Of a stretch of DNA of 64,000 bases, positions 1 to 64,000 are shown in pieces. A model generated the notes under the pieces. It was not told the origin of the DNA. It did no database searches and saw nothing but the letters and a program-made list of their open reading frames with translations. Each line of letters begins with the position of its first letter. Position 1 is the first letter of the stretch. Origin of the DNA: Butyricimonas synergistica DSM 23225 (GTDB lineage Bacteria; Bacteroidota; Bacteroidia; Bacteroidales; Marinifilaceae); contig NZ_KB903360.1 in the NCBI RefSeq assembly GCF_000379665.1, positions 808,175 to 872,174 on the forward strand, read 5' to 3'. The translations under genes and the position numbers were made by a program.

Positions 1-1670
1 TTGAATTTGTCCCGGTTGGTTAACAAGTATTTTTCAGTTTCCGAACCTTTGGGGCTAAATTCTTTTTTTTCAAAGAGAAACCAGTAGTCGGGAGATATTT
101 TTTCTTCGTCACTTAGCGTGTTGAACAATTCATTCGCGATCTCTTTTGCGGAAGGATCATAAAGGACCAGTAACGTTTGGGCGTATGAAGCTAGGAACGC
201 TTTGTCCCGGTTACCTTCTTTGTATTTGGCGATCGATACGCCGAGGGCTTTCGTGTTGTCGAATGATTCTTCTACTCGCTTGATAAATTGTTCTTCTTCA
301 CCGCCACCCACGATTTTATGGCGGATATTGCCGTCAGGTGTCATGATAACGAATGTCGGGTATGCCCGGACTCCGAACCTCTTTCCTAATTCCGGACCTT
401 CCCCTTTTTCCATGTCATATTTCACGCAAATGAAGTTCTTGTTCAAGAAATCGCCGATTTTTTCTTTCACGAATACTTTCTTTGCCATGTACTGGCAGGG
501 ACCACACCAGCTGGTGTAACAGTCTATGAAGATATTTTTTCTTTGCTGTTTCGCTTTCGCTAAGGCTTGTTCAAAAGTCAAGTCTTGGAAATACACGCCC
601 GTGTGTGCGGCAATCTTCAATTCTTCAAAAGTACGTTCTAGGTATTCTTTTTCTCTTTCGGAAGTGGCGTTTGCGATGAATTTATCTCCTAAAGCAGCCA
701 TACGTCCCAATTGTTCTTTTGTCGCTTTGGATTTGACTGCGTGAAGAGCAGAAGTTATTGATAAAATGTCGTCGTTTGTATTTTCTTGAGAAACTAAGGA
801 CATGACTTTCTCCGCATTCCCGTTCAAAGTTGCTTCGATCAGTTCTACTTTGTTGGTTAGCCGATCTTGTTTTTCCAATCCGAGGTTGGGTAGTTCTTGG
901 CGGATTTGGGTCAATTGGGCAAGAGGTTCTTTTGCTCCCCGGCGCATACAATTATCGATGGTTCTGTTATAATTATTATATAGGTATGCGTCCACTTTTT
1001 CTTTACCGACATTTTTTCTGAAACGGACAACGTTATCCACGACAAATTTGAAGTTAGCGGAACCGTAGCCGTCATTCTCGATGATCGACCAGTATTCTTT
1101 CTGCAATTTGTCCTTGTCTTTTAAAACTGCATCCAGTTCTTCGGTTACTTTTGCACTTTTCTCCTTCTCGTAAGCATCAAGTAAGGCAATCTGGTAAGCT
1201 ATCAATTGTTTCTTACTCATTTTCCCTTTCTCGTGTAGTTTGTCCAAGTAACCCAAAGAAGTTTTTTCATTCAATCCTTTCTCGACACGGGAAATGAAAT
1301 CTTCCACTTCTCCGCCGCCGACAATCTTGTGCTGTACGCTTCCGTCCGGGCGAATAATAAGGAAAGTCGGGTAGGCTTTAACCTCGAATCTTTTTGCCAA
1401 TGCCGGTCCTTCGCCTTTTTCCATGTCAAATTTCACGCATATAAATTTCGGGTTAAAATATTCGCCGGCTTTTTCTTGCGTGAAAACTTTTTCACTCATG
1501 TATTTACAAGGTCCGCACCAGCTGGTGTAACCATCCATGAATATAAGTTTGTTTTCTGCTTTGGCTTTTACCAAGGCTTCGTCAAACGTGAGATGTTCGA
1601 AATTTACTCCCTGTCCGAAAATCGTCAAGTTAAGTATTAATAAAGTAATAACTGAGATAAGGCTTTTCAT
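1..1670 (-). CDS. Exported protein with two thioredoxin domains (partial, C-terminus off the window)
   Basis: The reading frame starts at the ATG at 1668-1670 and runs without a stop to the left edge, so at least 556 residues are present and the C-terminus is missing. A hydrophobic signal peptide covers about residues 1-20 and ends in Phe-Gly-Gln. Two thioredoxin-fold domains follow. Each has a WCGPC redox motif (about residues 49-53 and 389-393) and a downstream cis-proline segment (AYPTFLII, then AYPTFVIM). The two copies are similar over their first 80 residues, which points to an internal duplication, and a helical linker of about 250 residues separates them. The likely role is periplasmic thiol-disulfide exchange; partners are unknown. 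It lies downstream of lspA but beyond a strong terminator, so it probably has its own promoter. Confidence 0.85.
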   Translation of the reverse strand, partial: MKSLISVITLLILNLTIFGQGVNFEHLTFDEALVKAKAENKLIFMDGYTSWCGPCKYMSEKVFTQEKAGEYFNPKFICVKFDMEKGEGPALAKRFEVKAYPTFLIIRPDGSVQHKIVGGGEVEDFISRVEKGLNEKTSLGYLDKLHEKGKMSKKQLIAYQIALLDAYEKEKSAKVTEELDAVLKDKDKLQKEYWSIIENDGYGSANFKFVVDNVVRFRKNVGKEKVDAYLYNNYNRTIDNCMRRGAKEPLAQLTQIRQELPNLGLEKQDRLTNKVELIEATLNGNAEKVMSLVSQENTNDDILSITSALHAVKSKATKEQLGRMAALGDKFIANATSEREKEYLERTFEELKIAAHTGVYFQDLTFEQALAKAKQQRKNIFIDCYTSWCGPCQYMAKKVFVKEKIGDFLNKNFICVKYDMEKGEGPELGKRFGVRAYPTFVIMTPDGNIRHKIVGGGEEEQFIKRVEESFDNTKALGVSIAKYKEGNRDKAFLASYAQTLLVLYDPSAKEIANELFNTLSDEEKISPDYWFLFEKKEFSPKGSETEKYLLTNRDKF

Positions 1671-1762
1671 AAATGCAAATTAAATTATTGGTAATTTGTA
1701 ACGCAAGTTAGGAAAGAATGTGGAATGCAAGTATCGTTGAGAATTACATTAACTTATTTTTA

Positions 1763-1793
1763 AAACAAGAGGGGCTTTTAGCCCCTCTTGTTT
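1763..1793 (-). terminator. Rho-independent terminator after lspA
   Basis: A perfect 13-bp inverted repeat (1763-1775 with 1781-1793) encloses a 5-nt loop, with A/T-rich flanks. It lies between the end of lspA and the start of the thioredoxin gene on the same strand. The stem is flanked by A and T runs on both sides, so it could work in either direction. Confidence 0.8.
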
Positions 1794-1828
1794 GTTTCGT
1801 TATAACATTTCTTTAAGACTTGAAACGC

Positions 1829-2440
1829 CTATTTTTTAGTTGCGAAAAACTTGCGGTGGAAAAGCAATAACATAAGTACGCCTACCGTGATATAAGAGTC
1901 AGCCAGATTAAATACTGGGCGGAAGAATACGAAAAATTTGTTTCCCCAGAAGGGAATCCAATCCGGCAGGAATCCCTCGTAAAGCGGGAAATAAAGCATA
2001 TCGACCACTTTCCCGTGCAGGAATGACGAGTAGCCTCCTCCTTGGGGGAATAGTGTTGCGACTTGGGAATAGCTGTCATTGAATATCATCCCGTAGAACA
2101 TACTGTCGATGATGTTCCCGACGGCACCGCAGAAGATGAGCCCGAAAGAGAGAATCACTCCGGTCGGGGCTTTCTGCTTGATCAAGTGTCTTAGGTACCA
2201 GGCAATGCCGACAACGGCAACCAGCCGGAATACGCTCAAAACGGTTTTACCCCATTTGCCGCCCCCGAGTTCCATCCCGAAAGCCATTCCGTTATTCTCG
2301 ATAAAGTGGATTTTGAACCAATCCCCGAAGACACTGAATTCATCCCCGATCATCATGTGCGTCTTGATCCAGATCTTCACTACCTGGTCGATAACTAGAA
2401 GGGCGATGATAAAAATAATTAGCTTTTTCCCCGTGCTCAT
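1829..2440 (-). CDS. lspA: Lipoprotein signal peptidase (signal peptidase II)
   Basis: LspA is an inner-membrane aspartic protease that cleaves prolipoprotein signal peptides after lipid attachment. The 203-residue protein has four hydrophobic segments. The two catalytic aspartates are at residue 112 (GNIIDS) and residue 181 (FNLADS), and the conserved early LxxDQ motif is at residues 15-19. It is longer than the roughly 165 residues of the E. coli enzyme, with an insertion around residues 121-160 before the second aspartate, as is common in Bacteroidetes. It is the third gene of an apparent ileS, dksA-like, lspA operon, 44 nt after the dksA-like gene. An ileS-lspA pairing is common in bacteria. 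The many lipoproteins in this window are its expected substrates. Confidence 0.95.
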   Translation of the reverse strand: MSTGKKLIIFIIALLVIDQVVKIWIKTHMMIGDEFSVFGDWFKIHFIENNGMAFGMELGGGKWGKTVLSVFRLVAVVGIAWYLRHLIKQKAPTGVILSFGLIFCGAVGNIIDSMFYGMIFNDSYSQVATLFPQGGGYSSFLHGKVVDMLYFPLYEGFLPDWIPFWGNKFFVFFRPVFNLADSYITVGVLMLLLFHRKFFATKK

Positions 2441-2484
2441 TCTTGTAATATATTAAAATAGCGGCTCTTAATCGCTTGTGGCGA

Positions 2485-2865
2485 TTAAGAGTCTTGTCCC
2501 ATTTTCGCGTCCATGCTCAACGTGGCGTGGGGCACGGCGCGTAATCTTTCTTTTGAAATCAATTTCCCGGTTACCCGGCAAATCCCGTATGTTTTATTTT
2601 CGATTCTAACTAATGCGGCTTCCAAGTGGGCGATGAATTTTGCTTGCCTTTGGGCTAAACGTCCAGCTTCCTCTTTCGAGAGAACGGATGCACCCTCTTC
2701 CAAAACTTTGAAGGTTGGGGATGTATCGGCAATGTCATTTCCGTCACTTCCAGAGATTGAAGCTTTCAATACTTCATAGTCCCTTTTCGCCTTTTCGAGT
2801 TTTTCAAGAATCAATTCTTTGAACTCCTGCAACTCTTCATCCGAATATCTTGTCTTCTCTGACAT
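2485..2865 (-). CDS. TraR/DksA family regulator with a degenerate zinc finger
   Basis: This 126-residue protein has an N-terminal coiled coil (about residues 8-85, rich in Glu, Lys and Leu) and a C-terminal DksA-type segment containing YGICRVTGKLI. Proteins of this family bind the RNA polymerase secondary channel and adjust transcription, often with ppGpp. Only one cysteine of the usual four-cysteine zinc site remains (about residue 95), so zinc binding in the classical way is unlikely. Loss of these cysteines is, as far as I recall, normal for Bacteroidetes homologues rather than a decay event. The gene sits between ileS and lspA in the same direction and is probably co-transcribed with them. 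Confidence 0.85.
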   Translation of the reverse strand: MSEKTRYSDEELQEFKELILEKLEKAKRDYEVLKASISGSDGNDIADTSPTFKVLEEGASVLSKEEAGRLAQRQAKFIAHLEAALVRIENKTYGICRVTGKLISKERLRAVPHATLSMDAKMGQDS

Positions 2866-2960
2866 AGTTGTAAAGTTTTTGTCTAAGTTAATAAAAAAAT
2901 CCGTATTGCAACATCCTTGTCGCTAAAATATCCACTTTTACTTGTTAAAGCCCTAGGAAG

Positions 2961-5900
2961 TTACATTCTTTGGATTTTTATGAAAGTGTGAATATCGTCG
3001 ATTTCGATGAGCTGTACATCTTCGTCGGCTTTATCTACCAACGTAACGTTCTCTGCCAGAACCTGGCTGGCAATGTATTCCTTGAAGTTCTCCACGGCAT
3101 CGTTGATGTCTTTGTGTTTGCCGATTTGAAGGTCAATTTTGTCCGTCACGTTAAAATTACTCTCTTTTCTTAAATTTTGAATCCGGTTGATCAGTTCTCT
3201 GGCGATACCTTCCTCGCGCAATTCTTTCGTGATGTTGATATCCAGAGCCACGGTGAGGCGACCCTCGTTTGCCACTAGCCATCCCGGGATATCCTCAGAA
3301 AGGATTTCCACGTCGTTTAATGTCAATTCCAGATTTTCCGTACCTACCTGCAAGGAATAAGTTCCTTGTTTTTCAAAATTATAGATGTCGCTCTGGTCCA
3401 TTTCTGCCACGAGAGCGGATATTTGTTTCATGTACTTACCGTATTTCGGACCTAAGGTCTTGAAGTTCGGTTTGATCTTCTTGATTAATATTCCGGCGGT
3501 ATCGGTAATGTATTCGATCTCTTTCACGTTTACCTCCGAGAGAATGATGCTCTTCACTGCATCCAGCTGGGCGGTCATCTCCTCGTTCAGAATCGGGATC
3601 AACAGTTTGCATAGCGGTTGGCGTACTCGGATTTGTACTTTCCGCCTTAACCCGAGAACCATGGAGGATATTTGTTGAGCCATATCCATCCGTTCTTCCA
3701 GTTGCTTGTCGATCATGGTGTCGTTAGCCACGGGGAAGTCCACGAGGTGAACGCTTGTCGTGTAGCGTCCGGTGACGTTGTTCAAATCCCGGAACAGGCG
3801 GTCCATGTAGAACGGGGCGATCGGTGACGACAAGATAGACACGGTTTCCAGGCAGGTATATAGAGTCTGGTATGCCGATAATTTATCAGCGGTCTGCTCT
3901 CCACCCCAGTAACGTTTCCGGGAAAGGCGCACGTACCAGTTCGACAGGTTCTCGATCACGAAATTCTGTATAGCCCGTCCGGCTCTGGTCGGTTCGTAAC
4001 TTTCGTAAGCCTCGGTCACTTCCTTGATCAAGCTGTTGAGCAAAGAAAGTATCCAGCGGTCGATTTCCGGTCTTTCGTTGAACGGAACTTCCGCTTCGGC
4101 GTAGGTGAAGTTATCGATGTTGGCGTACAAGGCAAAGAAGCTGTACGTGTTGTATAAAGTCCCGAAGAATTTGCGTTTCACTTCTTCCACCCCGGCGATG
4201 TCGAATTTCAGGTTATCCCACGGTTGTGAGTTGGTAATCATGTACCAGCGCAAGGGATCGGAACCTTGTTTCTCGATCGTGTCGAAAGGATCGACCGCGT
4301 TGCCCAAGCGTTTCGACATCTTGTTGCCTTTGGCATCCAGTACCAACCCGTTGGAGATGATGTTTTTGAACGCCACGGAATCGAACACCATAGTGGCGAT
4401 AGCGTGAAGCGTGAAGAACCATCCGCGGGTCTGGTCAACGCCCTCGGCAATAAAGTCAGCAGGGAATTTTATATGATTGTCAATCAATTCTTTGTTCTCG
4501 AACGGGTAGTGCACTTGCGCGTAAGGCATGGCTCCCGAGTCGAACCAAACGTCAATCAGGTCTTTCTCGCGGTACATCGGCTGTCCCGTGGCGGATACCA
4601 GTATGATATCATCCACGTAAGGACGGTGCAAATCGATCTTGTCGTAATTCTCTTTCGAGTAATCACCTATCTTGAAGTCCTTGAACGGGCTTTCTTTCAT
4701 GACTCCCGCTTGGATTGCTTTCTCGATTTCTTCCGCTAGTTCCTTTACCGAACCGATACATTTTTTCTCGGTTCCGTCCTCGCTGACCCATATCGGGAGC
4801 GGGGTTCCCCAGTAACGGGAACGGGAAAGATTCCAGTCCACGAGGTTTTCAAGCCATTTGCCGAAGCGTCCTTCACCCGTGCTCGCGGGTTTCCAATTAA
4901 TCGTTTTGTTCAACTCTATCATCCGGTCGCGTACAGCCGTGGTCTTGATAAACCAAGAATCCAGCGGGTAATACAATACCGGTTTGTCGGTACGCCAGCA
5001 ATGCGGGTAGTTGTGCTCGTGTTTCTCAACTTTGAACGCTTTATTTTCCCGTTTCAACAGGATACTTAAATCGATATCCAGAGTCGGGTCATCATCCGAT
5101 AACTCCGGGTCGTATGCATTCTTCACGAAACGTCCGGCGAATTCCGCGTACAGTTCGATGTCCACGTTGTTTTTCAAGAAATCGGCGTCGATCTCGCTCG
5201 GCAGGAACAAACGTCCCTGTTTGTCAACCATCGGTTGTTTGTTGCCTTCCTTGTCGATCAACATCAGGGGGGCGATACCCGCCACTTTAGCCACCCGGTC
5301 GTCGTCCGCACCGAATGTCGGGGCGATATGCACGATCCCGGTTCCGTCTTCCGTGCTCACGTAGTCACCCAAGATCACGCGGAAAGCGTCACCCATCGGT
5401 TTCATCCACGGCAGTAATTGCTCGTAGCGCATACCTTCCAAGTCTGTTCCCTTGTATTCGGCAACCACTTCGTAAGGGATCAATTTATCGCCTTCTTTGT
5501 AATCGCCCAGCGCGATGTCTTCGGCTTTCTTGTTAAAGTAAGCACTGAAACGGTCTTTCGCCATGATAACGGTTACCGGGCGGAAAGTATAAGGATTGTA
5601 AGTTTTAACTTCTAAATACGTGATGGTTGGTCCCACAGCCAACGCCGTGTTGGACGGCAATGTCCACGGGGTCGTCGTCCAAGCCGTGAAATATACCTCG
5701 TTGCCGTGGGCGAACAGTTTTTCCGACTTCTCGTCCCGGATTACTTTAAATTGAGCCACGCACGTCGTGTCTTTCACGTCCCGGTAACATCCCGGTTGAT
5801 TCAACTCGTGTGTACTCAAACCAGTTCCCGCCGCCGGGGAATAGGGTTGTATCGTGTATCCCTTGTAAAGGAATCCTTTCTCGTATAATTGTTTCAACAA

Positions 5901-6389
5901 GTACCACAGGGTTTCTATATACCGGTTGTCATAGGTGATATATGGGTCTTCCATGTTCACCCAATAGCCCATCTTGTCGGTCAAGTCCTCCCATTCGCGG
6001 GTGAACTTCATCACGTCCGCACGGCATTCTTTGTTATAGTCGGCTACCGATATGGTTTTCCCGATATTTTCTTTCGTGATGCCGAGTTTCTTTTCCACTC
6101 CCAATTCAACCGGAAGCCCGTGAGTATCCCATCCGGCTTTCCGTTCAACGAGAAATCCTTGTAAAGTTTTGTATCTGCAAATAATATCTTTAATCGTCCG
6201 TGCCATTACGTGGTGAATACCCGGCATACCGTTTGCCGAAGGGGGACCTTCGAAAAAGACAAACGAGGGATGCCCCTCTCTAATTTTCAAGCTCTCCTCG
6301 AATGTGTGTTGAGCTTTCCACTCTTTCAGGACGTCTTTGTTTACCTGAGAGAGATCCAAACCTTTGTACTCTTGGAATTTTTTGTCCAT
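2961..6389 (-). CDS. ileS: Isoleucyl-tRNA synthetase, IleRS2-type with a GIHH signature
   Basis: This cytoplasmic class I synthetase charges tRNA-Ile. The 1142-residue protein has the Rossmann catalytic core, a CP1 editing region (about residues 180-400, including TAWTTTPWTLPSN), KMSKR at about residues 688-692, and an anticodon-binding region. It ends without a cysteine zinc finger, which fits the eukaryote-like IleRS2 class. The position normally occupied by HIGH reads GIHH (residues 57-60), so first and third residues are swapped. That signature has been reported to give IleRS2 enzymes very high mupirocin resistance. It is the first gene of a minus-strand operon with the dksA-like gene and lspA, with a likely promoter just upstream. 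Start ATG is at 6387-6389. Confidence 0.96.
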   Translation of the reverse strand: MDKKFQEYKGLDLSQVNKDVLKEWKAQHTFEESLKIREGHPSFVFFEGPPSANGMPGIHHVMARTIKDIICRYKTLQGFLVERKAGWDTHGLPVELGVEKKLGITKENIGKTISVADYNKECRADVMKFTREWEDLTDKMGYWVNMEDPYITYDNRYIETLWYLLKQLYEKGFLYKGYTIQPYSPAAGTGLSTHELNQPGCYRDVKDTTCVAQFKVIRDEKSEKLFAHGNEVYFTAWTTTPWTLPSNTALAVGPTITYLEVKTYNPYTFRPVTVIMAKDRFSAYFNKKAEDIALGDYKEGDKLIPYEVVAEYKGTDLEGMRYEQLLPWMKPMGDAFRVILGDYVSTEDGTGIVHIAPTFGADDDRVAKVAGIAPLMLIDKEGNKQPMVDKQGRLFLPSEIDADFLKNNVDIELYAEFAGRFVKNAYDPELSDDDPTLDIDLSILLKRENKAFKVEKHEHNYPHCWRTDKPVLYYPLDSWFIKTTAVRDRMIELNKTINWKPASTGEGRFGKWLENLVDWNLSRSRYWGTPLPIWVSEDGTEKKCIGSVKELAEEIEKAIQAGVMKESPFKDFKIGDYSKENYDKIDLHRPYVDDIILVSATGQPMYREKDLIDVWFDSGAMPYAQVHYPFENKELIDNHIKFPADFIAEGVDQTRGWFFTLHAIATMVFDSVAFKNIISNGLVLDAKGNKMSKRLGNAVDPFDTIEKQGSDPLRWYMITNSQPWDNLKFDIAGVEEVKRKFFGTLYNTYSFFALYANIDNFTYAEAEVPFNERPEIDRWILSLLNSLIKEVTEAYESYEPTRAGRAIQNFVIENLSNWYVRLSRKRYWGGEQTADKLSAYQTLYTCLETVSILSSPIAPFYMDRLFRDLNNVTGRYTTSVHLVDFPVANDTMIDKQLEERMDMAQQISSMVLGLRRKVQIRVRQPLCKLLIPILNEEMTAQLDAVKSIILSEVNVKEIEYITDTAGILIKKIKPNFKTLGPKYGKYMKQISALVAEMDQSDIYNFEKQGTYSLQVGTENLELTLNDVEILSEDIPGWLVANEGRLTVALDINITKELREEGIARELINRIQNLRKESNFNVTDKIDLQIGKHKDINDAVENFKEYIASQVLAENVTLVDKADEDVQLIEIDDIHTFIKIQRM

Positions 6390-6442
6390 CGTGACTCCTA
6401 ACTTTTAAGATATTATTATTGCACGTTTAAAAAATCAAGTTG

Positions 6443-6450
6443 CAAATATA
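6443..6450 (-). promoter_or_regulatory. Probable Bacteroidetes -7 element of the ileS promoter
   Basis: On the minus strand this reads TATATTTG, matching the Bacteroidetes -7 consensus TAnnTTTG, 54 nt before the ileS start. A clear -33 TTTG is not seen, so the call rests mainly on the -7 box and its position. Confidence 0.5.
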
Positions 6451-6592
6451 CCATTTTATTTAGAAAGTAGAAATAGTGATGGGAATAGGGGGGCTTTTTT
6501 TATGGTTCACATGATGTTTTGTTGTAATGGCCTGGAATACAATAATAAATCCGGTATTACTTAGGTATTAATTCCGGATGACTTCCGTCATA

Positions 6593-6636
6593 AACGCTAT
6601 AGGAACGCTATATGAATCCTATACGAACGCTATTAT
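6593..6636. repeat. Four tandem 11-bp repeat units
   Basis: Four consecutive 11-mers begin at 6593, 6604, 6615 and 6626: AACGCTATAGG, AACGCTATATG, AATCCTATACG and AACGCTATTAT. The third is the most diverged. The 11-bp period is close to one helical turn, so the units face the same side of the DNA. A second 11-bp array of different sequence is at 57778-57810. Confidence 0.65.
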
Positions 6637-6654
6637 AAATAGCGTTCGTATAGG
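6618..6654. repeat. 16-bp perfect palindrome with a 5-nt loop
   Basis: Positions 6618-6633 are the exact reverse complement of 6639-6654, separated by TATAA. The palindrome overlaps the last units of the 11-bp repeat. It could be an operator, or a terminator-like stem for unknown transcription, but no T-tract follows directly. It lies about 305 bp before the permease gene and 230 bp from ileS. Confidence 0.75.
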
Positions 6655-6959
6655 GTATTAAAAGGATTATTATAATTTTTTATTCTCTATTAAACCGGAA
6701 GTACTACGGAATTGATAACGAATTTGTACGTGTATGGGGTTAGTCTTCCCTCTTAGTCGGGTTGTTTATGCTAGTTTATAGATTTATTCGCCAATAATGC
6801 TTATTAGACAGCCCCTATGTTCCAGGGGGTGCAACGAAAGTATTGCCAGTATAAATAGGGATTACATGGCACAAATAATTTGTAATAAATAATATTATTT
6901 TGTTTTTTGTATCTTGTAATTGATATTTTTTGTAAATTTAGCACAAAAATATATGCATT

Positions 6960-9900
6960 ATGGACTACTTTACCTTTTTCATGATCGCTCGTTACGAGCT
7001 TAAGCTTTTATGGCGAAGCTGGTTGTTTTATATTCTACTATTTCTTTCCTTATCATGGAATATTTTGATACAACTGTTACTTCAAGCCGATATCGTCATC
7101 CCGGAATGGTACGCGGTGGCCCTGCCCTCCTCGTTACCCTTCTTGAACGCCTACTTGTTCAATATCACTCAATCGTTCATGGTGATATTCATCGTGACAG
7201 AGTGGTTCCGGCAGGAAAAGACCTTGAACACGCGAGAATCCACGCGTGTGCGGCCATTCGGGAACACCGCGTACATCCTGGGGAAAAGCCTGGGGATATG
7301 GGGCGCACTCACGATAGCGAATCTCCTGTCCGTCCTGGCGGGACTTTATATCAACCTGTTCGCGTCGTCGTCTCCCGTGGACGTGGCGGCTTACATCTTT
7401 TACTGGCTCACGTTAACTTTTCCATCTCTGGTTTTCATGTTAGGTTTATCGGTTTTCATGGCGCGATGGCTCAAAAATCAAATATTCTCCCTTCTCTTGT
7501 TATTAATTGGCACGGGTTTTATCGTGTTTTTTAAACCACCATATTTATTGGATTACCTGGCAAGGGATATTCCCAACATGTTCTCAGAATTCACCGGGCA
7601 TGTTTACCTCCTTCCTTATCTGGCGCACCGTGTTATCTACCTCTTGTCCGGGATGGGGCTACTTGTCGCGTCGATATCACTATATCCCAGGATACCCAAC
7701 ACGGTATACAAGTACCGCCCGTTACGAACTGGGGGTTACATGGTTCTCGCCGGGATAATCCTGGCTACCGGGTATTATCTCTACCAGCAGCGAGATGATC
7801 AATTCCGGAGAAAACTGGTCAACATCACTCGATGCTTTCAAAGAACCCCGAAAACCTGGTTAACCACCCAAGATATCACGTTAAAACAAACCGGGAACAA
7901 GCTGGAAGCGCACGCGAGGTTCACCGTTAAAAATTACCACGAGACAACGTTGGACTCCGTTATCCTGTACTTGAACCCCGGTCTGGAAGTGGGCTATATT
8001 CGAGATCACGCCGGCACGTTGCCTTACACGAGAGAGGAACAAGTCATCACGTTAACTCGTTCCTTGCTCCCGGGGGATTCGCTGACCCTTGACATGGCGT
8101 ACAGGGGAAAGATAGACGAACGCGCGTGTTACCTGGACATCCCGGGGCAAACGTATAACGATAACACCTGGGAAGCCGGCATGTTCTGTTTCGGGAAAAG
8201 GCACGCTTTCGTGGGGGAAGAGATTACCTTGCTGCTCCCCGAGTGCCTGTGGTATCCCGTCACGGAACCACCCGTGGTGCCGTCGCGGCCTACCTTCACC
8301 CGCCAGAATTTTACCCGTTTTAGCTTGAACGTGATCGGTTCCGGGGACCGACAGGTGATCTCGCAAGGGAAGGTTTCCAGGAAAGGCGACACGACTCGCT
8401 TCGAGAATAAAGAGTACCTGGCCGGGATTAGCCTTTGTAGCGGGAAGTACACGAGAGACACGCTCGCGCTAGACTCGCTTCTCCTGGAAGTTTACTTTTA
8501 CAAGGGAAGAGATATTTTTACCGGCGTGTTCTCTCACCTCACCCGCGACGATCTTTCACGAATCGTGAAAGGGATGAAAGGGGAGATCGAGGAACTTACC
8601 GGCATCCCGTATCCCGGCAAGAAACTCGCGCTCGTGGAGGTGCCCGTGTCATTCACCTCTTATTACAGGCAGTGGCAAGGGAGAAGTGACCACGTGCAGC
8701 CGGAAATGGTGTTCCTCCCGGAAAGGGGGACTACCATGCCGGAATTCACGTCATTTTTTGAAAGAAATGCTGTCCAAGGAAGGAAGTGGTATCAAAAACG
8801 TGGAAAAGTTCTCACTTCGCCTTTAAAGCTAGAAACCTGGCAGCTGGAAGATTTTATTCGCCGGTTGTTCATGAGGGAGATTTTCGAGCCCCGGGAACTC
8901 TCTCCCTGGAAAGTTGCCACGAGGGGGAAGAAAGTCTCCGGTGGAAGAAGTAAAATAAACATGGGCGATGATGTTCTTGAGGAGGAGTCAAAATCTGTTA
9001 TTCCTAACAAGTACAAGTTGCACTCCCTTTTTTCCACGAGCAAGACGAACGTGTTCTCCGGCGAGTACCCCGTGGCGTCATCGTTATTCAACGCCCTTAA
9101 TGATTTGCCTGTAACAGACATGAACTATTATTACAGATATGCAAGAGGACGAGAATCTCTATACACGGGAGAATTGCATGCGCTCGATTACCTTGACGGG
9201 CACAGCCTTCAAGACGCGATCGAGAATGACACGCTCTCGGCCGTGTTGATGGATAATATCCTTAAAGTTAAATTTTTGCACTTGAGAGACTGGATCTTGG
9301 CACGAACGTCGTTCGATAAATTCCGCCATTTCACGCGAGGCTTCTCTGGGCGGCACGAGTATGCGCCGGTGTCGCTCGAGAGATTCACGGGAGAGTTAAA
9401 AGATTCCCTTGGCGTTGATTGCGCGCCATACCTCGCGTCCTGGTATTCCGGCAGGGCGATTGGTCACGTTATCGCGCAGGACCTGGGTGCCGACAAGGTT
9501 GAAACCGGGGATTATTCCGGGTACAGGGCCCGAGGAAAGTTTTATAACCCGAGCGACACGGAGGCGCTGGTGACTTTTAGCACTAGAGGCGGTGGGCGTT
9601 ACAGTCACACGTTTGTCATCCCTCCCGGGGAAGCGATAGAAATCAGGAAACTTCAACCCGGAAAGCCCAGGTGCATATACGTGTATTTCCACGTCTCGAG
9701 AAATAGACCGATGTATAGCCTCGAGCAACTATACGAACCGGAGATTGAAAAGATGATCACGCAAAGCGACTTGCCATCCGATATTGAAACCACCGTGAAT
9801 GATTCCACCTCTGGCTTATTCAAGCTGTCCCCGGGTGAGTTCCGTCCCGCGCCTGATGAAATTATTGTTGACAATGAAGACAAGAATTTCAGGCTGATTC

Positions 9901-10388
9901 AACCTGAAAAGGACAAGTTAGCCGCGTACCATGCCCAGAAAAACAGGAACAAAGACAAGTACGGTGATGATATGTCGTTCTTCCTCTCTCCCTACTATTG
10001 GACACTAAGGCATAACCCGAGGATGCATGGGGATTACATCCGGGGAGCCTATTATAAAGAAAGGGGAAACGGGCGATTCGGGGCGGAGTGGACGGTAACT
10101 ATACCCAAGTCAGGAAACTATGAAGTGTTCGTGTACAATGCTAGTACACAAGCCGCACATAGAGGACAACCTATACCGTATCAATATTTCACGGTTTACT
10201 ATCAAGGTGGAAAAAAGAAAGTAGCATTTCCACTAAAAAAAGGTTGGGACTGGGTTTCTATCGGTACTTACCCTTTCACGAGAGGGGGAAAGTTTAAGGT
10301 TACCCTTGATGATAGAGGAAGCGAGCACGCGCAGGTGATTTTTGCGGATGCGATCAAGTGGGTACGTGTCGAGAATGACCTGGAATAG
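6960..10388 (+). CDS. ABC-2-like membrane protein fused to inactive M1-peptidase-like and golvesin-like regions
   Basis: The 1142-residue protein begins with about seven membrane segments within residues 1-275, arranged like an ABC-2 permease. A large region follows that resembles the N-terminal sandwich of M1 aminopeptidases (about residues 300-400). A middle region corresponds to the M1 catalytic part, but I find no HExxH zinc motif, so peptidase activity is unlikely. The last 110 residues look like a golvesin / xanthan-lyase-type beta domain, ending in FADAIKWV. No ABC ATPase gene is adjacent, so it may use a distant ATPase or not act as a transporter. It is followed 55 nt later by a small secreted protein. 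Family names are from memory of similar Bacteroidetes fusions; function is unknown. Confidence 0.7.
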   Translation: MDYFTFFMIARYELKLLWRSWLFYILLFLSLSWNILIQLLLQADIVIPEWYAVALPSSLPFLNAYLFNITQSFMVIFIVTEWFRQEKTLNTRESTRVRPFGNTAYILGKSLGIWGALTIANLLSVLAGLYINLFASSSPVDVAAYIFYWLTLTFPSLVFMLGLSVFMARWLKNQIFSLLLLLIGTGFIVFFKPPYLLDYLARDIPNMFSEFTGHVYLLPYLAHRVIYLLSGMGLLVASISLYPRIPNTVYKYRPLRTGGYMVLAGIILATGYYLYQQRDDQFRRKLVNITRCFQRTPKTWLTTQDITLKQTGNKLEAHARFTVKNYHETTLDSVILYLNPGLEVGYIRDHAGTLPYTREEQVITLTRSLLPGDSLTLDMAYRGKIDERACYLDIPGQTYNDNTWEAGMFCFGKRHAFVGEEITLLLPECLWYPVTEPPVVPSRPTFTRQNFTRFSLNVIGSGDRQVISQGKVSRKGDTTRFENKEYLAGISLCSGKYTRDTLALDSLLLEVYFYKGRDIFTGVFSHLTRDDLSRIVKGMKGEIEELTGIPYPGKKLALVEVPVSFTSYYRQWQGRSDHVQPEMVFLPERGTTMPEFTSFFERNAVQGRKWYQKRGKVLTSPLKLETWQLEDFIRRLFMREIFEPRELSPWKVATRGKKVSGGRSKINMGDDVLEEESKSVIPNKYKLHSLFSTSKTNVFSGEYPVASSLFNALNDLPVTDMNYYYRYARGRESLYTGELHALDYLDGHSLQDAIENDTLSAVLMDNILKVKFLHLRDWILARTSFDKFRHFTRGFSGRHEYAPVSLERFTGELKDSLGVDCAPYLASWYSGRAIGHVIAQDLGADKVETGDYSGYRARGKFYNPSDTEALVTFSTRGGGRYSHTFVIPPGEAIEIRKLQPGKPRCIYVYFHVSRNRPMYSLEQLYEPEIEKMITQSDLPSDIETTVNDSTSGLFKLSPGEFRPAPDEIIVDNEDKNFRLIQPEKDKLAAYHAQKNRNKDKYGDDMSFFLSPYYWTLRHNPRMHGDYIRGAYYKERGNGRFGAEWTVTIPKSGNYEVFVYNASTQAAHRGQPIPYQYFTVYYQGGKKKVAFPLKKGWDWVSIGTYPFTRGGKFKVTLDDRGSEHAQVIFADAIKWVRVENDLE

Positions 10389-10443
10389 AGATAACAACAA
10401 TTCATGAATATCTTGATTACTTAACTACAAAAAAACAAAATCT

Positions 10444-10920
10444 ATGAAAAAATTATTATTACTAGTGCTTGTCTGCTTCACGGGAATCGTGGGGCGAAGC
10501 CAGACAGGAGGGGATCTCATTATTGGAAAACCCGTAACCTCAAAGGTCCCGTATACTTTAACTCTTCAGTTTGAGGTACCTGTTTCCATAACCATTGCTG
10601 ATGCGAACGATGCCTCTTGTATTTATAACGAATCTACATCGGAGCGAACAAAATTCACTCTACTATTTTATATTACAGGATCATTTCAAATTAAGGTTGA
10701 CTCTCCGCCTATAGGTTACCTTCCCCATGTTGTCCTTTGGTTTGTTGAGCCGTACATGTTTGGTAAAGTAGATAGTGAATTTATTCCGTTAAAGCAAGCA
10801 TACGACGATTTTGCTTTCGCTCCTTTACCCATCCCGATACATCCTTTTGAAACTCCCGTTCAACTCGCTACCTTGCCTTGTAAAGAAGCAATCCCAAGCA
10901 AAATTTACAAGTTGTCGTGA
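10444..10920 (+). CDS. Small secreted protein of unknown function
   Basis: The 158-residue product has a clear signal peptide (MKKLLLLVLVCFTGIVG, with cleavage likely after Ser-Gln near residue 20). The rest is beta-rich and has three cysteines. I do not recognise a family. The gene follows the large permease-like gene by 55 nt on the same strand and may be co-transcribed. It ends before an inverted repeat that can stop transcription. Base composition and codon use look ordinary, so it is likely a real gene. Confidence 0.65.
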   Translation: MKKLLLLVLVCFTGIVGRSQTGGDLIIGKPVTSKVPYTLTLQFEVPVSITIADANDASCIYNESTSERTKFTLLFYITGSFQIKVDSPPIGYLPHVVLWFVEPYMFGKVDSEFIPLKQAYDDFAFAPLPIPIHPFETPVQLATLPCKEAIPSKIYKLS

Positions 10921-10980
10921 GTTTCTTTGACAAGGAATGATTTTAAAAAGATAACTAACAGGTATTCATGAATTGAAGTT

Positions 10981-11019
10981 TGCTGTTAACAAGCATCTTT
11001 GTGTTGCTTGTTAACAGCA
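10981..11019. terminator. Inverted repeat between convergent genes, likely bidirectional terminator
   Basis: A perfect 15-bp inverted repeat (10981-10995 with 11005-11019) has a 9-nt loop. It lies between the convergent ends of the small secreted protein and the BACON lipoprotein. The T-tracts are weak, so it may terminate inefficiently or act as a 3-prime stabiliser. Confidence 0.65.
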
Positions 11020-11028
11020 AAAAGTCGT

Positions 11029-12411
11029 TTAATACGTGATTTCCCAGGTCATCGTGTTTTGGTCATCTTTAATTTTTTTCTCGGAGCGGTTCTGAATTTC
11101 GTACTTGTAACCCATTTCAGGGCGTTCGGGATCCATCAATTTGTTGCCAACCACGATATCGTAATCTACTTGCATGGCCGTGAATGCTTCTGTTAATGTG
11201 ATTTCAGTCAGGTAATTATCTTTGTCGAATTTGTAACTTAGCGGGCATTCCGGGTCCTCCGGGTATACCACGTATTTGTACGTCTTGTGAATAATTTCAC
11301 TCGGAGTGGTATATGGGTAAATCGGGCTGGCGGAAATGTCGTATCCCGCTTCGTAAGGAATGATTTCCGGCAGGTATTTTCCCATGTGGCCTAATCGGCC
11401 TAAATGAAAGAGTGTGCTTGTTTCGTCGCTATCGTCCCAGCCAATATAGCCCATGATGTCAATTTGCCCGTTGTTGGGGTAGCGGTTGGGGTAGCATTTT
11501 GCCGGGTCTAAAACGAAAGTTTGGGAATCTTGGTGATCGTACTCGTCCGTGTATTCGAGTTTTGTCCAGTAGCCATCCTCGTAATAGAAATCATTTTTGC
11601 AATCTTCTTCAAGTCTGTCTTCTTGAGCCAAGTAGTTTTCCGGAGTGTATTTGTAGCGTGTGCATTCCACGTATTTTTTGTAATAATCGTCATAGTATTC
11701 TACGCTTTTCGCGTAGCCTTGTTCGTTGAGCCGGACCACGTACTCGTCATCACCCGAGCCATCGGGGTAATACGTGAGTTCTTTTATGGTGATCTCTCCA
11801 ACAATATGGTAGTCCGCGGTTAATATTTCTGAAGTTTTTTCCCAGTTTTGGCTGTGCTTGGGGTATTTTGTTTCGATGCGAGCCACCCGTCCTTGTTCGT
11901 CATAGCTGAATGTTCTCGTGCAATTTTCGTAGTCTATGCTCTCTGAAGCGTCGCAGTAAAGTCTGGCGTTGCATTTCTCTTCGTAGGTGATTTGCTTGAT
12001 TTTCTTTACTACTGTGCCGTCTTCTTTGGTGCCCTTTTGCTCCACGATAATCGTGATGACGGTTTCGCCGCTCCGGATGATGATTTTTGCTGTTCGACTG
12101 CTGCCCGTCAGGTTTTCTTGCAGCGTTAGGGTCAAGGTGTACTCCCCGGCTTCGCCGCTGTATTGGCTAAGGGTGAGCCAATCGACGTTGCTGCTCCCGG
12201 CACGTGAGGTGGTGGCATCTTCCACGGTTGCGGTCCACGAGGTGGTTGCCGTGAATTTGATGTCTTCGTTGTTGGTTTCGTCAGCGTAGATCGTTTGTTC
12301 TGTAGAGGTTCCATCCGCCAGGATAATGGAGTCGTCCTGGGTGTCATTCTCTTTTTCACAGGCGGCAAATGCTATGGCCGTCAAGCAAATCGTGAAGAAT
12401 TTTAGTTTCAT
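11029..12411 (-). CDS. Lipoprotein with an N-terminal BACON-like domain
   Basis: The start is taken at the ATG at 12409-12411 because it opens a clean lipoprotein signal peptide (MKLKFFTICLTAIAFAAC, lipid cysteine at residue 18). An in-frame start 27 codons earlier would put this signal inside the protein. The 460-residue product has a BACON-like beta-sandwich at about residues 30-125 (SWTATVED, VDWLTLS, GEYTLTLTL, IIVEQKG). A long Tyr- and Asp-rich part follows, with repeats of the type YDEQGRV, reminiscent of RHS/YD-like or DUF4595-type sequences. It is likely an outer-membrane surface lipoprotein of unknown ligand. A leader of about 260 nt with a strong structured element precedes it. Confidence 0.75.
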   Translation of the reverse strand: MKLKFFTICLTAIAFAACEKENDTQDDSIILADGTSTEQTIYADETNNEDIKFTATTSWTATVEDATTSRAGSSNVDWLTLSQYSGEAGEYTLTLTLQENLTGSSRTAKIIIRSGETVITIIVEQKGTKEDGTVVKKIKQITYEEKCNARLYCDASESIDYENCTRTFSYDEQGRVARIETKYPKHSQNWEKTSEILTADYHIVGEITIKELTYYPDGSGDDEYVVRLNEQGYAKSVEYYDDYYKKYVECTRYKYTPENYLAQEDRLEEDCKNDFYYEDGYWTKLEYTDEYDHQDSQTFVLDPAKCYPNRYPNNGQIDIMGYIGWDDSDETSTLFHLGRLGHMGKYLPEIIPYEAGYDISASPIYPYTTPSEIIHKTYKYVVYPEDPECPLSYKFDKDNYLTEITLTEAFTAMQVDYDIVVGNKLMDPERPEMGYKYEIQNRSEKKIKDDQNTMTWEITY

Positions 12412-12506
12412 TTTTCCACTATTTGGGCTTCCCAGTCCCACGAAGGCCTTAAATTTCATTACACGTAGAAGCGTGGAACTGCAATGCCACATCTTTGAAT
12501 GAAGGT

Positions 12507-12602
12507 CGTAGGAAACCGTTGTGTACAGATGTAATAATAGCAGCCCACGCTATAGCGTGAAACCACTATGCTATCCTCGTACACGGCTGAAAATTTCCTA
12601 CG
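12507..12602 (-). ncRNA. Structured leader element upstream of the BACON lipoprotein
   Basis: Nested complementary arms can fold into one long stem: 12507-12515 with 12594-12602 (9 bp, perfect); 12516-12526 with 12579-12586 (8 bp around a 3-nt bulge); 12536-12542 with 12569-12575; and an apical hairpin 12546-12559 (CACGC-TATA-GCGTG). The third stem closes fully only on the minus strand, through a G-U pair, so the RNA is probably read toward the lipoprotein gene 96 nt downstream. I do not match it to a known riboswitch. It may be a cis-regulatory RNA or a mobile palindromic repeat. Confidence 0.6.
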
Positions 12603-12677
12603 TTCTCATTCGCAAGGGATAAGCATAACGCTTCTTTTTTTCTAATATTTTTGGAAAGAGTTGCCTCCATCCAAATG

Positions 12678-12685
12678 CAAAAATA
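12678..12685 (-). promoter_or_regulatory. Possible -7 element for the BACON lipoprotein transcript
   Basis: On the minus strand this reads TATTTTTG, fitting TAnnTTTG. It lies about 75 nt upstream of the structured leader element and 267 nt upstream of the lipoprotein start. No good -33 box is visible. Confidence 0.4.
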
Positions 12686-12797
12686 CAAAAAAGATGCGTT
12701 ACTTGCTTCTTTTGTTGTTTATTTGTGTCCAAAATTCATGGACAGTACAGTATCCGTGATCATGTTGTTTTCAAGTTATTTTCAAGTAACCTTTTTG

Positions 12798-12829
12798 TTT
12801 GTTTTTTTTGAATGAATTTTTTATCTTCG
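12798..12829 (+). promoter_or_regulatory. Probable promoter in front of a decayed gene
   Basis: TTTG at 12798-12801 is followed after 20 nt by TATCTTCG at 12822-12829, one base from the TAnnTTTG consensus. It directly precedes an ATG at 12835 that opens a frameshifted remnant. It may now serve the small lipoprotein gene that follows. Confidence 0.45.
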
Positions 12830-12834
12830 TCAAA

Positions 12835-13059
12835 ATGAGAAAAAATGTGTTATGTAGGATAAAGATTTGAAGAATGCCGTGTTTTTGTTGATGACTGAAA
12901 TCATTGTCGATTTAACTCGGAGTGTTTATCAAAAAGTGAATAGGGAATCTTAAAGATGAAAAATGTCGCGGTTTTGATTTCTCGTATGATTGTGATGAAG
13001 GGGCGTTGTATGGGGTAGCTAATAATACCGGGGTGTCATTGGTTAAGTTGAGATTGTAA
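12835..13059 (+). pseudogene. Possible remnant of a small gene with two frameshifts
   Basis: An ATG at 12835 opens 11 codons before a stop. A second frame then reads about 32 coding-like codons (12858 to about 12955, including DLKNAVFLLMTEIIVDLT). A third frame continues for about 33 more codons to a TAA at 13057-13059 (including GFDFSYDCDEGALYG and GVSLVKLRL). Joining the frames gives one product of about 75 residues with normal amino acid composition. The combination of a promoter-like site, a start and contiguous coding-like frames suggests a recently decayed gene. Sequence error or chance cannot be excluded, and no family is recognised. Confidence 0.35.
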
Positions 13060-13097
13060 TTATTTTGAAAAAAGAATTGAATGGAAAATATGAAATT

Positions 13098-13487
13098 ATG
13101 GAAAAGAAATCAAATTATTATTTGTTACTGTTTTCAGTGTTATTGTTGTTGTCATGTGCGCAAAAAGTAGTATATAAAAGTCCATTAAATGAACAATTAG
13201 TTCATTTAATGCCAGATAGTGTACTTACTACGGAACAAGTTGCATTAAAACGAAAGATAGGTGAGGTTATAGTCGATTTTGTTGTTGTGAAAAACAATAA
13301 ATTTGTATTAACCCTGAATAAGAAGGAATTTGTAAAAAGAGGGATTCCATTAGAATATTATAGGCTTTTGAAAAGAAATATTAAAGAAAATAATGACTTT
13401 ATTCAAAATGAGAATATGGAAAATGTGGAATTTTTATTTCATGAAACGCTAATTCACTTAAAAAAGATGTATGGCATCAATGATTAA
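13098..13487 (+). CDS. Small lipoprotein of unknown function
   Basis: The chosen ATG at 13098 gives a 129-residue protein with a lipoprotein signal peptide (YLLLFSVLLLLSC, lipid cysteine near residue 20). An upstream in-frame TTG at 13065 would add 11 residues before the signal and is less likely. The mature part is short, charged and probably alpha-beta, with a KIGEVIVDFVV segment. I do not recognise a family. The local base composition is more A/T-rich than its neighbours, which together with the frameshifted remnant upstream hints at an acquired or fast-evolving patch. Confidence 0.6.
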   Translation: MEKKSNYYLLLFSVLLLLSCAQKVVYKSPLNEQLVHLMPDSVLTTEQVALKRKIGEVIVDFVVVKNNKFVLTLNKKEFVKRGIPLEYYRLLKRNIKENNDFIQNENMENVEFLFHETLIHLKKMYGIND

Positions 13488-13540
13488 ATACTTTTTTTGA
13501 GGGTAGTTTTGCAACACCCATTTTGCCAAAAGTAAAAATT

Positions 13541-15259
13541 TTATTCCTCTCTCCCCGGGGAATTTATTGTTTCCGGGAAGAATTGGAAAATGAGTGTCGG
13601 GAGTTGTTTTTGCGTGTTTTGCCCGATTTGGATGAGCGGTTTGAAACGGTTGGGATATTTTTGCACCATGGGATAGACGGTGACGTACCCGTGCCGGAAC
13701 CATCGGTCGATGATGACGTGTGAAACGTTCTTGTCCTCGAAATTCTTTAAAAGGTCTTCGGGAGTGGCGTATTGTGGGAAGCTTGTTGACTTCCTTCCTC
13801 CCGAGAACAGGTAGAATAAATCCGGTTTCCGGCAGGCAATGCGGGCGGTGTCCGGTAAATTTTTCTTACACCAATTGATAGCGTATATGTATTCCACGAA
13901 AGCGGCGTCTGCAATTTTTTCATTCCACACTTTGTACGTGGCAAAATTTTGTTGCGGTTTTAAAGCTTTGGCGTACTGCGGGAATAGGAAAAAGAGCACG
14001 ATGAGGAGGGTTCCCCCGGCGGGAAGCCATTGTACCGTTTTCGATTGGGGTAGTTTTCTCGTGAGCAGGCGTAATGCTTCCTGGCATCCGTTCAGGCACA
14101 GGAAGATGAGCAAGGGGATGATGCCTATGAAGTAACGATGCCCGGCGTATTGTTCCGGCCAGACCATCAATACTGCCATCGTGATGCCGATATACAGGAA
14201 AAGAAGAAGTTTCAACTGAGGCAATGCGATTAAGCCCAAGAGTATGAGGATGACGATACACGTTCCTTTGACAAGGTCTTTAGTTGTAACTTTTTGGTCG
14301 AATGCGGGTTCATCGGAAATGACAGCCGTGGGAATCCATTTCCCGACGTAACCGGTTAGGTTATGCTGGATACGTTCCGTCCAGTCGGAGAAGGTTTCCA
14401 TGGTTTGTCCTTTGGGTTTCTTTTTGAAGTCTTTGAGGTAATCGCTTTGGGTAACCCCGATACTTTTATTGCGCAGATCCCAGGCGGTTTTTGCCCCGGC
14501 AAAAGAGGCAACGATGATACATAAGGTGATCAAGTTGGTGATGAAGGTTCGTTTGTTGGCGTGAATGGTTTGAAGGTCGAGGTTTGCCCGCTTGCTTTTG
14601 AGCCACGCGAGAGCCTTCTGTCCGCAGGTAATCAGCATATAGAGTATGACCGCTAGAATGATGGAGGTCCCCATAGTACGTACAAAGTAGATGTAATTGA
14701 GCCCGATAACGATGCCTGTAAAATAGAGTATCTGGCGGCGGGAACGGTCTTTGCCGAAGAGGCGATTCGTGTTGAGCAGGCTGATCAAGTAAAGCACTCC
14801 CAGCGAGAGGAACGTGAACAACATTTCGCTCATCACGATGGTCGAGTAGCGTAAAAGGGCTTGCTGCATACAGCACAGGAGGCAGGTCAACAAGGCTAAC
14901 AGGAGGTTGCCCGAGATTCTTTTGGCCAGGAAAAAAAGAAGCAGGATGGATAGCCCGAAAAGTACCCCATTGGCTATTTTCAATGCCGTGTAGGATTTGA
15001 AAAGGAAGAGGATGAAAGCCGTGAATAACGGATAGCCCGGGGGAAAATGGGAATGGGGGCTTTCCTCGAGGAACATGATATTCGTGTAGCCTTTCCCCGA
15101 TGCAATGGCTTTGCCCAAGGCGTAGTAGTGCACGTTGTCGCCGTTGAGGTCCGGTTTGAAATCAAAAATGCTTATGTAGTTGACCACGAACGTGCAAATG
15201 ATAATTGCCAGACAGAAATATATTAAAGTTTTAGGTTGTATATTTTTAAATATGCTCAT
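13541..15259 (-). CDS. GT-C type membrane glycosyltransferase, PMT/ArnT-like
   Basis: The 572-residue protein has about 10-12 hydrophobic segments and a soluble C-terminal part from about residue 430. The first periplasmic loop carries DLNGDNVHYY (about residues 36-45), resembling the acidic motif of polyprenyl-phosphate-dependent GT-C enzymes, followed by FPPGYPLFTAF. Such enzymes move a sugar from a lipid-phosphate carrier to lipid, glycan or protein outside the inner membrane; the acceptor here is unknown. It follows a GT2 gene of the polyprenyl-phosphate sugar synthase type by 11 nt. That pairing fits a donor-maker plus donor-user. Confidence 0.75.
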   Translation of the reverse strand: MSIFKNIQPKTLIYFCLAIIICTFVVNYISIFDFKPDLNGDNVHYYALGKAIASGKGYTNIMFLEESPHSHFPPGYPLFTAFILFLFKSYTALKIANGVLFGLSILLLFFLAKRISGNLLLALLTCLLCCMQQALLRYSTIVMSEMLFTFLSLGVLYLISLLNTNRLFGKDRSRRQILYFTGIVIGLNYIYFVRTMGTSIILAVILYMLITCGQKALAWLKSKRANLDLQTIHANKRTFITNLITLCIIVASFAGAKTAWDLRNKSIGVTQSDYLKDFKKKPKGQTMETFSDWTERIQHNLTGYVGKWIPTAVISDEPAFDQKVTTKDLVKGTCIVILILLGLIALPQLKLLLFLYIGITMAVLMVWPEQYAGHRYFIGIIPLLIFLCLNGCQEALRLLTRKLPQSKTVQWLPAGGTLLIVLFFLFPQYAKALKPQQNFATYKVWNEKIADAAFVEYIYAINWCKKNLPDTARIACRKPDLFYLFSGGRKSTSFPQYATPEDLLKNFEDKNVSHVIIDRWFRHGYVTVYPMVQKYPNRFKPLIQIGQNTQKQLPTLIFQFFPETINSPGREE

Positions 15260-15270
15260 GATGAAAATAT

Positions 15271-15999
15271 TTATTCAAGTGAACGTTTATTTGCAAATCG
15301 TATTCTGACCAGTACCCAAATGGCGATAAGCCCGTCTTTCCAGTTGATTTTCTTGCCTTCCTCGATGCTGCGGGGATAGTAGCGGATGGGTAGTTCCGTG
15401 ATCTTGTAACCCCGGCGACAGACTTTTGCCGTGATCTCGGGACAAAATTCAAACCCGGTGGATTGTAACGGGATTGACCGGAGCAGTTTGGTGTCGAACA
15501 TCTTGTAACAAGTTGGCTCATCTGTCAAGTGTTGTCGGTAGAGTATATTAGTGACAAACGAGAGCAATCTGCCCCCGAAGTAGAAACTTTGGTAAGAGTG
15601 TTTGTTTGCCTTGTTCAGGAAGCGGGAGCCGTAGATGACTTTCCCGTCATGCTTTATCATCCATTCCAGCAACGGGTTATAATCTTCCGGGTCATACTCG
15701 AGGTCCGCATCTTGAATGATTGTCCAGTCGCCTGTGATCATTTGGATGCCAGCACGTATTGCCGCACCTTTTCCCTGGTTGTGGGGTTGTTTGTGATAGA
15801 TGGCGTTGCAATCCGGGTAGGTGCGAGTGAAACGTTGTATTTCTTCTTCCGTGTTGTCTTTTGAACAGTCGTTGACGATAACGAGTTCTTTGCGGATACC
15901 GTGGACGAGGCGGGTATAGTATACTTTTTCGAGTAAGGTGAATATGGTATTTGCCTCGTTGTATGCGGGTATGATGATCGAAAGGGTTTGTTGTCTCAT
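15271..15999 (-). CDS. GT2 family glycosyltransferase, dolichol-phosphate-mannose synthase-like
   Basis: The ATG at 15997-15999 gives a 242-residue protein; a TTG two codons upstream is the alternative. It has the GT-A fold signatures IIIPAYNEANTI (residues 8-19), VIVNDCSKDNT (residues 40-50) and the metal-binding DAD at residues 97-99. The tail has basic residues and no clear membrane segments, so it is the soluble DPM1-like type. It likely transfers a sugar from a nucleotide sugar onto undecaprenyl phosphate at the cytoplasmic face. It lies between the aspartate kinase gene (13-nt gap) and the GT-C gene (11-nt gap), so all three are probably one transcript. Confidence 0.85.
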   Translation of the reverse strand: MRQQTLSIIIPAYNEANTIFTLLEKVYYTRLVHGIRKELVIVNDCSKDNTEEEIQRFTRTYPDCNAIYHKQPHNQGKGAAIRAGIQMITGDWTIIQDADLEYDPEDYNPLLEWMIKHDGKVIYGSRFLNKANKHSYQSFYFGGRLLSFVTNILYRQHLTDEPTCYKMFDTKLLRSIPLQSTGFEFCPEITAKVCRRGYKITELPIRYYPRSIEEGKKINWKDGLIAIWVLVRIRFANKRSLE

Positions 16000-16012
16000 G
16001 TTCAAGGATGAT

Positions 16013-17278
16013 TTAGTTTTTAGCGTGATTCCTCAACACGAATTGGGCGGTTGTCCGGCTACGTTGTTCAACGAGGGACGGGCGGTTGCCTATTATTTCT
16101 TGAATGGCGTCTTCCGTGTAATGGCGTATGGTTATTAATTTCACATCTTGATTATAACGAACTTCAAATTCTTCTTGCAGTTGTTGTAAAAAATCGTTGA
16201 AGACGGCTTGGTTGCAGTCGATGCAAAACGAGAAGCTGATAGCCGAGTTCTGCATCAAGTTCAGTTTCAATTTGTATTGTGCCAGAACGGCGAAGATGTG
16301 GCTTAATTTTTCTTCCGCGATGAAAGAGAAATCCCTAGGCGTGAGTGTTAGCAAGCATTGATTTTCTTTGTTGATATAGATGGGAGGTAATTTTAGTTGC
16401 TCGTCAATCTCCTCGATGATTGTTCCCTCGGATTCCGGGTGCAGGAAGGATTTCACGTACAGGGGAATTTGTTTGTTTTGTATGGGCTTTATGGTTTTGG
16501 GGTGAATGACTTTTGCCCCGAAGTGCGATAACTCGATGGCTTCTTTGTATGACATTTTACGAATCACCTGCGCTTTATCGTATTCTTTCGGGTCGGCGTT
16601 CATCACACCCGGCACGTCTTTCCAAATAGTGACGTTTTTCGCGTTCAAGAGGTTGGCTAGCAATGCCGCCGTGTAATCGGAACCCTCGCGCCCGAGCGTG
16701 GTGGTTTGATTAGTACGGGTTCCGGCGATGAATCCTTGCGTGACGTAGGTGGCTGTATTTTTAAAATTGAAAACCTCTTCGCACAATAGCCCGGAAAGTT
16801 CAAGGTCTATGTTGGCATTCCGGTAATTTTGGTCGGTTTTCAGGTATTTACGTATGTCGATGAATTGATTTCTGATCCCTTCCATTTGCAGGTAATCGGA
16901 AATGATTGTGGTCGAGAGTAATTCCCCGAAACAGATGATGCGGTCGTACTCGTAATCATAGCAGAGGGAGGATTCGCTGTTCAGGATATTTTCCAGAGAA
17001 GTGAATAATTCGTCCAAGTCTTTGTAAACCGGATCATTTAAAGGGAAAAGCGAGTTGACAATGTCCAGGTGGAAAGTTTTTAATTCTTCCAGGATAGTCT
17101 TTGCTTTGCTGTCCCGATGGAAATAGGCGTTGCATAATGTTTCCAGCAGATTGGTGGTTTTGCCCATGGCAGAGACGACCACGATAAGTCGTTCTCGTTG
17201 GCTATGAACAATTGAGGAAAGATTTTTTACCCCGGTTGCGTCTTTCACGGATGCTCCCCCGAACTTGAATACCTTCAT
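16013..17278 (-). CDS. Aspartate kinase (monofunctional)
   Basis: Aspartate kinase phosphorylates L-aspartate at the head of the lysine, threonine, methionine and diaminopimelate pathways. The ATG at 17276-17278 places KVFKFGGASV at the extreme N-terminus, as in the family; an upstream in-frame start adds 17 residues that look non-coding. The 421-residue product has the kinase domain to about residue 270 (with GREGSDYTAALLA and WKDVPGVMNADP). ACT-like regulatory sequence follows to the end. No homoserine dehydrogenase domain is fused. No other amino acid gene is nearby; it leads an operon with two glycosyltransferases. A TATCTTTG box 29 nt upstream is a likely promoter element. Confidence 0.92.
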   Translation of the reverse strand: MKVFKFGGASVKDATGVKNLSSIVHSQRERLIVVVSAMGKTTNLLETLCNAYFHRDSKAKTILEELKTFHLDIVNSLFPLNDPVYKDLDELFTSLENILNSESSLCYDYEYDRIICFGELLSTTIISDYLQMEGIRNQFIDIRKYLKTDQNYRNANIDLELSGLLCEEVFNFKNTATYVTQGFIAGTRTNQTTTLGREGSDYTAALLANLLNAKNVTIWKDVPGVMNADPKEYDKAQVIRKMSYKEAIELSHFGAKVIHPKTIKPIQNKQIPLYVKSFLHPESEGTIIEEIDEQLKLPPIYINKENQCLLTLTPRDFSFIAEEKLSHIFAVLAQYKLKLNLMQNSAISFSFCIDCNQAVFNDFLQQLQEEFEVRYNQDVKLITIRHYTEDAIQEIIGNRPSLVEQRSRTTAQFVLRNHAKN

Positions 17279-17306
17279 GTAATTTCGTGTTTTTAAGATT
17301 ACGAAA

Positions 17307-17314
17307 CAAAGATA
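17307..17314 (-). promoter_or_regulatory. Likely -7 element of the aspartate kinase operon
   Basis: On the minus strand this reads TATCTTTG, an excellent match to TAnnTTTG, 29 nt before the ATG. The only upstream TTTG is 12 nt away, closer than the usual 19-21 nt, so the -33 box is unclear. Confidence 0.5.
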
Positions 17315-17363
17315 GAAAATTAAATTCAAATTAATACGGGATGCAGTTGATCGGTTTATTCCT

Positions 17364-18245
17364 TTATATTTTCTTTATTTCGTCGATAGGTAGGCCGGTA
17401 CATTCTGCAATAAGTTCAAGGGAGAGCCCTTTTTCCAGTAATTTTCTGGCTGTTTCTTTTTTCTCTTGCTGTATGCCTTCCTTGATGCCTTCCTTGATGC
17501 CTTCGTCTCTGCCCTCTTCGTGGGCTGTCGTGAGAACATCCCATTGGATACGGATGTTGTCCATGTGGCGTTCGTAAGCCCGGCGTTCTTGTTCACTCAT
17601 GTTTGCCACGTTCAATCGTTGCCTGGCTGCTTGTAATCCTTTTGCGGTTGTTTTTTCGTCAATGATCCCGGATTTTAGAAAACGCATCCATTCGTCAAGT
17701 GGAGTTTTGGCTTTATCGTTGAACTCGTTAACCCGAAGAACATAGTATTCAGGGAAAATGTCTCCGGCATTCTCCCGGACAAAGGTGTTGCGCTGTTTAG
17801 TGGACAGGCGTAGTGTGTCTCCCGTGTGCAAGCCTTTAAAGTTGGTAATGCCCCTGTATATATAGTCGTTACCTTGTCCCAAGTCGAAATAGACGATGTT
17901 GACAGAATATACTTTTCGTACTTCCGAGTAAAGATTCCCCTCGTGAATATATTCGGTAATGGCTTTTGATACGCCATATAGCATACGTTGGAAATAATAT
18001 AGTTCACGGGTGTTTTGTACTTCGATAATGATCAATTCTTTTTTGTTATTTTCCGCTAAAACATCAACCCGGTTGAATTTATCTGATTCGTCTTCTTTAT
18101 TGCCTTCGCTTTCCAAGATACGATGAATTTTAATGTCGTCTTGCAAGAGTTCGCTGAGGAATCCTTCCAAAACCACGAAATTTGCTTTATCTCTCAATAA
18201 GCGTTTCATTGCCCAGTCGAATCGGATAATATTATGTAGTGCCAT
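17364..18245 (-). CDS. Rpn-type PD-(D/E)XK nuclease family protein
   Basis: The 293-residue protein matches the Rpn / PDDEXK_2 family, often named transposase although its members are recombination-promoting nucleases. The opening FDWAMKRLLRDKANF, the nuclease core RVDVLAENNKKELIIIEVQN (about residues 58-77) and the YFQRMLYGVSKAI helix are typical. The C-terminal part has an EGxxEGIKEGIKEG repeat encoded by 12-bp tandem repeats, then a short helical tail. No terminal inverted repeats or target-site duplication flank the gene, so it is not treated as an insertion sequence. It is monocistronic by its spacing. Confidence 0.88.
   Translation of the reverse strand: MALHNIIRFDWAMKRLLRDKANFVVLEGFLSELLQDDIKIHRILESEGNKEDESDKFNRVDVLAENNKKELIIIEVQNTRELYYFQRMLYGVSKAITEYIHEGNLYSEVRKVYSVNIVYFDLGQGNDYIYRGITNFKGLHTGDTLRLSTKQRNTFVRENAGDIFPEYYVLRVNEFNDKAKTPLDEWMRFLKSGIIDEKTTAKGLQAARQRLNVANMSEQERRAYERHMDNIRIQWDVLTTAHEEGRDEGIKEGIKEGIQQEKKETARKLLEKGLSLELIAECTGLPIDEIKKI
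17473..17507. repeat. 12-bp tandem repeat inside the Rpn-type gene
   Basis: On the plus strand the unit GATGCCTTCCTT recurs about three times, the outer copies imperfect. It encodes EGIK units in the minus-strand protein. Because the unit is a multiple of three, copy-number changes keep the frame. Confidence 0.65.
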
Positions 18246-18613
18246 GGCTTATAATGTTGATTGTAAATGCAAATGTACGAAAAAAAGTGATAGATGTGTC
18301 TGTGGATGTTTTTAGAAAAAAGTGTAGGTATGATTTTTTGTGGAGAAAGCTTTAAATTTTTGGTAATTTGGATTTTATTTTATAAATTTAGATGGCAATA
18401 AATGAACGTTTTTTCGGCGTTTGATTTGGCATGAAGTAAGGTGTGAAGTTTTAAGAATGGCGTTTGTGTAGAGTGTTTGTTTTCAGAAGATAAGGTGAAA
18501 GTAAAGATATTCAATGTGAACTCATTTTCTTCATGTTTAGAGCTATCAAAAAACGTTGGTTTAATGATACTTGAGCTAGAAGAATTACTAACTGATATTT
18601 AAAATGATCGCTT
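18246..18613. other. 368-bp intergenic region before the fimbrillin-like gene
   Basis: The region separates the divergent Rpn-type and fimbrillin-like genes. It is A/T-rich and has no convincing gene or hairpin. A promoter for the fimbrillin-like gene is expected, but no full TTTG/TAnnTTTG pair is clear. Confidence 0.5.
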
Positions 18614-20332
18614 ATGAGGACACTTGTTTTTATTTTGTTGGCAACTGTTTTGTTGAGTTGCACTCGAAATGTTTCGGAAGAAAATGTTGATGAGCAAAAA
18701 ATTCGTTTTCGTTCTAATATTCAAAAGTTGAAGTCCGGCAATTTATCCAGGGTGGATGGATTTAACGAGGGGGATAAGGTGATCCTTTATATTGCCGAAC
18801 GGGAAAATGCAGAAGAAGTGGAGGCACCGGCACCGGGGGATTATTGCGAAATGACGTATACAAATGATGGTTCTTTGGTCTTTAAGGAAGGAGGGGAACA
18901 TAATTACCCTGATATGCCGATAGACGTGTACGGGTATTATTGGGCTGGACAGCATGCGGAACCGACCATTTTGTCCCAAATGGCTGTTCACGTGGAAATG
19001 GATCAAAGTGGCGGGATGGATGGTTCTGATTTTTTGTATGTTCGGGCGGTGAAGGGATTTGTGAAAAGTATAGGACCTATAACTTTGGAGTTCGAGCATT
19101 TGTTTTCCAAGATCGTGTTGAATATCACGACTGAAACACCTAGTACGATTGATTTGGAACGGTTGGGAAACGTGAAATTGCATAATGTTGTTACTGCCGG
19201 GACGCTTGACCTGGGAACGGGCGAGTTGGTTAGTGGTGATGTGAAAGACGAGGTCGTGATGCCAAATGCTGCAAATTCGGTTGCGATTGTTTTGCCGCAA
19301 GAAATCGAGGCTGGTAAGAAATTGTTTTCATTTCAGGTCGGGGATATAGAGGAGCCGTTTGAGGTGAACGTTTCTCCCAATAGTTTCGAGAATGGGAAAG
19401 AATACACGTATGATGTGAAAGTGAATAAATACCCGGGTATGGGACCTGTTGATATGCAATTTTCGTTGTCAGTGAAAGAATGGGAGACGGGGAATGTTAA
19501 TGATGTGGTGATTGAAAAAGGTGAGGTGGTGGAAGTTATGTTGAGAGAGGTTGCCGAGGGGGTAAGTATTAGTAAAGCGGATCTTTATCTGTTCGTGGGA
19601 GACGTGAAGCGGGAATTGAAAAACATTGTGGTGGTTGATAATAAGATGAAGTTTGTTTTCCCTCGTTTAGTAGAAGGTGGAAGTTTGCAGTTGGAAAAAG
19701 CGATTTTTTACACGGATAACGAAGAGTCTTTTGAATATTATTTCGAGGATAAGGTGTTGCTGGGGAATAATTATGATCAAATTGCTTTACCCGCACCGAA
19801 GGTGGGGGATGCTTGGGCAGGGGGAACGGTATTTTTGGTGGGGAAAGTGACGGGATATGATGAAACAAGTAATGAATTTGAAACAAATATAGTCGGAATT
19901 AATGCTTATCGAGGAAGAATCGTAGCGAATAAGTCGATGGGAGAAATAGCATGGTGTGCAGCTTATAATGCTACGGGGATAAGTACTGTTATTGGTGCTA
20001 TAAATACAGATGATGGAATGTTGAATATGGTTGCATTAAAAGATTATATTGCAACTAAGGACGAAGTAATTGACCTTTATCCTGCTTTTAACGAATGTGC
20101 AGGTTTGGGTGAAGGATGGTATTATCCAGCTATAAATGAAATAAAATACATAGTGGAGCATAGAGAAAGATTGAATGTGAATATTGAAAAAGAGAAAGGG
20201 AATTTGATAGAGAATATCATGTATGGAAGTTCAACAGAAGTAAAAGATAATAGAGGAACAGAACATTATTGTACAGGTAATAATAAACTGAAAGAATTGA
20301 AAGTTGAAGTCCGTGCCGTTCGAGCTTATTGA
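18614..20332 (+). CDS. Fimbrillin-like lipoprotein
   Basis: The 572-residue protein has a lipoprotein signal (MRTLVFILLATVLLSC, lipid cysteine at residue 16). The early mature part (IRFRSNIQ, GFNEGDKVILYI, VYGYYWAG, LEFEHLFSKIVLNI) matches fimbrillin-family (FimA/Mfa-like) proteins, which assemble or anchor surface fimbriae in Bacteroidales. The last 150 residues resemble DUF1566-like domains (GEGWYYPAINEIKYI), often seen at tips or adhesins. No FimB/Mfa2-type partner genes are adjacent, so this may be an orphan or accessory subunit. It is followed by fbp, which has its own promoter. Confidence 0.75.
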   Translation: MRTLVFILLATVLLSCTRNVSEENVDEQKIRFRSNIQKLKSGNLSRVDGFNEGDKVILYIAERENAEEVEAPAPGDYCEMTYTNDGSLVFKEGGEHNYPDMPIDVYGYYWAGQHAEPTILSQMAVHVEMDQSGGMDGSDFLYVRAVKGFVKSIGPITLEFEHLFSKIVLNITTETPSTIDLERLGNVKLHNVVTAGTLDLGTGELVSGDVKDEVVMPNAANSVAIVLPQEIEAGKKLFSFQVGDIEEPFEVNVSPNSFENGKEYTYDVKVNKYPGMGPVDMQFSLSVKEWETGNVNDVVIEKGEVVEVMLREVAEGVSISKADLYLFVGDVKRELKNIVVVDNKMKFVFPRLVEGGSLQLEKAIFYTDNEESFEYYFEDKVLLGNNYDQIALPAPKVGDAWAGGTVFLVGKVTGYDETSNEFETNIVGINAYRGRIVANKSMGEIAWCAAYNATGISTVIGAINTDDGMLNMVALKDYIATKDEVIDLYPAFNECAGLGEGWYYPAINEIKYIVEHRERLNVNIEKEKGNLIENIMYGSSTEVKDNRGTEHYCTGNNKLKELKVEVRAVRAY

Positions 20333-20363
20333 TAAAGCTTTTCGGAATTTCGACACGCAAACC

Positions 20364-20394
20364 TTTTAAATTACAGATTATAAGTCTATATTTG
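20364..20394 (+). promoter_or_regulatory. Probable fbp promoter
   Basis: TATATTTG at 20387-20394 matches the Bacteroidetes -7 box and lies 22 nt before the fbp start codon. A weak -33 TTTT is 19 nt upstream at 20364-20367. Confidence 0.5.
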
Positions 20395-20416
20395 CAAAAA
20401 ATTAAAACACAGAATC

Positions 20417-21436
20417 ATGACTACGCATAAAGTTACAACTCTAAATCAATTTATTATTGAACGGCAGGCCGAGATTCCCGGTGCCACGGGAGAGTTCTCG
20501 AGGCTTTTACATCATATAGGTATTGCTGCGAAGAAAGTTCATAGAGAGGTGAATAAAGCCGGTTTGGTAGATATTCTTGGAAAGGTGGGGACGATTAATG
20601 TGCAAGGGGAAGACCAGCAAAAATTGGATGTTTACGCGGATAATACATTCATGGATGAGTTGAGGGCGAGTGGAGAATGTTGCGGGGTGGCTACTGAGGA
20701 AAATCAAGATATTGTGGTTTTCGAGGAGGGGTTGTGCCGTGATGCCAAATATGTTATATGCATGGACCCGTTAGACGGTTCGTCGAATATCGACGTGAAT
20801 GTGTCCGTGGGGACTATTTTCTCTATTTATAAACGAGTTTCACCGGTAGGGGAACCGTTGTCCATGGAGGATTTTTTCCAACCGGGGACACAACAAGTGG
20901 CTGCTGGATACGTGATTTACGGTTCGTCGACCATGTTGGTGTACACTTCCGGTAACGGGGTGAATGGTTTCACGTTGGACACGTCTATCGGTGAGTTCTG
21001 TTTGTCGCATCCGAATATGCAGACTCCGGAGTCAGGAAAGATATATTCAATCAACGAGGGAAACTACGTGAATTTCCCTGTTGGCGTGAAGAAATTTATT
21101 AAATATTGCCAGGAAAAGGATGAGGCAACCAAGCGTCCGTTTACTTCCCGTTATATCGGTTCGCTGGTAGCCGATTTCCACCGGAATATGTTGAAGGGCG
21201 GCGTGTTCTTGTACCCGCAGACCAGTTCGCACCCGACCGGGAAGTTGAGATTGTTGTACGAGTGTAACCCGATGGCGTTTATTGCCGAGCAGTCAGGAGG
21301 TTTGGCTACGGACGGGGAGAAACGAATCTTGGAGATTGTGCCGGAGGCGTTGCATCAGCGAGTGCCACTCTATACAGGCTCGAAGAAGATGGTGCAGAAG
21401 GTGCAAGAATTTCTGGCTTTCTTCAATAATATCTAA
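20417..21436 (+). CDS. fbp: Class I fructose-1,6-bisphosphatase
   Basis: This cytoplasmic gluconeogenic enzyme removes the 1-phosphate from fructose 1,6-bisphosphate. The 339-residue length is typical of class I enzymes. It carries the metal and substrate site [20 protein letters not shown] (about residues 115-134). It also has [10 protein letters not shown], the substrate-binding [14 protein letters not shown] segment, and the C-terminal [20 protein letters not shown]. The gene has its own promoter-like box upstream and a hairpin terminator downstream. The next gene makes ATP from acyl-CoA, but there is no evidence the two are co-transcribed. Confidence 0.96.
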
Positions 21437-21447
21437 GAAATAGAAAA

Positions 21448-21485
21448 TTCAAATGGATGATGGCAGCAGCGATCATCCATTTGAA
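21448..21485 (+). terminator. Hairpin after fbp
   Basis: A perfect 14-bp inverted repeat (21448-21461 with 21472-21485) has a 10-nt loop and sits 12 nt after the fbp stop codon. The tract that follows is A-rich rather than T-rich, so efficiency is uncertain. Confidence 0.65.
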
Positions 21486-21514
21486 ATTAAAAGAGAAATA
21501 AAATTTATACTATA

Positions 21515-23572
21515 ATGATAACGAAACAGTTAATTGAACCTAAAAGTATCGTGGTTGTAGGTGGCTCGGATGATATCCACAAGCCGGGCGGAACCGTGTT
21601 AAGAAATTTGCAAGATGGTAATTTCAAGGGAGAGCTTTACGTGGTGAACCCTAAGATGGATGTGGTGCAAGGTATCAAGTCTTATCGTGACGTGAAAGAC
21701 CTTCCTGAAGTGGATTGCGCTATCTTGGCAATTGCCGCTAAATTTTGCCCTGCAGCCGTGGAGGTTCTTGCTAAACAAAAAAACACTAGAGCGTTTATTA
21801 TTTTGTCTGCCGGTTTCCACGAGGAGAATGAAGAGGGAGCCAAGTTGGAACGCCAGATTGTAGATACGATTAATTCCGTGGGTGGCGCATTGATCGGACC
21901 GAACTGTATCGGGGTGTTGACAAACCATTATAGTGGGGTATTTACCAGTCCGATTCCGGAATTGAACCCTCAAGGGGTAGATTTGATTTCCGGTTCCGGG
22001 GCAACAGCCTTGTTTATCATGGACTCCGGAATGCAGAAAGGTATCAAGTTTAATAGTATGTATTCCGTAGGTAACTCAGCCCAGTTGGGTGTCGAGGAAG
22101 TGTTGGAATACATGGACGAATCGTTTGACCCGAAGACCAGTTCCCGCGTGAAATTGTTGTACGTGGAGAGCATCGATAAACCGGAGAAGTTGTTGAAGCA
22201 TGCGTCGTCGTTGATTCGTAAAGGTTGCCGCATCGCGGCAGTTAAGTCGGGAGGTTCCGCTGCCGGAAGCCGTGCCGCTTCTTCGCACACGGGGGCTTTG
22301 GCTAGCTCGGATGTTGCCGTGGAGGCATTGTTCCGTAAAGCCGGAATCGTGCGTTGTAACGGACGCGACGAGTTGATGACGGTTGCCGGAATCTTTATGC
22401 ATCCCGAGATGAAGGGCAAGAATATGGCAGTCGTGACTCATGCGGGCGGTCCTGCCGTGATGTTGACCGATGCGCTTTCTAATGGTGGGATGGATGTGCC
22501 GCATATCGAGGGAGAGAAGGCAAAAGAGTTGTTGTCTAAATTGTTCGGGGGATCGTCTGTCGGTAATCCGATTGATTTCCTTGCCACGGGTACCGCGGAA
22601 CAATTAGGTTTAATCTTGGATGCTTGTGACCGTGATTTCGATAATATTGACGGGATGGCGGTAATCTTCGGGAGCCCGGGTTTGTTCCCTGTATTTGACG
22701 TGTACAACGTGCTTGACGAGAAGATGAAGACGAGCAAGAAACCGATATTCCCGATATTCCCTTCGTCCAAGATCGTGAAGGACGAGATTGCCGATTTCGT
22801 ATCCAAGGGACGGGTTTATTTCCCGGATGAGGTGTTGTTCGGAAATGCCCTTTGCAAGATATATAAGACTCCCGCTCCTCAACCGGAACATTTCGATATG
22901 CCGGATATGGACGTGAAGAAGATCCGTGAGGTGGTGGATAACGCTCAAAACGGTTATTTGTCGCCGGAAGAGATTCATGCTTTGTTGGATGCGGCTGGAG
23001 TTGCCAGAGCGAAAGAAGGTGTTTCCGACAACGAGGAGGAAATCGTGAAGATGGCAAAAGAGATCGGGTTCCCGCTGGTAATGAAAGTGGTAGGGCCGAT
23101 TCACAAGTCGGATGTCGGTGGTGTTGTGATGAACGTGAATGACGAGGAAACCGTGCGTCGCGAGTTTAAACGGATGATGCAGATCAAAGATACCTACGCT
23201 ATCATGTTGGCTCAACAATTGAGTGGTACGCAAGTGTTTATCGGTGCGAAACGTGATGATAAGTTCGGGCATATGGTACTTTGCGGGCTTGGCGGTATCT
23301 TCATCGAGGTGTTGAAGGACGTGAAAGCCGGTTTAGCCCCGATGTCTAAGAACGAGGCTCATAGTTTGATCAAGGAATTGAAATCTTACAAGATTATTCA
23401 AGGTGTACGCGGACAGGAGCCCGTGAACGAGGATAAGTTCGCCGAGGCTGTGATGCGGATTTCTGCACTGGTGAAAGTAGCGCCGGAAATTTTCGAGATG
23501 GACTTGAACCCGCTGTTAGGTAATAAAGACAACGTGGTTGCCGTGGATGCACGTATCCGCATTGAAAAATAG
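21515..23572 (+). CDS. ADP-forming acetyl/acyl-CoA synthetase, fused alpha-beta
   Basis: The enzyme converts an acyl-CoA plus ADP and phosphate to the free acid, CoA and ATP, giving substrate-level ATP in anaerobes. The 685-residue protein starts with a CoA-binding Rossmann domain (IVVVGGSDDIHKPGG). Succinyl-CoA-ligase-like domains follow, with the phosphorylated histidine in SSHTGALASSD (about residue 257). A C-terminal ATP-grasp half (from about residue 470, with GFPLVMKVVGPIHKSDVGGV) completes it. The subunits are fused in the order alpha then beta. It probably uses acetate-type or branched-chain acyl-CoAs; the exact substrate cannot be read from sequence. It is flanked by terminators on both sides. 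Confidence 0.92.
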   Translation: MITKQLIEPKSIVVVGGSDDIHKPGGTVLRNLQDGNFKGELYVVNPKMDVVQGIKSYRDVKDLPEVDCAILAIAAKFCPAAVEVLAKQKNTRAFIILSAGFHEENEEGAKLERQIVDTINSVGGALIGPNCIGVLTNHYSGVFTSPIPELNPQGVDLISGSGATALFIMDSGMQKGIKFNSMYSVGNSAQLGVEEVLEYMDESFDPKTSSRVKLLYVESIDKPEKLLKHASSLIRKGCRIAAVKSGGSAAGSRAASSHTGALASSDVAVEALFRKAGIVRCNGRDELMTVAGIFMHPEMKGKNMAVVTHAGGPAVMLTDALSNGGMDVPHIEGEKAKELLSKLFGGSSVGNPIDFLATGTAEQLGLILDACDRDFDNIDGMAVIFGSPGLFPVFDVYNVLDEKMKTSKKPIFPIFPSSKIVKDEIADFVSKGRVYFPDEVLFGNALCKIYKTPAPQPEHFDMPDMDVKKIREVVDNAQNGYLSPEEIHALLDAAGVARAKEGVSDNEEEIVKMAKEIGFPLVMKVVGPIHKSDVGGVVMNVNDEETVRREFKRMMQIKDTYAIMLAQQLSGTQVFIGAKRDDKFGHMVLCGLGGIFIEVLKDVKAGLAPMSKNEAHSLIKELKSYKIIQGVRGQEPVNEDKFAEAVMRISALVKVAPEIFEMDLNPLLGNKDNVVAVDARIRIEK

Positions 23573-23574
23573 AA

Positions 23575-23616
23575 TTTTTTTTGAGGCTGTGTCGAAAACA
23601 CAGCCTCAAAAAAATA
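23575..23616 (+). terminator. Rho-independent terminator after the acyl-CoA synthetase gene
   Basis: A 12-bp perfect stem (23581-23592 with 23598-23609) with a 5-nt loop is extended by a T-run on the left and an A-run on the right. The symmetrical T and A runs suggest action on both strands. Confidence 0.75.
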
Positions 23617-23675
23617 ATATGGATTGCTTCCCGGGAGAGAGCGTGTGCATCCGGTGGAGTGGAAAATAATGTATA

Positions 23676-24362
23676 ATGAAAAAGAATGATTTTATTGTTC
23701 TGGGGTGTGTGATTTTGATTCTGCTCCCTTTTTTCGTGTCTGAAAGCGTTTATTCTTTTTACAAGACGTTTAATGCTGAGCATGGTATGATTATGAGTTT
23801 CCTGAAGTTCGGTATTTTATCGACTTTCGGGGAATGTATCGGGTTGCGGATTAGTGCAGGCGTGTATAACCGCAAGGGCTTCGGGATGATACCAAGGGCT
23901 ATCGTGTGGGGAATCCTTGGTATGGGAATCAGCATGGCGATGACGATATTCGCTAACGGGGTTCCGGCTTTCCTGAAAACGATGGGAATGGAAAATGCGA
24001 TGACCGTGATGGGAGAAGCATTATCCTGGCAAAAGGTTTTCGTGGCGTTCTGTATCTCGGTGGGTATGAATACAATTTTTGCTCCCGTGTTTATGACCTT
24101 ACATAAGATCACGGATACCCATATATTGAGCCACGGGGGAACGTTAGCCGGTTTCTTCACGCCGATACAGATGGGCGAGATCATGGCAAACCTGAATTGG
24201 CGGGTGCAATGGAATTTCGTGTTCAAGAAGACGATACCTTTCTTCTGGTATCCGGCGCACACGATCACTTTCCTGTTACCGGGAGATATGCGCGTGTTGT
24301 TCGCTGCCTTACTGGGGGTTGCCCTAGGGATATTGTTGGCTATTGCCACGCATAAGAAATAG
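23676..24362 (+). CDS. Membrane protein with an Mpv17-like C-terminal motif
   Basis: The 228-residue protein has about five hydrophobic segments and no lipobox. Near the C-terminus the pattern FWYPAHTITFLLPGDMRV resembles the Mpv17/PMP22 signature (Trp, Pro, Asn/Thr-Phe, Leu-Pro, Arg). The match is partial and drawn from memory. Function is unknown; eukaryotic Mpv17 proteins form membrane channels. It lies between a terminator and a flavodoxin gene that has its own operator-like inverted repeat, so it may be transcribed alone. Confidence 0.55.
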   Translation: MKKNDFIVLGCVILILLPFFVSESVYSFYKTFNAEHGMIMSFLKFGILSTFGECIGLRISAGVYNRKGFGMIPRAIVWGILGMGISMAMTIFANGVPAFLKTMGMENAMTVMGEALSWQKVFVAFCISVGMNTIFAPVFMTLHKITDTHILSHGGTLAGFFTPIQMGEIMANLNWRVQWNFVFKKTIPFFWYPAHTITFLLPGDMRVLFAALLGVALGILLAIATHKK

Positions 24363-24394
24363 AGCAGGGTATAACTTTGTGAGTGTTTCCGTCG

Positions 24395-24436
24395 TATAGT
24401 TTATAGTTGATAAATGTATAATCACTATAAACTATA
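24395..24436 (+). promoter_or_regulatory. Perfect 13-bp inverted repeat just before the flavodoxin start
   Basis: TATAGTTTATAGT at 24395-24407 is exactly repeated in reverse complement at 24424-24436, with a 16-nt spacer. The right arm ends 4 nt before the ATG at 24441. It could be an operator or an RNA hairpin that hides the ribosome site. It contains the upstream in-frame ATG at 24414, which argues for the ATG at 24441 as start. Confidence 0.6.
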
Positions 24437-24440
24437 TTTT

Positions 24441-25076
24441 ATGGATAAAGTTACAGGAAAAGGCAAAAAGAACGTCAAGGAGCAAGAAGAACCGTTGCGT
24501 TTGACTGCTGACCTCGAAGGGAATTATCTTTTAGATGAACGAACGAGCGAGATGAAATGGTTGGGGATTTTTTATTCTCCGGCGGGAGGCAATGTCCATC
24601 GGGTGGCTAAGTTGTTGAAGAAAAAGCTTGGTGCCAATAAAGTCGATATGTTTTGCGTGAATGATGTTCCCGCGGGAAAATTGTTGGATTATAAGAATCT
24701 AATTCTAGTTTGTTCTTCTTTGGGACGAAGTACTTGGGAACGGGAACAGCGTGACAAATGGGCAAAGTTTTTCCCGCAAATGCGTAAAATTTCTTTGAAG
24801 GATCGCTTCGTGGCACTTGTCGGGCTGGGAGATCATATCACGTATCCCAAGAATTTCGTGGATGGCATGGGATACATGGCAGAACTCGTGAGTGGGCTTG
24901 GGGCGACTCTCGTGGGTAAAACTCCGACAGACGGCTACGAGTACGAGGATTCGACAGCCGTGGTGGATGATTTGTTTGTCGGTCTGCCTTTGGACGAGGA
25001 TTTCGAGTCGGAAAAAACGGATGCCCGTATCGACAAATGGCTGGATATGGTGTTGCCGGAATTTGAAAAAGTGTAG
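24441..25076 (+). CDS. Flavodoxin-like protein with an N-terminal extension
   Basis: Flavodoxins carry electrons on FMN and replace ferredoxin in iron shortage. The flavodoxin fold begins at about residue 37 (LGIFYSPAGGNVHRVAKLL), where the phosphate-binding loop is SPAGGNV. The FMN-loop regions follow (SSLGRSTWER and GLGDHITYPKNFVDGMGYMAE). About 36 charged residues precede the domain, which is unusual. The ATG at 24441 (211 residues) is preferred because an inverted repeat covers the alternative ATG at 24414. No partner oxidoreductase is adjacent. Confidence 0.82.
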   Translation: MDKVTGKGKKNVKEQEEPLRLTADLEGNYLLDERTSEMKWLGIFYSPAGGNVHRVAKLLKKKLGANKVDMFCVNDVPAGKLLDYKNLILVCSSLGRSTWEREQRDKWAKFFPQMRKISLKDRFVALVGLGDHITYPKNFVDGMGYMAELVSGLGATLVGKTPTDGYEYEDSTAVVDDLFVGLPLDEDFESEKTDARIDKWLDMVLPEFEKV

Positions 25077-25110
25077 GGAAAAGACATGGCTTTTAGCTTA
25101 AACGTGAAGA

Positions 25111-25140
25111 ATTTTCAATTTTCAATTTTCAGTTTTCAAT
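25111..25140. repeat. Short TTTTCAA-type repeats
   Basis: The motif TTTTCAA (or TTTTCAG) recurs four times at 7-9 bp spacing in front of the rpsP promoter. It is likely slippage-prone low-complexity DNA; one copy may double as the -33 box. Confidence 0.5.
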
Positions 25141-25156
25141 TAAATAACTATCTTTG
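25126..25156 (+). promoter_or_regulatory. Probable rpsP promoter
   Basis: TATCTTTG at 25149-25156 is an ideal Bacteroidetes -7 box, with TTTTC near 25126 as a weak -33 box. The leader then has a small hairpin (CCTAT-CGAGA-ATAGG, 25162-25176), possibly used in ribosomal-protein feedback control. Confidence 0.6.
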
Positions 25157-25204
25157 CGACGCCTATCGAGAATAGGTAGTAATTAATAAGTTAAAAGTTA
25201 AAGA

Positions 25205-25786
25205 ATGGCAACTAAAATTAGATTAGCAAGACACGGACGTAAAGGAAGTCCGTTCTACCATGTAGTGGTAGCAGATAGTAGAGCTCCGCGTGACGGAAAG
25301 TACATCGAGAGAATCGGTTCTTACAACCCGATGACTAACCCGGCTACAATTGATTTGAATTTCGAGAGAGCGTTGCATTGGTTAATGACGGGTGCACAAC
25401 CTACCGATACCACGAAGAGAATTCTTTCTTACGAGGGTGTACTTTTGAAGAAGCACTTGTTGGAAGGAGTAAAGAAAGGCGCATTTGATATGGCTGCTGC
25501 CGATACGAAATTCGAGGCTTGGAAGAAAGAAAAGATCGCTAAGATTCAAGCTAAGATCGCTCGTTTGGCTAATGAGTCAGAAAGTGAGTATAAGGCACGT
25601 CTTGAGGCAGAAGCTAAAGTAAAAGAGGCTAAAGCTGAAGTTGTAGCCAAGAAGCAAGCTGAAATTGCAGCAGCAAAAGCTGAGGCAGAAGCAGCTGCAA
25701 GAGCAGAAGTAGAAGCTGCCGCTACGGAGGCAGTTGCAGCAGAAGAGGCTCCGGAAGCTCCGGCAGAAACTCTAGCAGCAGAATAA
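25205..25786 (+). CDS. rpsP: 30S ribosomal protein S16 with a long C-terminal extension
   Basis: S16 is a 30S subunit assembly protein. The N-terminal 80-90 residues are the standard domain ([28 protein letters not shown], then [11 protein letters not shown]). The protein totals 193 residues, about twice the E. coli length. From about residue 95 the tail is a charged helix, becoming almost pure Ala, Glu and Lys (about residues 135-193). Such extensions are seen in Bacteroidetes S16, but their role is unknown. It is followed 3 nt later by rimM, the usual order. Confidence 0.96.
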
Positions 25787-25789
25787 TTT

Positions 25790-26314
25790 ATGGTCAAGAG
25801 AGAAGATTGTATAAAGATCGGCGAGATCGGTAAGACTCATAATTTACAGGGTGCGTTAATCGTTTATACGGATAATGATCTTCTTGAACAATACATGGAC
25901 GAACCGGTGTTCATTCTTTTGGAAGGAGCACCGGTTCCCTTTTATATCGCAGAGGATGGTGTAACGGATAGAAACCATTCTTCTTATATTGTCAAATTCG
26001 ATTTTGTTGACACGAAAGAACAAGCGGATCGTCTGGTGGGATGCGATTTGTTGATGGATAAATATCTGCTTGAAGAGGACGAGATGCCTTTGGAACTCTC
26101 CGACTTGATCGGGTATTCTGTGATAGACGAACCGACAGGTGAACAAGGGGAGATCGTGCAGGTAAATAACTATTCAGGAAATGTTGTTCTTTCTATCCGT
26201 ATCTTCTCGAAGGAAATTCTTCTTCCGGTATCCGATGAATACGTGATGGACATACTTCATGACGAGAAATTGATGCATGTAAATATTCCCGAAGAAATCA
26301 AGGAACTTTATTAA
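25790..26314 (+). CDS. rimM: 16S rRNA processing protein RimM
   Basis: RimM helps mature the head of the 30S subunit and binds S19. The 174-residue protein has the expected N-terminal domain (KIGEIGKTHNLQGALIVYTD, residues 7-26, and RNHSSYIVKFDFVDTKEQA). A C-terminal PRC-barrel follows (DLIGYSVIDEPTGEQGEIVQV and VLSIRIFSKEILLPVSDEYV). It starts 3 nt after rpsP and is surely co-transcribed. The trmD and rplS genes that follow in many bacteria are absent here. Confidence 0.95.
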   Translation: MVKREDCIKIGEIGKTHNLQGALIVYTDNDLLEQYMDEPVFILLEGAPVPFYIAEDGVTDRNHSSYIVKFDFVDTKEQADRLVGCDLLMDKYLLEEDEMPLELSDLIGYSVIDEPTGEQGEIVQVNNYSGNVVLSIRIFSKEILLPVSDEYVMDILHDEKLMHVNIPEEIKELY

Positions 26315-26648
26315 ACTTTTTTAGGAATACAAGCGTAAAAATTGGTGATTTTTTTATCATCTTCGTGTATTCGTGCTACTTTCCAGATCGTTCGGATTGT
26401 ACTAAAACTTCAATTTTTATTAAAGCAAAATTTTCATCGAAATTAATTTGTATTTTAGACTAATTTTATATTTGGGAAATTTTCTAAGAAAAATGAAATT
26501 GGTAATTGTATTGTAATCAGCATAATAACTGTTTGTTTTGGAAAACTATCATAGATTGTTAGTAAAAATATTTTTCTAAGAAGTTTTTTTTCCATAGTTT
26601 TGTTCTGTTGGAAAAGGGACTAAGGAATAAATTTATTATATACGCTAA
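26315..26648. other. 334-bp region before the ribonucleotide reductase gene
   Basis: A/T-rich, with no gene. A TAGTTTTG box at 26595-26602 fits TAnnTTTG and may be the promoter, but its -33 partner is weak. I see no cobalamin riboswitch signature and no paired NrdR boxes. Confidence 0.5.
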
Positions 26649-29210
26649 ATGGAACAAACTACAAAAAAAGTGGAAAAACAGAAACAAGCTGTGAACCAAA
26701 AGAAAGTGTACACGCAAGAAGAGGCTTATAGCAGTTCTCTTGATTATTTCAAGGGTGACGAACTGGCTGCACGTGTTTGGGTGAGCAAGTATGCTTTAAA
26801 AGACTCTTACGGGAATATTTTCGAGTTGAACCCGAATGATATGCACCGTCGTTTAGCTTCAGAGATTGCACGCATCGAGAAAACTTACACCAACCCGATG
26901 AGTGAGGAGGAAATCTTTGAAGTTCTACGTGACTTTAAATATATCGTGCCGCAGGGAGGTCCGATGACTGGAATCGGTAACGATTATCAAATTGCTTCGT
27001 TGTCCAACTGTTTCGTGATCGGTCATGACGGTCCTTCTGATTCTTACGGGGGAGTGATGAAGATTGATCAGGAGCAAGTGCAATTAATGAAGCGAAGAGG
27101 CGGGGTGGGACATGACCTGTCACACATTCGCCCGAAAGGATCGCCGGTAAAGAATTCCGCTTTGACGTCAACGGGTATCGTTCCTTTCATGGAGCGTTAT
27201 TCCAATTCCACGCGGGAAGTAGCCCAGGATGGGCGTCGGGGAGCCTTGATGTTGAGCGTGTCTATCAATCATCCGGATTCCGAGAGCTTTATCGATGCCA
27301 AGATGACAGAAGGTAAAGTAACCGGGGCAAATATTTCGGTGAAGATTGATGACGAATTCATGAAAGCCGTTATCGATGAACGTGATTATATTCAGAAATA
27401 CCCGGTTTATTCCGATGAGCCGAAGAACGTGAAACAGATCAGTGCCGTGAAGTTGTGGAACAAGATTGTGTATAACGCTTGGAAATCCGCTGAACCGGGA
27501 ATCTTGTTCTGGGACACGATTATCCGGGAAAGTATTCCGGATTGTTATGCTGATTTGGGATACAGAACGGTGTCAACCAATCCTTGTGGAGAGATCCCCT
27601 TGTGTCCTTATGATTCTTGTCGTTTATTGGCTGTGAATTTGTATTCATACGTGGTGAATCCTTTCACGAAAGAGGCTTATTTTGATTACGATTTGTTCAA
27701 AAAGCACGTGGGTATCGCTCAACGGTTGATGGATGATATCATTGATCTGGAGCTTGAGAAGATTGACGCTATTTTGGAAAAAATTGGTTCGGACCCAGAG
27801 GACAACGAAGTGAAAGGTGTTGAAATTCGTTTGTGGGAGAAGATCAAGACAAAAGCAAGAGAAGGACGCCGTACTGGGGTTGGTATCACGGCAGAAGGTG
27901 ATATGTTGGCAGCTTTGGGATTGCGTTACGGTAGTGACGAAGCGGTTGATTTCTCCGTGGATATTCACAAACAATTGGCTCTTGCCGCTTACGGTTCTTC
28001 TGTCAAGATGGCTAAGGAACGCGGGGCATTCAAGATTTTTGATGCCAAGAGAGAGGAAAACAATCCGTTTATCGCTCGTTTGAGAGAGGCTGATCCGGAA
28101 ATGTATAAGGATATGGTAAAATACGGGCGCCGTAATATCGCTTGTCTGACGATAGCTCCCACGGGAACTACCAGTTTGATGACGCAGACAACTTCCGGTA
28201 TCGAGCCTGTTTTCTTGCCGGTTTACAAGAGAAGAAGAAAGGTAAACCCGAATGATAAGAACGTGCATGTTGATTTTGTCGATGAAACGGGTGATGCTTA
28301 CGAGGAATTTGTGGTGTTCCATCACAAGTTTGCTATTTGGATGGAGAAAAACGGTTATGCCGTACACGAGCGCTACACGAACGAGGAAATCGATGCGATG
28401 GTGGCTAAATCTCCTTACTACAAGGCTACGTCAAATGATATCGATTGGATTGCCAAAGTACGTATGCAGGGGCGTGTGCAGAAATGGGTAGACCATTCTA
28501 TCAGTGTTACCGTGAATCTTCCGGCAGACGTGAGCGAGGAATTGGTCGGTCAGCTCTATATTGAGGCTTGGAAGAGCGGTTGTAAAGGGTGTACCGTTTA
28601 TCGTGACGGGTCGCGTGCCGGAGTGCTCGTTTCCAATAAAGATAAAAAGAATGATGGGGCAATGCCGGCTAAACGTCCGAGAGAATTGGATGCCGAGATT
28701 GTACGCTTCCAGAATAACAAGGAGAAATGGATTGCTTTCATCGGTCTTTATGATGGCAGACCTTACGAGATCTTTACTGGTATTGCGGATGACGAGGAAG
28801 GTATCATGTTGCCGAAAGCCGTGACAGACGGTAAGATCGTGAAGAACATCGATGAGGAAGGTAATAGCCGTTATGACTTCCAGTTCTCCAACAAGAGAGG
28901 TTTCAAAACGACAGTGGAAGGTTTGTCTTACAAGTTCAACAAAGAGTATTGGAATTATGCTAAGTTGATTTCCGGTGTCTTGCGTTACGGAATGCCGATC
29001 AACCAGATCGTGGATTTAGTAGCAGCCATGGAATTTGACAACGAGAACATCAATACGTGGAAGAATGGTGTGGAGAGAGCTTTGAGAAAATTCATCCCCG
29101 ATGGAACCGAGGCTACGGGTTCCGTGTGCGAGAATTGTGGCTCTAAATCTGTTATTTACCAAGAAGGTTGTTTGATCTGTAAAGTTTGCGGGTCATCCAA
29201 GTGCGGTTGA
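26649..29210 (+). CDS. nrdJ: Adenosylcobalamin-dependent (class II) ribonucleotide reductase
   Basis: The enzyme reduces ribonucleotides for DNA synthesis using a B12-generated thiyl radical, with or without oxygen. The 853-residue protein shows the class II pattern: SNCFVIG near residue 118, the active-site NPCGEIPLCPYDSC segment (about residues 314-327), and the loop LTIAPTGTTSLMTQTTSGIEPVF. It ends in a cysteine-rich tail (CENCG, CLICKVCGSSKC, about residues 829-852) used for re-reduction by thioredoxin-like donors. It is monocistronic, with a terminator hairpin downstream. The upstream region has no visible B12 riboswitch. Confidence 0.95.
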   Translation: MEQTTKKVEKQKQAVNQKKVYTQEEAYSSSLDYFKGDELAARVWVSKYALKDSYGNIFELNPNDMHRRLASEIARIEKTYTNPMSEEEIFEVLRDFKYIVPQGGPMTGIGNDYQIASLSNCFVIGHDGPSDSYGGVMKIDQEQVQLMKRRGGVGHDLSHIRPKGSPVKNSALTSTGIVPFMERYSNSTREVAQDGRRGALMLSVSINHPDSESFIDAKMTEGKVTGANISVKIDDEFMKAVIDERDYIQKYPVYSDEPKNVKQISAVKLWNKIVYNAWKSAEPGILFWDTIIRESIPDCYADLGYRTVSTNPCGEIPLCPYDSCRLLAVNLYSYVVNPFTKEAYFDYDLFKKHVGIAQRLMDDIIDLELEKIDAILEKIGSDPEDNEVKGVEIRLWEKIKTKAREGRRTGVGITAEGDMLAALGLRYGSDEAVDFSVDIHKQLALAAYGSSVKMAKERGAFKIFDAKREENNPFIARLREADPEMYKDMVKYGRRNIACLTIAPTGTTSLMTQTTSGIEPVFLPVYKRRRKVNPNDKNVHVDFVDETGDAYEEFVVFHHKFAIWMEKNGYAVHERYTNEEIDAMVAKSPYYKATSNDIDWIAKVRMQGRVQKWVDHSISVTVNLPADVSEELVGQLYIEAWKSGCKGCTVYRDGSRAGVLVSNKDKKNDGAMPAKRPRELDAEIVRFQNNKEKWIAFIGLYDGRPYEIFTGIADDEEGIMLPKAVTDGKIVKNIDEEGNSRYDFQFSNKRGFKTTVEGLSYKFNKEYWNYAKLISGVLRYGMPINQIVDLVAAMEFDNENINTWKNGVERALRKFIPDGTEATGSVCENCGSKSVIYQEGCLICKVCGSSKCG

Positions 29211-29250
29211 TGCTAGCATTGCAGGAAATAAATGAAGAACATCCCAATAC

Positions 29251-29293
29251 ATAATGCCCTTGAAAGTCATAGCCGGATTTTCGAGGGTATTAT
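29251..29293 (+). terminator. Terminator after nrdJ
   Basis: A 15-bp stem (29251-29265 with 29279-29293) with two G-U pairs and a 13-nt loop is followed by a T-rich tract (GATTTTGATTTTG). It separates nrdJ from locus A. Confidence 0.7.
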
Positions 29294-29358
29294 GATTTTG
29301 ATTTTGTGTAAATAGTAATTATTTTTGGAAATGAAATTTATAGTTTTTCTCTCATAAT

Positions 29359-29922
29359 ATGCCAGGCATGAGTGGATTGGACAGTACATTAATTGCTTTT
29401 ATCCAAGGAGATGAACGTGCATTTCATCATTATTATGTCACATATTATGATGCTTTGTGCTTGTTTGCTACCCGTATCATCAAGGACGAGGAAATTTGTC
29501 GGGATATAGCGCAAAATGTATTTATCAATTTGTGGAAGGCCCGTGGTACGATTGAATCCGAGCTGCACTTAAAGATGTATCTTTATCAATCCATGCGTCA
29601 TCGTTGTATGAACTACCTTAAATCTCTTCAATTAGAAGAAAAATATCGTTATGAGTATCGTTTGTTGGAATCCGAGGAAGATTACCGTAATATGGTTGTA
29701 GAGGAAGAGGTTCATCGTCTTGTTATGGAGGAAATTAATTTGTTGCCGGAAGAGCAGCGAAGAGTAATTCTTTTGCATCTAGAAGGTAAAAGTAATATAG
29801 AAATTGCCGAGGCGATGGAAATTTCCGTGAATACGGTTAAAACTCACAAAGCTCGGGCTCGACAGCAATTAAAAGTGAAGTTAAAAGATCTGTTTTTTGT
29901 GGCTTTAGCCATTGGGGTATAA
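29359..29922 (+). CDS. ECF sigma factor (locus A)
   Basis: The 187-residue protein has region 2 (DERAFHHYYVTYYDALCLFATRI, then DIAQNVFINLWKAR) and a C-terminal region 4 helix-turn-helix (LPEEQRRVILLHLEGKSNIEIAEAMEISVNTVKTHKARA). It belongs to the Bacteroidetes SigW/SigY-like group that pairs with FecR. It should direct RNA polymerase to the promoter of the SusC gene below when FecR releases it. It is 92 nt upstream of fecR and in the same direction. An alternative start at residue 4 is possible. Confidence 0.92.
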   Translation: MPGMSGLDSTLIAFIQGDERAFHHYYVTYYDALCLFATRIIKDEEICRDIAQNVFINLWKARGTIESELHLKMYLYQSMRHRCMNYLKSLQLEEKYRYEYRLLESEEDYRNMVVEEEVHRLVMEEINLLPEEQRRVILLHLEGKSNIEIAEAMEISVNTVKTHKARARQQLKVKLKDLFFVALAIGV

Positions 29923-30014
29923 TTTTTTTTGAAAAAAATAGTATTTCTTGTCATCCTTCCTGGGAACTTCTTTGTATTTATAATAAACAACAGGAAAATT
30001 ATTTGTTGCGTAAT

Positions 30015-31196
30015 ATGAAGGAAGGAACAATACACGAAAATATCGAAAAGCAAATCTTTCAGATAAAAGCTTATTTAGATGGGAAGTTAAGCCAGGAAGA
30101 GAAGGTGGAGTTTGAAAGGTGGATAGAGCGGGATCTAACCCATCAAAGATTGATGGAGAGAATCAAGAATGAACGGGTTTTGGCTGGGAAAATTCGTTTC
30201 TGCGAACGCAATAATCGAGAGGAGGGCTGGAAATACATACAGAAACGGATACATCATTCTTTTTTGTTTCGCAGGATTATTCGTTACGCGGCAGTTGCTG
30301 TTGTCTCGATATCAGTAGGCGCAGCAATTGTTTTTTGGAATAATACACGTCCTGACACGAAGCAGGAATCTTGCGTTGTGCAACAAGAATCGCCTTCTTT
30401 GCAAGGTGGGGCTAAGGTTTATCTGGAACTAGCTTCCGGTGAACACTTTGTGCTAGATAGTACAAAGTGTATTCAGACCCAGATAGACGGCGTCGTTATT
30501 AAAACAGATAAAGTCGGTTCTTTGGTCGTGGATGTACAAGAAAAGGGTAGTACGGGAAACGAGGTAGAATATAATCGTATTGTGGTGCCTAAAACCGGAG
30601 AATATCATTTAGTATTGGCTGACGGAAGTCAAGTATGGGTTAATTCACATTCTGTCATTGAGTTCCCTACTCGTTTCACGAACAAAGAACGTCGGGTGAA
30701 AATTCTTTCGGGAGAAGCCTATTTCGAAGTGGAAAAAGATCCGGGGCATCCTTTCATCGTCGAGGTTCAAAATAAAGAAGTACGGGTATTGGGAACAAGT
30801 TTCAATATAAATTGTTACGAGGAAAAATTTGCAACCACGTTAGTCACCGGAAAAGTAGAAGTTGCCTTGGAAAACAAGACCTATTTGCTGACCCCTTCTA
30901 TGCAAATCAGTATAACAGATGATAGTGTTTCTTTAGCTAAAGTGAACGTGAGGGAATTTATAGCTTGGAAAGACGGCTGGTTCGTGTTCAAGAATCGACG
31001 TTTGGAAGAGGTGCTTATAATTCTTTCTCGCTGGTACAATATTGAAATATTTTATCAAAAAGAAGAATTGAAAAATTTGCATTTCACGGGAAGTATACAG
31101 CGTCATAGTGATGTTGAAGAACTTTTGCAATTTTTGCAGAAAACGGGGTCGGTACGTTTTTCTCTTGATGGACAAACTTTGATCGTATCGGAATAA
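30015..31196 (+). CDS. FecR-family anti-sigma factor (locus A)
   Basis: The start is set at the ATG at 30015 (393 residues); an in-frame TTG four codons earlier is less likely. The protein has a cytoplasmic N-terminal part that should bind the sigma factor. A single membrane helix follows (about residues 90-107, YAAVAVVSISVGAAIVFW). The periplasmic FecR domain (VPKTGEYHLVLADGSQVWVNSHS and GEAYFEVEKDPGHPFIV) precedes a DUF4974-like C-terminal domain. It should pass the SusC STN signal to the sigma factor. It lies between the sigma and SusC genes, and a hairpin separates it from susC. Confidence 0.92.
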   Translation: MKEGTIHENIEKQIFQIKAYLDGKLSQEEKVEFERWIERDLTHQRLMERIKNERVLAGKIRFCERNNREEGWKYIQKRIHHSFLFRRIIRYAAVAVVSISVGAAIVFWNNTRPDTKQESCVVQQESPSLQGGAKVYLELASGEHFVLDSTKCIQTQIDGVVIKTDKVGSLVVDVQEKGSTGNEVEYNRIVVPKTGEYHLVLADGSQVWVNSHSVIEFPTRFTNKERRVKILSGEAYFEVEKDPGHPFIVEVQNKEVRVLGTSFNINCYEEKFATTLVTGKVEVALENKTYLLTPSMQISITDDSVSLAKVNVREFIAWKDGWFVFKNRRLEEVLIILSRWYNIEIFYQKEELKNLHFTGSIQRHSDVEELLQFLQKTGSVRFSLDGQTLIVSE

Positions 31197-31198
31197 CA

Positions 31199-31227
31199 AA
31201 TGCCGAGAATTTGCACTTCCCGGCATT
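31199..31227 (+). terminator. Hairpin between fecR and susC in locus A
   Basis: AATGCCG at 31199-31205 pairs with CGGCATT at 31221-31227, with an extra GAA/TTC pairing inside. It has no T-tract and starts just after the FecR stop, 46 nt before susC. It probably attenuates or separates the regulator and uptake transcripts. Confidence 0.6.
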
Positions 31228-31272
31228 AGCAATAATAAACCAGAGGTTTAACCATTTAATCAAAACAAATGT

Positions 31273-34200
31273 ATGACAAAAAATCGACATTTACGATTTT
31301 TGAGGAATCGTATTTTACAAAAAGTAATTAACATTATGAAATTAACAACTTTATTGTTGCTTGTTAATTTTATGCAAGTAACTGCATCAGCCTATTCTCA
31401 GGAAACCCGAGTAACCTTCTCTGTGAAGGAGTGTAAATTAGAAAAAATTTTTGATTTGCTTGAACAGCAAACGGGCTACTCGTTTATTTACAATCATGAG
31501 CAACTACCATCAACTAAAAGTGTTACGGCTGAATTTAAAAACGAACCGGTTACGTCTATTTTGCAATACTGTTTGCAGGGAACCGGTTTGGATTATGAGT
31601 TCTTGAATCGTACGTTTATCATTAAAAAAAGAACTCCAGACGATGTTAAATCTTTGACCCTTAAAGGGTGGGTGTATGATAGTAAAAAGGCTCCGCTTCC
31701 TGGTGTTACGATTCAATTGGTCGGGACTTCTGTGGGAACAGCTACCGATGTTAACGGTTGGTTTTCCGTGAAGTTACCCTTGTTGAATGGGAAACTAGAA
31801 TTTTCTTTCGTGGGTTATAAAAAACGAAGCGTGGAATTTTCCGAGAAGATGGCTAATGACACGTTGCGTATTGTACTGGAAGAGGAAGTGATGGCTTTGG
31901 ATGAAACTGTTGTTGTTGCTTATGGTACGACCACGAAACGGGAAGCCACAGGTTCGATTTCTGTGGTGAAGGCTGAAGAGTTGCAAGGTATTCCTTCCCC
32001 AAGTATTGCGAATTTGTTGCAGGGGCGGGTTGCAGGGTTGGATATAACGAATATGTCTGGAGCTCCGGGTGCGGGAAATACTTCTGTCGTGATTCGGGGG
32101 TACAATTCGTTGGATCAGGATTTGTATCGTCGTTTTTCTAACCCGTTGTGGGTCGTTGATGGGGTACCGATGAATTCTTTTTCTTCTCCGGTGACAGGTA
32201 CGAATATGTTGGCTGATTTAAATCCGGATATGATAGAGTCGGTTCAGGTGTTGAAAGATGCTTCTGCTGCTTCTATTTATGGTTCACGGGCAGCAAACGG
32301 CGTGATTATCGTGACAACTAAGAAGGGGAAAAAAGGGCAGGATGCGACGTTTTCTGTGAATTTTTCACAGTCTTGGTCAATACTTCCCGAATTACCTCCC
32401 GTGACGATCGGTAAAGGAGAACGGGATTTTCGTAGGTATGCTCAGAAATATCGTAATATGAGAGCTTATCGCGATGAGACCACGAAAATGTGGAAATACC
32501 CGACTTCACACAAAGAGGTTTGGGATCATCGGAATGATGGTGCTCGCTTGGATGCTTATTGGGTACCGAAACCGGATAACCGGATGGACGGGGGCGGTCC
32601 TTTGCAAGATAGTTTGAATTCTTTTTACAATAATTCCACGAATTTTTTTCCAATGTATTTTCACACGGGAAAGGTTACGAATGCTAATATCCAGACTTAT
32701 GCTGGTTCCGAGCGCATGAATTATAGTATAGGTGCGGGATATTATGATGAAACCGGTATTTTGCGGGGCACGGGGTATAATCGTATTGATTTGCAATCTC
32801 AAATGACGGTTCGTCCCGTAGAGAAGTTATCTGTCGATATGCAGTTTAGCGCATCTTTGGCAAACCGGAAGAGAAGCGGTTCTATGGCTAATTCCATAGA
32901 GGTAGTTCCTGGAGATCCTTATGAATTGAGTTCGTTATATCCGGGTGAGGGGACTGCAGTATGGGAGAATGTGTTGGATAAATTGCAAGGTACGGTGGAT
33001 AAAAATCGGAACATTCGTTTACGGGCTAATTTCCGGTTGACCTATAATATTTTGAAGGGGTTAGATTTCTCTACTTCCGGGGCGGCAGATTATGCTATTA
33101 GCCGGAGAAATTTGTTTGAACCCTCCTCGTTGAGTTACAGTGGTTATTCGAAGAGTACTGGTGATCAGGGTACCAATTTAATGGTGTTGAACGAAAACTT
33201 ACTTACGTATAAGTGTAGTTTCAATGAGGAACAACATAGTATGTCATTATTGGCGGGATTATCCTATCAATACGACCAATTGGAAAATAACACGGGATAC
33301 GCTCAGAAATCCCCGAGTGACAAGATCTACTATGCTCCCTCTACGCTTCCTTCTTTAACGGTAGAGGGATACGGTAGTTATGCTAAAACAATCGCCCTAA
33401 AAAATTATTATTCCGATATGCAGGAGAAGGTTTTGCTTTCTTATTTCTTTCGCGGGGAATATAATTATTTGCGGAAGTATTTATTATCCGTGAGTTTTCG
33501 GACGGATGGAAGTTCCACTTTTGGAAAAAACAACAAGTGGGGATTCTTTCCTTCCGTGGCGGGTGCTTGGACATTTTCAGAGGAACCTTTCTTGACTTCT
33601 TTGTCAAATTGGTTGTCGTTCGGTAAATTCCGAGCTAGCTGGGGGCGTTCGGGAATGGATTTCGATTATTGTTACTTAGCACAAGGAATCATGGAAGTAG
33701 GGGCACCTTCCATGGGAAATTCGACTTTGAATCCGGAGTGGAAGGAGGGATTGTATAATGATAATTTGTCGTGGGAGCAAACGGATCAATATGATTTCGG
33801 GTTGGATCTAGATTTTTTCAATTATCGTTTAGGCGTTGTGGTAGATTATTATTATCGCTACACGAATAAAATGTTGTCCAAGTATAATCTTCCTGGTCTT
33901 GGACACATTTCAGGGTTTGCGTCGCAGTGGAGAAATGCGGCATCGTTATCTAACGAGGGGTTGGAACTTTTGGTGAAATACGAGATATTCCGCCGTTCTG
34001 ATTTGTATTGGAAGGTGACGGTCAATGGGGCTCGTAATTGGAACCGTCTTCGTTCCACGACATCCGGTCAGGACTTGGGAACGAAAGTGATTGGACGGAG
34101 TATTAATGAGGTTAAAGTGTTGAAAACGGATGGCTTTGTGGATTATCAGGATGATATTCCTGCTTACTGGCGGGCTGATGGTTACAAGGCTTATATCAGC

Positions 34201-34788
34201 GATAGCGGGTATGCTTCGATTTATTATAAACCGGGAGATTACAAATTCGTGGATATAAATGGTGATGGGCAAATTAGTAGTGATGATGTAGTGTGCGTTG
34301 GGAGTGCTCTTCCTGAATTTTATGGAGGATTGGTCAGTGAGTTCAAGTGGAAGAATTTTGATTTGAATCTTTCTATGGCTTATCAATTGGGACGTTGTAT
34401 AATTAATTTGATGCCGATCAATGCGTTGACGAAAAATCAAGGTCCTCTGTTATATGATGCAAGGAAAGTTACATTCTGGTCGAAACCGGGCGATCGAGCC
34501 GATTACCCGTATGGAGGAAATGGTGTGACGGATGTGGCTAAAGACGTGGAAAAGGTGAATTGGTTGAAGTTGAAAACAGTGACGGTTGGCTACAACCTAC
34601 CGCAGGTATGGATGAAGAAGATCGGATTGAAACAGGTTCGTTTCTTTGCTAGTGGGGAGAATTTGTTGACGTTCACGAATTATTCGGGAATGGATCCAGA
34701 AACGGTAGATATTCGTACTGGAAATGATGGAGGAAGAAACTACCCGTTAGCTCGTAAGTTTACATTAGGTTTAACAGTAAAATTCTAA
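31273..34788 (+). CDS. SusC/RagA TonB-dependent transporter with STN domain (locus A)
   Basis: The 1171-residue outer-membrane protein has a signal sequence in residues 22-43. A STN (secretin/TonB N-terminal) domain spans about residues 47-118 and talks to FecR. A CarboxypepD_reg-like domain follows (about residues 128-205), with TonB box DETVVVAYG at about residues 210-218. Next are the plug (IRGYNSLDQ, VLKDASAASIYGSRAANGVI) and a 22-strand barrel ending in a terminal Phe (TLGLTVKF). It imports large ligands with its SusD partner 4 nt downstream. It is a close paralogue of the locus B protein. Its cargo is not known; the S46 peptidase at the operon end suggests peptides. Confidence 0.95.
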   Translation: MTKNRHLRFLRNRILQKVINIMKLTTLLLLVNFMQVTASAYSQETRVTFSVKECKLEKIFDLLEQQTGYSFIYNHEQLPSTKSVTAEFKNEPVTSILQYCLQGTGLDYEFLNRTFIIKKRTPDDVKSLTLKGWVYDSKKAPLPGVTIQLVGTSVGTATDVNGWFSVKLPLLNGKLEFSFVGYKKRSVEFSEKMANDTLRIVLEEEVMALDETVVVAYGTTTKREATGSISVVKAEELQGIPSPSIANLLQGRVAGLDITNMSGAPGAGNTSVVIRGYNSLDQDLYRRFSNPLWVVDGVPMNSFSSPVTGTNMLADLNPDMIESVQVLKDASAASIYGSRAANGVIIVTTKKGKKGQDATFSVNFSQSWSILPELPPVTIGKGERDFRRYAQKYRNMRAYRDETTKMWKYPTSHKEVWDHRNDGARLDAYWVPKPDNRMDGGGPLQDSLNSFYNNSTNFFPMYFHTGKVTNANIQTYAGSERMNYSIGAGYYDETGILRGTGYNRIDLQSQMTVRPVEKLSVDMQFSASLANRKRSGSMANSIEVVPGDPYELSSLYPGEGTAVWENVLDKLQGTVDKNRNIRLRANFRLTYNILKGLDFSTSGAADYAISRRNLFEPSSLSYSGYSKSTGDQGTNLMVLNENLLTYKCSFNEEQHSMSLLAGLSYQYDQLENNTGYAQKSPSDKIYYAPSTLPSLTVEGYGSYAKTIALKNYYSDMQEKVLLSYFFRGEYNYLRKYLLSVSFRTDGSSTFGKNNKWGFFPSVAGAWTFSEEPFLTSLSNWLSFGKFRASWGRSGMDFDYCYLAQGIMEVGAPSMGNSTLNPEWKEGLYNDNLSWEQTDQYDFGLDLDFFNYRLGVVVDYYYRYTNKMLSKYNLPGLGHISGFASQWRNAASLSNEGLELLVKYEIFRRSDLYWKVTVNGARNWNRLRSTTSGQDLGTKVIGRSINEVKVLKTDGFVDYQDDIPAYWRADGYKAYISDSGYASIYYKPGDYKFVDINGDGQISSDDVVCVGSALPEFYGGLVSEFKWKNFDLNLSMAYQLGRCIINLMPINALTKNQGPLLYDARKVTFWSKPGDRADYPYGGNGVTDVAKDVEKVNWLKLKTVTVGYNLPQVWMKKIGLKQVRFFASGENLLTFTNYSGMDPETVDIRTGNDGGRNYPLARKFTLGLTVKF

Positions 34789-34792
34789 TAAA

Positions 34793-36346
34793 ATGATACA
34801 AAGAATTGCTATTATCTTGTGGTGTTCCCTTGTTTCTTTTGCTTGTAGCGATTTGTTGGACATGGTGCCGGAAAATTCTGTGACTTTTGAAAATGGTTTG
34901 GAAACGGAATTGGATATAGAAAGTTCGTTAAATGGGGTGCAGAGTGTTATAAGAAAAGAGTTTTATGACAATAGTGCATGGGGAATGATCGTGCGAGGAA
35001 TGGTGTGTGATACAACCGATGTCGCTAATGCCGCTCGTAATTTTGAATATAGTGATGTAGTCAGAAATCCTTGGGGCGATCGTTATGAAGTAATTGCCGG
35101 GGCGAATGTGGTGCTCTATTTTTTAGATGGCATTGAAATGAAACAAGAACGCAAGGATTATTACCGAGGGTCGGCTCTTTTCTATAAAGCGGTGGCTTAT
35201 TTGGATTTGATTTATTTCTGGGGAGATTGTGTGTTGGTGGAAGAGGAGATTCCTTTGGAATCGAGAGAGAAATCTTACTGGACGACAGTGGCGGATCACG
35301 CTATTGAATTGGCAGAGGAGGCTGTTCGTTTGTTACCGGATTTTGACAAGGTGACGGATTCGCAAGGAAATGCGACCACATATAAATCGGTTCCTTGTAA
35401 AGGAGCGGCTAATGCAGTTTTAGCTTATCTTGCTGCATGGAAAGCCGGATGTAAATGGATGGCACAACCTTCCGAGCGGAATTATGATGAGGCTAAATTG
35501 TGGGAAAAGGCGGAACAGGCTTGCACGGATATCATTGGCTCCGAGCAAGGAGAAGCAACGGGCTGCTATCGTTTGGCGGCAAATCCGGAAAAGGTGTGTA
35601 CGCAAGTGTTGGTGGGTGGAAGTGCTGAAAGTATATATGAAAGTGTGTATGTTGGTTTCTGGGATGATTTTGGGCCATCTTGGAAAAATTTGGTGGACCA
35701 AGCTCCTCTTTTCCAGACGTGGCCTATGTTGAATTATGGAAAACGAGAAGTAAAAGAGGCGGTAATTCGCGTGAAGACGGAGACTGTTCGAAAAATGTAT
35801 GAAGAGGGTGATTTGCGACGGGATGCTTATTTTTATGCTTTTGAAGAGATGGCTTCTCCCGATTCCGTGGAAATCACGGGTGGATTTGCTTACCCATACA
35901 AGTGGAGAGAGGTTGCGGTGGAAACAAGTGGACCGAAAATCGGGGAATATCTTCATATTAATCAAAATTATATTTGGTGGCGATTGGCTGATATTTATTT
36001 ATTGCGTGCGGAGTGTCGAGCTCGTTTGAACAAGAAAGAGTTAGCGATTGCCGATATTAATGTGGTTCGGGATCGAGCCCAGGCGAAACGTTATAATGCT
36101 TCAGAGTATGCGGGAAATTTGCAAATGGCTGTTTTCAAAGAGCGAGAGAAAGAGCTGATTTTCGAAGGGTATCGTTATTTGGATATCGTGCGTAATAATT
36201 ACGTGCGGAGTATGTTAGGGAGTGGGTATCGCACTCTTTCTGAACAAGATTATATTGATGGGGCTTTATTTTGGGCGTTAGGAACATTTGCATTTTATAA
36301 TAATCCCAAAATGCGTCAGAATACCTATTGGAAGAGATTCGAATAA
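34793..36346 (+). CDS. SusD/RagB lipoprotein (locus A)
   Basis: SusD proteins cap the SusC pore and bind ligand at the cell surface. The 517-residue protein has a lipoprotein signal (MIQRIAIILWCSLVSFAC, lipid cysteine at residue 18). It has typical SusD helices, including a TPR-like repeat (YYRGSALFYKAVAYLDLIYFWGD). The C-terminal part has the conserved YIWWRLADIYLLRAECRARL and KEREKELIFEGYRYLDIVRNN segments. It starts 4 nt after the SusC stop, so the two are translationally close. It pairs with the locus B SusD by gene order and similarity. Confidence 0.94.
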   Translation: MIQRIAIILWCSLVSFACSDLLDMVPENSVTFENGLETELDIESSLNGVQSVIRKEFYDNSAWGMIVRGMVCDTTDVANAARNFEYSDVVRNPWGDRYEVIAGANVVLYFLDGIEMKQERKDYYRGSALFYKAVAYLDLIYFWGDCVLVEEEIPLESREKSYWTTVADHAIELAEEAVRLLPDFDKVTDSQGNATTYKSVPCKGAANAVLAYLAAWKAGCKWMAQPSERNYDEAKLWEKAEQACTDIIGSEQGEATGCYRLAANPEKVCTQVLVGGSAESIYESVYVGFWDDFGPSWKNLVDQAPLFQTWPMLNYGKREVKEAVIRVKTETVRKMYEEGDLRRDAYFYAFEEMASPDSVEITGGFAYPYKWREVAVETSGPKIGEYLHINQNYIWWRLADIYLLRAECRARLNKKELAIADINVVRDRAQAKRYNASEYAGNLQMAVFKEREKELIFEGYRYLDIVRNNYVRSMLGSGYRTLSEQDYIDGALFWALGTFAFYNNPKMRQNTYWKRFE

Positions 36347-36372
36347 AACGGTTGAATTTAAAACGAAAGATC

Positions 36373-36996
36373 ATGAAAAAAATATTATTGGGATGCATGG
36401 TATTGTTGATATTTGTGGCGTGCACGAAACAGACGGTGTATGATACTGGAATAAGTAGCCCTTATTACGAAGGGTCGATTATGGACTATTTAAGAAGCAA
36501 TGATTACGAGTGGGGATATACTGTACAATTGATAGAACAAGCAGGTTTAAGTGATTTGTTCGAGGGGCGAGTGGACTCCTTGCCTGAAATCACGTTTTTG
36601 GGTATACCAAGCATGACCGTGGAACGGTATATGTATGAAAAAAGGTATGATAGTATTCAACAAATCGATCCTGATATTGCTAAATTTATGGTGCTTCAAC
36701 ACGTGACCAAAGGAAAAATACTGAAAAAAGATGTTGCTTACCGCAATCGGGAATATAAAGCAAATGACCCTTTGCAGGATGGTTGCACGGATATTACCAT
36801 GTTGCAGGGGAATAAGGTGCGTTTTTGGCGGGATAAATCAGATTATGCCGGAGTGCCAGATGCCGGAGCCGAGACGATGAGTTTATGGTCATTGCAAACC
36901 AATTTGCAAATTCCGATGTCCTCTCCGGACATTCAACCCGAGAATGGAGTGGTACATGCTTTAAACTATAACTATGTATTGAGTTTTATACTTTAA
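36373..36996 (+). CDS. Fasciclin-like (FAS1) lipoprotein, locus A
   Basis: The start is taken at the ATG at 36373, giving 207 residues with a lipoprotein signal (MKKILLGCMVLLIFVAC). An upstream in-frame ATG at 36328 overlaps the SusD end. The mature part has FAS1 features: LIEQAGLSDLF, PEITFLGIPS, FMVLQHVTKG, and the C-terminal NGVVHALNYNYVLSF. FAS1 domains are adhesion or ligand-binding folds. Its paralogue in locus B at 56474 shares these segments and occupies the same gene position. It likely sits on the cell surface near the SusCD complex. The role is inferred from context. Confidence 0.78.
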   Translation: MKKILLGCMVLLIFVACTKQTVYDTGISSPYYEGSIMDYLRSNDYEWGYTVQLIEQAGLSDLFEGRVDSLPEITFLGIPSMTVERYMYEKRYDSIQQIDPDIAKFMVLQHVTKGKILKKDVAYRNREYKANDPLQDGCTDITMLQGNKVRFWRDKSDYAGVPDAGAETMSLWSLQTNLQIPMSSPDIQPENGVVHALNYNYVLSFIL

Positions 36997-37007
36997 AATG
37001 GGGAATA

Positions 37008-37562
37008 ATGAGAAATTTATTATACAGTTTGATTATGGTATGCGTGACCTTATCGTGTCACGATATTGCGGAAGGGTATTTGTTCGTGAATGATGCCGGA
37101 TATGATCCTGATTCTTTGTTGGTGAGAACGGATTTGGATTCGGGCATGGTGAAAGGACCGAACCCGAGTTGGGAATATTTTGTATCGGAATTTTATGATT
37201 GGGGACATAAATCGATGACATGGGAGCAGTGGGTGGAAATGTTACATGAAATGGGCGAGTACGAGGAGATAGATGTGCCCGGTAAAGATTACGATCGTGC
37301 GCATTTCGATATACCGTGGGTAAGTACGGCTATTCAGGGCGTGCAAGGGACGAATCCGATTTATGTCTCTATTGCGAAAGTGACGACCGATAAGGGTGAC
37401 GTGGACAAATTCATGGAATACGTGACGGTTCGGGGGGATGGGACTTTTACCGTACCCTTTAAGCATGAGATTCCTTCTGGACGTTACAAGGTGTCTTTGC
37501 ATTTCGAGGGACCAGGACACTCGGCAGATTTTGAGAATATTTTTACGATTATCATACAATAG
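37008..37562 (+). CDS. Small SusCD-associated lipoprotein (locus A)
   Basis: The 184-residue protein has a lipoprotein signal (MRNLLYSLIMVCVTLSC, lipid cysteine at residue 17). It resembles the 141-residue protein of locus B: both have DIAEGYL or DITVGYL after the cysteine and YxPDSLxVxxxLD. Both also have an IPWxSTxIxGVQGTxP block and a C-terminal beta strand pattern PxGRYxxSLxxE. The locus A copy has an insert of about 45 residues (about residues 47-90). I do not recognise the family; it may be a surface accessory protein of the SusCD complex. It lies 11 nt after the FAS1 gene. Confidence 0.65.
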   Translation: MRNLLYSLIMVCVTLSCHDIAEGYLFVNDAGYDPDSLLVRTDLDSGMVKGPNPSWEYFVSEFYDWGHKSMTWEQWVEMLHEMGEYEEIDVPGKDYDRAHFDIPWVSTAIQGVQGTNPIYVSIAKVTTDKGDVDKFMEYVTVRGDGTFTVPFKHEIPSGRYKVSLHFEGPGHSADFENIFTIIIQ

Positions 37563-37568
37563 TTGCAG

Positions 37569-39731
37569 ATGAAGAAAGGTTTTATTATTTTATTTGCGTT
37601 ATTTATTGCAACAGTAGCTCGTGCAGATGGAGGCATGTGGCTGCTGACTCAGTTGAATCAGAAAATAGTAACCATGCAAGAGATGGGGTGCAAGTTGTCG
37701 GCTGAGAAAATTTTTTCCATGAATCACTCTAGCCTGAAAGATGCAATCGTGGGATTGGGTACCGTGGAGCAACCTTTCATGGGATTTTGCACGGGGGAAA
37801 TTGTTTCCGGCGAGGGGTTGATGGTTACGAATCATCATTGTGGTTTACCCTATATTCAACAGCATTCCACCGTGGAGCATGATTACTTGGGAGATGGTTT
37901 TTGGGCTTATGACCGTAGTCAAGAGTTGTCTAACCCGGGGTTGACGGCTTCTATTTTGGAGGGGATCGAGGATGTGACCGAAGTTGTAAACCGTTATTTG
38001 AAAGATGAGATGAGAGAGAATGAACGGGATAAAGTTTTCGAGTCGCTGCAACAACAGATCGTGGAACAGGTGACTCGGGGAACGACTCTTTCAGCCCAGG
38101 TGGTGAGTATGTTCAACGGGAACCAATATTTTTTGTTTGTTTATAAAGTTTACCGGGATGTGCGTCTAGTAGGTGCTCCTCCCCGGAATATCGGAAATTT
38201 TGGGGGAGATACCGATAACTGGGTGTGGCCTCGTCACACGGGGGATTTTTCTTTGTTTCGTATTTACACGGATGCCAATGGAGAACCGGCAGATTATTCT
38301 CCGAACAATATTCCGTTGAAGCCGAAGCACGTATTGCCAATCTCCCTGAAAGGCGTGGAGGAAAATGATTTCACGATGGTTATGGGCTTCCCGGGGATGA
38401 CAAATCGTTACCTCTCGGCGGCTGGTTTACAGTCTGTGGTAGCGACGAATGATGTGCTTTATAAGGTGAATGGCGAAAAGTTGCGAGTGATGCGGGAGGG
38501 AATGGAGAAAGACCCGAAGACGAAGATTCAATATGCTGTGAAGTATGCCCAATGCGCTAATACTTGGAAATATGCTTGTGCGCAGAATGCGGCGGTGAGG
38601 AAGTTAAATTTGATGGGTGGTAAGGAACGCTTGGAGCAAGATTTCACGGCGTGGGTAAATAACGATCCGGCTCGTCAGGCTCGTTACGGGAAGGTATTAC
38701 CCTCTATGCGAAAAGGGTTTGAGGGCACGAAAGAGTTTTCTCTCGTGCAAGATTACGTGATCAATGCCCTTTATCAAGGAGGAGAGGCATATGCTTTTGC
38801 TTTTCAAACGAGTGATTTATTAGATTCGTTATGCAACCGGACGATGAGTCGGGAGAGTCGGGGGCTGATTGTGACAACATTGAAGAGAGTGGCGAGTGAT
38901 TTTTTCAAGGATTTCAATGGAGAAATAGATGCCCGGGTGACAGGAGCAATGCTTCAGTTGTACGCGGAGGAAATGCCTGTGGAGGTTTATCCGGATATTA
39001 TCAAGTGGATTAAACAGAGGTATAAAGGAAATTTTGATCGGTTTGCCCGGGATATGAACCACACGTCGATCTTTATGGATGAAAAGCGCTTTAATGCTTT
39101 CGTGGAACATCCTGATAGAATGAAGTTGGAAAACGATCTTTGTTTTCGGACGGGATTGTCAATAGGGATGCTGTTTGAACAGATGCAGCGTGCAGTTCCT
39201 CAGGTTCTTTATGATGACATAGCATGCGGAAGTCGTCTTTTCGTGAGAGGGTTATTGGAGAGGGAACCGGATAGGGTTTGGGCTCCTGATGCTAATTTCA
39301 CGATTCGCATGACTTATGGCAAGGTGTGTAGTTACACGCCCCGGGATGGTGTACGTTACAATTACCAAACCGAAATGGCTGGTATTTTTGAAAAAGAAAG
39401 TACGAGATCGGGAGAGTATGAAGTGTCGGAGAAACTGGCAGAGCTATATAGAGCAAAAGATTTTGCGCCTTATGGTGAGGATTGGCTTCCGGTTTGTTTT
39501 ATCACGAATAACGATATCACGGGCGGAAACTCCGGTTCTCCTGTTATCAACGCAAACGGCGAGCTTGTGGGGATAGCCTTTGACGGGAACGCTGAGGCTA
39601 TGTCCGGAGATTTGAATTTCGAAAGAAATTTGCAACGTTGTATTTGTCTGGATGTACGCTACTTGTTATTTATCGTGGACAAATACGCGGGGGCTCATAA
39701 TCTGATTCGAGAGATGAATATTGTAAGATAG
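37569..39731 (+). CDS. S46 family dipeptidyl-peptidase, DPP7-like
   Basis: S46 enzymes release dipeptides from the N-terminus of peptides in the periplasm. The ATG at 37569 (720 residues) opens a signal peptide ending in ARA. A TTG two codons upstream is the alternative start. The catalytic histidine is in TNHHCG (about residue 88), the aspartate in RHTGDFSLF (about residue 225), and the serine in GGNSGSPV (about residue 655). The S1-pocket residue 18 after the serine is Gly, as in DPP7; DPP11 has Arg there. So broad or hydrophobic P1 preference is expected rather than acidic. It closes the locus A operon 6 nt after the small lipoprotein gene. Confidence 0.92.
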   Translation: MKKGFIILFALFIATVARADGGMWLLTQLNQKIVTMQEMGCKLSAEKIFSMNHSSLKDAIVGLGTVEQPFMGFCTGEIVSGEGLMVTNHHCGLPYIQQHSTVEHDYLGDGFWAYDRSQELSNPGLTASILEGIEDVTEVVNRYLKDEMRENERDKVFESLQQQIVEQVTRGTTLSAQVVSMFNGNQYFLFVYKVYRDVRLVGAPPRNIGNFGGDTDNWVWPRHTGDFSLFRIYTDANGEPADYSPNNIPLKPKHVLPISLKGVEENDFTMVMGFPGMTNRYLSAAGLQSVVATNDVLYKVNGEKLRVMREGMEKDPKTKIQYAVKYAQCANTWKYACAQNAAVRKLNLMGGKERLEQDFTAWVNNDPARQARYGKVLPSMRKGFEGTKEFSLVQDYVINALYQGGEAYAFAFQTSDLLDSLCNRTMSRESRGLIVTTLKRVASDFFKDFNGEIDARVTGAMLQLYAEEMPVEVYPDIIKWIKQRYKGNFDRFARDMNHTSIFMDEKRFNAFVEHPDRMKLENDLCFRTGLSIGMLFEQMQRAVPQVLYDDIACGSRLFVRGLLEREPDRVWAPDANFTIRMTYGKVCSYTPRDGVRYNYQTEMAGIFEKESTRSGEYEVSEKLAELYRAKDFAPYGEDWLPVCFITNNDITGGNSGSPVINANGELVGIAFDGNAEAMSGDLNFERNLQRCICLDVRYLLFIVDKYAGAHNLIREMNIVR

Positions 39732-39760
39732 AGTGAGTTACAAAGTAATCGTAGTGACAA

Positions 39761-39790
39761 AATGGGATGCCTCTTTGGAAGCATCCCATT
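39761..39790 (+). terminator. Terminator between the S46 gene and rnr
   Basis: A perfect 10-bp stem (39761-39770 with 39781-39790) with a 10-nt loop is followed by a T-rich run. It lies between two convergent genes and may stop both. Confidence 0.75.
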
Positions 39791-39792
39791 CT

Positions 39793-42075
39793 TTATTTCT
39801 TTTTGCGGTTGTTTTTTCTTTCTTTCCTGTTGGAAGCGGCATTACCCCGGCGACCCCGGCGGAGTTTTCGTTCTGGTTTCTCTCGGCGGCTGGCAGATGC
39901 TTTGGGAGCAGCTGCGGGTGCCGTGTTATTGCTTTCACTTCCCACGAGTGAAAAGTCCAGTTGCCGGGCGACAAGATTTGCCTTGGCTACTTTCACGAGG
40001 ACTTGATCGCCGAGTTGGTATATCTTCCGGTGATGGCGTCCCACGATGCAGTAGTTTTCCTCGTCAAATTCGTAATAATCTCCTTCCAGTTCGGTGATGG
40101 AAACAAGTCCCTCGCACTTGGTGTCGTTCAGTTCCACATAGAAACCCCATTGCGTGACACCGGAAATAGTTCCCATGAAATTCTGACCCAATTTATCGCT
40201 CATGAACTCTACCTGTTTGTATTTGATAGAGGCTCTTTCCGCATTGGATGCCACTTGTTCCATGTCAGAACAATGTTTACACATTTCCTCGTATTTTTCT
40301 GCATTGGCAGAGCGCCCCCCGTCGAGATAACGTTGTAACAATCGGTGGGTCATCACATCCGGGTATCGCCGGATGGGAGAGGTGAAGTGGGAATAATAGT
40401 CGAAAGCCAAACCGTAGTGTCCCACGTTTACTGTCGAGTAGACGGCTTTTGCCATGGTACGGATGGCTAATGTTTCAATCATATTCTGTTCCGGACGGTC
40501 TTGCACGTCTTCCATCAATTTGTTCATGGAAGAGGACAATTGCCGGGGAGAAGTTGTCCGAATCCGGTATCCGAATTTCGCTATAAAACGGCTGAAGTCC
40601 TCTAGTTTCTCGCTATTGGGTTGATCGTGGATACGGTACACGAAAGTTTTTGCTTTCTGTCCTTCTTTGATCTTGCCGATTCTCTCGGCGACTTTTTTGT
40701 TAGCAAGTAACATGAACTCCTCGATAAGCTTGTTGGCTTCTTTCGAGCGTTTGAAATATACTCCGGTGGTTTTTCCCTTCTCGTCGATGTCGAAACGTAC
40801 TTCTATACGGTCGAATGCGATAGCGCCGTTTTGGAAACGGGCATCACGTAATTTCTGTGCCAGATTGTTCAGTACCAGTATTTCGGATTTGAAATCACCG
40901 TCTTCGCCCTCTATCATTGCTTGAGCCTCCTCGTAGGTGAAACGTCTGTCCGATTTGATAATCGTTCGCCCGAACCATTGTTTCATGACTTCGGCGTTTT
41001 CGTTCAACTCGAAGACTGCCGAGAAACAGAGTTTCTCTTCGTTCGGGCGCAGGGAACATAACCCGTTTGACAGGTGTTCCGGCAACATGGGGATCGTGCG
41101 ATCCACGAGGTAAACCGAGGTTGCCCGACTGTATGCCTCTTTATCCAGTGTCGAATCGGGAGTCACGTAAAAGCTGACATCCGCAATATGCACGCCGACC
41201 TCGTAATTTCCGTTTTTCAGTTTTTGGATGGAAAGGGCATCATCGAAGTCCTTGGCATCCTTCGGGTCAATCGTGAAGGTCGTGATGTCCCGGAAATCCC
41301 TTCTGTTTTTGATTTCTTCGGCAGGGATGGTGTCTTTTATCTTTTGTGCGGCTTTCTCCACGCTGGCGGGGAATTGCACCGGAAGTTCAAATTCTGCCAT
41401 GATGGCGTTCATCTCGGTATCGTTATCTCCTGGAGTACCCAGTACTTCCAGTACTTTTCCTACCGGGTTCTTTTGATTTTCAGGCCATTCGGTAATCTTG
41501 ACAATGGCTTTTTCACCATCTTTTGCGCCGTTCAACTCGTTCAGCGGGATAAAAATATCATAGGGTAGTTGTTTGCCTGTCGGAACGAGAAAGGCGTACT
41601 GTTTAGAGCATTGGATAATCCCCACGAACGTTTCTTTTTTGCGTTCCAGTATCTCGACAACTTCTCCTTCCGGTCGGCGTTTGGAACTGCGGGCATATAA
41701 CAGCACTTTTACTTTATCCCCGTTTAAAGCGTGTTTCAACCCGACCTGCGGGATAAACACGTCTTCCTTGCATTCGTCAGAAACCAAGTAAGCCGTACCT
41801 TTGGCCGTGAGGTCGATGATGCCTGTGACGTAAATGGTGCTTATTTTCAGCTTGAATTGTCCGGTCGACTCTTCCGTGAGCATATTATCGTTTTTCATCT
41901 CGTGGAGAACGGTCATGATCAGCTGTTTGGCATTCATGTTCTTAATTCTCAGTTGTTGAGCCAATTGCTTGTAATTAAAGCATTGGGTTGGGTTCATGGA
42001 GAATATATCGTATAGCAATCGGTGTAATTCTTTTTTACCGATATCTCGTGTTGTTTTCTTTTCCTTCTTTGACAT
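39793..42075 (-). CDS. rnr: Ribonuclease R
   Basis: RNase R is a processive 3-prime to 5-prime exoribonuclease that degrades structured RNA. The 760-residue protein has an N-terminal winged-helix region and cold-shock domains. The RNB catalytic domain contains DPKDAKDFDDALSI (metal-binding aspartates, about residues 272-285). An S1 domain follows (MGTISGVTQWGFYVELND). The tail is strongly basic (last 35 residues rich in Arg and Lys), typical for RNA binding. It ends at the terminator shared with the S46 gene and reads toward it. Confidence 0.95.
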   Translation of the reverse strand: MSKKEKKTTRDIGKKELHRLLYDIFSMNPTQCFNYKQLAQQLRIKNMNAKQLIMTVLHEMKNDNMLTEESTGQFKLKISTIYVTGIIDLTAKGTAYLVSDECKEDVFIPQVGLKHALNGDKVKVLLYARSSKRRPEGEVVEILERKKETFVGIIQCSKQYAFLVPTGKQLPYDIFIPLNELNGAKDGEKAIVKITEWPENQKNPVGKVLEVLGTPGDNDTEMNAIMAEFELPVQFPASVEKAAQKIKDTIPAEEIKNRRDFRDITTFTIDPKDAKDFDDALSIQKLKNGNYEVGVHIADVSFYVTPDSTLDKEAYSRATSVYLVDRTIPMLPEHLSNGLCSLRPNEEKLCFSAVFELNENAEVMKQWFGRTIIKSDRRFTYEEAQAMIEGEDGDFKSEILVLNNLAQKLRDARFQNGAIAFDRIEVRFDIDEKGKTTGVYFKRSKEANKLIEEFMLLANKKVAERIGKIKEGQKAKTFVYRIHDQPNSEKLEDFSRFIAKFGYRIRTTSPRQLSSSMNKLMEDVQDRPEQNMIETLAIRTMAKAVYSTVNVGHYGLAFDYYSHFTSPIRRYPDVMTHRLLQRYLDGGRSANAEKYEEMCKHCSDMEQVASNAERASIKYKQVEFMSDKLGQNFMGTISGVTQWGFYVELNDTKCEGLVSITELEGDYYEFDEENYCIVGRHHRKIYQLGDQVLVKVAKANLVARQLDFSLVGSESNNTAPAAAPKASASRREKPERKLRRGRRGNAASNRKERKNNRKKK

Positions 42076-42153
42076 AGTCTATTCGTAATTAAGCTACTAA
42101 TGTAGTATATAATTTTTGTTTTTCGTAAAGATGGCTTTAAAAACTAAAAATAA

Positions 42154-42180
42154 AAGCTGCCCGCGAGTGACGGGCAGCTT
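42154..42180 (-). terminator. Terminator after the epimerase gene
   Basis: A perfect 10-bp GC-rich stem (42154-42163 with 42171-42180) with a 7-nt loop is followed on the minus strand by TTTTATTTTTAG. It separates the epimerase gene from rnr. Confidence 0.8.
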
Positions 42181-42203
42181 CAAAATATTATAGAAGAACT
42201 TGA

Positions 42204-43172
42204 TTATTTTACCAAGCCTTTGTCGAATTTCTCTTTCACTTTTACCAACATATCATTGGTCATGCTGGTAAGGTCGTATTTCGGAGCCCAGCCCCATTCC
42301 TCGCGTGCGCAAGTGTCGTCCATGCTGTTAGGCCAGCTGTTGGCGATAGCTTGTTTTACCGGGTCGATTTGGTAATCCATTTTGAAGTCCGGGATATGCT
42401 TGCGGATTTCTGCGGCAATTTGTTCTGGCTCGAAACTCATGGACGCAATGTTAAAGCTGTTCCGGTGTTTCAGTTTGCTCGGGTCAGCTTCCATCAATTG
42501 AACCACAGCGTGCAGGGCATCCGGAATGTACATCATATCCATGTAGGTACCTGCTTCCACGTTACAAGTGAATGAACCTTTGCGGATAGCATCGTAGTAG
42601 ATTTCTACGGCGTAATCCGTGGTACCTCCTCCGGGGAGAGTCACGTATGAGATCAATCCAGGGAAACGTACACTCCGCGTGTCTACCCCGAAGCGGTGGA
42701 AATAATAATCACTCAAAAGTTCTCCGGTCACCTTGCAAACACCATAGATTGTGGTATTTGAACGTTGCAGCGTGTCTTGCGGGGTTTTGTCTTTCGGGGT
42801 ATCGTTACCGAAGGCTCCGATAGAACTCGGCGTGAACACGGCGCAATTGTTATCTTTAGCGATGTACAGCGAATTGGTTAATGCCCCGATGTTGATGTCC
42901 CATGCCAATTTCGGGTTCTTTTCTCCCGTGGCGGACAATAAGGCAACCAAGTTGAAGATGGTGTCGATATTGTATTTTTTCACGATGGCGCTGAAACCCT
43001 CTCCGTCAAGGGCGTTCAACTCCTCGAAAGGACCTGCTTCTGCCAATGCTTTACATTTTTCAGCACTGATATCGGCTGCCACTACATTGTTATCTCCATA
43101 GATAGATCTCAAATAGGGAACCAGTTCGGAACCGATTTGTCCCCCTGCACCAACGATTAATATTTTCTTCAT
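42204..43172 (-). CDS. NAD-dependent epimerase/dehydratase family protein, L-threonine 3-dehydrogenase type
   Basis: The 322-residue short-chain dehydrogenase has the Rossmann motif GAGGQIG (residues 8-14) and a catalytic-type YGVCK motif (YxxxK, about residues 142-146). It also has the TPSSIGAFG segment and the VRFPGLISY ... GGGTTDYAVEIYYDA block. That block is typical of SDR-type L-threonine dehydrogenases, which oxidise threonine to 2-amino-3-ketobutyrate. No 2-amino-3-ketobutyrate CoA ligase gene (kbl) is adjacent. A generic nucleotide-sugar epimerase is the alternative. It is monocistronic, with its own terminator. Confidence 0.82.
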   Translation of the reverse strand: MKKILIVGAGGQIGSELVPYLRSIYGDNNVVAADISAEKCKALAEAGPFEELNALDGEGFSAIVKKYNIDTIFNLVALLSATGEKNPKLAWDINIGALTNSLYIAKDNNCAVFTPSSIGAFGNDTPKDKTPQDTLQRSNTTIYGVCKVTGELLSDYYFHRFGVDTRSVRFPGLISYVTLPGGGTTDYAVEIYYDAIRKGSFTCNVEAGTYMDMMYIPDALHAVVQLMEADPSKLKHRNSFNIASMSFEPEQIAAEIRKHIPDFKMDYQIDPVKQAIANSWPNSMDDTCAREEWGWAPKYDLTSMTNDMLVKVKEKFDKGLVK

Positions 43173-43281
43173 CTCGATAGTTTTTTATGACGAACGATGT
43201 TACTTTTCTATATTAGATTGTAGCGCGAAAATAGTTATTTTAAAACGTTAGCGACTAACAAAAGAGAATTTTTTTTGCCTT

Positions 43282-43767
43282 TTAACTGAAAATTTGTTCG
43301 TCGGAACGACCTTCTGCTTCATAATATTCATCTATCTGTAAGTTAGAAGCTTTGTAGGCGGCTACGGCGAGTTGATCGCAACGCTCGTTCTCGGGTATGC
43401 TGGCGTGTCCTTTTATCCAGACGAACTTCACGTTATGCTTGCGGTAAACGACTAGAAATTTTTGCCACAAGTCAGGATTCTTTTTGTTTTTGAACCTTGT
43501 TTTTTCCCAACCGAATACCCATCCTTTCTCGACGGCATCGACCACGTATTTCGAGTCGGAGTAGACCGTGACGTTGCTTCCTGGGAAACGCAGGGCGTTC
43601 AGCCCGATGATAACGGCAAGCAATTCCATACGGTTGTTGGTCGTGAGCCGGAATCCTTCCGACAATTCTTTCCGGTGTGGTCCCGCCATGAGCACGACCC
43701 CGTATCCCCCGGGTCCTGGATTCCCGCTAGCTGCACCGTCCGTGTATATTGTAATTTCTTGTGGCAT
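43282..43767 (-). CDS. rnhA: Ribonuclease HI
   Basis: RNase HI cleaves RNA in RNA-DNA hybrids in the cytoplasm. The 161-residue protein has all catalytic acids: D10 (YTDGAASGNPGPGG), E48 (NNRMELLAV), D71 (VYSDSKYV) and D131 (ERCDQLAV), with H121 (KGHAS) as the proton-relay histidine. It has the full basic protrusion region (KGWVFGWEKTRFKNKKNPDLW), so it is the bacterial long form. It is divergent from the thioredoxin lipoprotein gene upstream. Confidence 0.96.
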   Translation of the reverse strand: MPQEITIYTDGAASGNPGPGGYGVVLMAGPHRKELSEGFRLTTNNRMELLAVIIGLNALRFPGSNVTVYSDSKYVVDAVEKGWVFGWEKTRFKNKKNPDLWQKFLVVYRKHNVKFVWIKGHASIPENERCDQLAVAAYKASNLQIDEYYEAEGRSDEQIFS

Positions 43768-43947
43768 ATAAAATATTTGAGGGTGTAAAAATAAATATTT
43801 ACTTTGATATTTTTCCTCTATTGTTGTGTAAGATCATTTATTTCGGCAGATAGCAAATATTTCTTGTGATTTGTTAATAATATAATTATATTTATCACGA
43901 TAAAAAGGACGGCTTTTGTGTTTGAGTGGGATTCATGTTTTAAATCA

Positions 43948-45852
43948 ATGAATATGATAAAAAGATTTCTTGTATTGATTGTTTGCGTGTTTGTCGGTTT
44001 GTTCATGGCTTGCCGGACGGGCGTGCATGTGATAGATTACCCGGCGTTTCAGGTAAAGAATACTTCCAGCCTGGAGATCACCAGGTTGGAGAGGAACGAT
44101 ACCGTGACCGTCGTGTATGCCGAGGTTTATCAGGAACCCGGAAGTTGGATTCGGGTAGCTTCAAGTATGTATATTCAGGCAGAAGGACAGAAATACCTGA
44201 TTCGAGGGGCGGATGGGTTGAAATTGGATGAAGTTTTTTGGATGCCCGATTCCGGGAAGTATGCTTTTAAATTGTTTTTTCCCCCGCTATCAAGAAGGGT
44301 GAGCATGGTAGATATTATTGAGGACCGGATGAACGTGAGGGGATGGCATATTTGGGGACTTAGCCTGAATCCCGGGATAGAGATCGCCCCGTCGGCAATT
44401 CGGTGCGAGATGGCTGCACGGGACTGGCAAAAAGCGAATGTTTTGCCCCCGGCAGAATTGAAAATGGGGAAAACGAAGGTGAAAGTGATCTTGTGTGGTT
44501 ACCATGAATTGATGGACGGGCGAGAGGTTAGCCTTAGCGTTAGCGACCTATTCGGCGGGAGGGGTGAGTTTTCCAAAAGCATAGATGGCAACCATAGTTG
44601 TACTTTTGAATTTGATCAGTATGCCACGGGTGGGGTGTACGTGGATAATGCCCTTTTTCATTTGATGTTTTTTTCCGCTCCCGGTGATGACGTGGAGGTG
44701 TACGTGGATTTGCAAGAAGCAACCCGGCGGGCATCCCGTTACCAGAAAGATCGGATGAAAGCCTATCCTTTGGCTTATATCGTCGGGAATAGTGAATATA
44801 CCTCGTTGAATAATGATTTGCAAGGGCAGAATACGACTATCGAGTTTTTTCCGGAATCTTTTTACTCGGAAATTCTGGGGATGAATGCTGACGAGTACAC
44901 GAATCACGTGATGAAATATTATCGGGCAGCTTTGGATAGTCTGGTAAATGATGCGACTTTACCGGAGGGGGTGAAGCAATACATGAAAGTCAATTTGAGA
45001 AGTCGGGCGGCAATCCTGATTTGTAGTGGAGAAGGTTATTTAGAGCAGGCGCATCGTCGTGCGAACCATATTGATTGGAACCAACGGGTAATAGATTTTA
45101 AGGCTCCGGCATTCACGGATAAACACTTTGCGATATTGGAAGAGTTGGAGTTGAATCATTCGGATATGCTGTATTCCGAGAATTTCCCCTATTGCTTCAA
45201 GTGCGTTGCTTACCGTGTGACTTCGCTCGAGCGGTTGGAACAGTTGTTGGGAGTTGATAAAGGTTTTTTGATAGATTACTTTAAATTGCGAGGGATATAT
45301 GACCAGCTGGAAAACCTGAATTCCTTGACGGCAGAACAGCAGGAAAATCTGGCTTCCGTTGATCCTTATTATGCCCAGGCTTTCGAGCAAATGAGAAAAA
45401 AGATCGAAGCTGACGTGATCGAAAGCATGGTCAAAGTGGGTGACCGAATCCGGGAAACTCCTCGGGTAGCGGACGAGAAGTTGATTGACGCTATCGCTGC
45501 CCGTTACAAGGGGAAAGTCGTGCTTATCGATTTTTGGGCCACGTGGTGCGCACCTTGTCGGGAGTCCATTGCCCGGTTCGAGCCAAGGAAGAAACAATTC
45601 GAAAATGACCGGGTGGTTTTCGTTTACATTACCGGGGAGCATGCCCCGAAAACGAAATGGTTGGAGATGATCGGGGATATACAAGGCGAACACTATCGAT
45701 TGGACGGGAAACAATGGAATTATGTTTGTCGACAATTCAAGATTGACGGCATCCCTTCTTACATGGTCGTGGACAAGAAGGGAAAAGTTCAATTGAGAAA
45801 TGATTTCCGGGATATAGGAATCGAAACGGGATTGCGTCAAGTGCTAGACTGA
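43948..45852 (+). CDS. TlpA-like thioredoxin-domain lipoprotein
   Basis: The ATG at 43948 opens a lipoprotein signal (MIKRFLVLIVCVFVGLFMAC); an ATG two codons later is equally good, and an earlier GTG/TTG region is unlikely. The roughly 634-residue protein has an N-terminal beta-rich region and a helical middle. A C-terminal thioredoxin domain carries VLIDFWATWCAPC (CAPC motif, about residues 533-536) and the cis-proline segment DGIPSYMVVD. Such proteins act as periplasmic thiol-disulfide reductases in Bacteroidetes. Its stop codon overlaps the end of a convergent GNAT gene by 9 nt. The redox partner is unknown. Confidence 0.85.
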   Translation: MNMIKRFLVLIVCVFVGLFMACRTGVHVIDYPAFQVKNTSSLEITRLERNDTVTVVYAEVYQEPGSWIRVASSMYIQAEGQKYLIRGADGLKLDEVFWMPDSGKYAFKLFFPPLSRRVSMVDIIEDRMNVRGWHIWGLSLNPGIEIAPSAIRCEMAARDWQKANVLPPAELKMGKTKVKVILCGYHELMDGREVSLSVSDLFGGRGEFSKSIDGNHSCTFEFDQYATGGVYVDNALFHLMFFSAPGDDVEVYVDLQEATRRASRYQKDRMKAYPLAYIVGNSEYTSLNNDLQGQNTTIEFFPESFYSEILGMNADEYTNHVMKYYRAALDSLVNDATLPEGVKQYMKVNLRSRAAILICSGEGYLEQAHRRANHIDWNQRVIDFKAPAFTDKHFAILEELELNHSDMLYSENFPYCFKCVAYRVTSLERLEQLLGVDKGFLIDYFKLRGIYDQLENLNSLTAEQQENLASVDPYYAQAFEQMRKKIEADVIESMVKVGDRIRETPRVADEKLIDAIAARYKGKVVLIDFWATWCAPCRESIARFEPRKKQFENDRVVFVYITGEHAPKTKWLEMIGDIQGEHYRLDGKQWNYVCRQFKIDGIPSYMVVDKKGKVQLRNDFRDIGIETGLRQVLD

Positions 45853-46287
45853 AAGAGCCTCTTGATATACCATGACGTATTCTTTGTGTCCGGTGTCTTC
45901 GTCTGTTTGTTCTCGGGAGATTTTGAAACCTTGACGTAGATAGAACGAGAAGGCTTGCGTGTTCTCTAGATAGACTTTCAATTCCAATTTTGTTCTTAGC
46001 TTTTTAGCGTGTGCCATCAGGGCTTGACCTATGCCTTGTCCATGGTAATCCGGGGCTACAAATATACCGGCGATGTAATCTTCCGAGAGGGTGAGGAATC
46101 CTGCGATATTTCCGGTTGTGTCATCCGTGTAGACGTATGTTTCATTTTGAGGTAGGTATATATCACGTACGTCTTTAACGAGGTTTTCCCAGTAAGCAAG
46201 TGGGATAAAGTGATGACCGACGCTCGATGCTTCCAGCCATACTCGGATGATGGCGTCTTCATCTTCTTGACGAAATTTTCTAATCAT
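45844..46287 (-). CDS. GNAT family N-acetyltransferase
   Basis: The 147-residue protein has the acetyl-CoA-binding motif IFVAPDYHGQGIGQALM (about residues 75-91, R/Q-x-x-G-x-G/A type) and the C-terminal YLENTQAFSFYLRQGFKISRE, resembling the YjaB/Ypea-type group. Substrate is unknown; small molecules or protein N-termini are typical. It is convergent with the thioredoxin lipoprotein, overlapping it tail to tail by 9 nt, so the two transcripts must overlap. Confidence 0.88.
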   Translation of the reverse strand: MIRKFRQEDEDAIIRVWLEASSVGHHFIPLAYWENLVKDVRDIYLPQNETYVYTDDTTGNIAGFLTLSEDYIAGIFVAPDYHGQGIGQALMAHAKKLRTKLELKVYLENTQAFSFYLRQGFKISREQTDEDTGHKEYVMVYQEALSV

Positions 46288-46490
46288 GTTTCAATTTATT
46301 TATACAGGGTAAATGTAGTAAAAATAATATGAATACATTTTCTTGTGTTTTTATAGCGATAAGAATATATTTTCAAAAAAAAGTTCTTTCTTTGTATAGT
46401 CATTATTCGAGAGGGGGAAGATTACATGTGGATTTTTTTTACGATGGGGACTTTACTCCCCGGGAATGTGCTTGTTTAAATGTATTTACA

Positions 46491-49241
46491 ATGGTAAACT
46501 GTAACATAAAGGATAAGTCAATAGATTTCGTGTCTTTTGAACAATTATTCGAGGAAATTCGTTTCACGGAGGATGAAGCGTTCGTTTTTGAGAAATACAC
46601 TTGTGATTATGACTTTACTTCTGTCGAGAAGCGAGGACCGGAGTGGATTTTTTCTTTGTTGAATGTTGTTAGGGCGGAATTGGCAGGGGACGAGATCGTG
46701 ATAGAGGACTATCGTCACTTGAACGGCGTGTTTATTCGTATTCTGGAATGGCTGATCGAGGGATCCACTTACTTGAAATGTTACGAGGGGGTCAAGTTGA
46801 ATGATTCCCGGATGCTCGTGGAACGCTATTTGGATGAAGCTATCGCGGCGAGAGAGGCGATTCGCCTGATCGACACGGAAGGCGATGGAGATTATGTGAC
46901 CGAGAAGTTGCAGAAACAGACGCTGTCCGGCTATTTGTTCAAGAAGTCATTGGTATGGATTACCTTATCGACTATCGTGCGCTTTAGTCCCAGGTTATAC
47001 CTTCTCCCGGCAGAGGGATTTGTCCTTTTGGTGTATCACACGTTGAATAAGAACTTCCCGAGAGTCACGGAGAGTTTGAACGAGCGGGTGGCTTTAATTC
47101 GGGAGCAGGATGATATCTTGAGTTTCGAGGGAAGGACGGAAGATCAGATCCTTGATGCGCTTTGGATTCTGGGCGCAAAGCTTCTGTCGGGAGTTCCCGT
47201 GCAGGAAGAATTGGCAAGCCTGCGTTCCATGTTCTTCAGATATTTGTATATTTTGCGGGGTAAGAAAGACGAGTTGTTCCGCAAGAATGCTTTCAATTCA
47301 CTTTTGTTCTACCAGAAGAACCCGGTATTCGCGTGGGAAGATTTGTTGAAGTTTTCAATCGACGAGTTGGTTGCAGTGATCGAGTTGAAATCGGTCGAGG
47401 CATTGAGGAATTGCCAGGGACGGATGTTTGATGGAAGGGGGCAATTGTTGGTGGACAACAAGGCGATAACCATATCGTCAGCTACTTCCATGAAATTCGA
47501 TGCCGTGATGGAAATTGACGGGCTTGCCTTGAAGGTCGGGAGTAACCGGAGGAAGTTGAATTTCGAGGGAGAATTTGCGGAAGTGACGAAGACGTGGAGA
47601 GGCGTGTTTGCTGACTTCTCGGATGACTTGAAGAAGAATATACTGAAAAGGAAACGCCCGCCCGAGGGTGCGGTGGTGAATATCAGGATAAAATTAATAT
47701 ATAACCAGAACCCGACATTGATGTTCGTTTCTATCGTGGACGACCAGTACGAGGGGGATGGGGTGCTCCACGTGAGTCATATTACCCGGGCAAAGTTGGA
47801 TACCCTCGAGGGTATTTTTCAACCTGGCGATCTGTTGATGGCGAGCGTGGTCGAGTCGACGGAGGAGAAACTTCAATTCTCGATCTGGGAGGAATTGAAT
47901 CGTTCGGCTGTCGCTCGTTTGCAAGTCGGCGACCCGTGTAACGCATTGTTCTTGTACGAGAAGAATGAGATGCGGATTTGGCTTGCCGAGAATGGGTACA
48001 TGGTCTATACCGGGGGGGCGGGAGAGATGAATTTACGGGAGAATGATTGTTATTCGTTGGTACTGACAGAAGTTCCCACCCGGGGACGAATAAAAGGAGA
48101 GGTCGTGCAACCCTCTGCCGAGGCGTTTGACCGTCATGATGCGGTAGCGAATCTGGTGAACGAGTATTTGGAGGATTGCAAACGTTTTAGGGAAGGTGAA
48201 GTACAGGCTAATTTCAACACGGGTAAAATAGAACGCTCTATCGATATTTCGGAAGGATACGTGAAGGAGTTGATTCGCCTGTTGCAATATTACGTGACAC
48301 GTGACATTAGCCTGGACAATCTCAACCTGCTTTACTTTATCCGTTTGCTCGCCCATATATTGAGTAACAATCGTTTAAAGACGTATTACGATTGCTTGAT
48401 AAATTATTTGATTATAAGATATGAATTTGTAGAGGGAGGGAACTTGGTGAATATCGATTGTGATCTTCTGGAACGGGATTTCCATCATTTCCCCGCCTTG
48501 CAACGGCAATGGACGGTGATCAAGATGCTTGCGGCGTGCAAAGATCGTTCCCGGGAGGACGATTTGGTCCGTTATTCCCATTCGGACGACGGGGATATTG
48601 CGAATGTCGCTAGATATCTATTGGAAAAAGAATTGCCCGGACGTATGGTTGGAAATTCCCGACTGATACATGACGAGCTTCTGGCTTTACTGTCTTTCAA
48701 GGGATATGTGCAGGAACCCGAAGAAGAACTGACGTTTGGAGATCGGGGTGTCGATCGAGAGTTCGAGCCGTCAATCGTTTATTCGGCAGGTGCCAAGAGT
48801 GCTGACGTGGAAAGGCAGATCGACGCAGTGATGCGTGCGATATGCGGTTTTCTGAACGGTCAAGGCGGTGTAATATACATCGGGGTGGATGATGACGGGC
48901 AACCTGTTGGGGTACAAGACGATTTGGATTACTTGTATTGTACTCCGGACAAGTATGAATTGTTCCTTCACAAGAGAATTATAGAAGCATTCGGCGCTGA
49001 TGTTGATAGTGTGATTGTGATCCGGAGTAAGGAAATAGGTAATGATTTGGTTTTTGCCGTGTCAGTGCCTCCATATCACCAGGTCGTCAAGTACGATTCT
49101 ATCGTTTGGGAAAGACAGGATGATGTGTTGGTCGAGATGCAGGAGGAAGATGTGAAAGCGTTGAAAGAACTGCGGAAAGTGGCAGGATCGAGAGTGTCGG
49201 CTCGTGAGCCCTTATTCCCAGAGGATGAAGGATTTCATTAA
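46491..49241 (+). CDS. Large orphan protein with S1-like and Schlafen/AlbA_2-like regions
   Basis: The start is set at the ATG at 46491 (916 residues). An in-frame ATG at 46329 adds 54 residues that read like promoter-region DNA. The N-terminal 350 residues are mostly helical and unrecognised. A middle part (about residues 385-540) looks like one or two S1/OB-type RNA-binding units (GAVVNIRIKLI, GVLHVSHITRAKL). Near the C-terminus (about residues 770-870) is an AlbA_2/Schlafen-like core, with AVMRAICGFLNGQGGVIYIGVDDDGQPVG as its hallmark. Schlafen-like domains act in RNA cleavage and, in some bacteria, phage defence. The gene stands alone between a GNAT gene and locus B. No function can be assigned. 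Confidence 0.65.
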   Translation: MVNCNIKDKSIDFVSFEQLFEEIRFTEDEAFVFEKYTCDYDFTSVEKRGPEWIFSLLNVVRAELAGDEIVIEDYRHLNGVFIRILEWLIEGSTYLKCYEGVKLNDSRMLVERYLDEAIAAREAIRLIDTEGDGDYVTEKLQKQTLSGYLFKKSLVWITLSTIVRFSPRLYLLPAEGFVLLVYHTLNKNFPRVTESLNERVALIREQDDILSFEGRTEDQILDALWILGAKLLSGVPVQEELASLRSMFFRYLYILRGKKDELFRKNAFNSLLFYQKNPVFAWEDLLKFSIDELVAVIELKSVEALRNCQGRMFDGRGQLLVDNKAITISSATSMKFDAVMEIDGLALKVGSNRRKLNFEGEFAEVTKTWRGVFADFSDDLKKNILKRKRPPEGAVVNIRIKLIYNQNPTLMFVSIVDDQYEGDGVLHVSHITRAKLDTLEGIFQPGDLLMASVVESTEEKLQFSIWEELNRSAVARLQVGDPCNALFLYEKNEMRIWLAENGYMVYTGGAGEMNLRENDCYSLVLTEVPTRGRIKGEVVQPSAEAFDRHDAVANLVNEYLEDCKRFREGEVQANFNTGKIERSIDISEGYVKELIRLLQYYVTRDISLDNLNLLYFIRLLAHILSNNRLKTYYDCLINYLIIRYEFVEGGNLVNIDCDLLERDFHHFPALQRQWTVIKMLAACKDRSREDDLVRYSHSDDGDIANVARYLLEKELPGRMVGNSRLIHDELLALLSFKGYVQEPEEELTFGDRGVDREFEPSIVYSAGAKSADVERQIDAVMRAICGFLNGQGGVIYIGVDDDGQPVGVQDDLDYLYCTPDKYELFLHKRIIEAFGADVDSVIVIRSKEIGNDLVFAVSVPPYHQVVKYDSIVWERQDDVLVEMQEEDVKALKELRKVAGSRVSAREPLFPEDEGFH

Positions 49242-49313
49242 AAAAGTTTCAGAATTGGGATATGAAAGGGGTAATCTTGGCTGCCCTTTTCTGTTTGTTG
49301 CTGTCGGACTGAA

Positions 49314-49823
49314 CTACTCTATCTCGTAGTTACCGGAATTGAAATATTCCCGGAGTTTACGGATGGCGGCGTATTTTAATGTTTTTATCGTGTTCACGGA
49401 GATACCCATGGTTTGTGCGATCTCTTTGTTCTCGTAACCGGACAATACAAGGCGCATGATACGAGCGCTTTGGAGTGGTAACGTCTTGATTGCGTTAATT
49501 AAAGCTTGGTTTGTGTCTTCCGCTATCAACAGGTTTAGGACTTGAGGGTCTTCTTGTTCCTCAATTTCTAGTTTGGAATACCTTTGGTTTTCCCGTTGTA
49601 ATCCTCTCAAGTAATTCAAGGATTCATTTTTTACCATGGTATAAAGAAAGTTATTTATAGTGTTGATTTCTTGTTGTTTATGCTGATTTTCCCAAAATTT
49701 GATAATGACTTCCTGCGCGATGTCTTTAGCAACTTCCGAGGAACCGACAAAACGAACGGCAACGGCACACAAAGCAGCATAGTGTTCTTTTATGAATGTT
49801 TCTAATTCATCGTTTTTCCTCAT
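49314..49823 (-). CDS. ECF sigma factor (locus B), divergent from its FecR
   Basis: The ATG at 49821-49823 gives 169 residues; a further 10 N-terminal residues are possible from an upstream start. Region 2 (LCAVAVRFVGSSEVAKDIAQEVIIKFWEN) and region 4 (LPLQSARIMRLVLSGYENKEIAQTMGISVNTIKTLK) are complete. It faces away from the FecR gene of locus B, unlike loci A and C. Sigma and anti-sigma are therefore transcribed from opposite promoters in the roughly 230-bp gap. It should control the SusC promoter at 51314-51368. Confidence 0.92.
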   Translation of the reverse strand: MRKNDELETFIKEHYAALCAVAVRFVGSSEVAKDIAQEVIIKFWENQHKQQEINTINNFLYTMVKNESLNYLRGLQRENQRYSKLEIEEQEDPQVLNLLIAEDTNQALINAIKTLPLQSARIMRLVLSGYENKEIAQTMGISVNTIKTLKYAAIRKLREYFNSGNYEIE

Positions 49824-50057
49824 CTTAATAATCGTTCGTTTTTTAATATTCAAAAATAGCTTTATTGCTTTTTCATATTCATTATTAATTTATTATAAAA
49901 GCCAAATTGCGGCTATATACTAGTATTCTCGAATTGTTTTAAACGAAGGTAAAATAATATCATGTTGCAAGTTTAAAAATAATTTTTGAATTTTTCTTGT
50001 TTTCATTCATCCCGTCTCTCTTTTTGTGGTGTCTATATAGAAACAAGTGGAAAAATA

Positions 50058-51281
50058 ATGACATACAATAAAGCACAGATACTGGCACAAATAATCATTC
50101 GGGTAAAGTTGGGTGCGGCTTCCGAGGAAGAAAGGGAAGTCTTGGGGGCATGGCTGGACGAGTGTGAAGAAAATCGCCAGTTGTATAAAAATATTATTCG
50201 TTGGAAATGTATCGGGGAACGCTTGAGGTTGGAGGATGAAATCAACCAGACAACTGATTTCAAACGGGTACACCGAGTCGTTTCGAGGCGTTTGGCGTAC
50301 AAGAATTCGGGACAAAAGCGATGGGTTCGAGTGGCGTGGACTTCCGGCGTTGCGGCTGTATGTCTATATGGGATGTTCTTTATTTGGAATTTAATGCGGC
50401 AACCGGATATGCCGTTAGTCTCAAGTGAACAACGGAAAGTGCGAGAAACGGAAATATCTCCAAAACAGGGAAAAGTGATGCTGGTACTTGAAGACGGTCG
50501 GCAAATCGGTTTGGAACGTGATGCTTCCGATAGTATAAAATTGGCACAAATAACGATTGTTGAGACTGGAAAAAGTTTGCAGTACAAGCCGATTGTGGAT
50601 TCCATTTCCCCCTCGCAAGAGGTGATTCATAAAATATACACGACAATCGGGGGCGACTATTTACTAGTATTAAGTGACGGAACACGGGTTTGGTTGAATG
50701 CCGAGACTGAATTGGAATATCCCGCGCAATTCGTGGGGAAAGAAAGGAAGGTAAAATTGACAGGAGAGGCTTATTTTGAAGTGATGCCCGATGCGGAAAG
50801 ACCGTTTGTTGTGGAAACGGGCAATATGCAGACTCGTGTCCTTGGGACCTCTTTTAATATAAACGCTTACACGAACGAAGGAGCTATTTACACCACCTTG
50901 TTGTCCGGTAAGGTTGAGGTCAGTTTGGCGGATTGTATGGTGGACGTGGCTCCCGTGGTATTGGAACCGGGAATGCAATCTTACTGGAAGCGAGGTGCTA
51001 GTGATTTTGAGTTGAGAGAAGTGGACTTGGATAACGTGATCGCTTGGCGCTATGGCGTTTTCGTGTTTAATGAGGATTGTCTTGACGTGGTGACCCGGGT
51101 TCTGTCTCGGTGGTATGGCGTGCGATTCGTGGAGGACGGTGGTGGTATAGGACGTCATACTTTTAGCGGGAAAATAAGTAAGGATGAAAAATTGGAATCC
51201 ATTTTGAAGATATTGACCTTGGCGGGAGGTCCTGAATTTAAACGAGAGGGGGATATAGTACATGTAATTGAGAGAAAATAA
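50058..51281 (+). CDS. FecR-family anti-sigma factor (locus B)
   Basis: The ATG at 50058 gives 407 residues; an upstream in-frame codon at 49986 would add 24 residues unlike FecR. The protein has a cytoplasmic sigma-binding region and one membrane helix (about residues 97-116, VAWTSGVAAVCLYGMFFIWN). The periplasmic FecR core contains YTTIGGDYLLVLSDGTRVWLNAE and GEAYFEVMPDAERPFVVE. A C-terminal DUF4974-like domain follows (FNEDCLDVVTRVLSRWYGVRF). It should keep the divergent sigma factor inactive until the SusC STN domain signals. A hairpin follows its stop codon. Confidence 0.93.
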   Translation: MTYNKAQILAQIIIRVKLGAASEEEREVLGAWLDECEENRQLYKNIIRWKCIGERLRLEDEINQTTDFKRVHRVVSRRLAYKNSGQKRWVRVAWTSGVAAVCLYGMFFIWNLMRQPDMPLVSSEQRKVRETEISPKQGKVMLVLEDGRQIGLERDASDSIKLAQITIVETGKSLQYKPIVDSISPSQEVIHKIYTTIGGDYLLVLSDGTRVWLNAETELEYPAQFVGKERKVKLTGEAYFEVMPDAERPFVVETGNMQTRVLGTSFNINAYTNEGAIYTTLLSGKVEVSLADCMVDVAPVVLEPGMQSYWKRGASDFELREVDLDNVIAWRYGVFVFNEDCLDVVTRVLSRWYGVRFVEDGGGIGRHTFSGKISKDEKLESILKILTLAGGPEFKREGDIVHVIERK

Positions 51282-51284
51282 GAA

Positions 51285-51313
51285 ACCGGGAACGCATTGC
51301 AGGCGTTCCCGGT
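51285..51313 (+). terminator. Strong hairpin between fecR and susC in locus B
   Basis: A perfect 11-bp GC-rich stem (51285-51295 with 51303-51313) with a 7-nt loop starts 3 nt after the FecR stop. It has no T-tract. It most likely attenuates or processes readthrough, leaving susC to its own sigma-dependent promoter in 51314-51368. Confidence 0.7.
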
Positions 51314-51368
51314 GATATCATCCTTGTTGATAGCAAGGAACGTGTTTAATTAAAAACAAAACAAAGCT

Positions 51369-54300
51369 ATGAAAAAAAACTACAAGACAAAAAAGTTTTG
51401 TAGACTTTCGATCAAATGTAGTATGTTGTTATGCAGTATTTTGATACTGGGAATAGCATCTACATTTACGGGTTCGGTAGTCTACGGGCAAAAAGCGGTT
51501 CAGCGATTTCCTTTGAAACTCGAAAGCGTAAGCGTCTTGGATGCACTTCGGGAAATAAACCGTTTGAGTGGCAACTCGGTCATTTTCAAGAAAGAGGAAG
51601 TCGAAAAGGAGACCAAACGAGTCACCGTGGATTTGAAAGACGTAATCACGCTGGAAGCTGTCAGGGCTTGTCTGGCGGGAACTAAGTTATCATGCACGGA
51701 GAGTGACGGCAAAGTGGTAGTTATCCCGGAAAAGGAGCAGAAAGCGAAGATTGTGTCGGGAATTATATCCGATGCCTTGGGACAGCCTTTGCCAGGAGCT
51801 ACGGTTGTCGTGAAGGGAACGGCGTCTAGAATCGGTACTAGTGCGAACGTGAACGGGGAGTACCAGATTGTGGTCCCCGCAGGCACGAGTGTCCTAGTCT
51901 ATTCTTTTATTGGTTACAAATCGAAAGAAGTCGATATCAAAGAACAGACGAAAATCAACGTGACGCTGGAGGAGGATGTGAAGAACGTAGACGAAGTCGT
52001 GGTGGTAGCCTACGGGACGCAGAATAAGCGGGACGTACTCGGGGCGATGTCCACGGTGAATGCCGATGACATCAAGGATATTCCCTCTCCGTCACTTGCT
52101 AATCTTTTGCAAGGACGGGTTGCCGGGATGAGTGTTATCAACATGACGGGAGCTCCCGGGGGCGGAGGTACTTCCATTTCCATTCGTGGGTTCAATAGTT
52201 TGTCGGTAGAGGCAGCACAACGATTCAGCAACCCGCTGTGGGTAATTGACGGGGTTCCTATGTATAGTTTTACCTCTCCGGTCAGCGGTTTGAATACTTT
52301 GGCGGAAATTGATCCCAAGGACATCGAGTCCGTGCAAGTGTTGAAAGATGCGGCGTCTGCATCAATTTACGGGTCGCGTGCGGCAAATGGGGTGATTTTG
52401 GTGACGACTAAAAAAGGACGTTTCAATCAAAAGGCGAAGGTGAGCGTAAATGTGTCACAGACTTGGATATTTAACCCCTCTTTGCCGGATCTTATGGGAG
52501 GAAACCGGGAGCGTTATCACCGCATGGAAGCCTTGAGAAATTACCAGGAAGCCGGTTTTAGTGATGAGCAAAACCGTTACGTGTACGTGGGGTCATATAA
52601 AGAGGCTTATTTGCGGGACATCATGTATGATTATTTTTGGGGTAAGGGAAATGGTGCGGGAGTTCCCCTGTATCAAGATAGCTTGAATAAATTTTACAAC
52701 AATTCCACGAACCTTTTTGATTATTATTTCCGTACGGCACGGGTGACGGATGCGAGCCTGCAATTGACCGGGGGGGCGGAACGTGTGACTTATAACTTCG
52801 GTTTGGGCTACTATTCGGAAACGGGAGTGTTGAAAGGTACAGGATTCAATCGTATGAAGTTGATTTCGAATATCACCGTGAAACCGATGGATAAGATGGA
52901 TGCTAATTTGCGTTTTTACTTGGCGTATACGGATCGTAGCCGTTCTTCCGAGGAGATGAACACGTATTCGTTTAACACGGGAACCGACTTGGAGCAAATA
53001 CCTAAAGAGTTATTGGTGACTTCAACGCTTTATCCGGGTGAGGGTACACCTGCTTTTGACGAGGCTACCAAGCGTTTCCGGGGCACCAAGGAGAAAAATG
53101 ATTCTTATCGTGCAAGAGCTAGTTTTGACGCCAGTTATGAGTTTATCAAAGGTTTGTCTTTTAAAACGTCTGTTGCGTTGGATTATTCTCAGCAAAACGT
53201 GAATATCTTTTTGCCTTCAAACTTGAACGATTACAACGAATCGTATTCTAGCGGGCAGATTGAACGTTATATGATGCTGTTGAATGAAAATATGTTCACT
53301 TACAAGCGTTCTTTTGCTGAAAATCATAACGTGGATTTTCTGGTGGGATTGTCCTTGCAATCGGATGAAACGAATAAAGTCGGGGGGTATGGTTACAAGG
53401 CTCCCAGTGATTTGATTCATTATGTGCCTTGGTACGGGGGAGCATACGATGTGACAAGCGATCGTCAGTTGAAGGAATTCTTGTCAAAACGGGAAAAAAG
53501 CACGATGATTGGTGTATTCGGTCGTTTGAATTATAATTATATGCAGAAATATTTGCTTTCCTTCAGTTTGAGGCGTGACGGAAGTTCCAAGTTTGGTGAG
53601 GATGTGCGTTGGGCAACTTTCCCTGCTTATGCTGTCGGTTATGCTTTTTCCGAAGAACCGTTTATGGATTGGGCTGAAAATGTGTTGGATTATGCGAAAA
53701 TCCGGCTTAGTTACGGGAAATCGGGAAAACAATTTTCCCAGCCTTATATCGCTTTAGGATTGTTGGAACCTGCGGCGTCGTTCCTTGGTAATCCGACAGT
53801 CAACCCGGAGTGGAATGAAGGATTGTTCAATCCCACGTTGACGTGGGAGGAAACAGATCAGTATGATTTCGGATTGGATCTCGATTTATTTAATTATAGG
53901 TTGAACGTGGTGCTGGATTATTACTATCGTTATACCGATAAATTGTTGTACAATGTGACTTTGCCGGGGAACTATTCGGGATATATTAAACAGTGGCAGA
54001 ACGCTTATGCGATTTCCAACGAGGGGATCGAGTTGCAAATCAAGTGGGATATTTTACGTCGGGACAACCTGAAATGGGACATGACTTTCAATATAGCTCG
54101 TAACTGGAATCGCTTGGAAAAGAGTCTTAACGGGGTGGATTTCCAGACGTACGGGGATGCCGGTTATTTTGACAGTAACGTGAGTGTTATTGGCAAGCCG
54201 CTAAATGGTCTTTACGTGTATAAAGATAAAGGGTATTATAATAGCGATGAGGAGGTGCCTTATATTTACGAGGACGGGCGTAAGATTTATTTACGCGGTG

Positions 54301-54938
54301 ATAGTTATCGTCAATATTATCGCGCGGGTGATAGGATTTTGATGGATATGGATGGTAATGGTTCGGTGGCAACTTCATGGCCTTTGCTGGAAGATAGGGT
54401 ATACGCGGGTTCGCCTCTGCCGAAAGCTAGTGGCGGTATTATTTCGACGTTAAACTGGAAGGGTTTTGACGTGAATATGTTGTTTTCTTACGTGCTTGGT
54501 CGTCATATCTTGAATGCCGGGAAAGGTGCTTCCGTGGGAACGAGTTTGGGATTGACATTGGATGATTTGACCAAGCCTGTTTTTGCTGATCTGGATAAAG
54601 TTACTTTCTGGCAGAAACCGGGAGACAAGGCTGATTTCCCCATGAATCGCTTGGAATCCGGGTTGGGTAACTTCACGACGATACTCAGTTCTAACGTGGA
54701 GAATGTGAGTTACTTGAAATTGAAAACTTTGACAATCGGGTACACTTTGCCCCAAAAATGGACAAGGTGTGCCGGAATGGAAAGTGCGCGGGTATTTATT
54801 TCCGGGGAGAATTTGTTTACGATTACCAATTACACGGGACCTGACCCAGAATCTGTTGACGTGGTTACCGGTGTGGATAATTTTGGCAATTACCCGCTTA
54901 GTACGCGTGTCACGTTAGGTTTAACCCTTAATTTCTGA
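51369..54938 (+). CDS. SusC/RagA TonB-dependent transporter with STN domain (locus B)
   Basis: The 1189-residue protein has a long signal region (about residues 16-42). A STN domain covers about residues 47-120 (FPLKLESVSVLDALREINRLSG). A carboxypeptidase-regulatory-like domain covers about residues 128-200, with TonB box VDEVVVVAYG. Plug and barrel follow and end in TLGLTLNF. Barrel segments such as EETDQYDFGLDLDLFNYRLNVVLDYYYRY are almost the same as in the locus A transporter, so the two are paralogues. Its stop codon overlaps the SusD start by one base (TGATG). Cargo unknown. Confidence 0.95.
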   Translation: MKKNYKTKKFCRLSIKCSMLLCSILILGIASTFTGSVVYGQKAVQRFPLKLESVSVLDALREINRLSGNSVIFKKEEVEKETKRVTVDLKDVITLEAVRACLAGTKLSCTESDGKVVVIPEKEQKAKIVSGIISDALGQPLPGATVVVKGTASRIGTSANVNGEYQIVVPAGTSVLVYSFIGYKSKEVDIKEQTKINVTLEEDVKNVDEVVVVAYGTQNKRDVLGAMSTVNADDIKDIPSPSLANLLQGRVAGMSVINMTGAPGGGGTSISIRGFNSLSVEAAQRFSNPLWVIDGVPMYSFTSPVSGLNTLAEIDPKDIESVQVLKDAASASIYGSRAANGVILVTTKKGRFNQKAKVSVNVSQTWIFNPSLPDLMGGNRERYHRMEALRNYQEAGFSDEQNRYVYVGSYKEAYLRDIMYDYFWGKGNGAGVPLYQDSLNKFYNNSTNLFDYYFRTARVTDASLQLTGGAERVTYNFGLGYYSETGVLKGTGFNRMKLISNITVKPMDKMDANLRFYLAYTDRSRSSEEMNTYSFNTGTDLEQIPKELLVTSTLYPGEGTPAFDEATKRFRGTKEKNDSYRARASFDASYEFIKGLSFKTSVALDYSQQNVNIFLPSNLNDYNESYSSGQIERYMMLLNENMFTYKRSFAENHNVDFLVGLSLQSDETNKVGGYGYKAPSDLIHYVPWYGGAYDVTSDRQLKEFLSKREKSTMIGVFGRLNYNYMQKYLLSFSLRRDGSSKFGEDVRWATFPAYAVGYAFSEEPFMDWAENVLDYAKIRLSYGKSGKQFSQPYIALGLLEPAASFLGNPTVNPEWNEGLFNPTLTWEETDQYDFGLDLDLFNYRLNVVLDYYYRYTDKLLYNVTLPGNYSGYIKQWQNAYAISNEGIELQIKWDILRRDNLKWDMTFNIARNWNRLEKSLNGVDFQTYGDAGYFDSNVSVIGKPLNGLYVYKDKGYYNSDEEVPYIYEDGRKIYLRGDSYRQYYRAGDRILMDMDGNGSVATSWPLLEDRVYAGSPLPKASGGIISTLNWKGFDVNMLFSYVLGRHILNAGKGASVGTSLGLTLDDLTKPVFADLDKVTFWQKPGDKADFPMNRLESGLGNFTTILSSNVENVSYLKLKTLTIGYTLPQKWTRCAGMESARVFISGENLFTITNYTGPDPESVDVVTGVDNFGNYPLSTRVTLGLTLNF

Positions 54939-56461
54939 TGTTTATGAAAAGGAATATATTACTGCTTGTACTTCTTGCGGCGATCGTTTTTGGCTGTGAG
55001 GATTTTTTGACCGAAGAGCCTGAAATTGCGGTAACTAACAATAATTTTTGGAAAAACGAGAAGGATGTCGAGAGTGCCGTGTACGGGTTGCATTCGGTGT
55101 TTCGCACGGTGTTTGGTGATGTGGTTGTGTTGTACAGGGATAGAGGATTGCCTTGCGATTATTTGAATGCGGTATGGAAATATCCTTCCGAAAATCAACC
55201 CAGCTACATGTGGAACGCCAGTAATCCGGCGATTTCATGGGCAAATGAATACAAAGTGATAGCTCAAGCGAATCTGGTGATAGATAATATTGACAGGGCA
55301 AATTTACCGAAAGAGAGACATAATTATTATCTTGGGCAGGCTTATTGTATTCGAGCTTATACTTATTTCTATATATTGAGAGCGTGGGGAGATGCTCCTC
55401 TCGTGAAAGAATCGGTGGACGTGGGTGAAAAAGCCCGCACCTCGTGGCAGGAATTGGCTGATTTTGCTATTAAGGATTTGAAATCGGCTGCGGAAATGTT
55501 ACCGAAGGCTAGGGATTTGTATGATGCCAATAAGGTGAAAGTGACCAGTAAACAAGTGCCATCCAGAGGTACTGCTCACGCTATATTGGCACATTTGTAC
55601 GCGTGGAAAGCGGCATTGAATAACGAGCCGGAATTGAACACGTTGAGTATAGCCGAGGCGGATTCTGTGATTAAGCATGGTGGTTATGTTTTGGCAAAGA
55701 ACCCGAAGGAGGTTTGTGACGTGGTGATGTTGGGAAATAGTGACGAGGGGATTTTCGAGGTAGATTATCAAAATACGCCGGGTGATTTGAAAACTTCGGG
55801 ATCTTTCATCGCCGGGGCTTGTCAGAAATGGCCGATACAGCCTTTGACGACTCCTGCTACACGGCGTTCAATCATGCGTATCAATAACACTACGGTTATG
55901 GAAATGTACAAGGACAAGTCGGACGAACGGCGGGATGAATATTTTTACAAGTTGGACTCTATGGCAGGTGTGGCAACATCGGTGACTCAAGGAGCCGCTT
56001 ATATCAGCAAGTGGCGGGGCGTGGTGCTTAATGTGGGGGGATCTAGTGATGGAACCTTGAAGTCGTACGAGGATAACGAGATTTTAATTCGTTTGGCGGA
56101 TATCATCCTGCTTCGTGCCGAGGTGAAAGCCAAGACAGGTGATACTCCTGGGGCTATTGCCGATTTGAACACGATTCGTGACCGGGCGGGAGCTCCCTTG
56201 TATTCCAGTGCCGAGGGTGATTTGCAGGAGGCAATTGCCAAGGAACGGGATAAGGAGTTATTTCTGGAAACGGGTATTCGTTATTACGACATCATCCGGA
56301 ACGGTACTTTCCGGGAAAAACTAAGGGGTAAATACAAGACTCTGACCGAGCAGGACGTGGCGGAGGGTGCTTGCTATCTGCCCGTGGGGAACGGTGCCTT
56401 CACGAACAATACCCTGATGCGGCAAACAATATACTGGAAACGGAATGGATATGCTTATTAA
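54938..56461 (+). CDS. SusD/RagB lipoprotein (locus B)
   Basis: The 507-residue lipoprotein starts at an ATG overlapping the SusC stop, or at the ATG two codons later (54944). The lipid cysteine is in the signal MKRNILLLVLLAAIVFGC. Standard SusD features are present: an N-terminal TPR-like helical region (YYLGQAYCIRAYTYFYILRAWGD) and C-terminal blocks (ILIRLADIILLRAEVKAKTG, KERDKELFLETGIRYYDIIRNG). It forms the surface lid of the SusC pore above. It matches the locus A SusD in gene position. Confidence 0.94.
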   Translation: MFMKRNILLLVLLAAIVFGCEDFLTEEPEIAVTNNNFWKNEKDVESAVYGLHSVFRTVFGDVVVLYRDRGLPCDYLNAVWKYPSENQPSYMWNASNPAISWANEYKVIAQANLVIDNIDRANLPKERHNYYLGQAYCIRAYTYFYILRAWGDAPLVKESVDVGEKARTSWQELADFAIKDLKSAAEMLPKARDLYDANKVKVTSKQVPSRGTAHAILAHLYAWKAALNNEPELNTLSIAEADSVIKHGGYVLAKNPKEVCDVVMLGNSDEGIFEVDYQNTPGDLKTSGSFIAGACQKWPIQPLTTPATRRSIMRINNTTVMEMYKDKSDERRDEYFYKLDSMAGVATSVTQGAAYISKWRGVVLNVGGSSDGTLKSYEDNEILIRLADIILLRAEVKAKTGDTPGAIADLNTIRDRAGAPLYSSAEGDLQEAIAKERDKELFLETGIRYYDIIRNGTFREKLRGKYKTLTEQDVAEGACYLPVGNGAFTNNTLMRQTIYWKRNGYAY

Positions 56462-56473
56462 AAATGCAAGATT

Positions 56474-57097
56474 ATGAAACTACGATATTTAATGATTCTA
56501 TTTATATTCAGCTTTGGTGCGTGTGATAATGATTATTTCCACGATACCGGACTGGCAAACGGGCGGCACGACTGCACCGTGTGGGAATACCTGCATAAAG
56601 ATTCCTATAACTGGGATTCGACCATTTTGGTTATCGAGCGTGCGGGACTGGTGGATTTGTTTGACGGGAAAGACCCGGCGTATCCGGAGATCACGTTTTT
56701 CGGTCCGACGAACTTCTCTATCATGCAATTTATGTATAAAACTGTGGATAGCAATGACGAGATGCTGTACAACCGGATAGAGGACATCCCTGCGGATATG
56801 TGCCGGAAAATGATTCTGTGTCACGTCCTTCCCAAGAAAATGATGAAGGAGGAATTCGATTATGAAGTGAAGGGAACCCTCGAGGGTGGAACCTATATCA
56901 ATGCTATATCTGGCACGAAGTTACGTGTATTTCGGGCGAAATCCTCTTACATGGGTATTGCTGACATCGGGGCGGAATCCTTGGGGTTACATGCGTTGGA
57001 GACCGGTTTCCTCGTGGGAATCGCTTCTGCCGACATTGAAATGAACAACGGGGTCGTACACTCCTTGAGTTACACGTATCAATTTTCAGAACTTTAA
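56474..57097 (+). CDS. Fasciclin-like (FAS1) lipoprotein, locus B
   Basis: The 207-residue lipoprotein (signal MKLRYLMILFIFSFGAC, lipid cysteine at residue 17) is the counterpart of the locus A protein of the same length. Shared blocks include EYLHKDSYNWD against DYLRSNDYEWG, VIERAGLVDLFDG against LIEQAGLSDLFEG, PEITFFG against PEITFLG, and NNGVVHSLSY against ENGVVHALNY. The pattern is FAS1-like. The gene lies 12 nt after susD. Binding partner is unknown; it is likely displayed on the cell surface with SusCD. Confidence 0.78.
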   Translation: MKLRYLMILFIFSFGACDNDYFHDTGLANGRHDCTVWEYLHKDSYNWDSTILVIERAGLVDLFDGKDPAYPEITFFGPTNFSIMQFMYKTVDSNDEMLYNRIEDIPADMCRKMILCHVLPKKMMKEEFDYEVKGTLEGGTYINAISGTKLRVFRAKSSYMGIADIGAESLGLHALETGFLVGIASADIEMNNGVVHSLSYTYQFSEL

Positions 57098-57108
57098 TAA
57101 TTTCCAGG

Positions 57109-57534
57109 ATGAAAAATATATGTAGAATAATAATATTATTGGCTTTCGTGAGCGTGTCGGCAATCTGTTGTCAGGATATCACGGTCGGTTATCTGATGAC
57201 AACCAATGCTGCTTATACGCCGGATTCGTTGGTAGTGAAAGCCGTGTTAGACCCGGAAGACGATGCGCACCAGATCAAATTCGAGATCCCTTGGCAATCG
57301 ACTTCTATCGAGGGAGTGCAGGGAACTTTCCCCATGGTCTATTCCATTAAGAGTATCACTTGTGATAACGGGCACCCGGAAGCGGCTTCGCAATTCACAG
57401 TGGCTCGCAAGGGCGTGATCGAGTTGCCGTGGAACCACACGGTGCCTCCCGGTCGTTATGTGATCTCGTTGGAAGTTTCTAACGAGGGATATACCCGTCT
57501 ACTGGATTCCGTCTTCACTGTTATTGTGAAATAG
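57109..57534 (+). CDS. Small SusCD-associated lipoprotein (locus B)
   Basis: The 141-residue protein has a signal peptide MKNICRIIILLAFVSVSAICC with candidate lipid cysteines at residues 20-21. Downstream sequence CQDITVGYL, YTPDSLVVKAVLDPEDD, IPWQSTSIEGVQGTFP and PPGRYVISLEVS matches the locus A protein but lacks its central insert. The family is not recognised. It is the last gene of locus B before a terminator, 11 nt after the FAS1 gene, mirroring locus A up to the S46 gene. Confidence 0.65.
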   Translation: MKNICRIIILLAFVSVSAICCQDITVGYLMTTNAAYTPDSLVVKAVLDPEDDAHQIKFEIPWQSTSIEGVQGTFPMVYSIKSITCDNGHPEAASQFTVARKGVIELPWNHTVPPGRYVISLEVSNEGYTRLLDSVFTVIVK

Positions 57535-57555
57535 AATATCGGAAGTGCTTTTTCA

Positions 57556-57595
57556 ATAGGGAGCCAGAAAAGTCTAGAGAGCTTTTGGCTCCCTA
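57556..57595 (+). terminator. Terminator after locus B
   Basis: ATAGGGAGCCAGAAAAG at 57556-57572 pairs with CTTTTGGCTCCCTAT near 57582-57595, with a single bulge. T-rich sequence follows. It closes the locus B operon. Confidence 0.7.
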
Positions 57596-57970
57596 TTTGT
57601 ATAATAGGGGCATTGTTTCTGCTCTTTCTGATGACGATTCGACGAGCATTCAGGGAGTATATGGGGAAGTCTTACTACATATTTGGATTTTAACTGAATA
57701 TATCTGGTATGAAACATATATTAATTCATATTCAAATTGTAATAAAAACCTATATTTTTTCTTTTCTAATAGAGGATGAATAGGAGATGAATGGGAGTTG
57801 AATAGGAGTTGATAACAGGTAACTCTAACTAATATATGTCAGATATATCCGTTACGGGATAGACTTCTCTCGGAATAGGGTGAATGCTGGGTAGCATAAC
57901 GAGATTAGGGATAATTTTCTCGGTAACGGGAAAAGAATTGTTGGAACAGTTGTTAATTTGCAATGGTTGT
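57596..57970. other. Intergenic region between loci B and C
   Basis: About 480 bp separate the two loci. A short frame at 57585-57779 has no recognisable family and is not called. The rest holds an 11-bp repeat array and the locus C promoter. Confidence 0.5.
57778..57810. repeat. Three tandem 11-bp repeat units
   Basis: Units GAATAGGAGAT, GAATGGGAGTT and GAATAGGAGTT start at 57778, 57789 and 57800, with a partial unit next. The array ends about 205 bp upstream of the locus C sigma gene. A different 11-bp array lies at 6593-6636. Confidence 0.7.
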
Positions 57971-58001
57971 TTTGTGAACCTGCTTTTTTTCTTTAGTTTT
58001 G
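57971..58001 (+). promoter_or_regulatory. Promoter of the locus C sigma gene
   Basis: TTTG at 57971-57974 and TAGTTTTG at 57994-58001 are separated by exactly 19 nt, a very good Bacteroidetes housekeeping promoter. Transcription should begin near 58008, only a few bases before the GTG start at 58015, so the leader is very short. Confidence 0.7.
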
Positions 58002-58014
58002 CCTGTGAGATATA

Positions 58015-58602
58015 GTGTTTGTCGTGAAAAATAAAAAGCAAATAGTAGGTTCGATTGATTTATTGAGTAGATTCAATGAGCGGGATATAGCGGCTTTCGG
58101 TGAGATTTACTCTTTGTTTTATGATGATCTGTTTTATTACGCTTTGAAGTTGTACGGGAACACGAACGTGGAGCCACAGGATGTCGTGCATGATACGTTC
58201 TTGAAGTTGTGGCAGTTTCCTAGGACTAGGTTTGAAAGTTTGGCGGGGTTGAAAGCTTATCTTTTCGTGGCACTGAGGAACGAGTTTAACCAGTGCGTGA
58301 GGCATAATTACTACGTGGAAGAATATAAAAAGCATGAATTGCAGACGAGGGCGTTTGAATTTGATGTTTTGGAAAGCGAGTTGAGGGGGAATTGCGAGTA
58401 TATGTTGGGATTGTTGCCTCAAGAATGTGCCGAGGTGCTTCGCCTTTTCTTCGAGGGGTTGAACTCGGAAGAGATCGCCTTGAAGCTCGGGAAGACCAAG
58501 CAGGTCGTTTATAAAAGGAAACATGAAGCTATTTCTATCTTGAAGAAGAAAATATCCAAGGAGGATATTTTTGTTCTGATGTTCTTTTTGAGTTGTCTTT
58601 AG
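58015..58602 (+). CDS. ECF sigma factor (locus C)
   Basis: The start codon is probably GTG at 58015 (195 residues), or the in-frame GTG at 58024. Region 2 (DIAAFGEIYSLFYDDLFYYALKLYG, DVVHDTFLKLWQF) and region 4 (LPQECAEVLRLFFEGLNSEEIALKLGKTKQVVYKRKHEA) are present. It belongs to the FecR-linked group but differs more from loci A and B than they do from each other. It lies 100 nt upstream of fecR, in the same direction, under its own promoter. Confidence 0.92.
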   Translation: MFVVKNKKQIVGSIDLLSRFNERDIAAFGEIYSLFYDDLFYYALKLYGNTNVEPQDVVHDTFLKLWQFPRTRFESLAGLKAYLFVALRNEFNQCVRHNYYVEEYKKHELQTRAFEFDVLESELRGNCEYMLGLLPQECAEVLRLFFEGLNSEEIALKLGKTKQVVYKRKHEAISILKKKISKEDIFVLMFFLSCL

Positions 58603-58702
58603 GGATGTTTTCATCATTCGTTTGATTTTTTGAAAAAAAACTTGAGAAAGTCGGATAAAATTTCGAGTTCATGCATCTTATTATTAAAATGGAGAAAATA
58701 AG

Positions 58703-59881
58703 ATGAAAGAACTAGATAAAAGTCGTTACGAAAGGATTCATGAAATTGTAGAAGAAGTGCTGGAAGCGATGAAGGACAAACGGGATATGGCATCCTGTGA
58801 GAAGTTGCTTGATTTCTTGCAGGATGACGCTCCGGATCGTGAGTTCTTGGAAAGGATGGCTTCCGGGGAATTATTTATGCGGTACCATGAAAAGCGGGCG
58901 GCGAGAGATAAACGCCAGGATGTACAAAGGCTCGTGGAGAGTTTGAAAGACTGGAAAAGGAAAAAGGAAAATACCCGGAGGTGGCTCAAGCGAATTTCCA
59001 CGGTGGCAGCCGCGGTTGTCGTTTTGGGCTTTTGTGTTTGGCCATTTATGGACGATGGGAGGGATCGTTCTGTCAAAATAGAACAACCCGGGCAGCACGG
59101 GAGACCCGTGTTGGTTTTGAATAACGGTTTGAAACTGGAATTGCAGGAAGCGGGTAACGAGTTGCCCGGCGGGCGGCACGGGATAGAGAAAGTGACTCGT
59201 GAGCGGTTGGTCTATCGCGGGGCGGTCGGGGCGAAGAAGGGAGTGGAATACAACACGCTGATCGTGCCGGCAGGGTATAGTTATAGCGTGGAGCTTGCCG
59301 ACGGTTCGGTGGTGACGTTGAACGCCGGGAGCCGGTTGAAGTATCCCGTTGCCGGGATTAGCGGGAAGCGGGAAGTGGAACTGGACGGGGAGGCTTATTT
59401 CAAGGTCGCCAAGTCGGTCCATCCTTTTATCGTTAAAATGGGGGATGCGTTCGTGAAGGTTTACGGGACGGAGTTTAACGCGAGTAAAGATTTGGAGGGG
59501 GATATCGAGGTGGTGCTCGTGGAGGGGAGTGTCGGTTTCCACGCGGAAGCGGGCAAGGAGGTGATGATGGAGCCGAACCAGAAGTGCGATTACAATCCCG
59601 CGGGTGGAGAGGTACGCGTGAGTAACGTGGACGTGCGGGGGTATGTTGCCTGGATGAATAATGAGTTCAATTACGAGCGGGTGTCGCTGGATTATTTCTT
59701 GAAAAAGATCGCGGTTTGGTACGGCGTGCAGTTTAAATATGACAAGGCGAAATTGGAGCCGATCGAGTTTTACGTGTCGACAAAACGGGATGTGCCTTTG
59801 TCCGACCTGATTTTGCTGATAGAGAAAAGTACAAGCCTGAATTTTATTCGGGAATCAGATAAAGTGTTTATAATTAAATGA
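58703..59881 (+). CDS. FecR-family anti-sigma factor (locus C)
   Basis: The 392-residue protein has a charged cytoplasmic N-terminal region (residues 1-95) and one membrane helix (about residues 97-113, STVAAAVVVLGFCVWPF). The FecR domain contains TLIVPAGYSYSVELADGSVVTLNAGS and GEAYFKVAKSVHPFIV. A DUF4974-like end follows (YFLKKIAVWYGVQFKYD). Its GC content is higher than in locus A. It should hold the locus C sigma factor. It is followed by a 134-nt gap holding a hairpin and the likely SusC promoter. Confidence 0.93.
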   Translation: MKELDKSRYERIHEIVEEVLEAMKDKRDMASCEKLLDFLQDDAPDREFLERMASGELFMRYHEKRAARDKRQDVQRLVESLKDWKRKKENTRRWLKRISTVAAAVVVLGFCVWPFMDDGRDRSVKIEQPGQHGRPVLVLNNGLKLELQEAGNELPGGRHGIEKVTRERLVYRGAVGAKKGVEYNTLIVPAGYSYSVELADGSVVTLNAGSRLKYPVAGISGKREVELDGEAYFKVAKSVHPFIVKMGDAFVKVYGTEFNASKDLEGDIEVVLVEGSVGFHAEAGKEVMMEPNQKCDYNPAGGEVRVSNVDVRGYVAWMNNEFNYERVSLDYFLKKIAVWYGVQFKYDKAKLEPIEFYVSTKRDVPLSDLILLIEKSTSLNFIRESDKVFIIK

Positions 59882-59920
59882 TAGTAGCTATGGGATGAAA
59901 GGTGGTTCATGAAAAAATAA

Positions 59921-59941
59921 GAAGCATCCGGGGGATACTTC
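59921..59941 (+). terminator. Hairpin between fecR and susC in locus C
   Basis: GAAGCATCC at 59921-59929 pairs with GGATACTTC at 59933-59941 with one mismatch and a 3-nt loop. It is weaker than the locus A and B hairpins but in the same place, 40 nt after the FecR stop and about 75 nt before susC. Confidence 0.5.
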
Positions 59942-60015
59942 CTATAATCGTATCGCGTGTATAAAGATTGGCGTCGCTATACATAGATACATGTTAAAAA
60001 CTAATCAACTAAATT

Positions 60016-63000
60016 ATGGAAAAAAAATTACATCACAAAAGAAGTGTATTAAAAAAAGGAATCAGTTTAATGTTTTTACTGGTTTCGACATTTTTGATCG
60101 TTCCTGGGTTTGCCGCTGATCACGAGGGAATGCAGCAACAGGTAAGAGAAAAAAGGATTACAATCAATAAAAAGGATGTTTCGGTCAAGGAAATTCTGGA
60201 AGAGATTAAACAACAGACCGGTTTTGATTTCGTGGTTAACGCTGGTTTTATCGCGGATTTGGGTAAAAGGACGTTGAACGTGAAAGAGGTCACGGTTGAT
60301 GAAGCGTTGCTCGTGTTGCTCCGGGGCACGAAGTACGCTTACGAGATCGTGAATAACCGTATCACGTTTGTTTTGAAGCCGGGGGAAGATGCTGTCGATA
60401 AGGTGAAGATGGTCAAGGTGAAAGGGCAGGTTTGGGACGAGTTTAAAAAGCCGTTACCGGGTGTCACTGTCACTTTGAAAGGAACTTCAACCGGTGTGGC
60501 GAGTGATGTGGAAGGGACGTTTGAAATAAATGTAAATCAAAAGGATACGGTTGTGCTGGTTTTTTCTTTCGTGGGTATGAAAACGAGGGAGATCGCCTGG
60601 AGGGGGGAGGAGATGTTGAACGTGGTGTTGATGGAGGATGTGCAAGCCATGGATGAGGTGGTCGTGACGGGGTATCAAACTTTGAAGAAGTCTGATATGG
60701 CGGGGTCTTCCAGCGTGGTGTCGGCGAAGGATTTGATGTTCACGGCGACAAATTCGTTGGAGCAGGCTTTGCAGGGGAAGATCGCGGGAATGGTGATTCA
60801 GAACACGAACGGGTTGATAGGTACGCGCCAAAAGGTGAGAGTACGGGGTACCTCCACGTTGTTAGGCAGCCAGGAACCCGTGTGGGTAGTAGATGGTATT
60901 ATTCAAGAAGATCCGCTTCCTTTTAAAACAGAAGATTTTAAATTGTTCGGTCAGGATAACATGGATAATTTCGAGATGATGAGAAATTTCGTGGGGAGTG
61001 CCATTTCCTGGCTTAATCCCTCGGATATAAAAGATATTACCGTGTTGAAAGATGCTTCGGCGACAGCCATATACGGGGTGAAGGCCGCGAATGGCGTGAT
61101 CGTGATTACCACGAAACGGGGAGAAGCCGGTAGGGTGAGCGTTACTTATTCCGGTAATTTTTCCATCGGTTCGAAACTGACCTATGATAAGATGGAATTG
61201 ATGAATTCCAAAGAGCGGATAGATGTTTCCCGGGAGATTTATGAAAACGGGTATCCCGCTCTCGCTTCGAAGATTCCTTCCGTGGGCTTTTCGGGGATAA
61301 TGAAAAGGTATTTAGAGGATAAAATTTCTTACGATGAGTTTAATGCCGGCGTGAAGAAATTGGAAACGATGAATACGGATTGGTTTGATATTCTTTATGA
61401 AAATCCGTTTAGCCATAGTCATAATATCAGCCTGTCCGGGGGGGGCGACAAGACCACGTATTACGCCAGTTTCGGAATCACGGGAAATAACGGAACGGCC
61501 AAGGGTAACGATTCCGAGTCTTATAACGGTAGGGTGAATGTTACCACGATTTTTAAAGAGAAATTCCATTTGTCGGGAAGTTTGTCCGGTAGTGTCACGA
61601 AAACGAACGCGTTTAACCAGATTGACCCGTATAAATACGCTTCCAGGACGAGCCGGGCGATCCCTTGCTATAATGAAGACGGTTCTTTAGCATTTTACAA
61701 GGAGAGAAACGGTTATGATTACAATATACTGCACGAGTTATCGCAATCGGGTAACAAAAATCGTTCAACGAATTTGAATTTTAGTTTGTTCGGAGGATGG
61801 GATATCCTGTCCGGGCTGAAGTACGAACTGACTTTTTCTTACGGAACTTCCTCTACGCACGGGGAAACCTGGGCGACCGAGTTGTCTAACGCTATGGCAG
61901 AGATCCGGGGATACGAGTTCGGGATGTATACCCCGGAAGACAGCCAGTATAAAAAATCGCGGTTACCTCAAGGTGGAGAGTTGTCTTTGATGGAATCGAG
62001 GATGGAAACATGGACTGTCCGGAATTCGCTTTCTTACGTGGGGCACGCGGATAAGCATTTGTATACCGTGTTGATCGGGCAGGAAGCCCGCAAGACAAGC
62101 AACGAGGGGTATAATGAAACGGTGTGGGGATATATTCCCAGCCGGGGTAAGTCTATCGTGACACCTCCCGTGGAGATAGAGGATGCTTATAGTACCAATA
62201 AGACAGCCAACCCGTTGTTTGATCAGATGAACCAGAAAATCACGGATAATACAGCGACTTACGTGTCTTATTATGGGACGTTGACTTATTCTTATGACGA
62301 ACGTTATATCTTTAACGCGAGTATCCGTGGGGATGCCTCTAATAAGTTCGGGCAGGATAAAAGCGCTCGTTTCCAGCCGGTATGGTCTGTCGGTGTGCGT
62401 TGGAATTTAGGGCGAGAGCATTTTATGGAAGGGCAAAGGTTGCTTAACGAGATGAGTTTCCGGGCTTCTTATGGTTTTCAAGGAAATGTATGTGAGGCGT
62501 CCGGTCCGGATTTGATAGCCGGAATCCCCTCGGACGGTGGTGTTTGGGGACCGACGGGTGAATATTATTTGACTACTTCGCGGTTGCCCAATCCCCGGTT
62601 GAAATGGGAAAAGAACAGAAGTGTAAATTTGGGTGTCGATTTCACTTTATTGAATAATCATGTGTCGGGTACTTTCGAGTATTATTACAAGAGGGGGAAA
62701 GATATTGTCGTGCGGAGAGCCGTGCCTCATGCAAACGGGGTGACATCCATGTATATGAACGGTGGAACCATGGAAAACAAGGGTTGGGAGTTGACGATGA
62801 ATTTCGTTCCTTTGCGTTTGGACGAGTTCGTGTGGAATTTGAGTTTGAATACTTCCAAGAATTATAACAAGATTACTTCCAAATTGGAGGAGAATACGAC
62901 TTGGACGAATGCTGCCAGTGGCGGGTTGAGCCGGGACGGTTATCCGGTTTCTGCATTTTGGGCTTTTGCTTTTGACGGGCTTTCCCCGGTAGACGGTTCG

Positions 63001-63612
63001 CCTTTGTTTGATTTTTTTGACGCGGAGGAGAACCCGAAAGTGAAGACGGATGCCACGACTTACATGAAGTACATGGGGAAACTTGACCCGGATTTCACGG
63101 CAGGGCTTAGTACTTCTTTCCGGTATAAATCGTTAGCGTTGTCTGCTTCTTTCAATTTGCAATTAGGCGGGAAGAAATTTCTGGCACCGGCATTTGATGC
63201 CGGAATACAGAATGATATTCCCAGTGATTATAATAATTTGCCTAAAGAGTTGGTTAAACGTTGGCGTAAACCGGGAGACGAAGTATACACGAATATTCCT
63301 TCACTCCCGTACGCGGATAAGGGACGGATAAAAGCTCCTGATGGTAAATTTTTATACCCGCATGAAATTTATAATTATTGTGACGAACGGGTGGTGGATG
63401 CCTGGTTCCTGAAATGTAATAATATTTCTCTTTCCTATACCTTTCCTGAAAAGTGGATAAAAGGTTTTGTCCAGAGTATAGGGTTGTCATTCAGCGTGAC
63501 GAACCCGTTCCAGTTTGTCAGTAACGATTTCAAGGGGCGTGATCCTGAGGTTGCCACGGGAAGTCAGCCGATGGCAAGGAATTATAATTTGAACGTGAGT
63601 GTTAGTTTTTAA
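60016..63612 (+). CDS. SusC/RagA TonB-dependent transporter with STN domain (locus C)
   Basis: The 1198-residue protein has a signal segment (about residues 14-35). A STN domain covers about residues 45-115 (ITINKKDVSVKEILEEIKQQTGFDF). A carboxypeptidase-regulatory-like domain follows (VKGQVWDEFKKPLPGVTVTLKG), with TonB box MDEVVVTGYQ. Plug and barrel end in LNVSVSF. It belongs to a different SusC branch from loci A and B: the SVVSAKDLMFTATNSLEQALQGKIAGM plug is of another subgroup. Its SusD partner starts 11 nt later. Ligand unknown. Confidence 0.95.
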   Translation: MEKKLHHKRSVLKKGISLMFLLVSTFLIVPGFAADHEGMQQQVREKRITINKKDVSVKEILEEIKQQTGFDFVVNAGFIADLGKRTLNVKEVTVDEALLVLLRGTKYAYEIVNNRITFVLKPGEDAVDKVKMVKVKGQVWDEFKKPLPGVTVTLKGTSTGVASDVEGTFEINVNQKDTVVLVFSFVGMKTREIAWRGEEMLNVVLMEDVQAMDEVVVTGYQTLKKSDMAGSSSVVSAKDLMFTATNSLEQALQGKIAGMVIQNTNGLIGTRQKVRVRGTSTLLGSQEPVWVVDGIIQEDPLPFKTEDFKLFGQDNMDNFEMMRNFVGSAISWLNPSDIKDITVLKDASATAIYGVKAANGVIVITTKRGEAGRVSVTYSGNFSIGSKLTYDKMELMNSKERIDVSREIYENGYPALASKIPSVGFSGIMKRYLEDKISYDEFNAGVKKLETMNTDWFDILYENPFSHSHNISLSGGGDKTTYYASFGITGNNGTAKGNDSESYNGRVNVTTIFKEKFHLSGSLSGSVTKTNAFNQIDPYKYASRTSRAIPCYNEDGSLAFYKERNGYDYNILHELSQSGNKNRSTNLNFSLFGGWDILSGLKYELTFSYGTSSTHGETWATELSNAMAEIRGYEFGMYTPEDSQYKKSRLPQGGELSLMESRMETWTVRNSLSYVGHADKHLYTVLIGQEARKTSNEGYNETVWGYIPSRGKSIVTPPVEIEDAYSTNKTANPLFDQMNQKITDNTATYVSYYGTLTYSYDERYIFNASIRGDASNKFGQDKSARFQPVWSVGVRWNLGREHFMEGQRLLNEMSFRASYGFQGNVCEASGPDLIAGIPSDGGVWGPTGEYYLTTSRLPNPRLKWEKNRSVNLGVDFTLLNNHVSGTFEYYYKRGKDIVVRRAVPHANGVTSMYMNGGTMENKGWELTMNFVPLRLDEFVWNLSLNTSKNYNKITSKLEENTTWTNAASGGLSRDGYPVSAFWAFAFDGLSPVDGSPLFDFFDAEENPKVKTDATTYMKYMGKLDPDFTAGLSTSFRYKSLALSASFNLQLGGKKFLAPAFDAGIQNDIPSDYNNLPKELVKRWRKPGDEVYTNIPSLPYADKGRIKAPDGKFLYPHEIYNYCDERVVDAWFLKCNNISLSYTFPEKWIKGFVQSIGLSFSVTNPFQFVSNDFKGRDPEVATGSQPMARNYNLNVSVSF

Positions 63613-63622
63613 AAAATGGATT

Positions 63623-64000
63623 ATGAGACGATTAATTTCACGATACAGTATATTGCTCGTGTTTTGTGTATTGACCGGGTGTAATGATTTCTTGGAAGAA
63701 ACCAGTCAGAGCGAGGTGCGTCCTTCCACGGTAGAGGAGTTGTACCAGGTGATGCTGGGAGAGGCTTACCCGAGAATGACGAGTTTGAATGGCGATATTA
63801 TAATGCCTTATCTGGAGTTGCTCACGGACAACATGCAATTTAATGATGTGGTTAGTGGGAACGAAGCGGTATTGAACCTGGTAGAAAAGTTCAGGCCTAT
63901 TTTCTCGTGGAAAAAAGAGATGTATGAAGAGTGTGCCTTGGTGAACGGAATGGGGACCTGGGATCTTTATTATAGCCGGATTTGCGGGTGTAATGTGGTG
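63623..64000 (+). CDS. SusD/RagB lipoprotein (locus C), C-terminus off the window
   Basis: The ATG at 63623 opens a frame that runs to the right edge (126 codons seen). The signal MRRLISRYSILLVFCVLTGC gives a lipid cysteine at residue 20. The mature start NDFLEETSQSEVRPSTVEEL is typical of SusD. It follows susC by 10 nt and must be its partner. Only the N-terminal quarter is visible, so domains cannot be checked further. Confidence 0.85.
   Translation, partial: MRRLISRYSILLVFCVLTGCNDFLEETSQSEVRPSTVEELYQVMLGEAYPRMTSLNGDIIMPYLELLTDNMQFNDVVSGNEAVLNLVEKFRPIFSWKKEMYEECALVNGMGTWDLYYSRICGCNVV

Follow-up and report, generated by a model that had tools for sequence, protein, structure and literature searches.

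What do two SusCD loci of Butyricimonas synergistica DSM 23225 import, and what do the two lipoproteins encoded behind their SusC and SusD genes contribute? SusCD systems are usually taken as glycan importers. The initial annotation of the window, the whole 64,000-nucleotide stretch analyzed here, proposed that loci A and B form a duplicated peptide or protein uptake system with two lipoproteins, one FAS1-like and one small, as dedicated surface subunits.

Gene content of loci A and B

Locus A (29359–39731) reads ECF sigma factor, FecR, SusC, SusD, FAS1-like lipoprotein, small lipoprotein (hereafter SLP, the one downstream of FAS1) and, last, an S46 peptidase, and locus B (49314–57534) has the same components up to the SLP. 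All of their reading frames are open at the coordinates in Table 1, and the gene order from FecR to SLP described initially was borne out by the domains found, together with an SLP block common to both loci (IPWVSTAIQGVQGT in A, IPWQSTSIEGVQGT in B).

Table 1. Features of loci A and B, with window positions, strand and supporting matches
Feature	Position	Strand	Evidence
A, ECF sigma factor	29359..29922	+	Pfam Sigma70_r4_2 8.2e-16, Sigma70_r2 9.7e-8
A, FecR anti-sigma regulator	30003..31196	+	PF04773 8.6e-18, PF16344 3.7e-21
A, SusC/RagA TonB-dependent barrel (STN, CarbopepD_reg, plug domains)	31273..34788	+	TIGR04056 749.5 bits; STN 3.7e-10, Plug 1.7e-22
A, SusD lid lipoprotein	34793..36346	+	PF07980 2e-18, PF14322 9.5e-11
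A, FAS1-like lipoprotein, 207 aa from ATG	36373..36996	+	alignment with 15 paralogues; PF02469 alone E 0.065, below cut-off
A, SLP, 184 aa, loop insert of ~45 aa	37008..37562	+	SLP alignment; no Pfam match
A, S46 dipeptidyl-peptidase	37563..39731	+	PF10459 2.4e-218; TNHHCG, DTDNW, GNSGS motifs; Gly at DPP11 Arg673 position
B, ECF sigma factor, divergent	49314..49853	-	Sigma70_r2 2.6e-12, Sigma70_r4_2 8e-10
B, FecR	49986..51281	+	PF04773 5.1e-18, PF16344 6.3e-15
B, SusC/RagA barrel	51369..54938	+	TIGR04056 767.1 bits; STN region by alignment, no Pfam STN call at E <= 0.001
B, SusD	54938..56461	+	PF14322 5.7e-21, PF07980 4.4e-20
B, FAS1-like lipoprotein, 207 aa	56474..57097	+	PF02469 5.9e-6, 27.0 bits, cut-off 22
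B, SLP, 141 aa	57109..57534	+	SLP alignment; no Pfam family above its cut-off

Both SusC proteins score above the TIGR04056 cut-off of 368.25 bits, and both SusD proteins, encoded adjacent to SusC, match PF07980 and PF14322 above the cut-offs, which places A and B among the SusCD/RagAB systems. The FAS1 model PF02469 gives 13.9 bits for the locus A protein, under the gathering cut-off passed by that of locus B, and is found at E <= 0.01 in 10 of the 16 FAS1 members of the genome's family. A longer reading frame with a TTG start at 36328 is present for the locus A FAS1 protein, and the S46 peptidase, in which we read an N-terminal signal sequence, could alternatively start at an ATG at 37569. 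Domain searches of the locus proteins found no glycan-active enzyme inside A or B, in agreement with the earlier statement that neither has a glycoside hydrolase.

A family of FAS1-SLP loci

The description of A and B as a duplicated six-gene system proved an understatement. The genome holds 16 paralogous FAS1-SLP SusCD loci, and since the nearest SusC within the genome belongs to L024 for A (68%) and to L017 for B (60%), and the two fall in separate clades of the SusD tree, A and B are not one duplicated pair. A census of 39 genomes, this one included, found 102 FAS1-SLP pairs in 12 genomes, and SusC-SusD precedes the pair in every case, so the proposed association of the FAS1 and SLP families with SusCD was upheld. 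Phylum-wide counts are lower bounds because no more than 8 candidates per genome were scored. A crude test detected a lipobox-like cysteine in all 102 of the FAS1, SLP and SusD proteins alike. Pairwise distances among SusC, SusD, FAS1 and SLP correlate at r 0.755–0.902 over 101 loci, against a maximum of 0.115 in 500 shuffles per pair; L078, whose SusC is split over two ORFs, does not enter the distance test, the tree or the STN test, and alignment A3 was made without the long SLP of L104. On this sequence evidence, FAS1 and SLP appear to be subunits dedicated to SusCD. It could be argued that they are host-contact or matrix proteins merely sharing an operon with SusCD, as FAS1 proteins of other organisms are involved in host and surface contacts (passages of PMC6032426), but the fixed order behind SusC-SusD and the co-divergence with both make this highly improbable. 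We found no functional description of the combination in the open-access literature searched, as the initial annotation had supposed.

The mature-domain profile of the SLP, compared using 56 of 69 SLP representatives, aligns with DUF5007 (PF16398; hhalign Prob 60, P 8.5e-5; controls 0.41–0.69). The first comparison, with signal peptides included, gave Prob 94.8; since signal peptides alone reach Prob 52.6 against FAS1, only the mature-domain comparison was relied upon. DUF5007 was not among the Pfam matches listed for the scanned SLPs. DUF5007 proteins of other Bacteroidota share the SusC-SusD-FAS1 neighbourhood, following FAS1 in L190, L191 and L198 and preceding SusC in L188, but measure ~325–370 aa, whereas the SLP is mostly one domain. 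A relation between SLP and FAS1 was also considered, and the comparison showed none. AlphaFold models built on three-row alignments were poor (mean pLDDT 54.5 for SLP and 45.2 for FAS1), and a fold search with the SLP model, which carries little weight, returned no match at E <= 0.001; its top matches were FnIII, MD-1 and similar sandwiches. The SLP also bears a weak likeness to the Ig-like repeats of the glycan-binding protein BT4661. For the two accessory lipoproteins of another locus, L148, no convincing solved relatives were found.

The S46 peptidase and the cargo

The peptidase of locus A matches PF10459 end to end (1–698 of 698, 727.7 bits) and keeps the three catalytic motifs. Glycine occupies the position of PgDPP11 residue 673 both here and in the orthologue from genome G003, where two of the three motif patterns were matched; by a rule in the excerpted text of PMC8041751, this residue marks the DPP7 type. 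These features agree with the earlier DPP7-like call, but the score against the NCBIfam DPP7 equivalog NF053519 is 703.2 bits, below the required 1200. The best solved matches are DPP11 chains. The linked S46 proteins of A and G003 are mutually closest (67%, SH-aLRT 100) and set apart from the genome's three other S46 proteins. Judging by its residues, the locus A enzyme would most likely release dipeptides with a DPP7-type P1 preference.

Across the 102 loci, peptidase genes lie downstream of 18, within 130 bp steps (M16 in 13, S46 in 2, TldD-like pairs in 2 and a met-zincin in 1), and thioredoxin-like genes lie downstream of 30. HxxEH is kept in all 14 M16 proteins located <=220 bp away. Most loci, B included, are without enzyme evidence, because 58 of the 102 have no gene within 130 bp downstream; a few of these have a thioredoxin-like or M16 gene further away (L042, L067, L112). 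Peptidases and thioredoxins are also found downstream of 40 non-FAS1 SusC loci of the same genome, and so may mark the organism rather than the FAS1-SLP subtype.

Alternatively, the cargo of the FAS1-SLP SusCD loci would be glycans, possibly glycopeptides or the sugars of host glycoproteins, with FAS1 and SLP as glycan-binding SGBPs and the enzymes encoded elsewhere or supplied by neighbours. The 58 loci with no downstream gene at operon distance agree with this, as does the BT4661 likeness, and the genome's sole GH2 match, of LacZ type, lies convergently on the opposite strand 162 bp beyond the SLP of L021. The nameable linked enzymes, however, are peptidases and thioredoxin-like proteins, a scan of 20 of the 25 unlabelled genes lying downstream on the same strand in the 102 loci found no glycosidase, and at least 56 SusC genes in the genome stand against a single match each to GH2 and GH3, the two families that the census covered. 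The missing glycosidases are weakened as subtype-specific evidence by the 40 control loci, where none appeared among the matches listed either (25 of 40 families, 113 of 116 downstream genes scanned). We consider glycan import unlikely.

Some support for glycans also comes from outside the family, where SusC-SusD-FAS1 lies near GH20 (L194, L197), GH16 (L200) or an MGH1-like glycosidase domain (L198), and FAS1 is fused to CBM96 in one case. L191 has an S9 peptidase as such a neighbour, L192 a sodium:solute symporter/N-acetylneuraminate epimerase protein. Because glycan-type genes adjoin it there, the FAS1 position is a general accessory slot and no peptide marker, contrary to the idea that FAS1 itself points to peptides. 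Glycan enzymes at homologous loci, counted beforehand against a peptide reading, thus occur in part, at the distant homologues L194, L197 and L200.

The different enzymes adjoining the FAS1 slot across the phylum, and downstream genes that swap often along the SusD tree (10 changes for thioredoxin-like, 8 for M16), could also mean that cargoes are mixed, being peptides, glycans, cofactors or metal complexes depending on the locus, with FAS1-SLP as a cargo-neutral structural collar. The recognisable enzymes within the family are mostly of two kinds, peptidases and thioredoxin-like proteins, which argues against this, and we judge it quite improbable. Peptide cargo is in our view the best, if unproven, reading. 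It fits the S46 motifs and DPP7-type glycine of A as well as the lineage; the case for B, whose locus encodes no enzyme, is weaker. At least one of the two loci is probably a peptide importer.

Proposed importer and known systems

We propose that A and B each encode a TonB-dependent SusCD (RagAB-like) outer-membrane importer in which FAS1 and an Ig/FnIII-like SLP most likely sit on the SusC lip and capture cargo for the SusD lid, a position filled in glycan utilisomes by SGBP lipoproteins and surface glycanases. In locus A, oligopeptides would most likely be imported and then clipped to dipeptides by the dedicated periplasmic S46 enzyme. Locus B would be a sister machine for a different cargo, probably also peptidic, with its processing enzymes encoded elsewhere. 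This proposal of SusCD importers with FAS1 and SLP, and oligopeptide cargo in A, is one we hold with reasonable though moderate confidence.

The type of machine is already known. The best solved match of the locus A SusC is 8aa4, a 'SusC homolog' that we take to be one of the utilisome entries. The utilisomes of Bacteroides thetaiotaomicron for levan and dextran, as described in part of PMC7618045, likewise have four outer-membrane components, namely SusC, SusD and two extra lipoproteins, but their extras are a glycanase and an SGBP, whereas loci A and B have FAS1 and SLP and no glycanase. SusCD systems of the BT2261-2264 type also have two small accessory lipoproteins, and the matches of the locus A SusC include BT2264 (5fq6); in sequence comparison, neither FAS1 nor SLP matched a chain of these entries. 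RagAB of Porphyromonas gingivalis, found with DPP7 and DPP11, is likewise a SusCD-type TonB-dependent pair in an organism using S46 dipeptidyl-peptidases, and solved RagA is among the matches of the locus A SusC. To our knowledge, neither FAS1 nor SLP accompanies RagAB, and the S46 genes of P. gingivalis lie outside the RagAB operon. RagAB is an oligopeptide SusCD according to passages of PMC11817032.

The subfamily, 102 loci from 12 genomes, has two linked lipoproteins that are apparently unstudied. If the cargo is peptide, they would give a named surface subunit set for protein uptake in gut commensals and a direct route to testing SusCD specificity shifts between sugars and peptides. It is possible, though we offer this tentatively, that in a lineage of gut Bacteroidota the family does for proteins what the utilisome does for glycans: a fixed FAS1/SLP collar bound to the lip would capture host or dietary polypeptides that carry disulfide bonds, SusCD would import them, dedicated periplasmic thioredoxin-like proteins would reduce them, and dedicated periplasmic peptidases (M16, S46, TldD-like, zincin) would cut them, the 16 diverged copies in this genome each serving a different polypeptide class.

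As for regulation, we infer that cargo arrival would signal from the SusC STN region through FecR to the ECF sigma factor and switch the operon on. Pfam STN passes for the SusC of A, and in B the region is present by alignment (Table 1). Over 101 loci, the STN region occurs in all 89 SusC proteins from loci with FecR and in none of the 12 from loci without it.

Architecture and expansion of the SusCD loci

Loci A and B belong to an already known kind of machine, marked out by an unusual pair of accessory proteins that is apparently unstudied and by a large expansion specific to the lineage. The two operons of the initial annotation, locus A (ECF sigma factor, FecR, SusC, SusD, the FAS1-like lipoprotein FAS1, the small lipoprotein SLP and an S46 peptidase) and locus B (the same order without the peptidase), were both confirmed by open reading frames and domain matches. 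The genes of locus A are closely packed, with gaps of 4 bp between SusC and SusD, 11 bp between FAS1 and SLP, and 0 bp between SLP and S46. A search of the 4.77 Mb genome found 16 intact copies of the locus B FAS1, counting B's own. The flanks of all 16 were read, showing SusC and SusD in front of FAS1 and SLP next after it in every case, L019 included. The loci had been taken for a duplicated pair, but they are two of 16 family loci in this genome; since the nearest own-genome SusC is that of L024 for A (68%) and L017 for B (60%), the two are old paralogues. In a SusD tree of 101 loci, locus A clusters with L071 of genome G003, which likewise bears an S46 gene, and locus B clusters with L098 (G005) and L053 (G002). 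On a contig of Butyricimonas sp. Marseille-P3923 lies an SLP 91% identical to that of locus B.

Linkage of FAS1 and SLP to SusC-SusD was examined in the window's own genome and 38 relatives (39 genomes in all), with split matches merged before counting. The co-occurrence that the annotation had suggested looking for was borne out, as SusC-SusD lies upstream in 102/102 adjacent FAS1-SLP pairs. These pairs come from 12 genomes and account for 102/112 and 102/105 of the FAS1 and SLP matches, the two profiles matching in 20/39 and 13/39 genomes, respectively. The 10 FAS1 matches lacking an SLP partner are weak (best E 1.7e-13). Of the SLP matches, three lack a FAS1 partner: a broken copy, one in G002, and a third that is weak. 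Pairwise distances correlate with those of SusC at 0.902 for SusD, 0.837 for FAS1 and 0.758 for SLP, and among the others at 0.860 (SusD-FAS1), 0.783 (SusD-SLP) and 0.755 (FAS1-SLP), against a maximum of 0.115 in 500 shuffles per protein pair. The SLP profile matched 22/56 genomes of the taxonomic family, own counted and some matches weak, and only the window's own genome in a 395-genome spread of the phylum with at most eight candidates scored per genome. In one FAS1 locus, L078 of G003, SusC is in two ORFs and may be broken or misassembled.

FecR lies within four genes upstream in 89/102 loci and a sigma gene in 66/102. In the Fec-type system, TonB-dependent signals pass by way of FecR to an ECF sigma factor. 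Among 101 loci, SusC has an STN region in 89/89 with FecR and 0/12 without, the pattern expected of such signalling. The Pfam STN match is present on SusC of locus A, and on SusC of locus B, where it was not called at E <= 0.001, the STN region is based on alignment.

Downstream genes and probable cargo

Downstream genes of the 102 loci were counted as long as each step to the next was 130 bp or less. No gene follows at operon distance in 58 loci, though in three of these (L042, L067 and L112) thioredoxin or M16 genes lie farther downstream. Elsewhere the genes are thioredoxin-like (30), M16 peptidases (13), PdaC-domain (7), S46 (2) and met-zincin (1). The HxxEH motif is kept in 14/14 M16 genes within 220 bp, and WCGPC in 23/30 thioredoxins. 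Fifteen loci carry 25 genes outside these types; 20 were scanned, the remaining five being short ORFs, and gave TldD-like pairs (two), TlpA-like proteins (two), TIG, BACON, DUF and others, with no glycosidase among the 20. With the TldD-like pairs counted, a peptidase lies at operon distance in 18/102 loci. Nine large neighbours on the opposite strand or past operon distance included one glycosidase, a LacZ-type GH2.

The S46 peptidase of locus A keeps the three catalytic motifs and has a glycine at the position of Arg673 in PgDPP11, which PMC8041751 describes as marking the DPP7-type P1 preference. Among solved structures, DPP11 chains match the enzyme best, and its score falls short of the NCBIfam Dpp7 cut-off. 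The genome holds four S46 genes. The closest relative of the locus A enzyme is the SusCD-linked S46 of G003 (67%, SH-aLRT 100), which has the glycine and matches two of the three motif patterns; the pair is sister (SH-aLRT 93) to a copy shared by all six genomes of the genus. For locus A, peptides are the most likely cargo; for locus B they are likely by kinship with the lineage alone.

The genome encodes at least 56 SusC proteins (56 of 145 candidates scored), and 40 SusC loci not of the FAS1 type served as controls, with 113 of 116 downstream genes scanned. Of the 40 matched families, the 25 with most matches included met-zincin (8), aspartyl protease (5), S9 (3) and S8 (3), along with families of thioredoxin type (up to 18), and no glycosidase. 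Peptidases thus follow non-FAS1 SusC loci too, and peptidase-rich SusCD loci are a trait of the organism, not of the FAS1 subtype alone. Searches for GH2 and GH3, the two glycosidase families covered, gave one match each in the genome. In nine loci of the genome (L127-L134 and L136) a SusD of ~650 aa precedes two more proteins, each 431-578 aa long; DUF4959 and DUF4998, with nine matches each among the 113 scanned genes, probably come from these.

A reading of FAS1 itself as a pointer to peptides is not supported, since outside the family it stands near GH20 (L194, L197) and a weak GH16 (L200). At E <= 1e-6, at least 12 of 394 other phylum genomes (at most eight candidates scored per genome) contain relatives of FAS1, and SusC-SusD lies directly upstream in 12 of the 16 such matches, all of which were fetched, L196, L199, L201 and L202 being the exceptions. 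Scanning 20 neighbouring proteins gave the differing neighbours in the table, and DUF5007 or DUF5008 proteins in L188, L190, L191 and L198; because the neighbours differ in this way, the FAS1 slot is a general SusCD accessory and not a sign of peptides. The protein after FAS1 weakly matches the SLP profile in L191 (5.2e-5) and L195 (4e-4).

Positions and neighbours of features in the window, its genome (G000) and distant FAS1 loci
Locus or position	Feature	Setting
Window 29359-39731	Locus A
Window 46329-49241	970-aa protein, C-terminal Schlafen AlbA_2 domain	Between A and B
Window 49314-57534	Locus B
Window 58015-64000, on into L142	Third SusCD locus, with a sigma gene, FecR and an STN-bearing SusC; in L142, SusD, then 290-aa protein and met-zincin-type peptidase	Directly after B
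G000:C1:1714074-1714331	Orphan SLP copy, two in-frame TAG stops	No FAS1 match beside
G000:C2:430991-431842	Only GH2 match, LacZ-type beta-galactosidase	Opposite strand, convergent, 162 bp past L021 SLP
L191	S9 peptidase	Near FAS1
L192	Sodium:solute symporter/N-acetylneuraminate epimerase protein	Near FAS1
L194	GH20 and glucosamine-6-phosphate isomerase-type gene
L194, 9256-10695	FAS1-CBM96-cadherin fusion
L197	GH20	Near FAS1
L198	MGH1-like glycosidase domain	Near FAS1
L200	Weak GH16	Near FAS1

The accessory lipoproteins

In utilisomes, as described in PMC7618045, SusC, SusD and two further lipoproteins form a stable complex. By this analogy, FAS1 and SLP would best be read as lip-bound subunits that catch cargo. 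Compared with the BT2264 entries, neither protein matches any chain by sequence. We met no papers on this arrangement (fasciclin with SusD/SusC, or DUF5007 with SusD) in the open-access literature. The BT0269-75 genes of B. thetaiotaomicron, which include SusD and DUF5007 genes, are lowered under iron depletion, according to PMC10434189.

The Pfam FAS1 cut-off is passed by the protein of locus B and missed by that of locus A, and 10 of the 16 own-genome members match at E <= 0.01. Two stretches are conserved in the alignment, with consensus ITFFGPTNHSI and NGVVHAL, and by our own assignment are the H1 and H2 boxes; FAS1 domains contain two conserved stretches of this kind (PMC6032426). Structure models for FAS1 and SLP were poor.

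No Pfam family covers SLP. Searching with a profile built from 68 SLPs reached BT_4661; the E of 7.3e-6 is for the chain as a whole and comes from four weak repeats that align to one and the same part of SLP. Weak matches to PF16319, a family of BT4661-like surface glycan binding proteins, were seen in 2/68 SLPs (best E 0.0027). DUF5007-type proteins align with the mature SLP profile (P 8.5e-5), compared with 0.41-0.69 for three other lipoprotein profiles used as controls. SLPs fall into three size classes (of 101, 57 are short, 30 of middle length and 14 long), caused by an insert in one loop. Long examples are those of L027, L042, L049, L063, L066, L091, L092, L101, L112 and L125. Some of the 68 scanned SLPs matched coiled-coil-type Pfam families, which the loop insert may explain.
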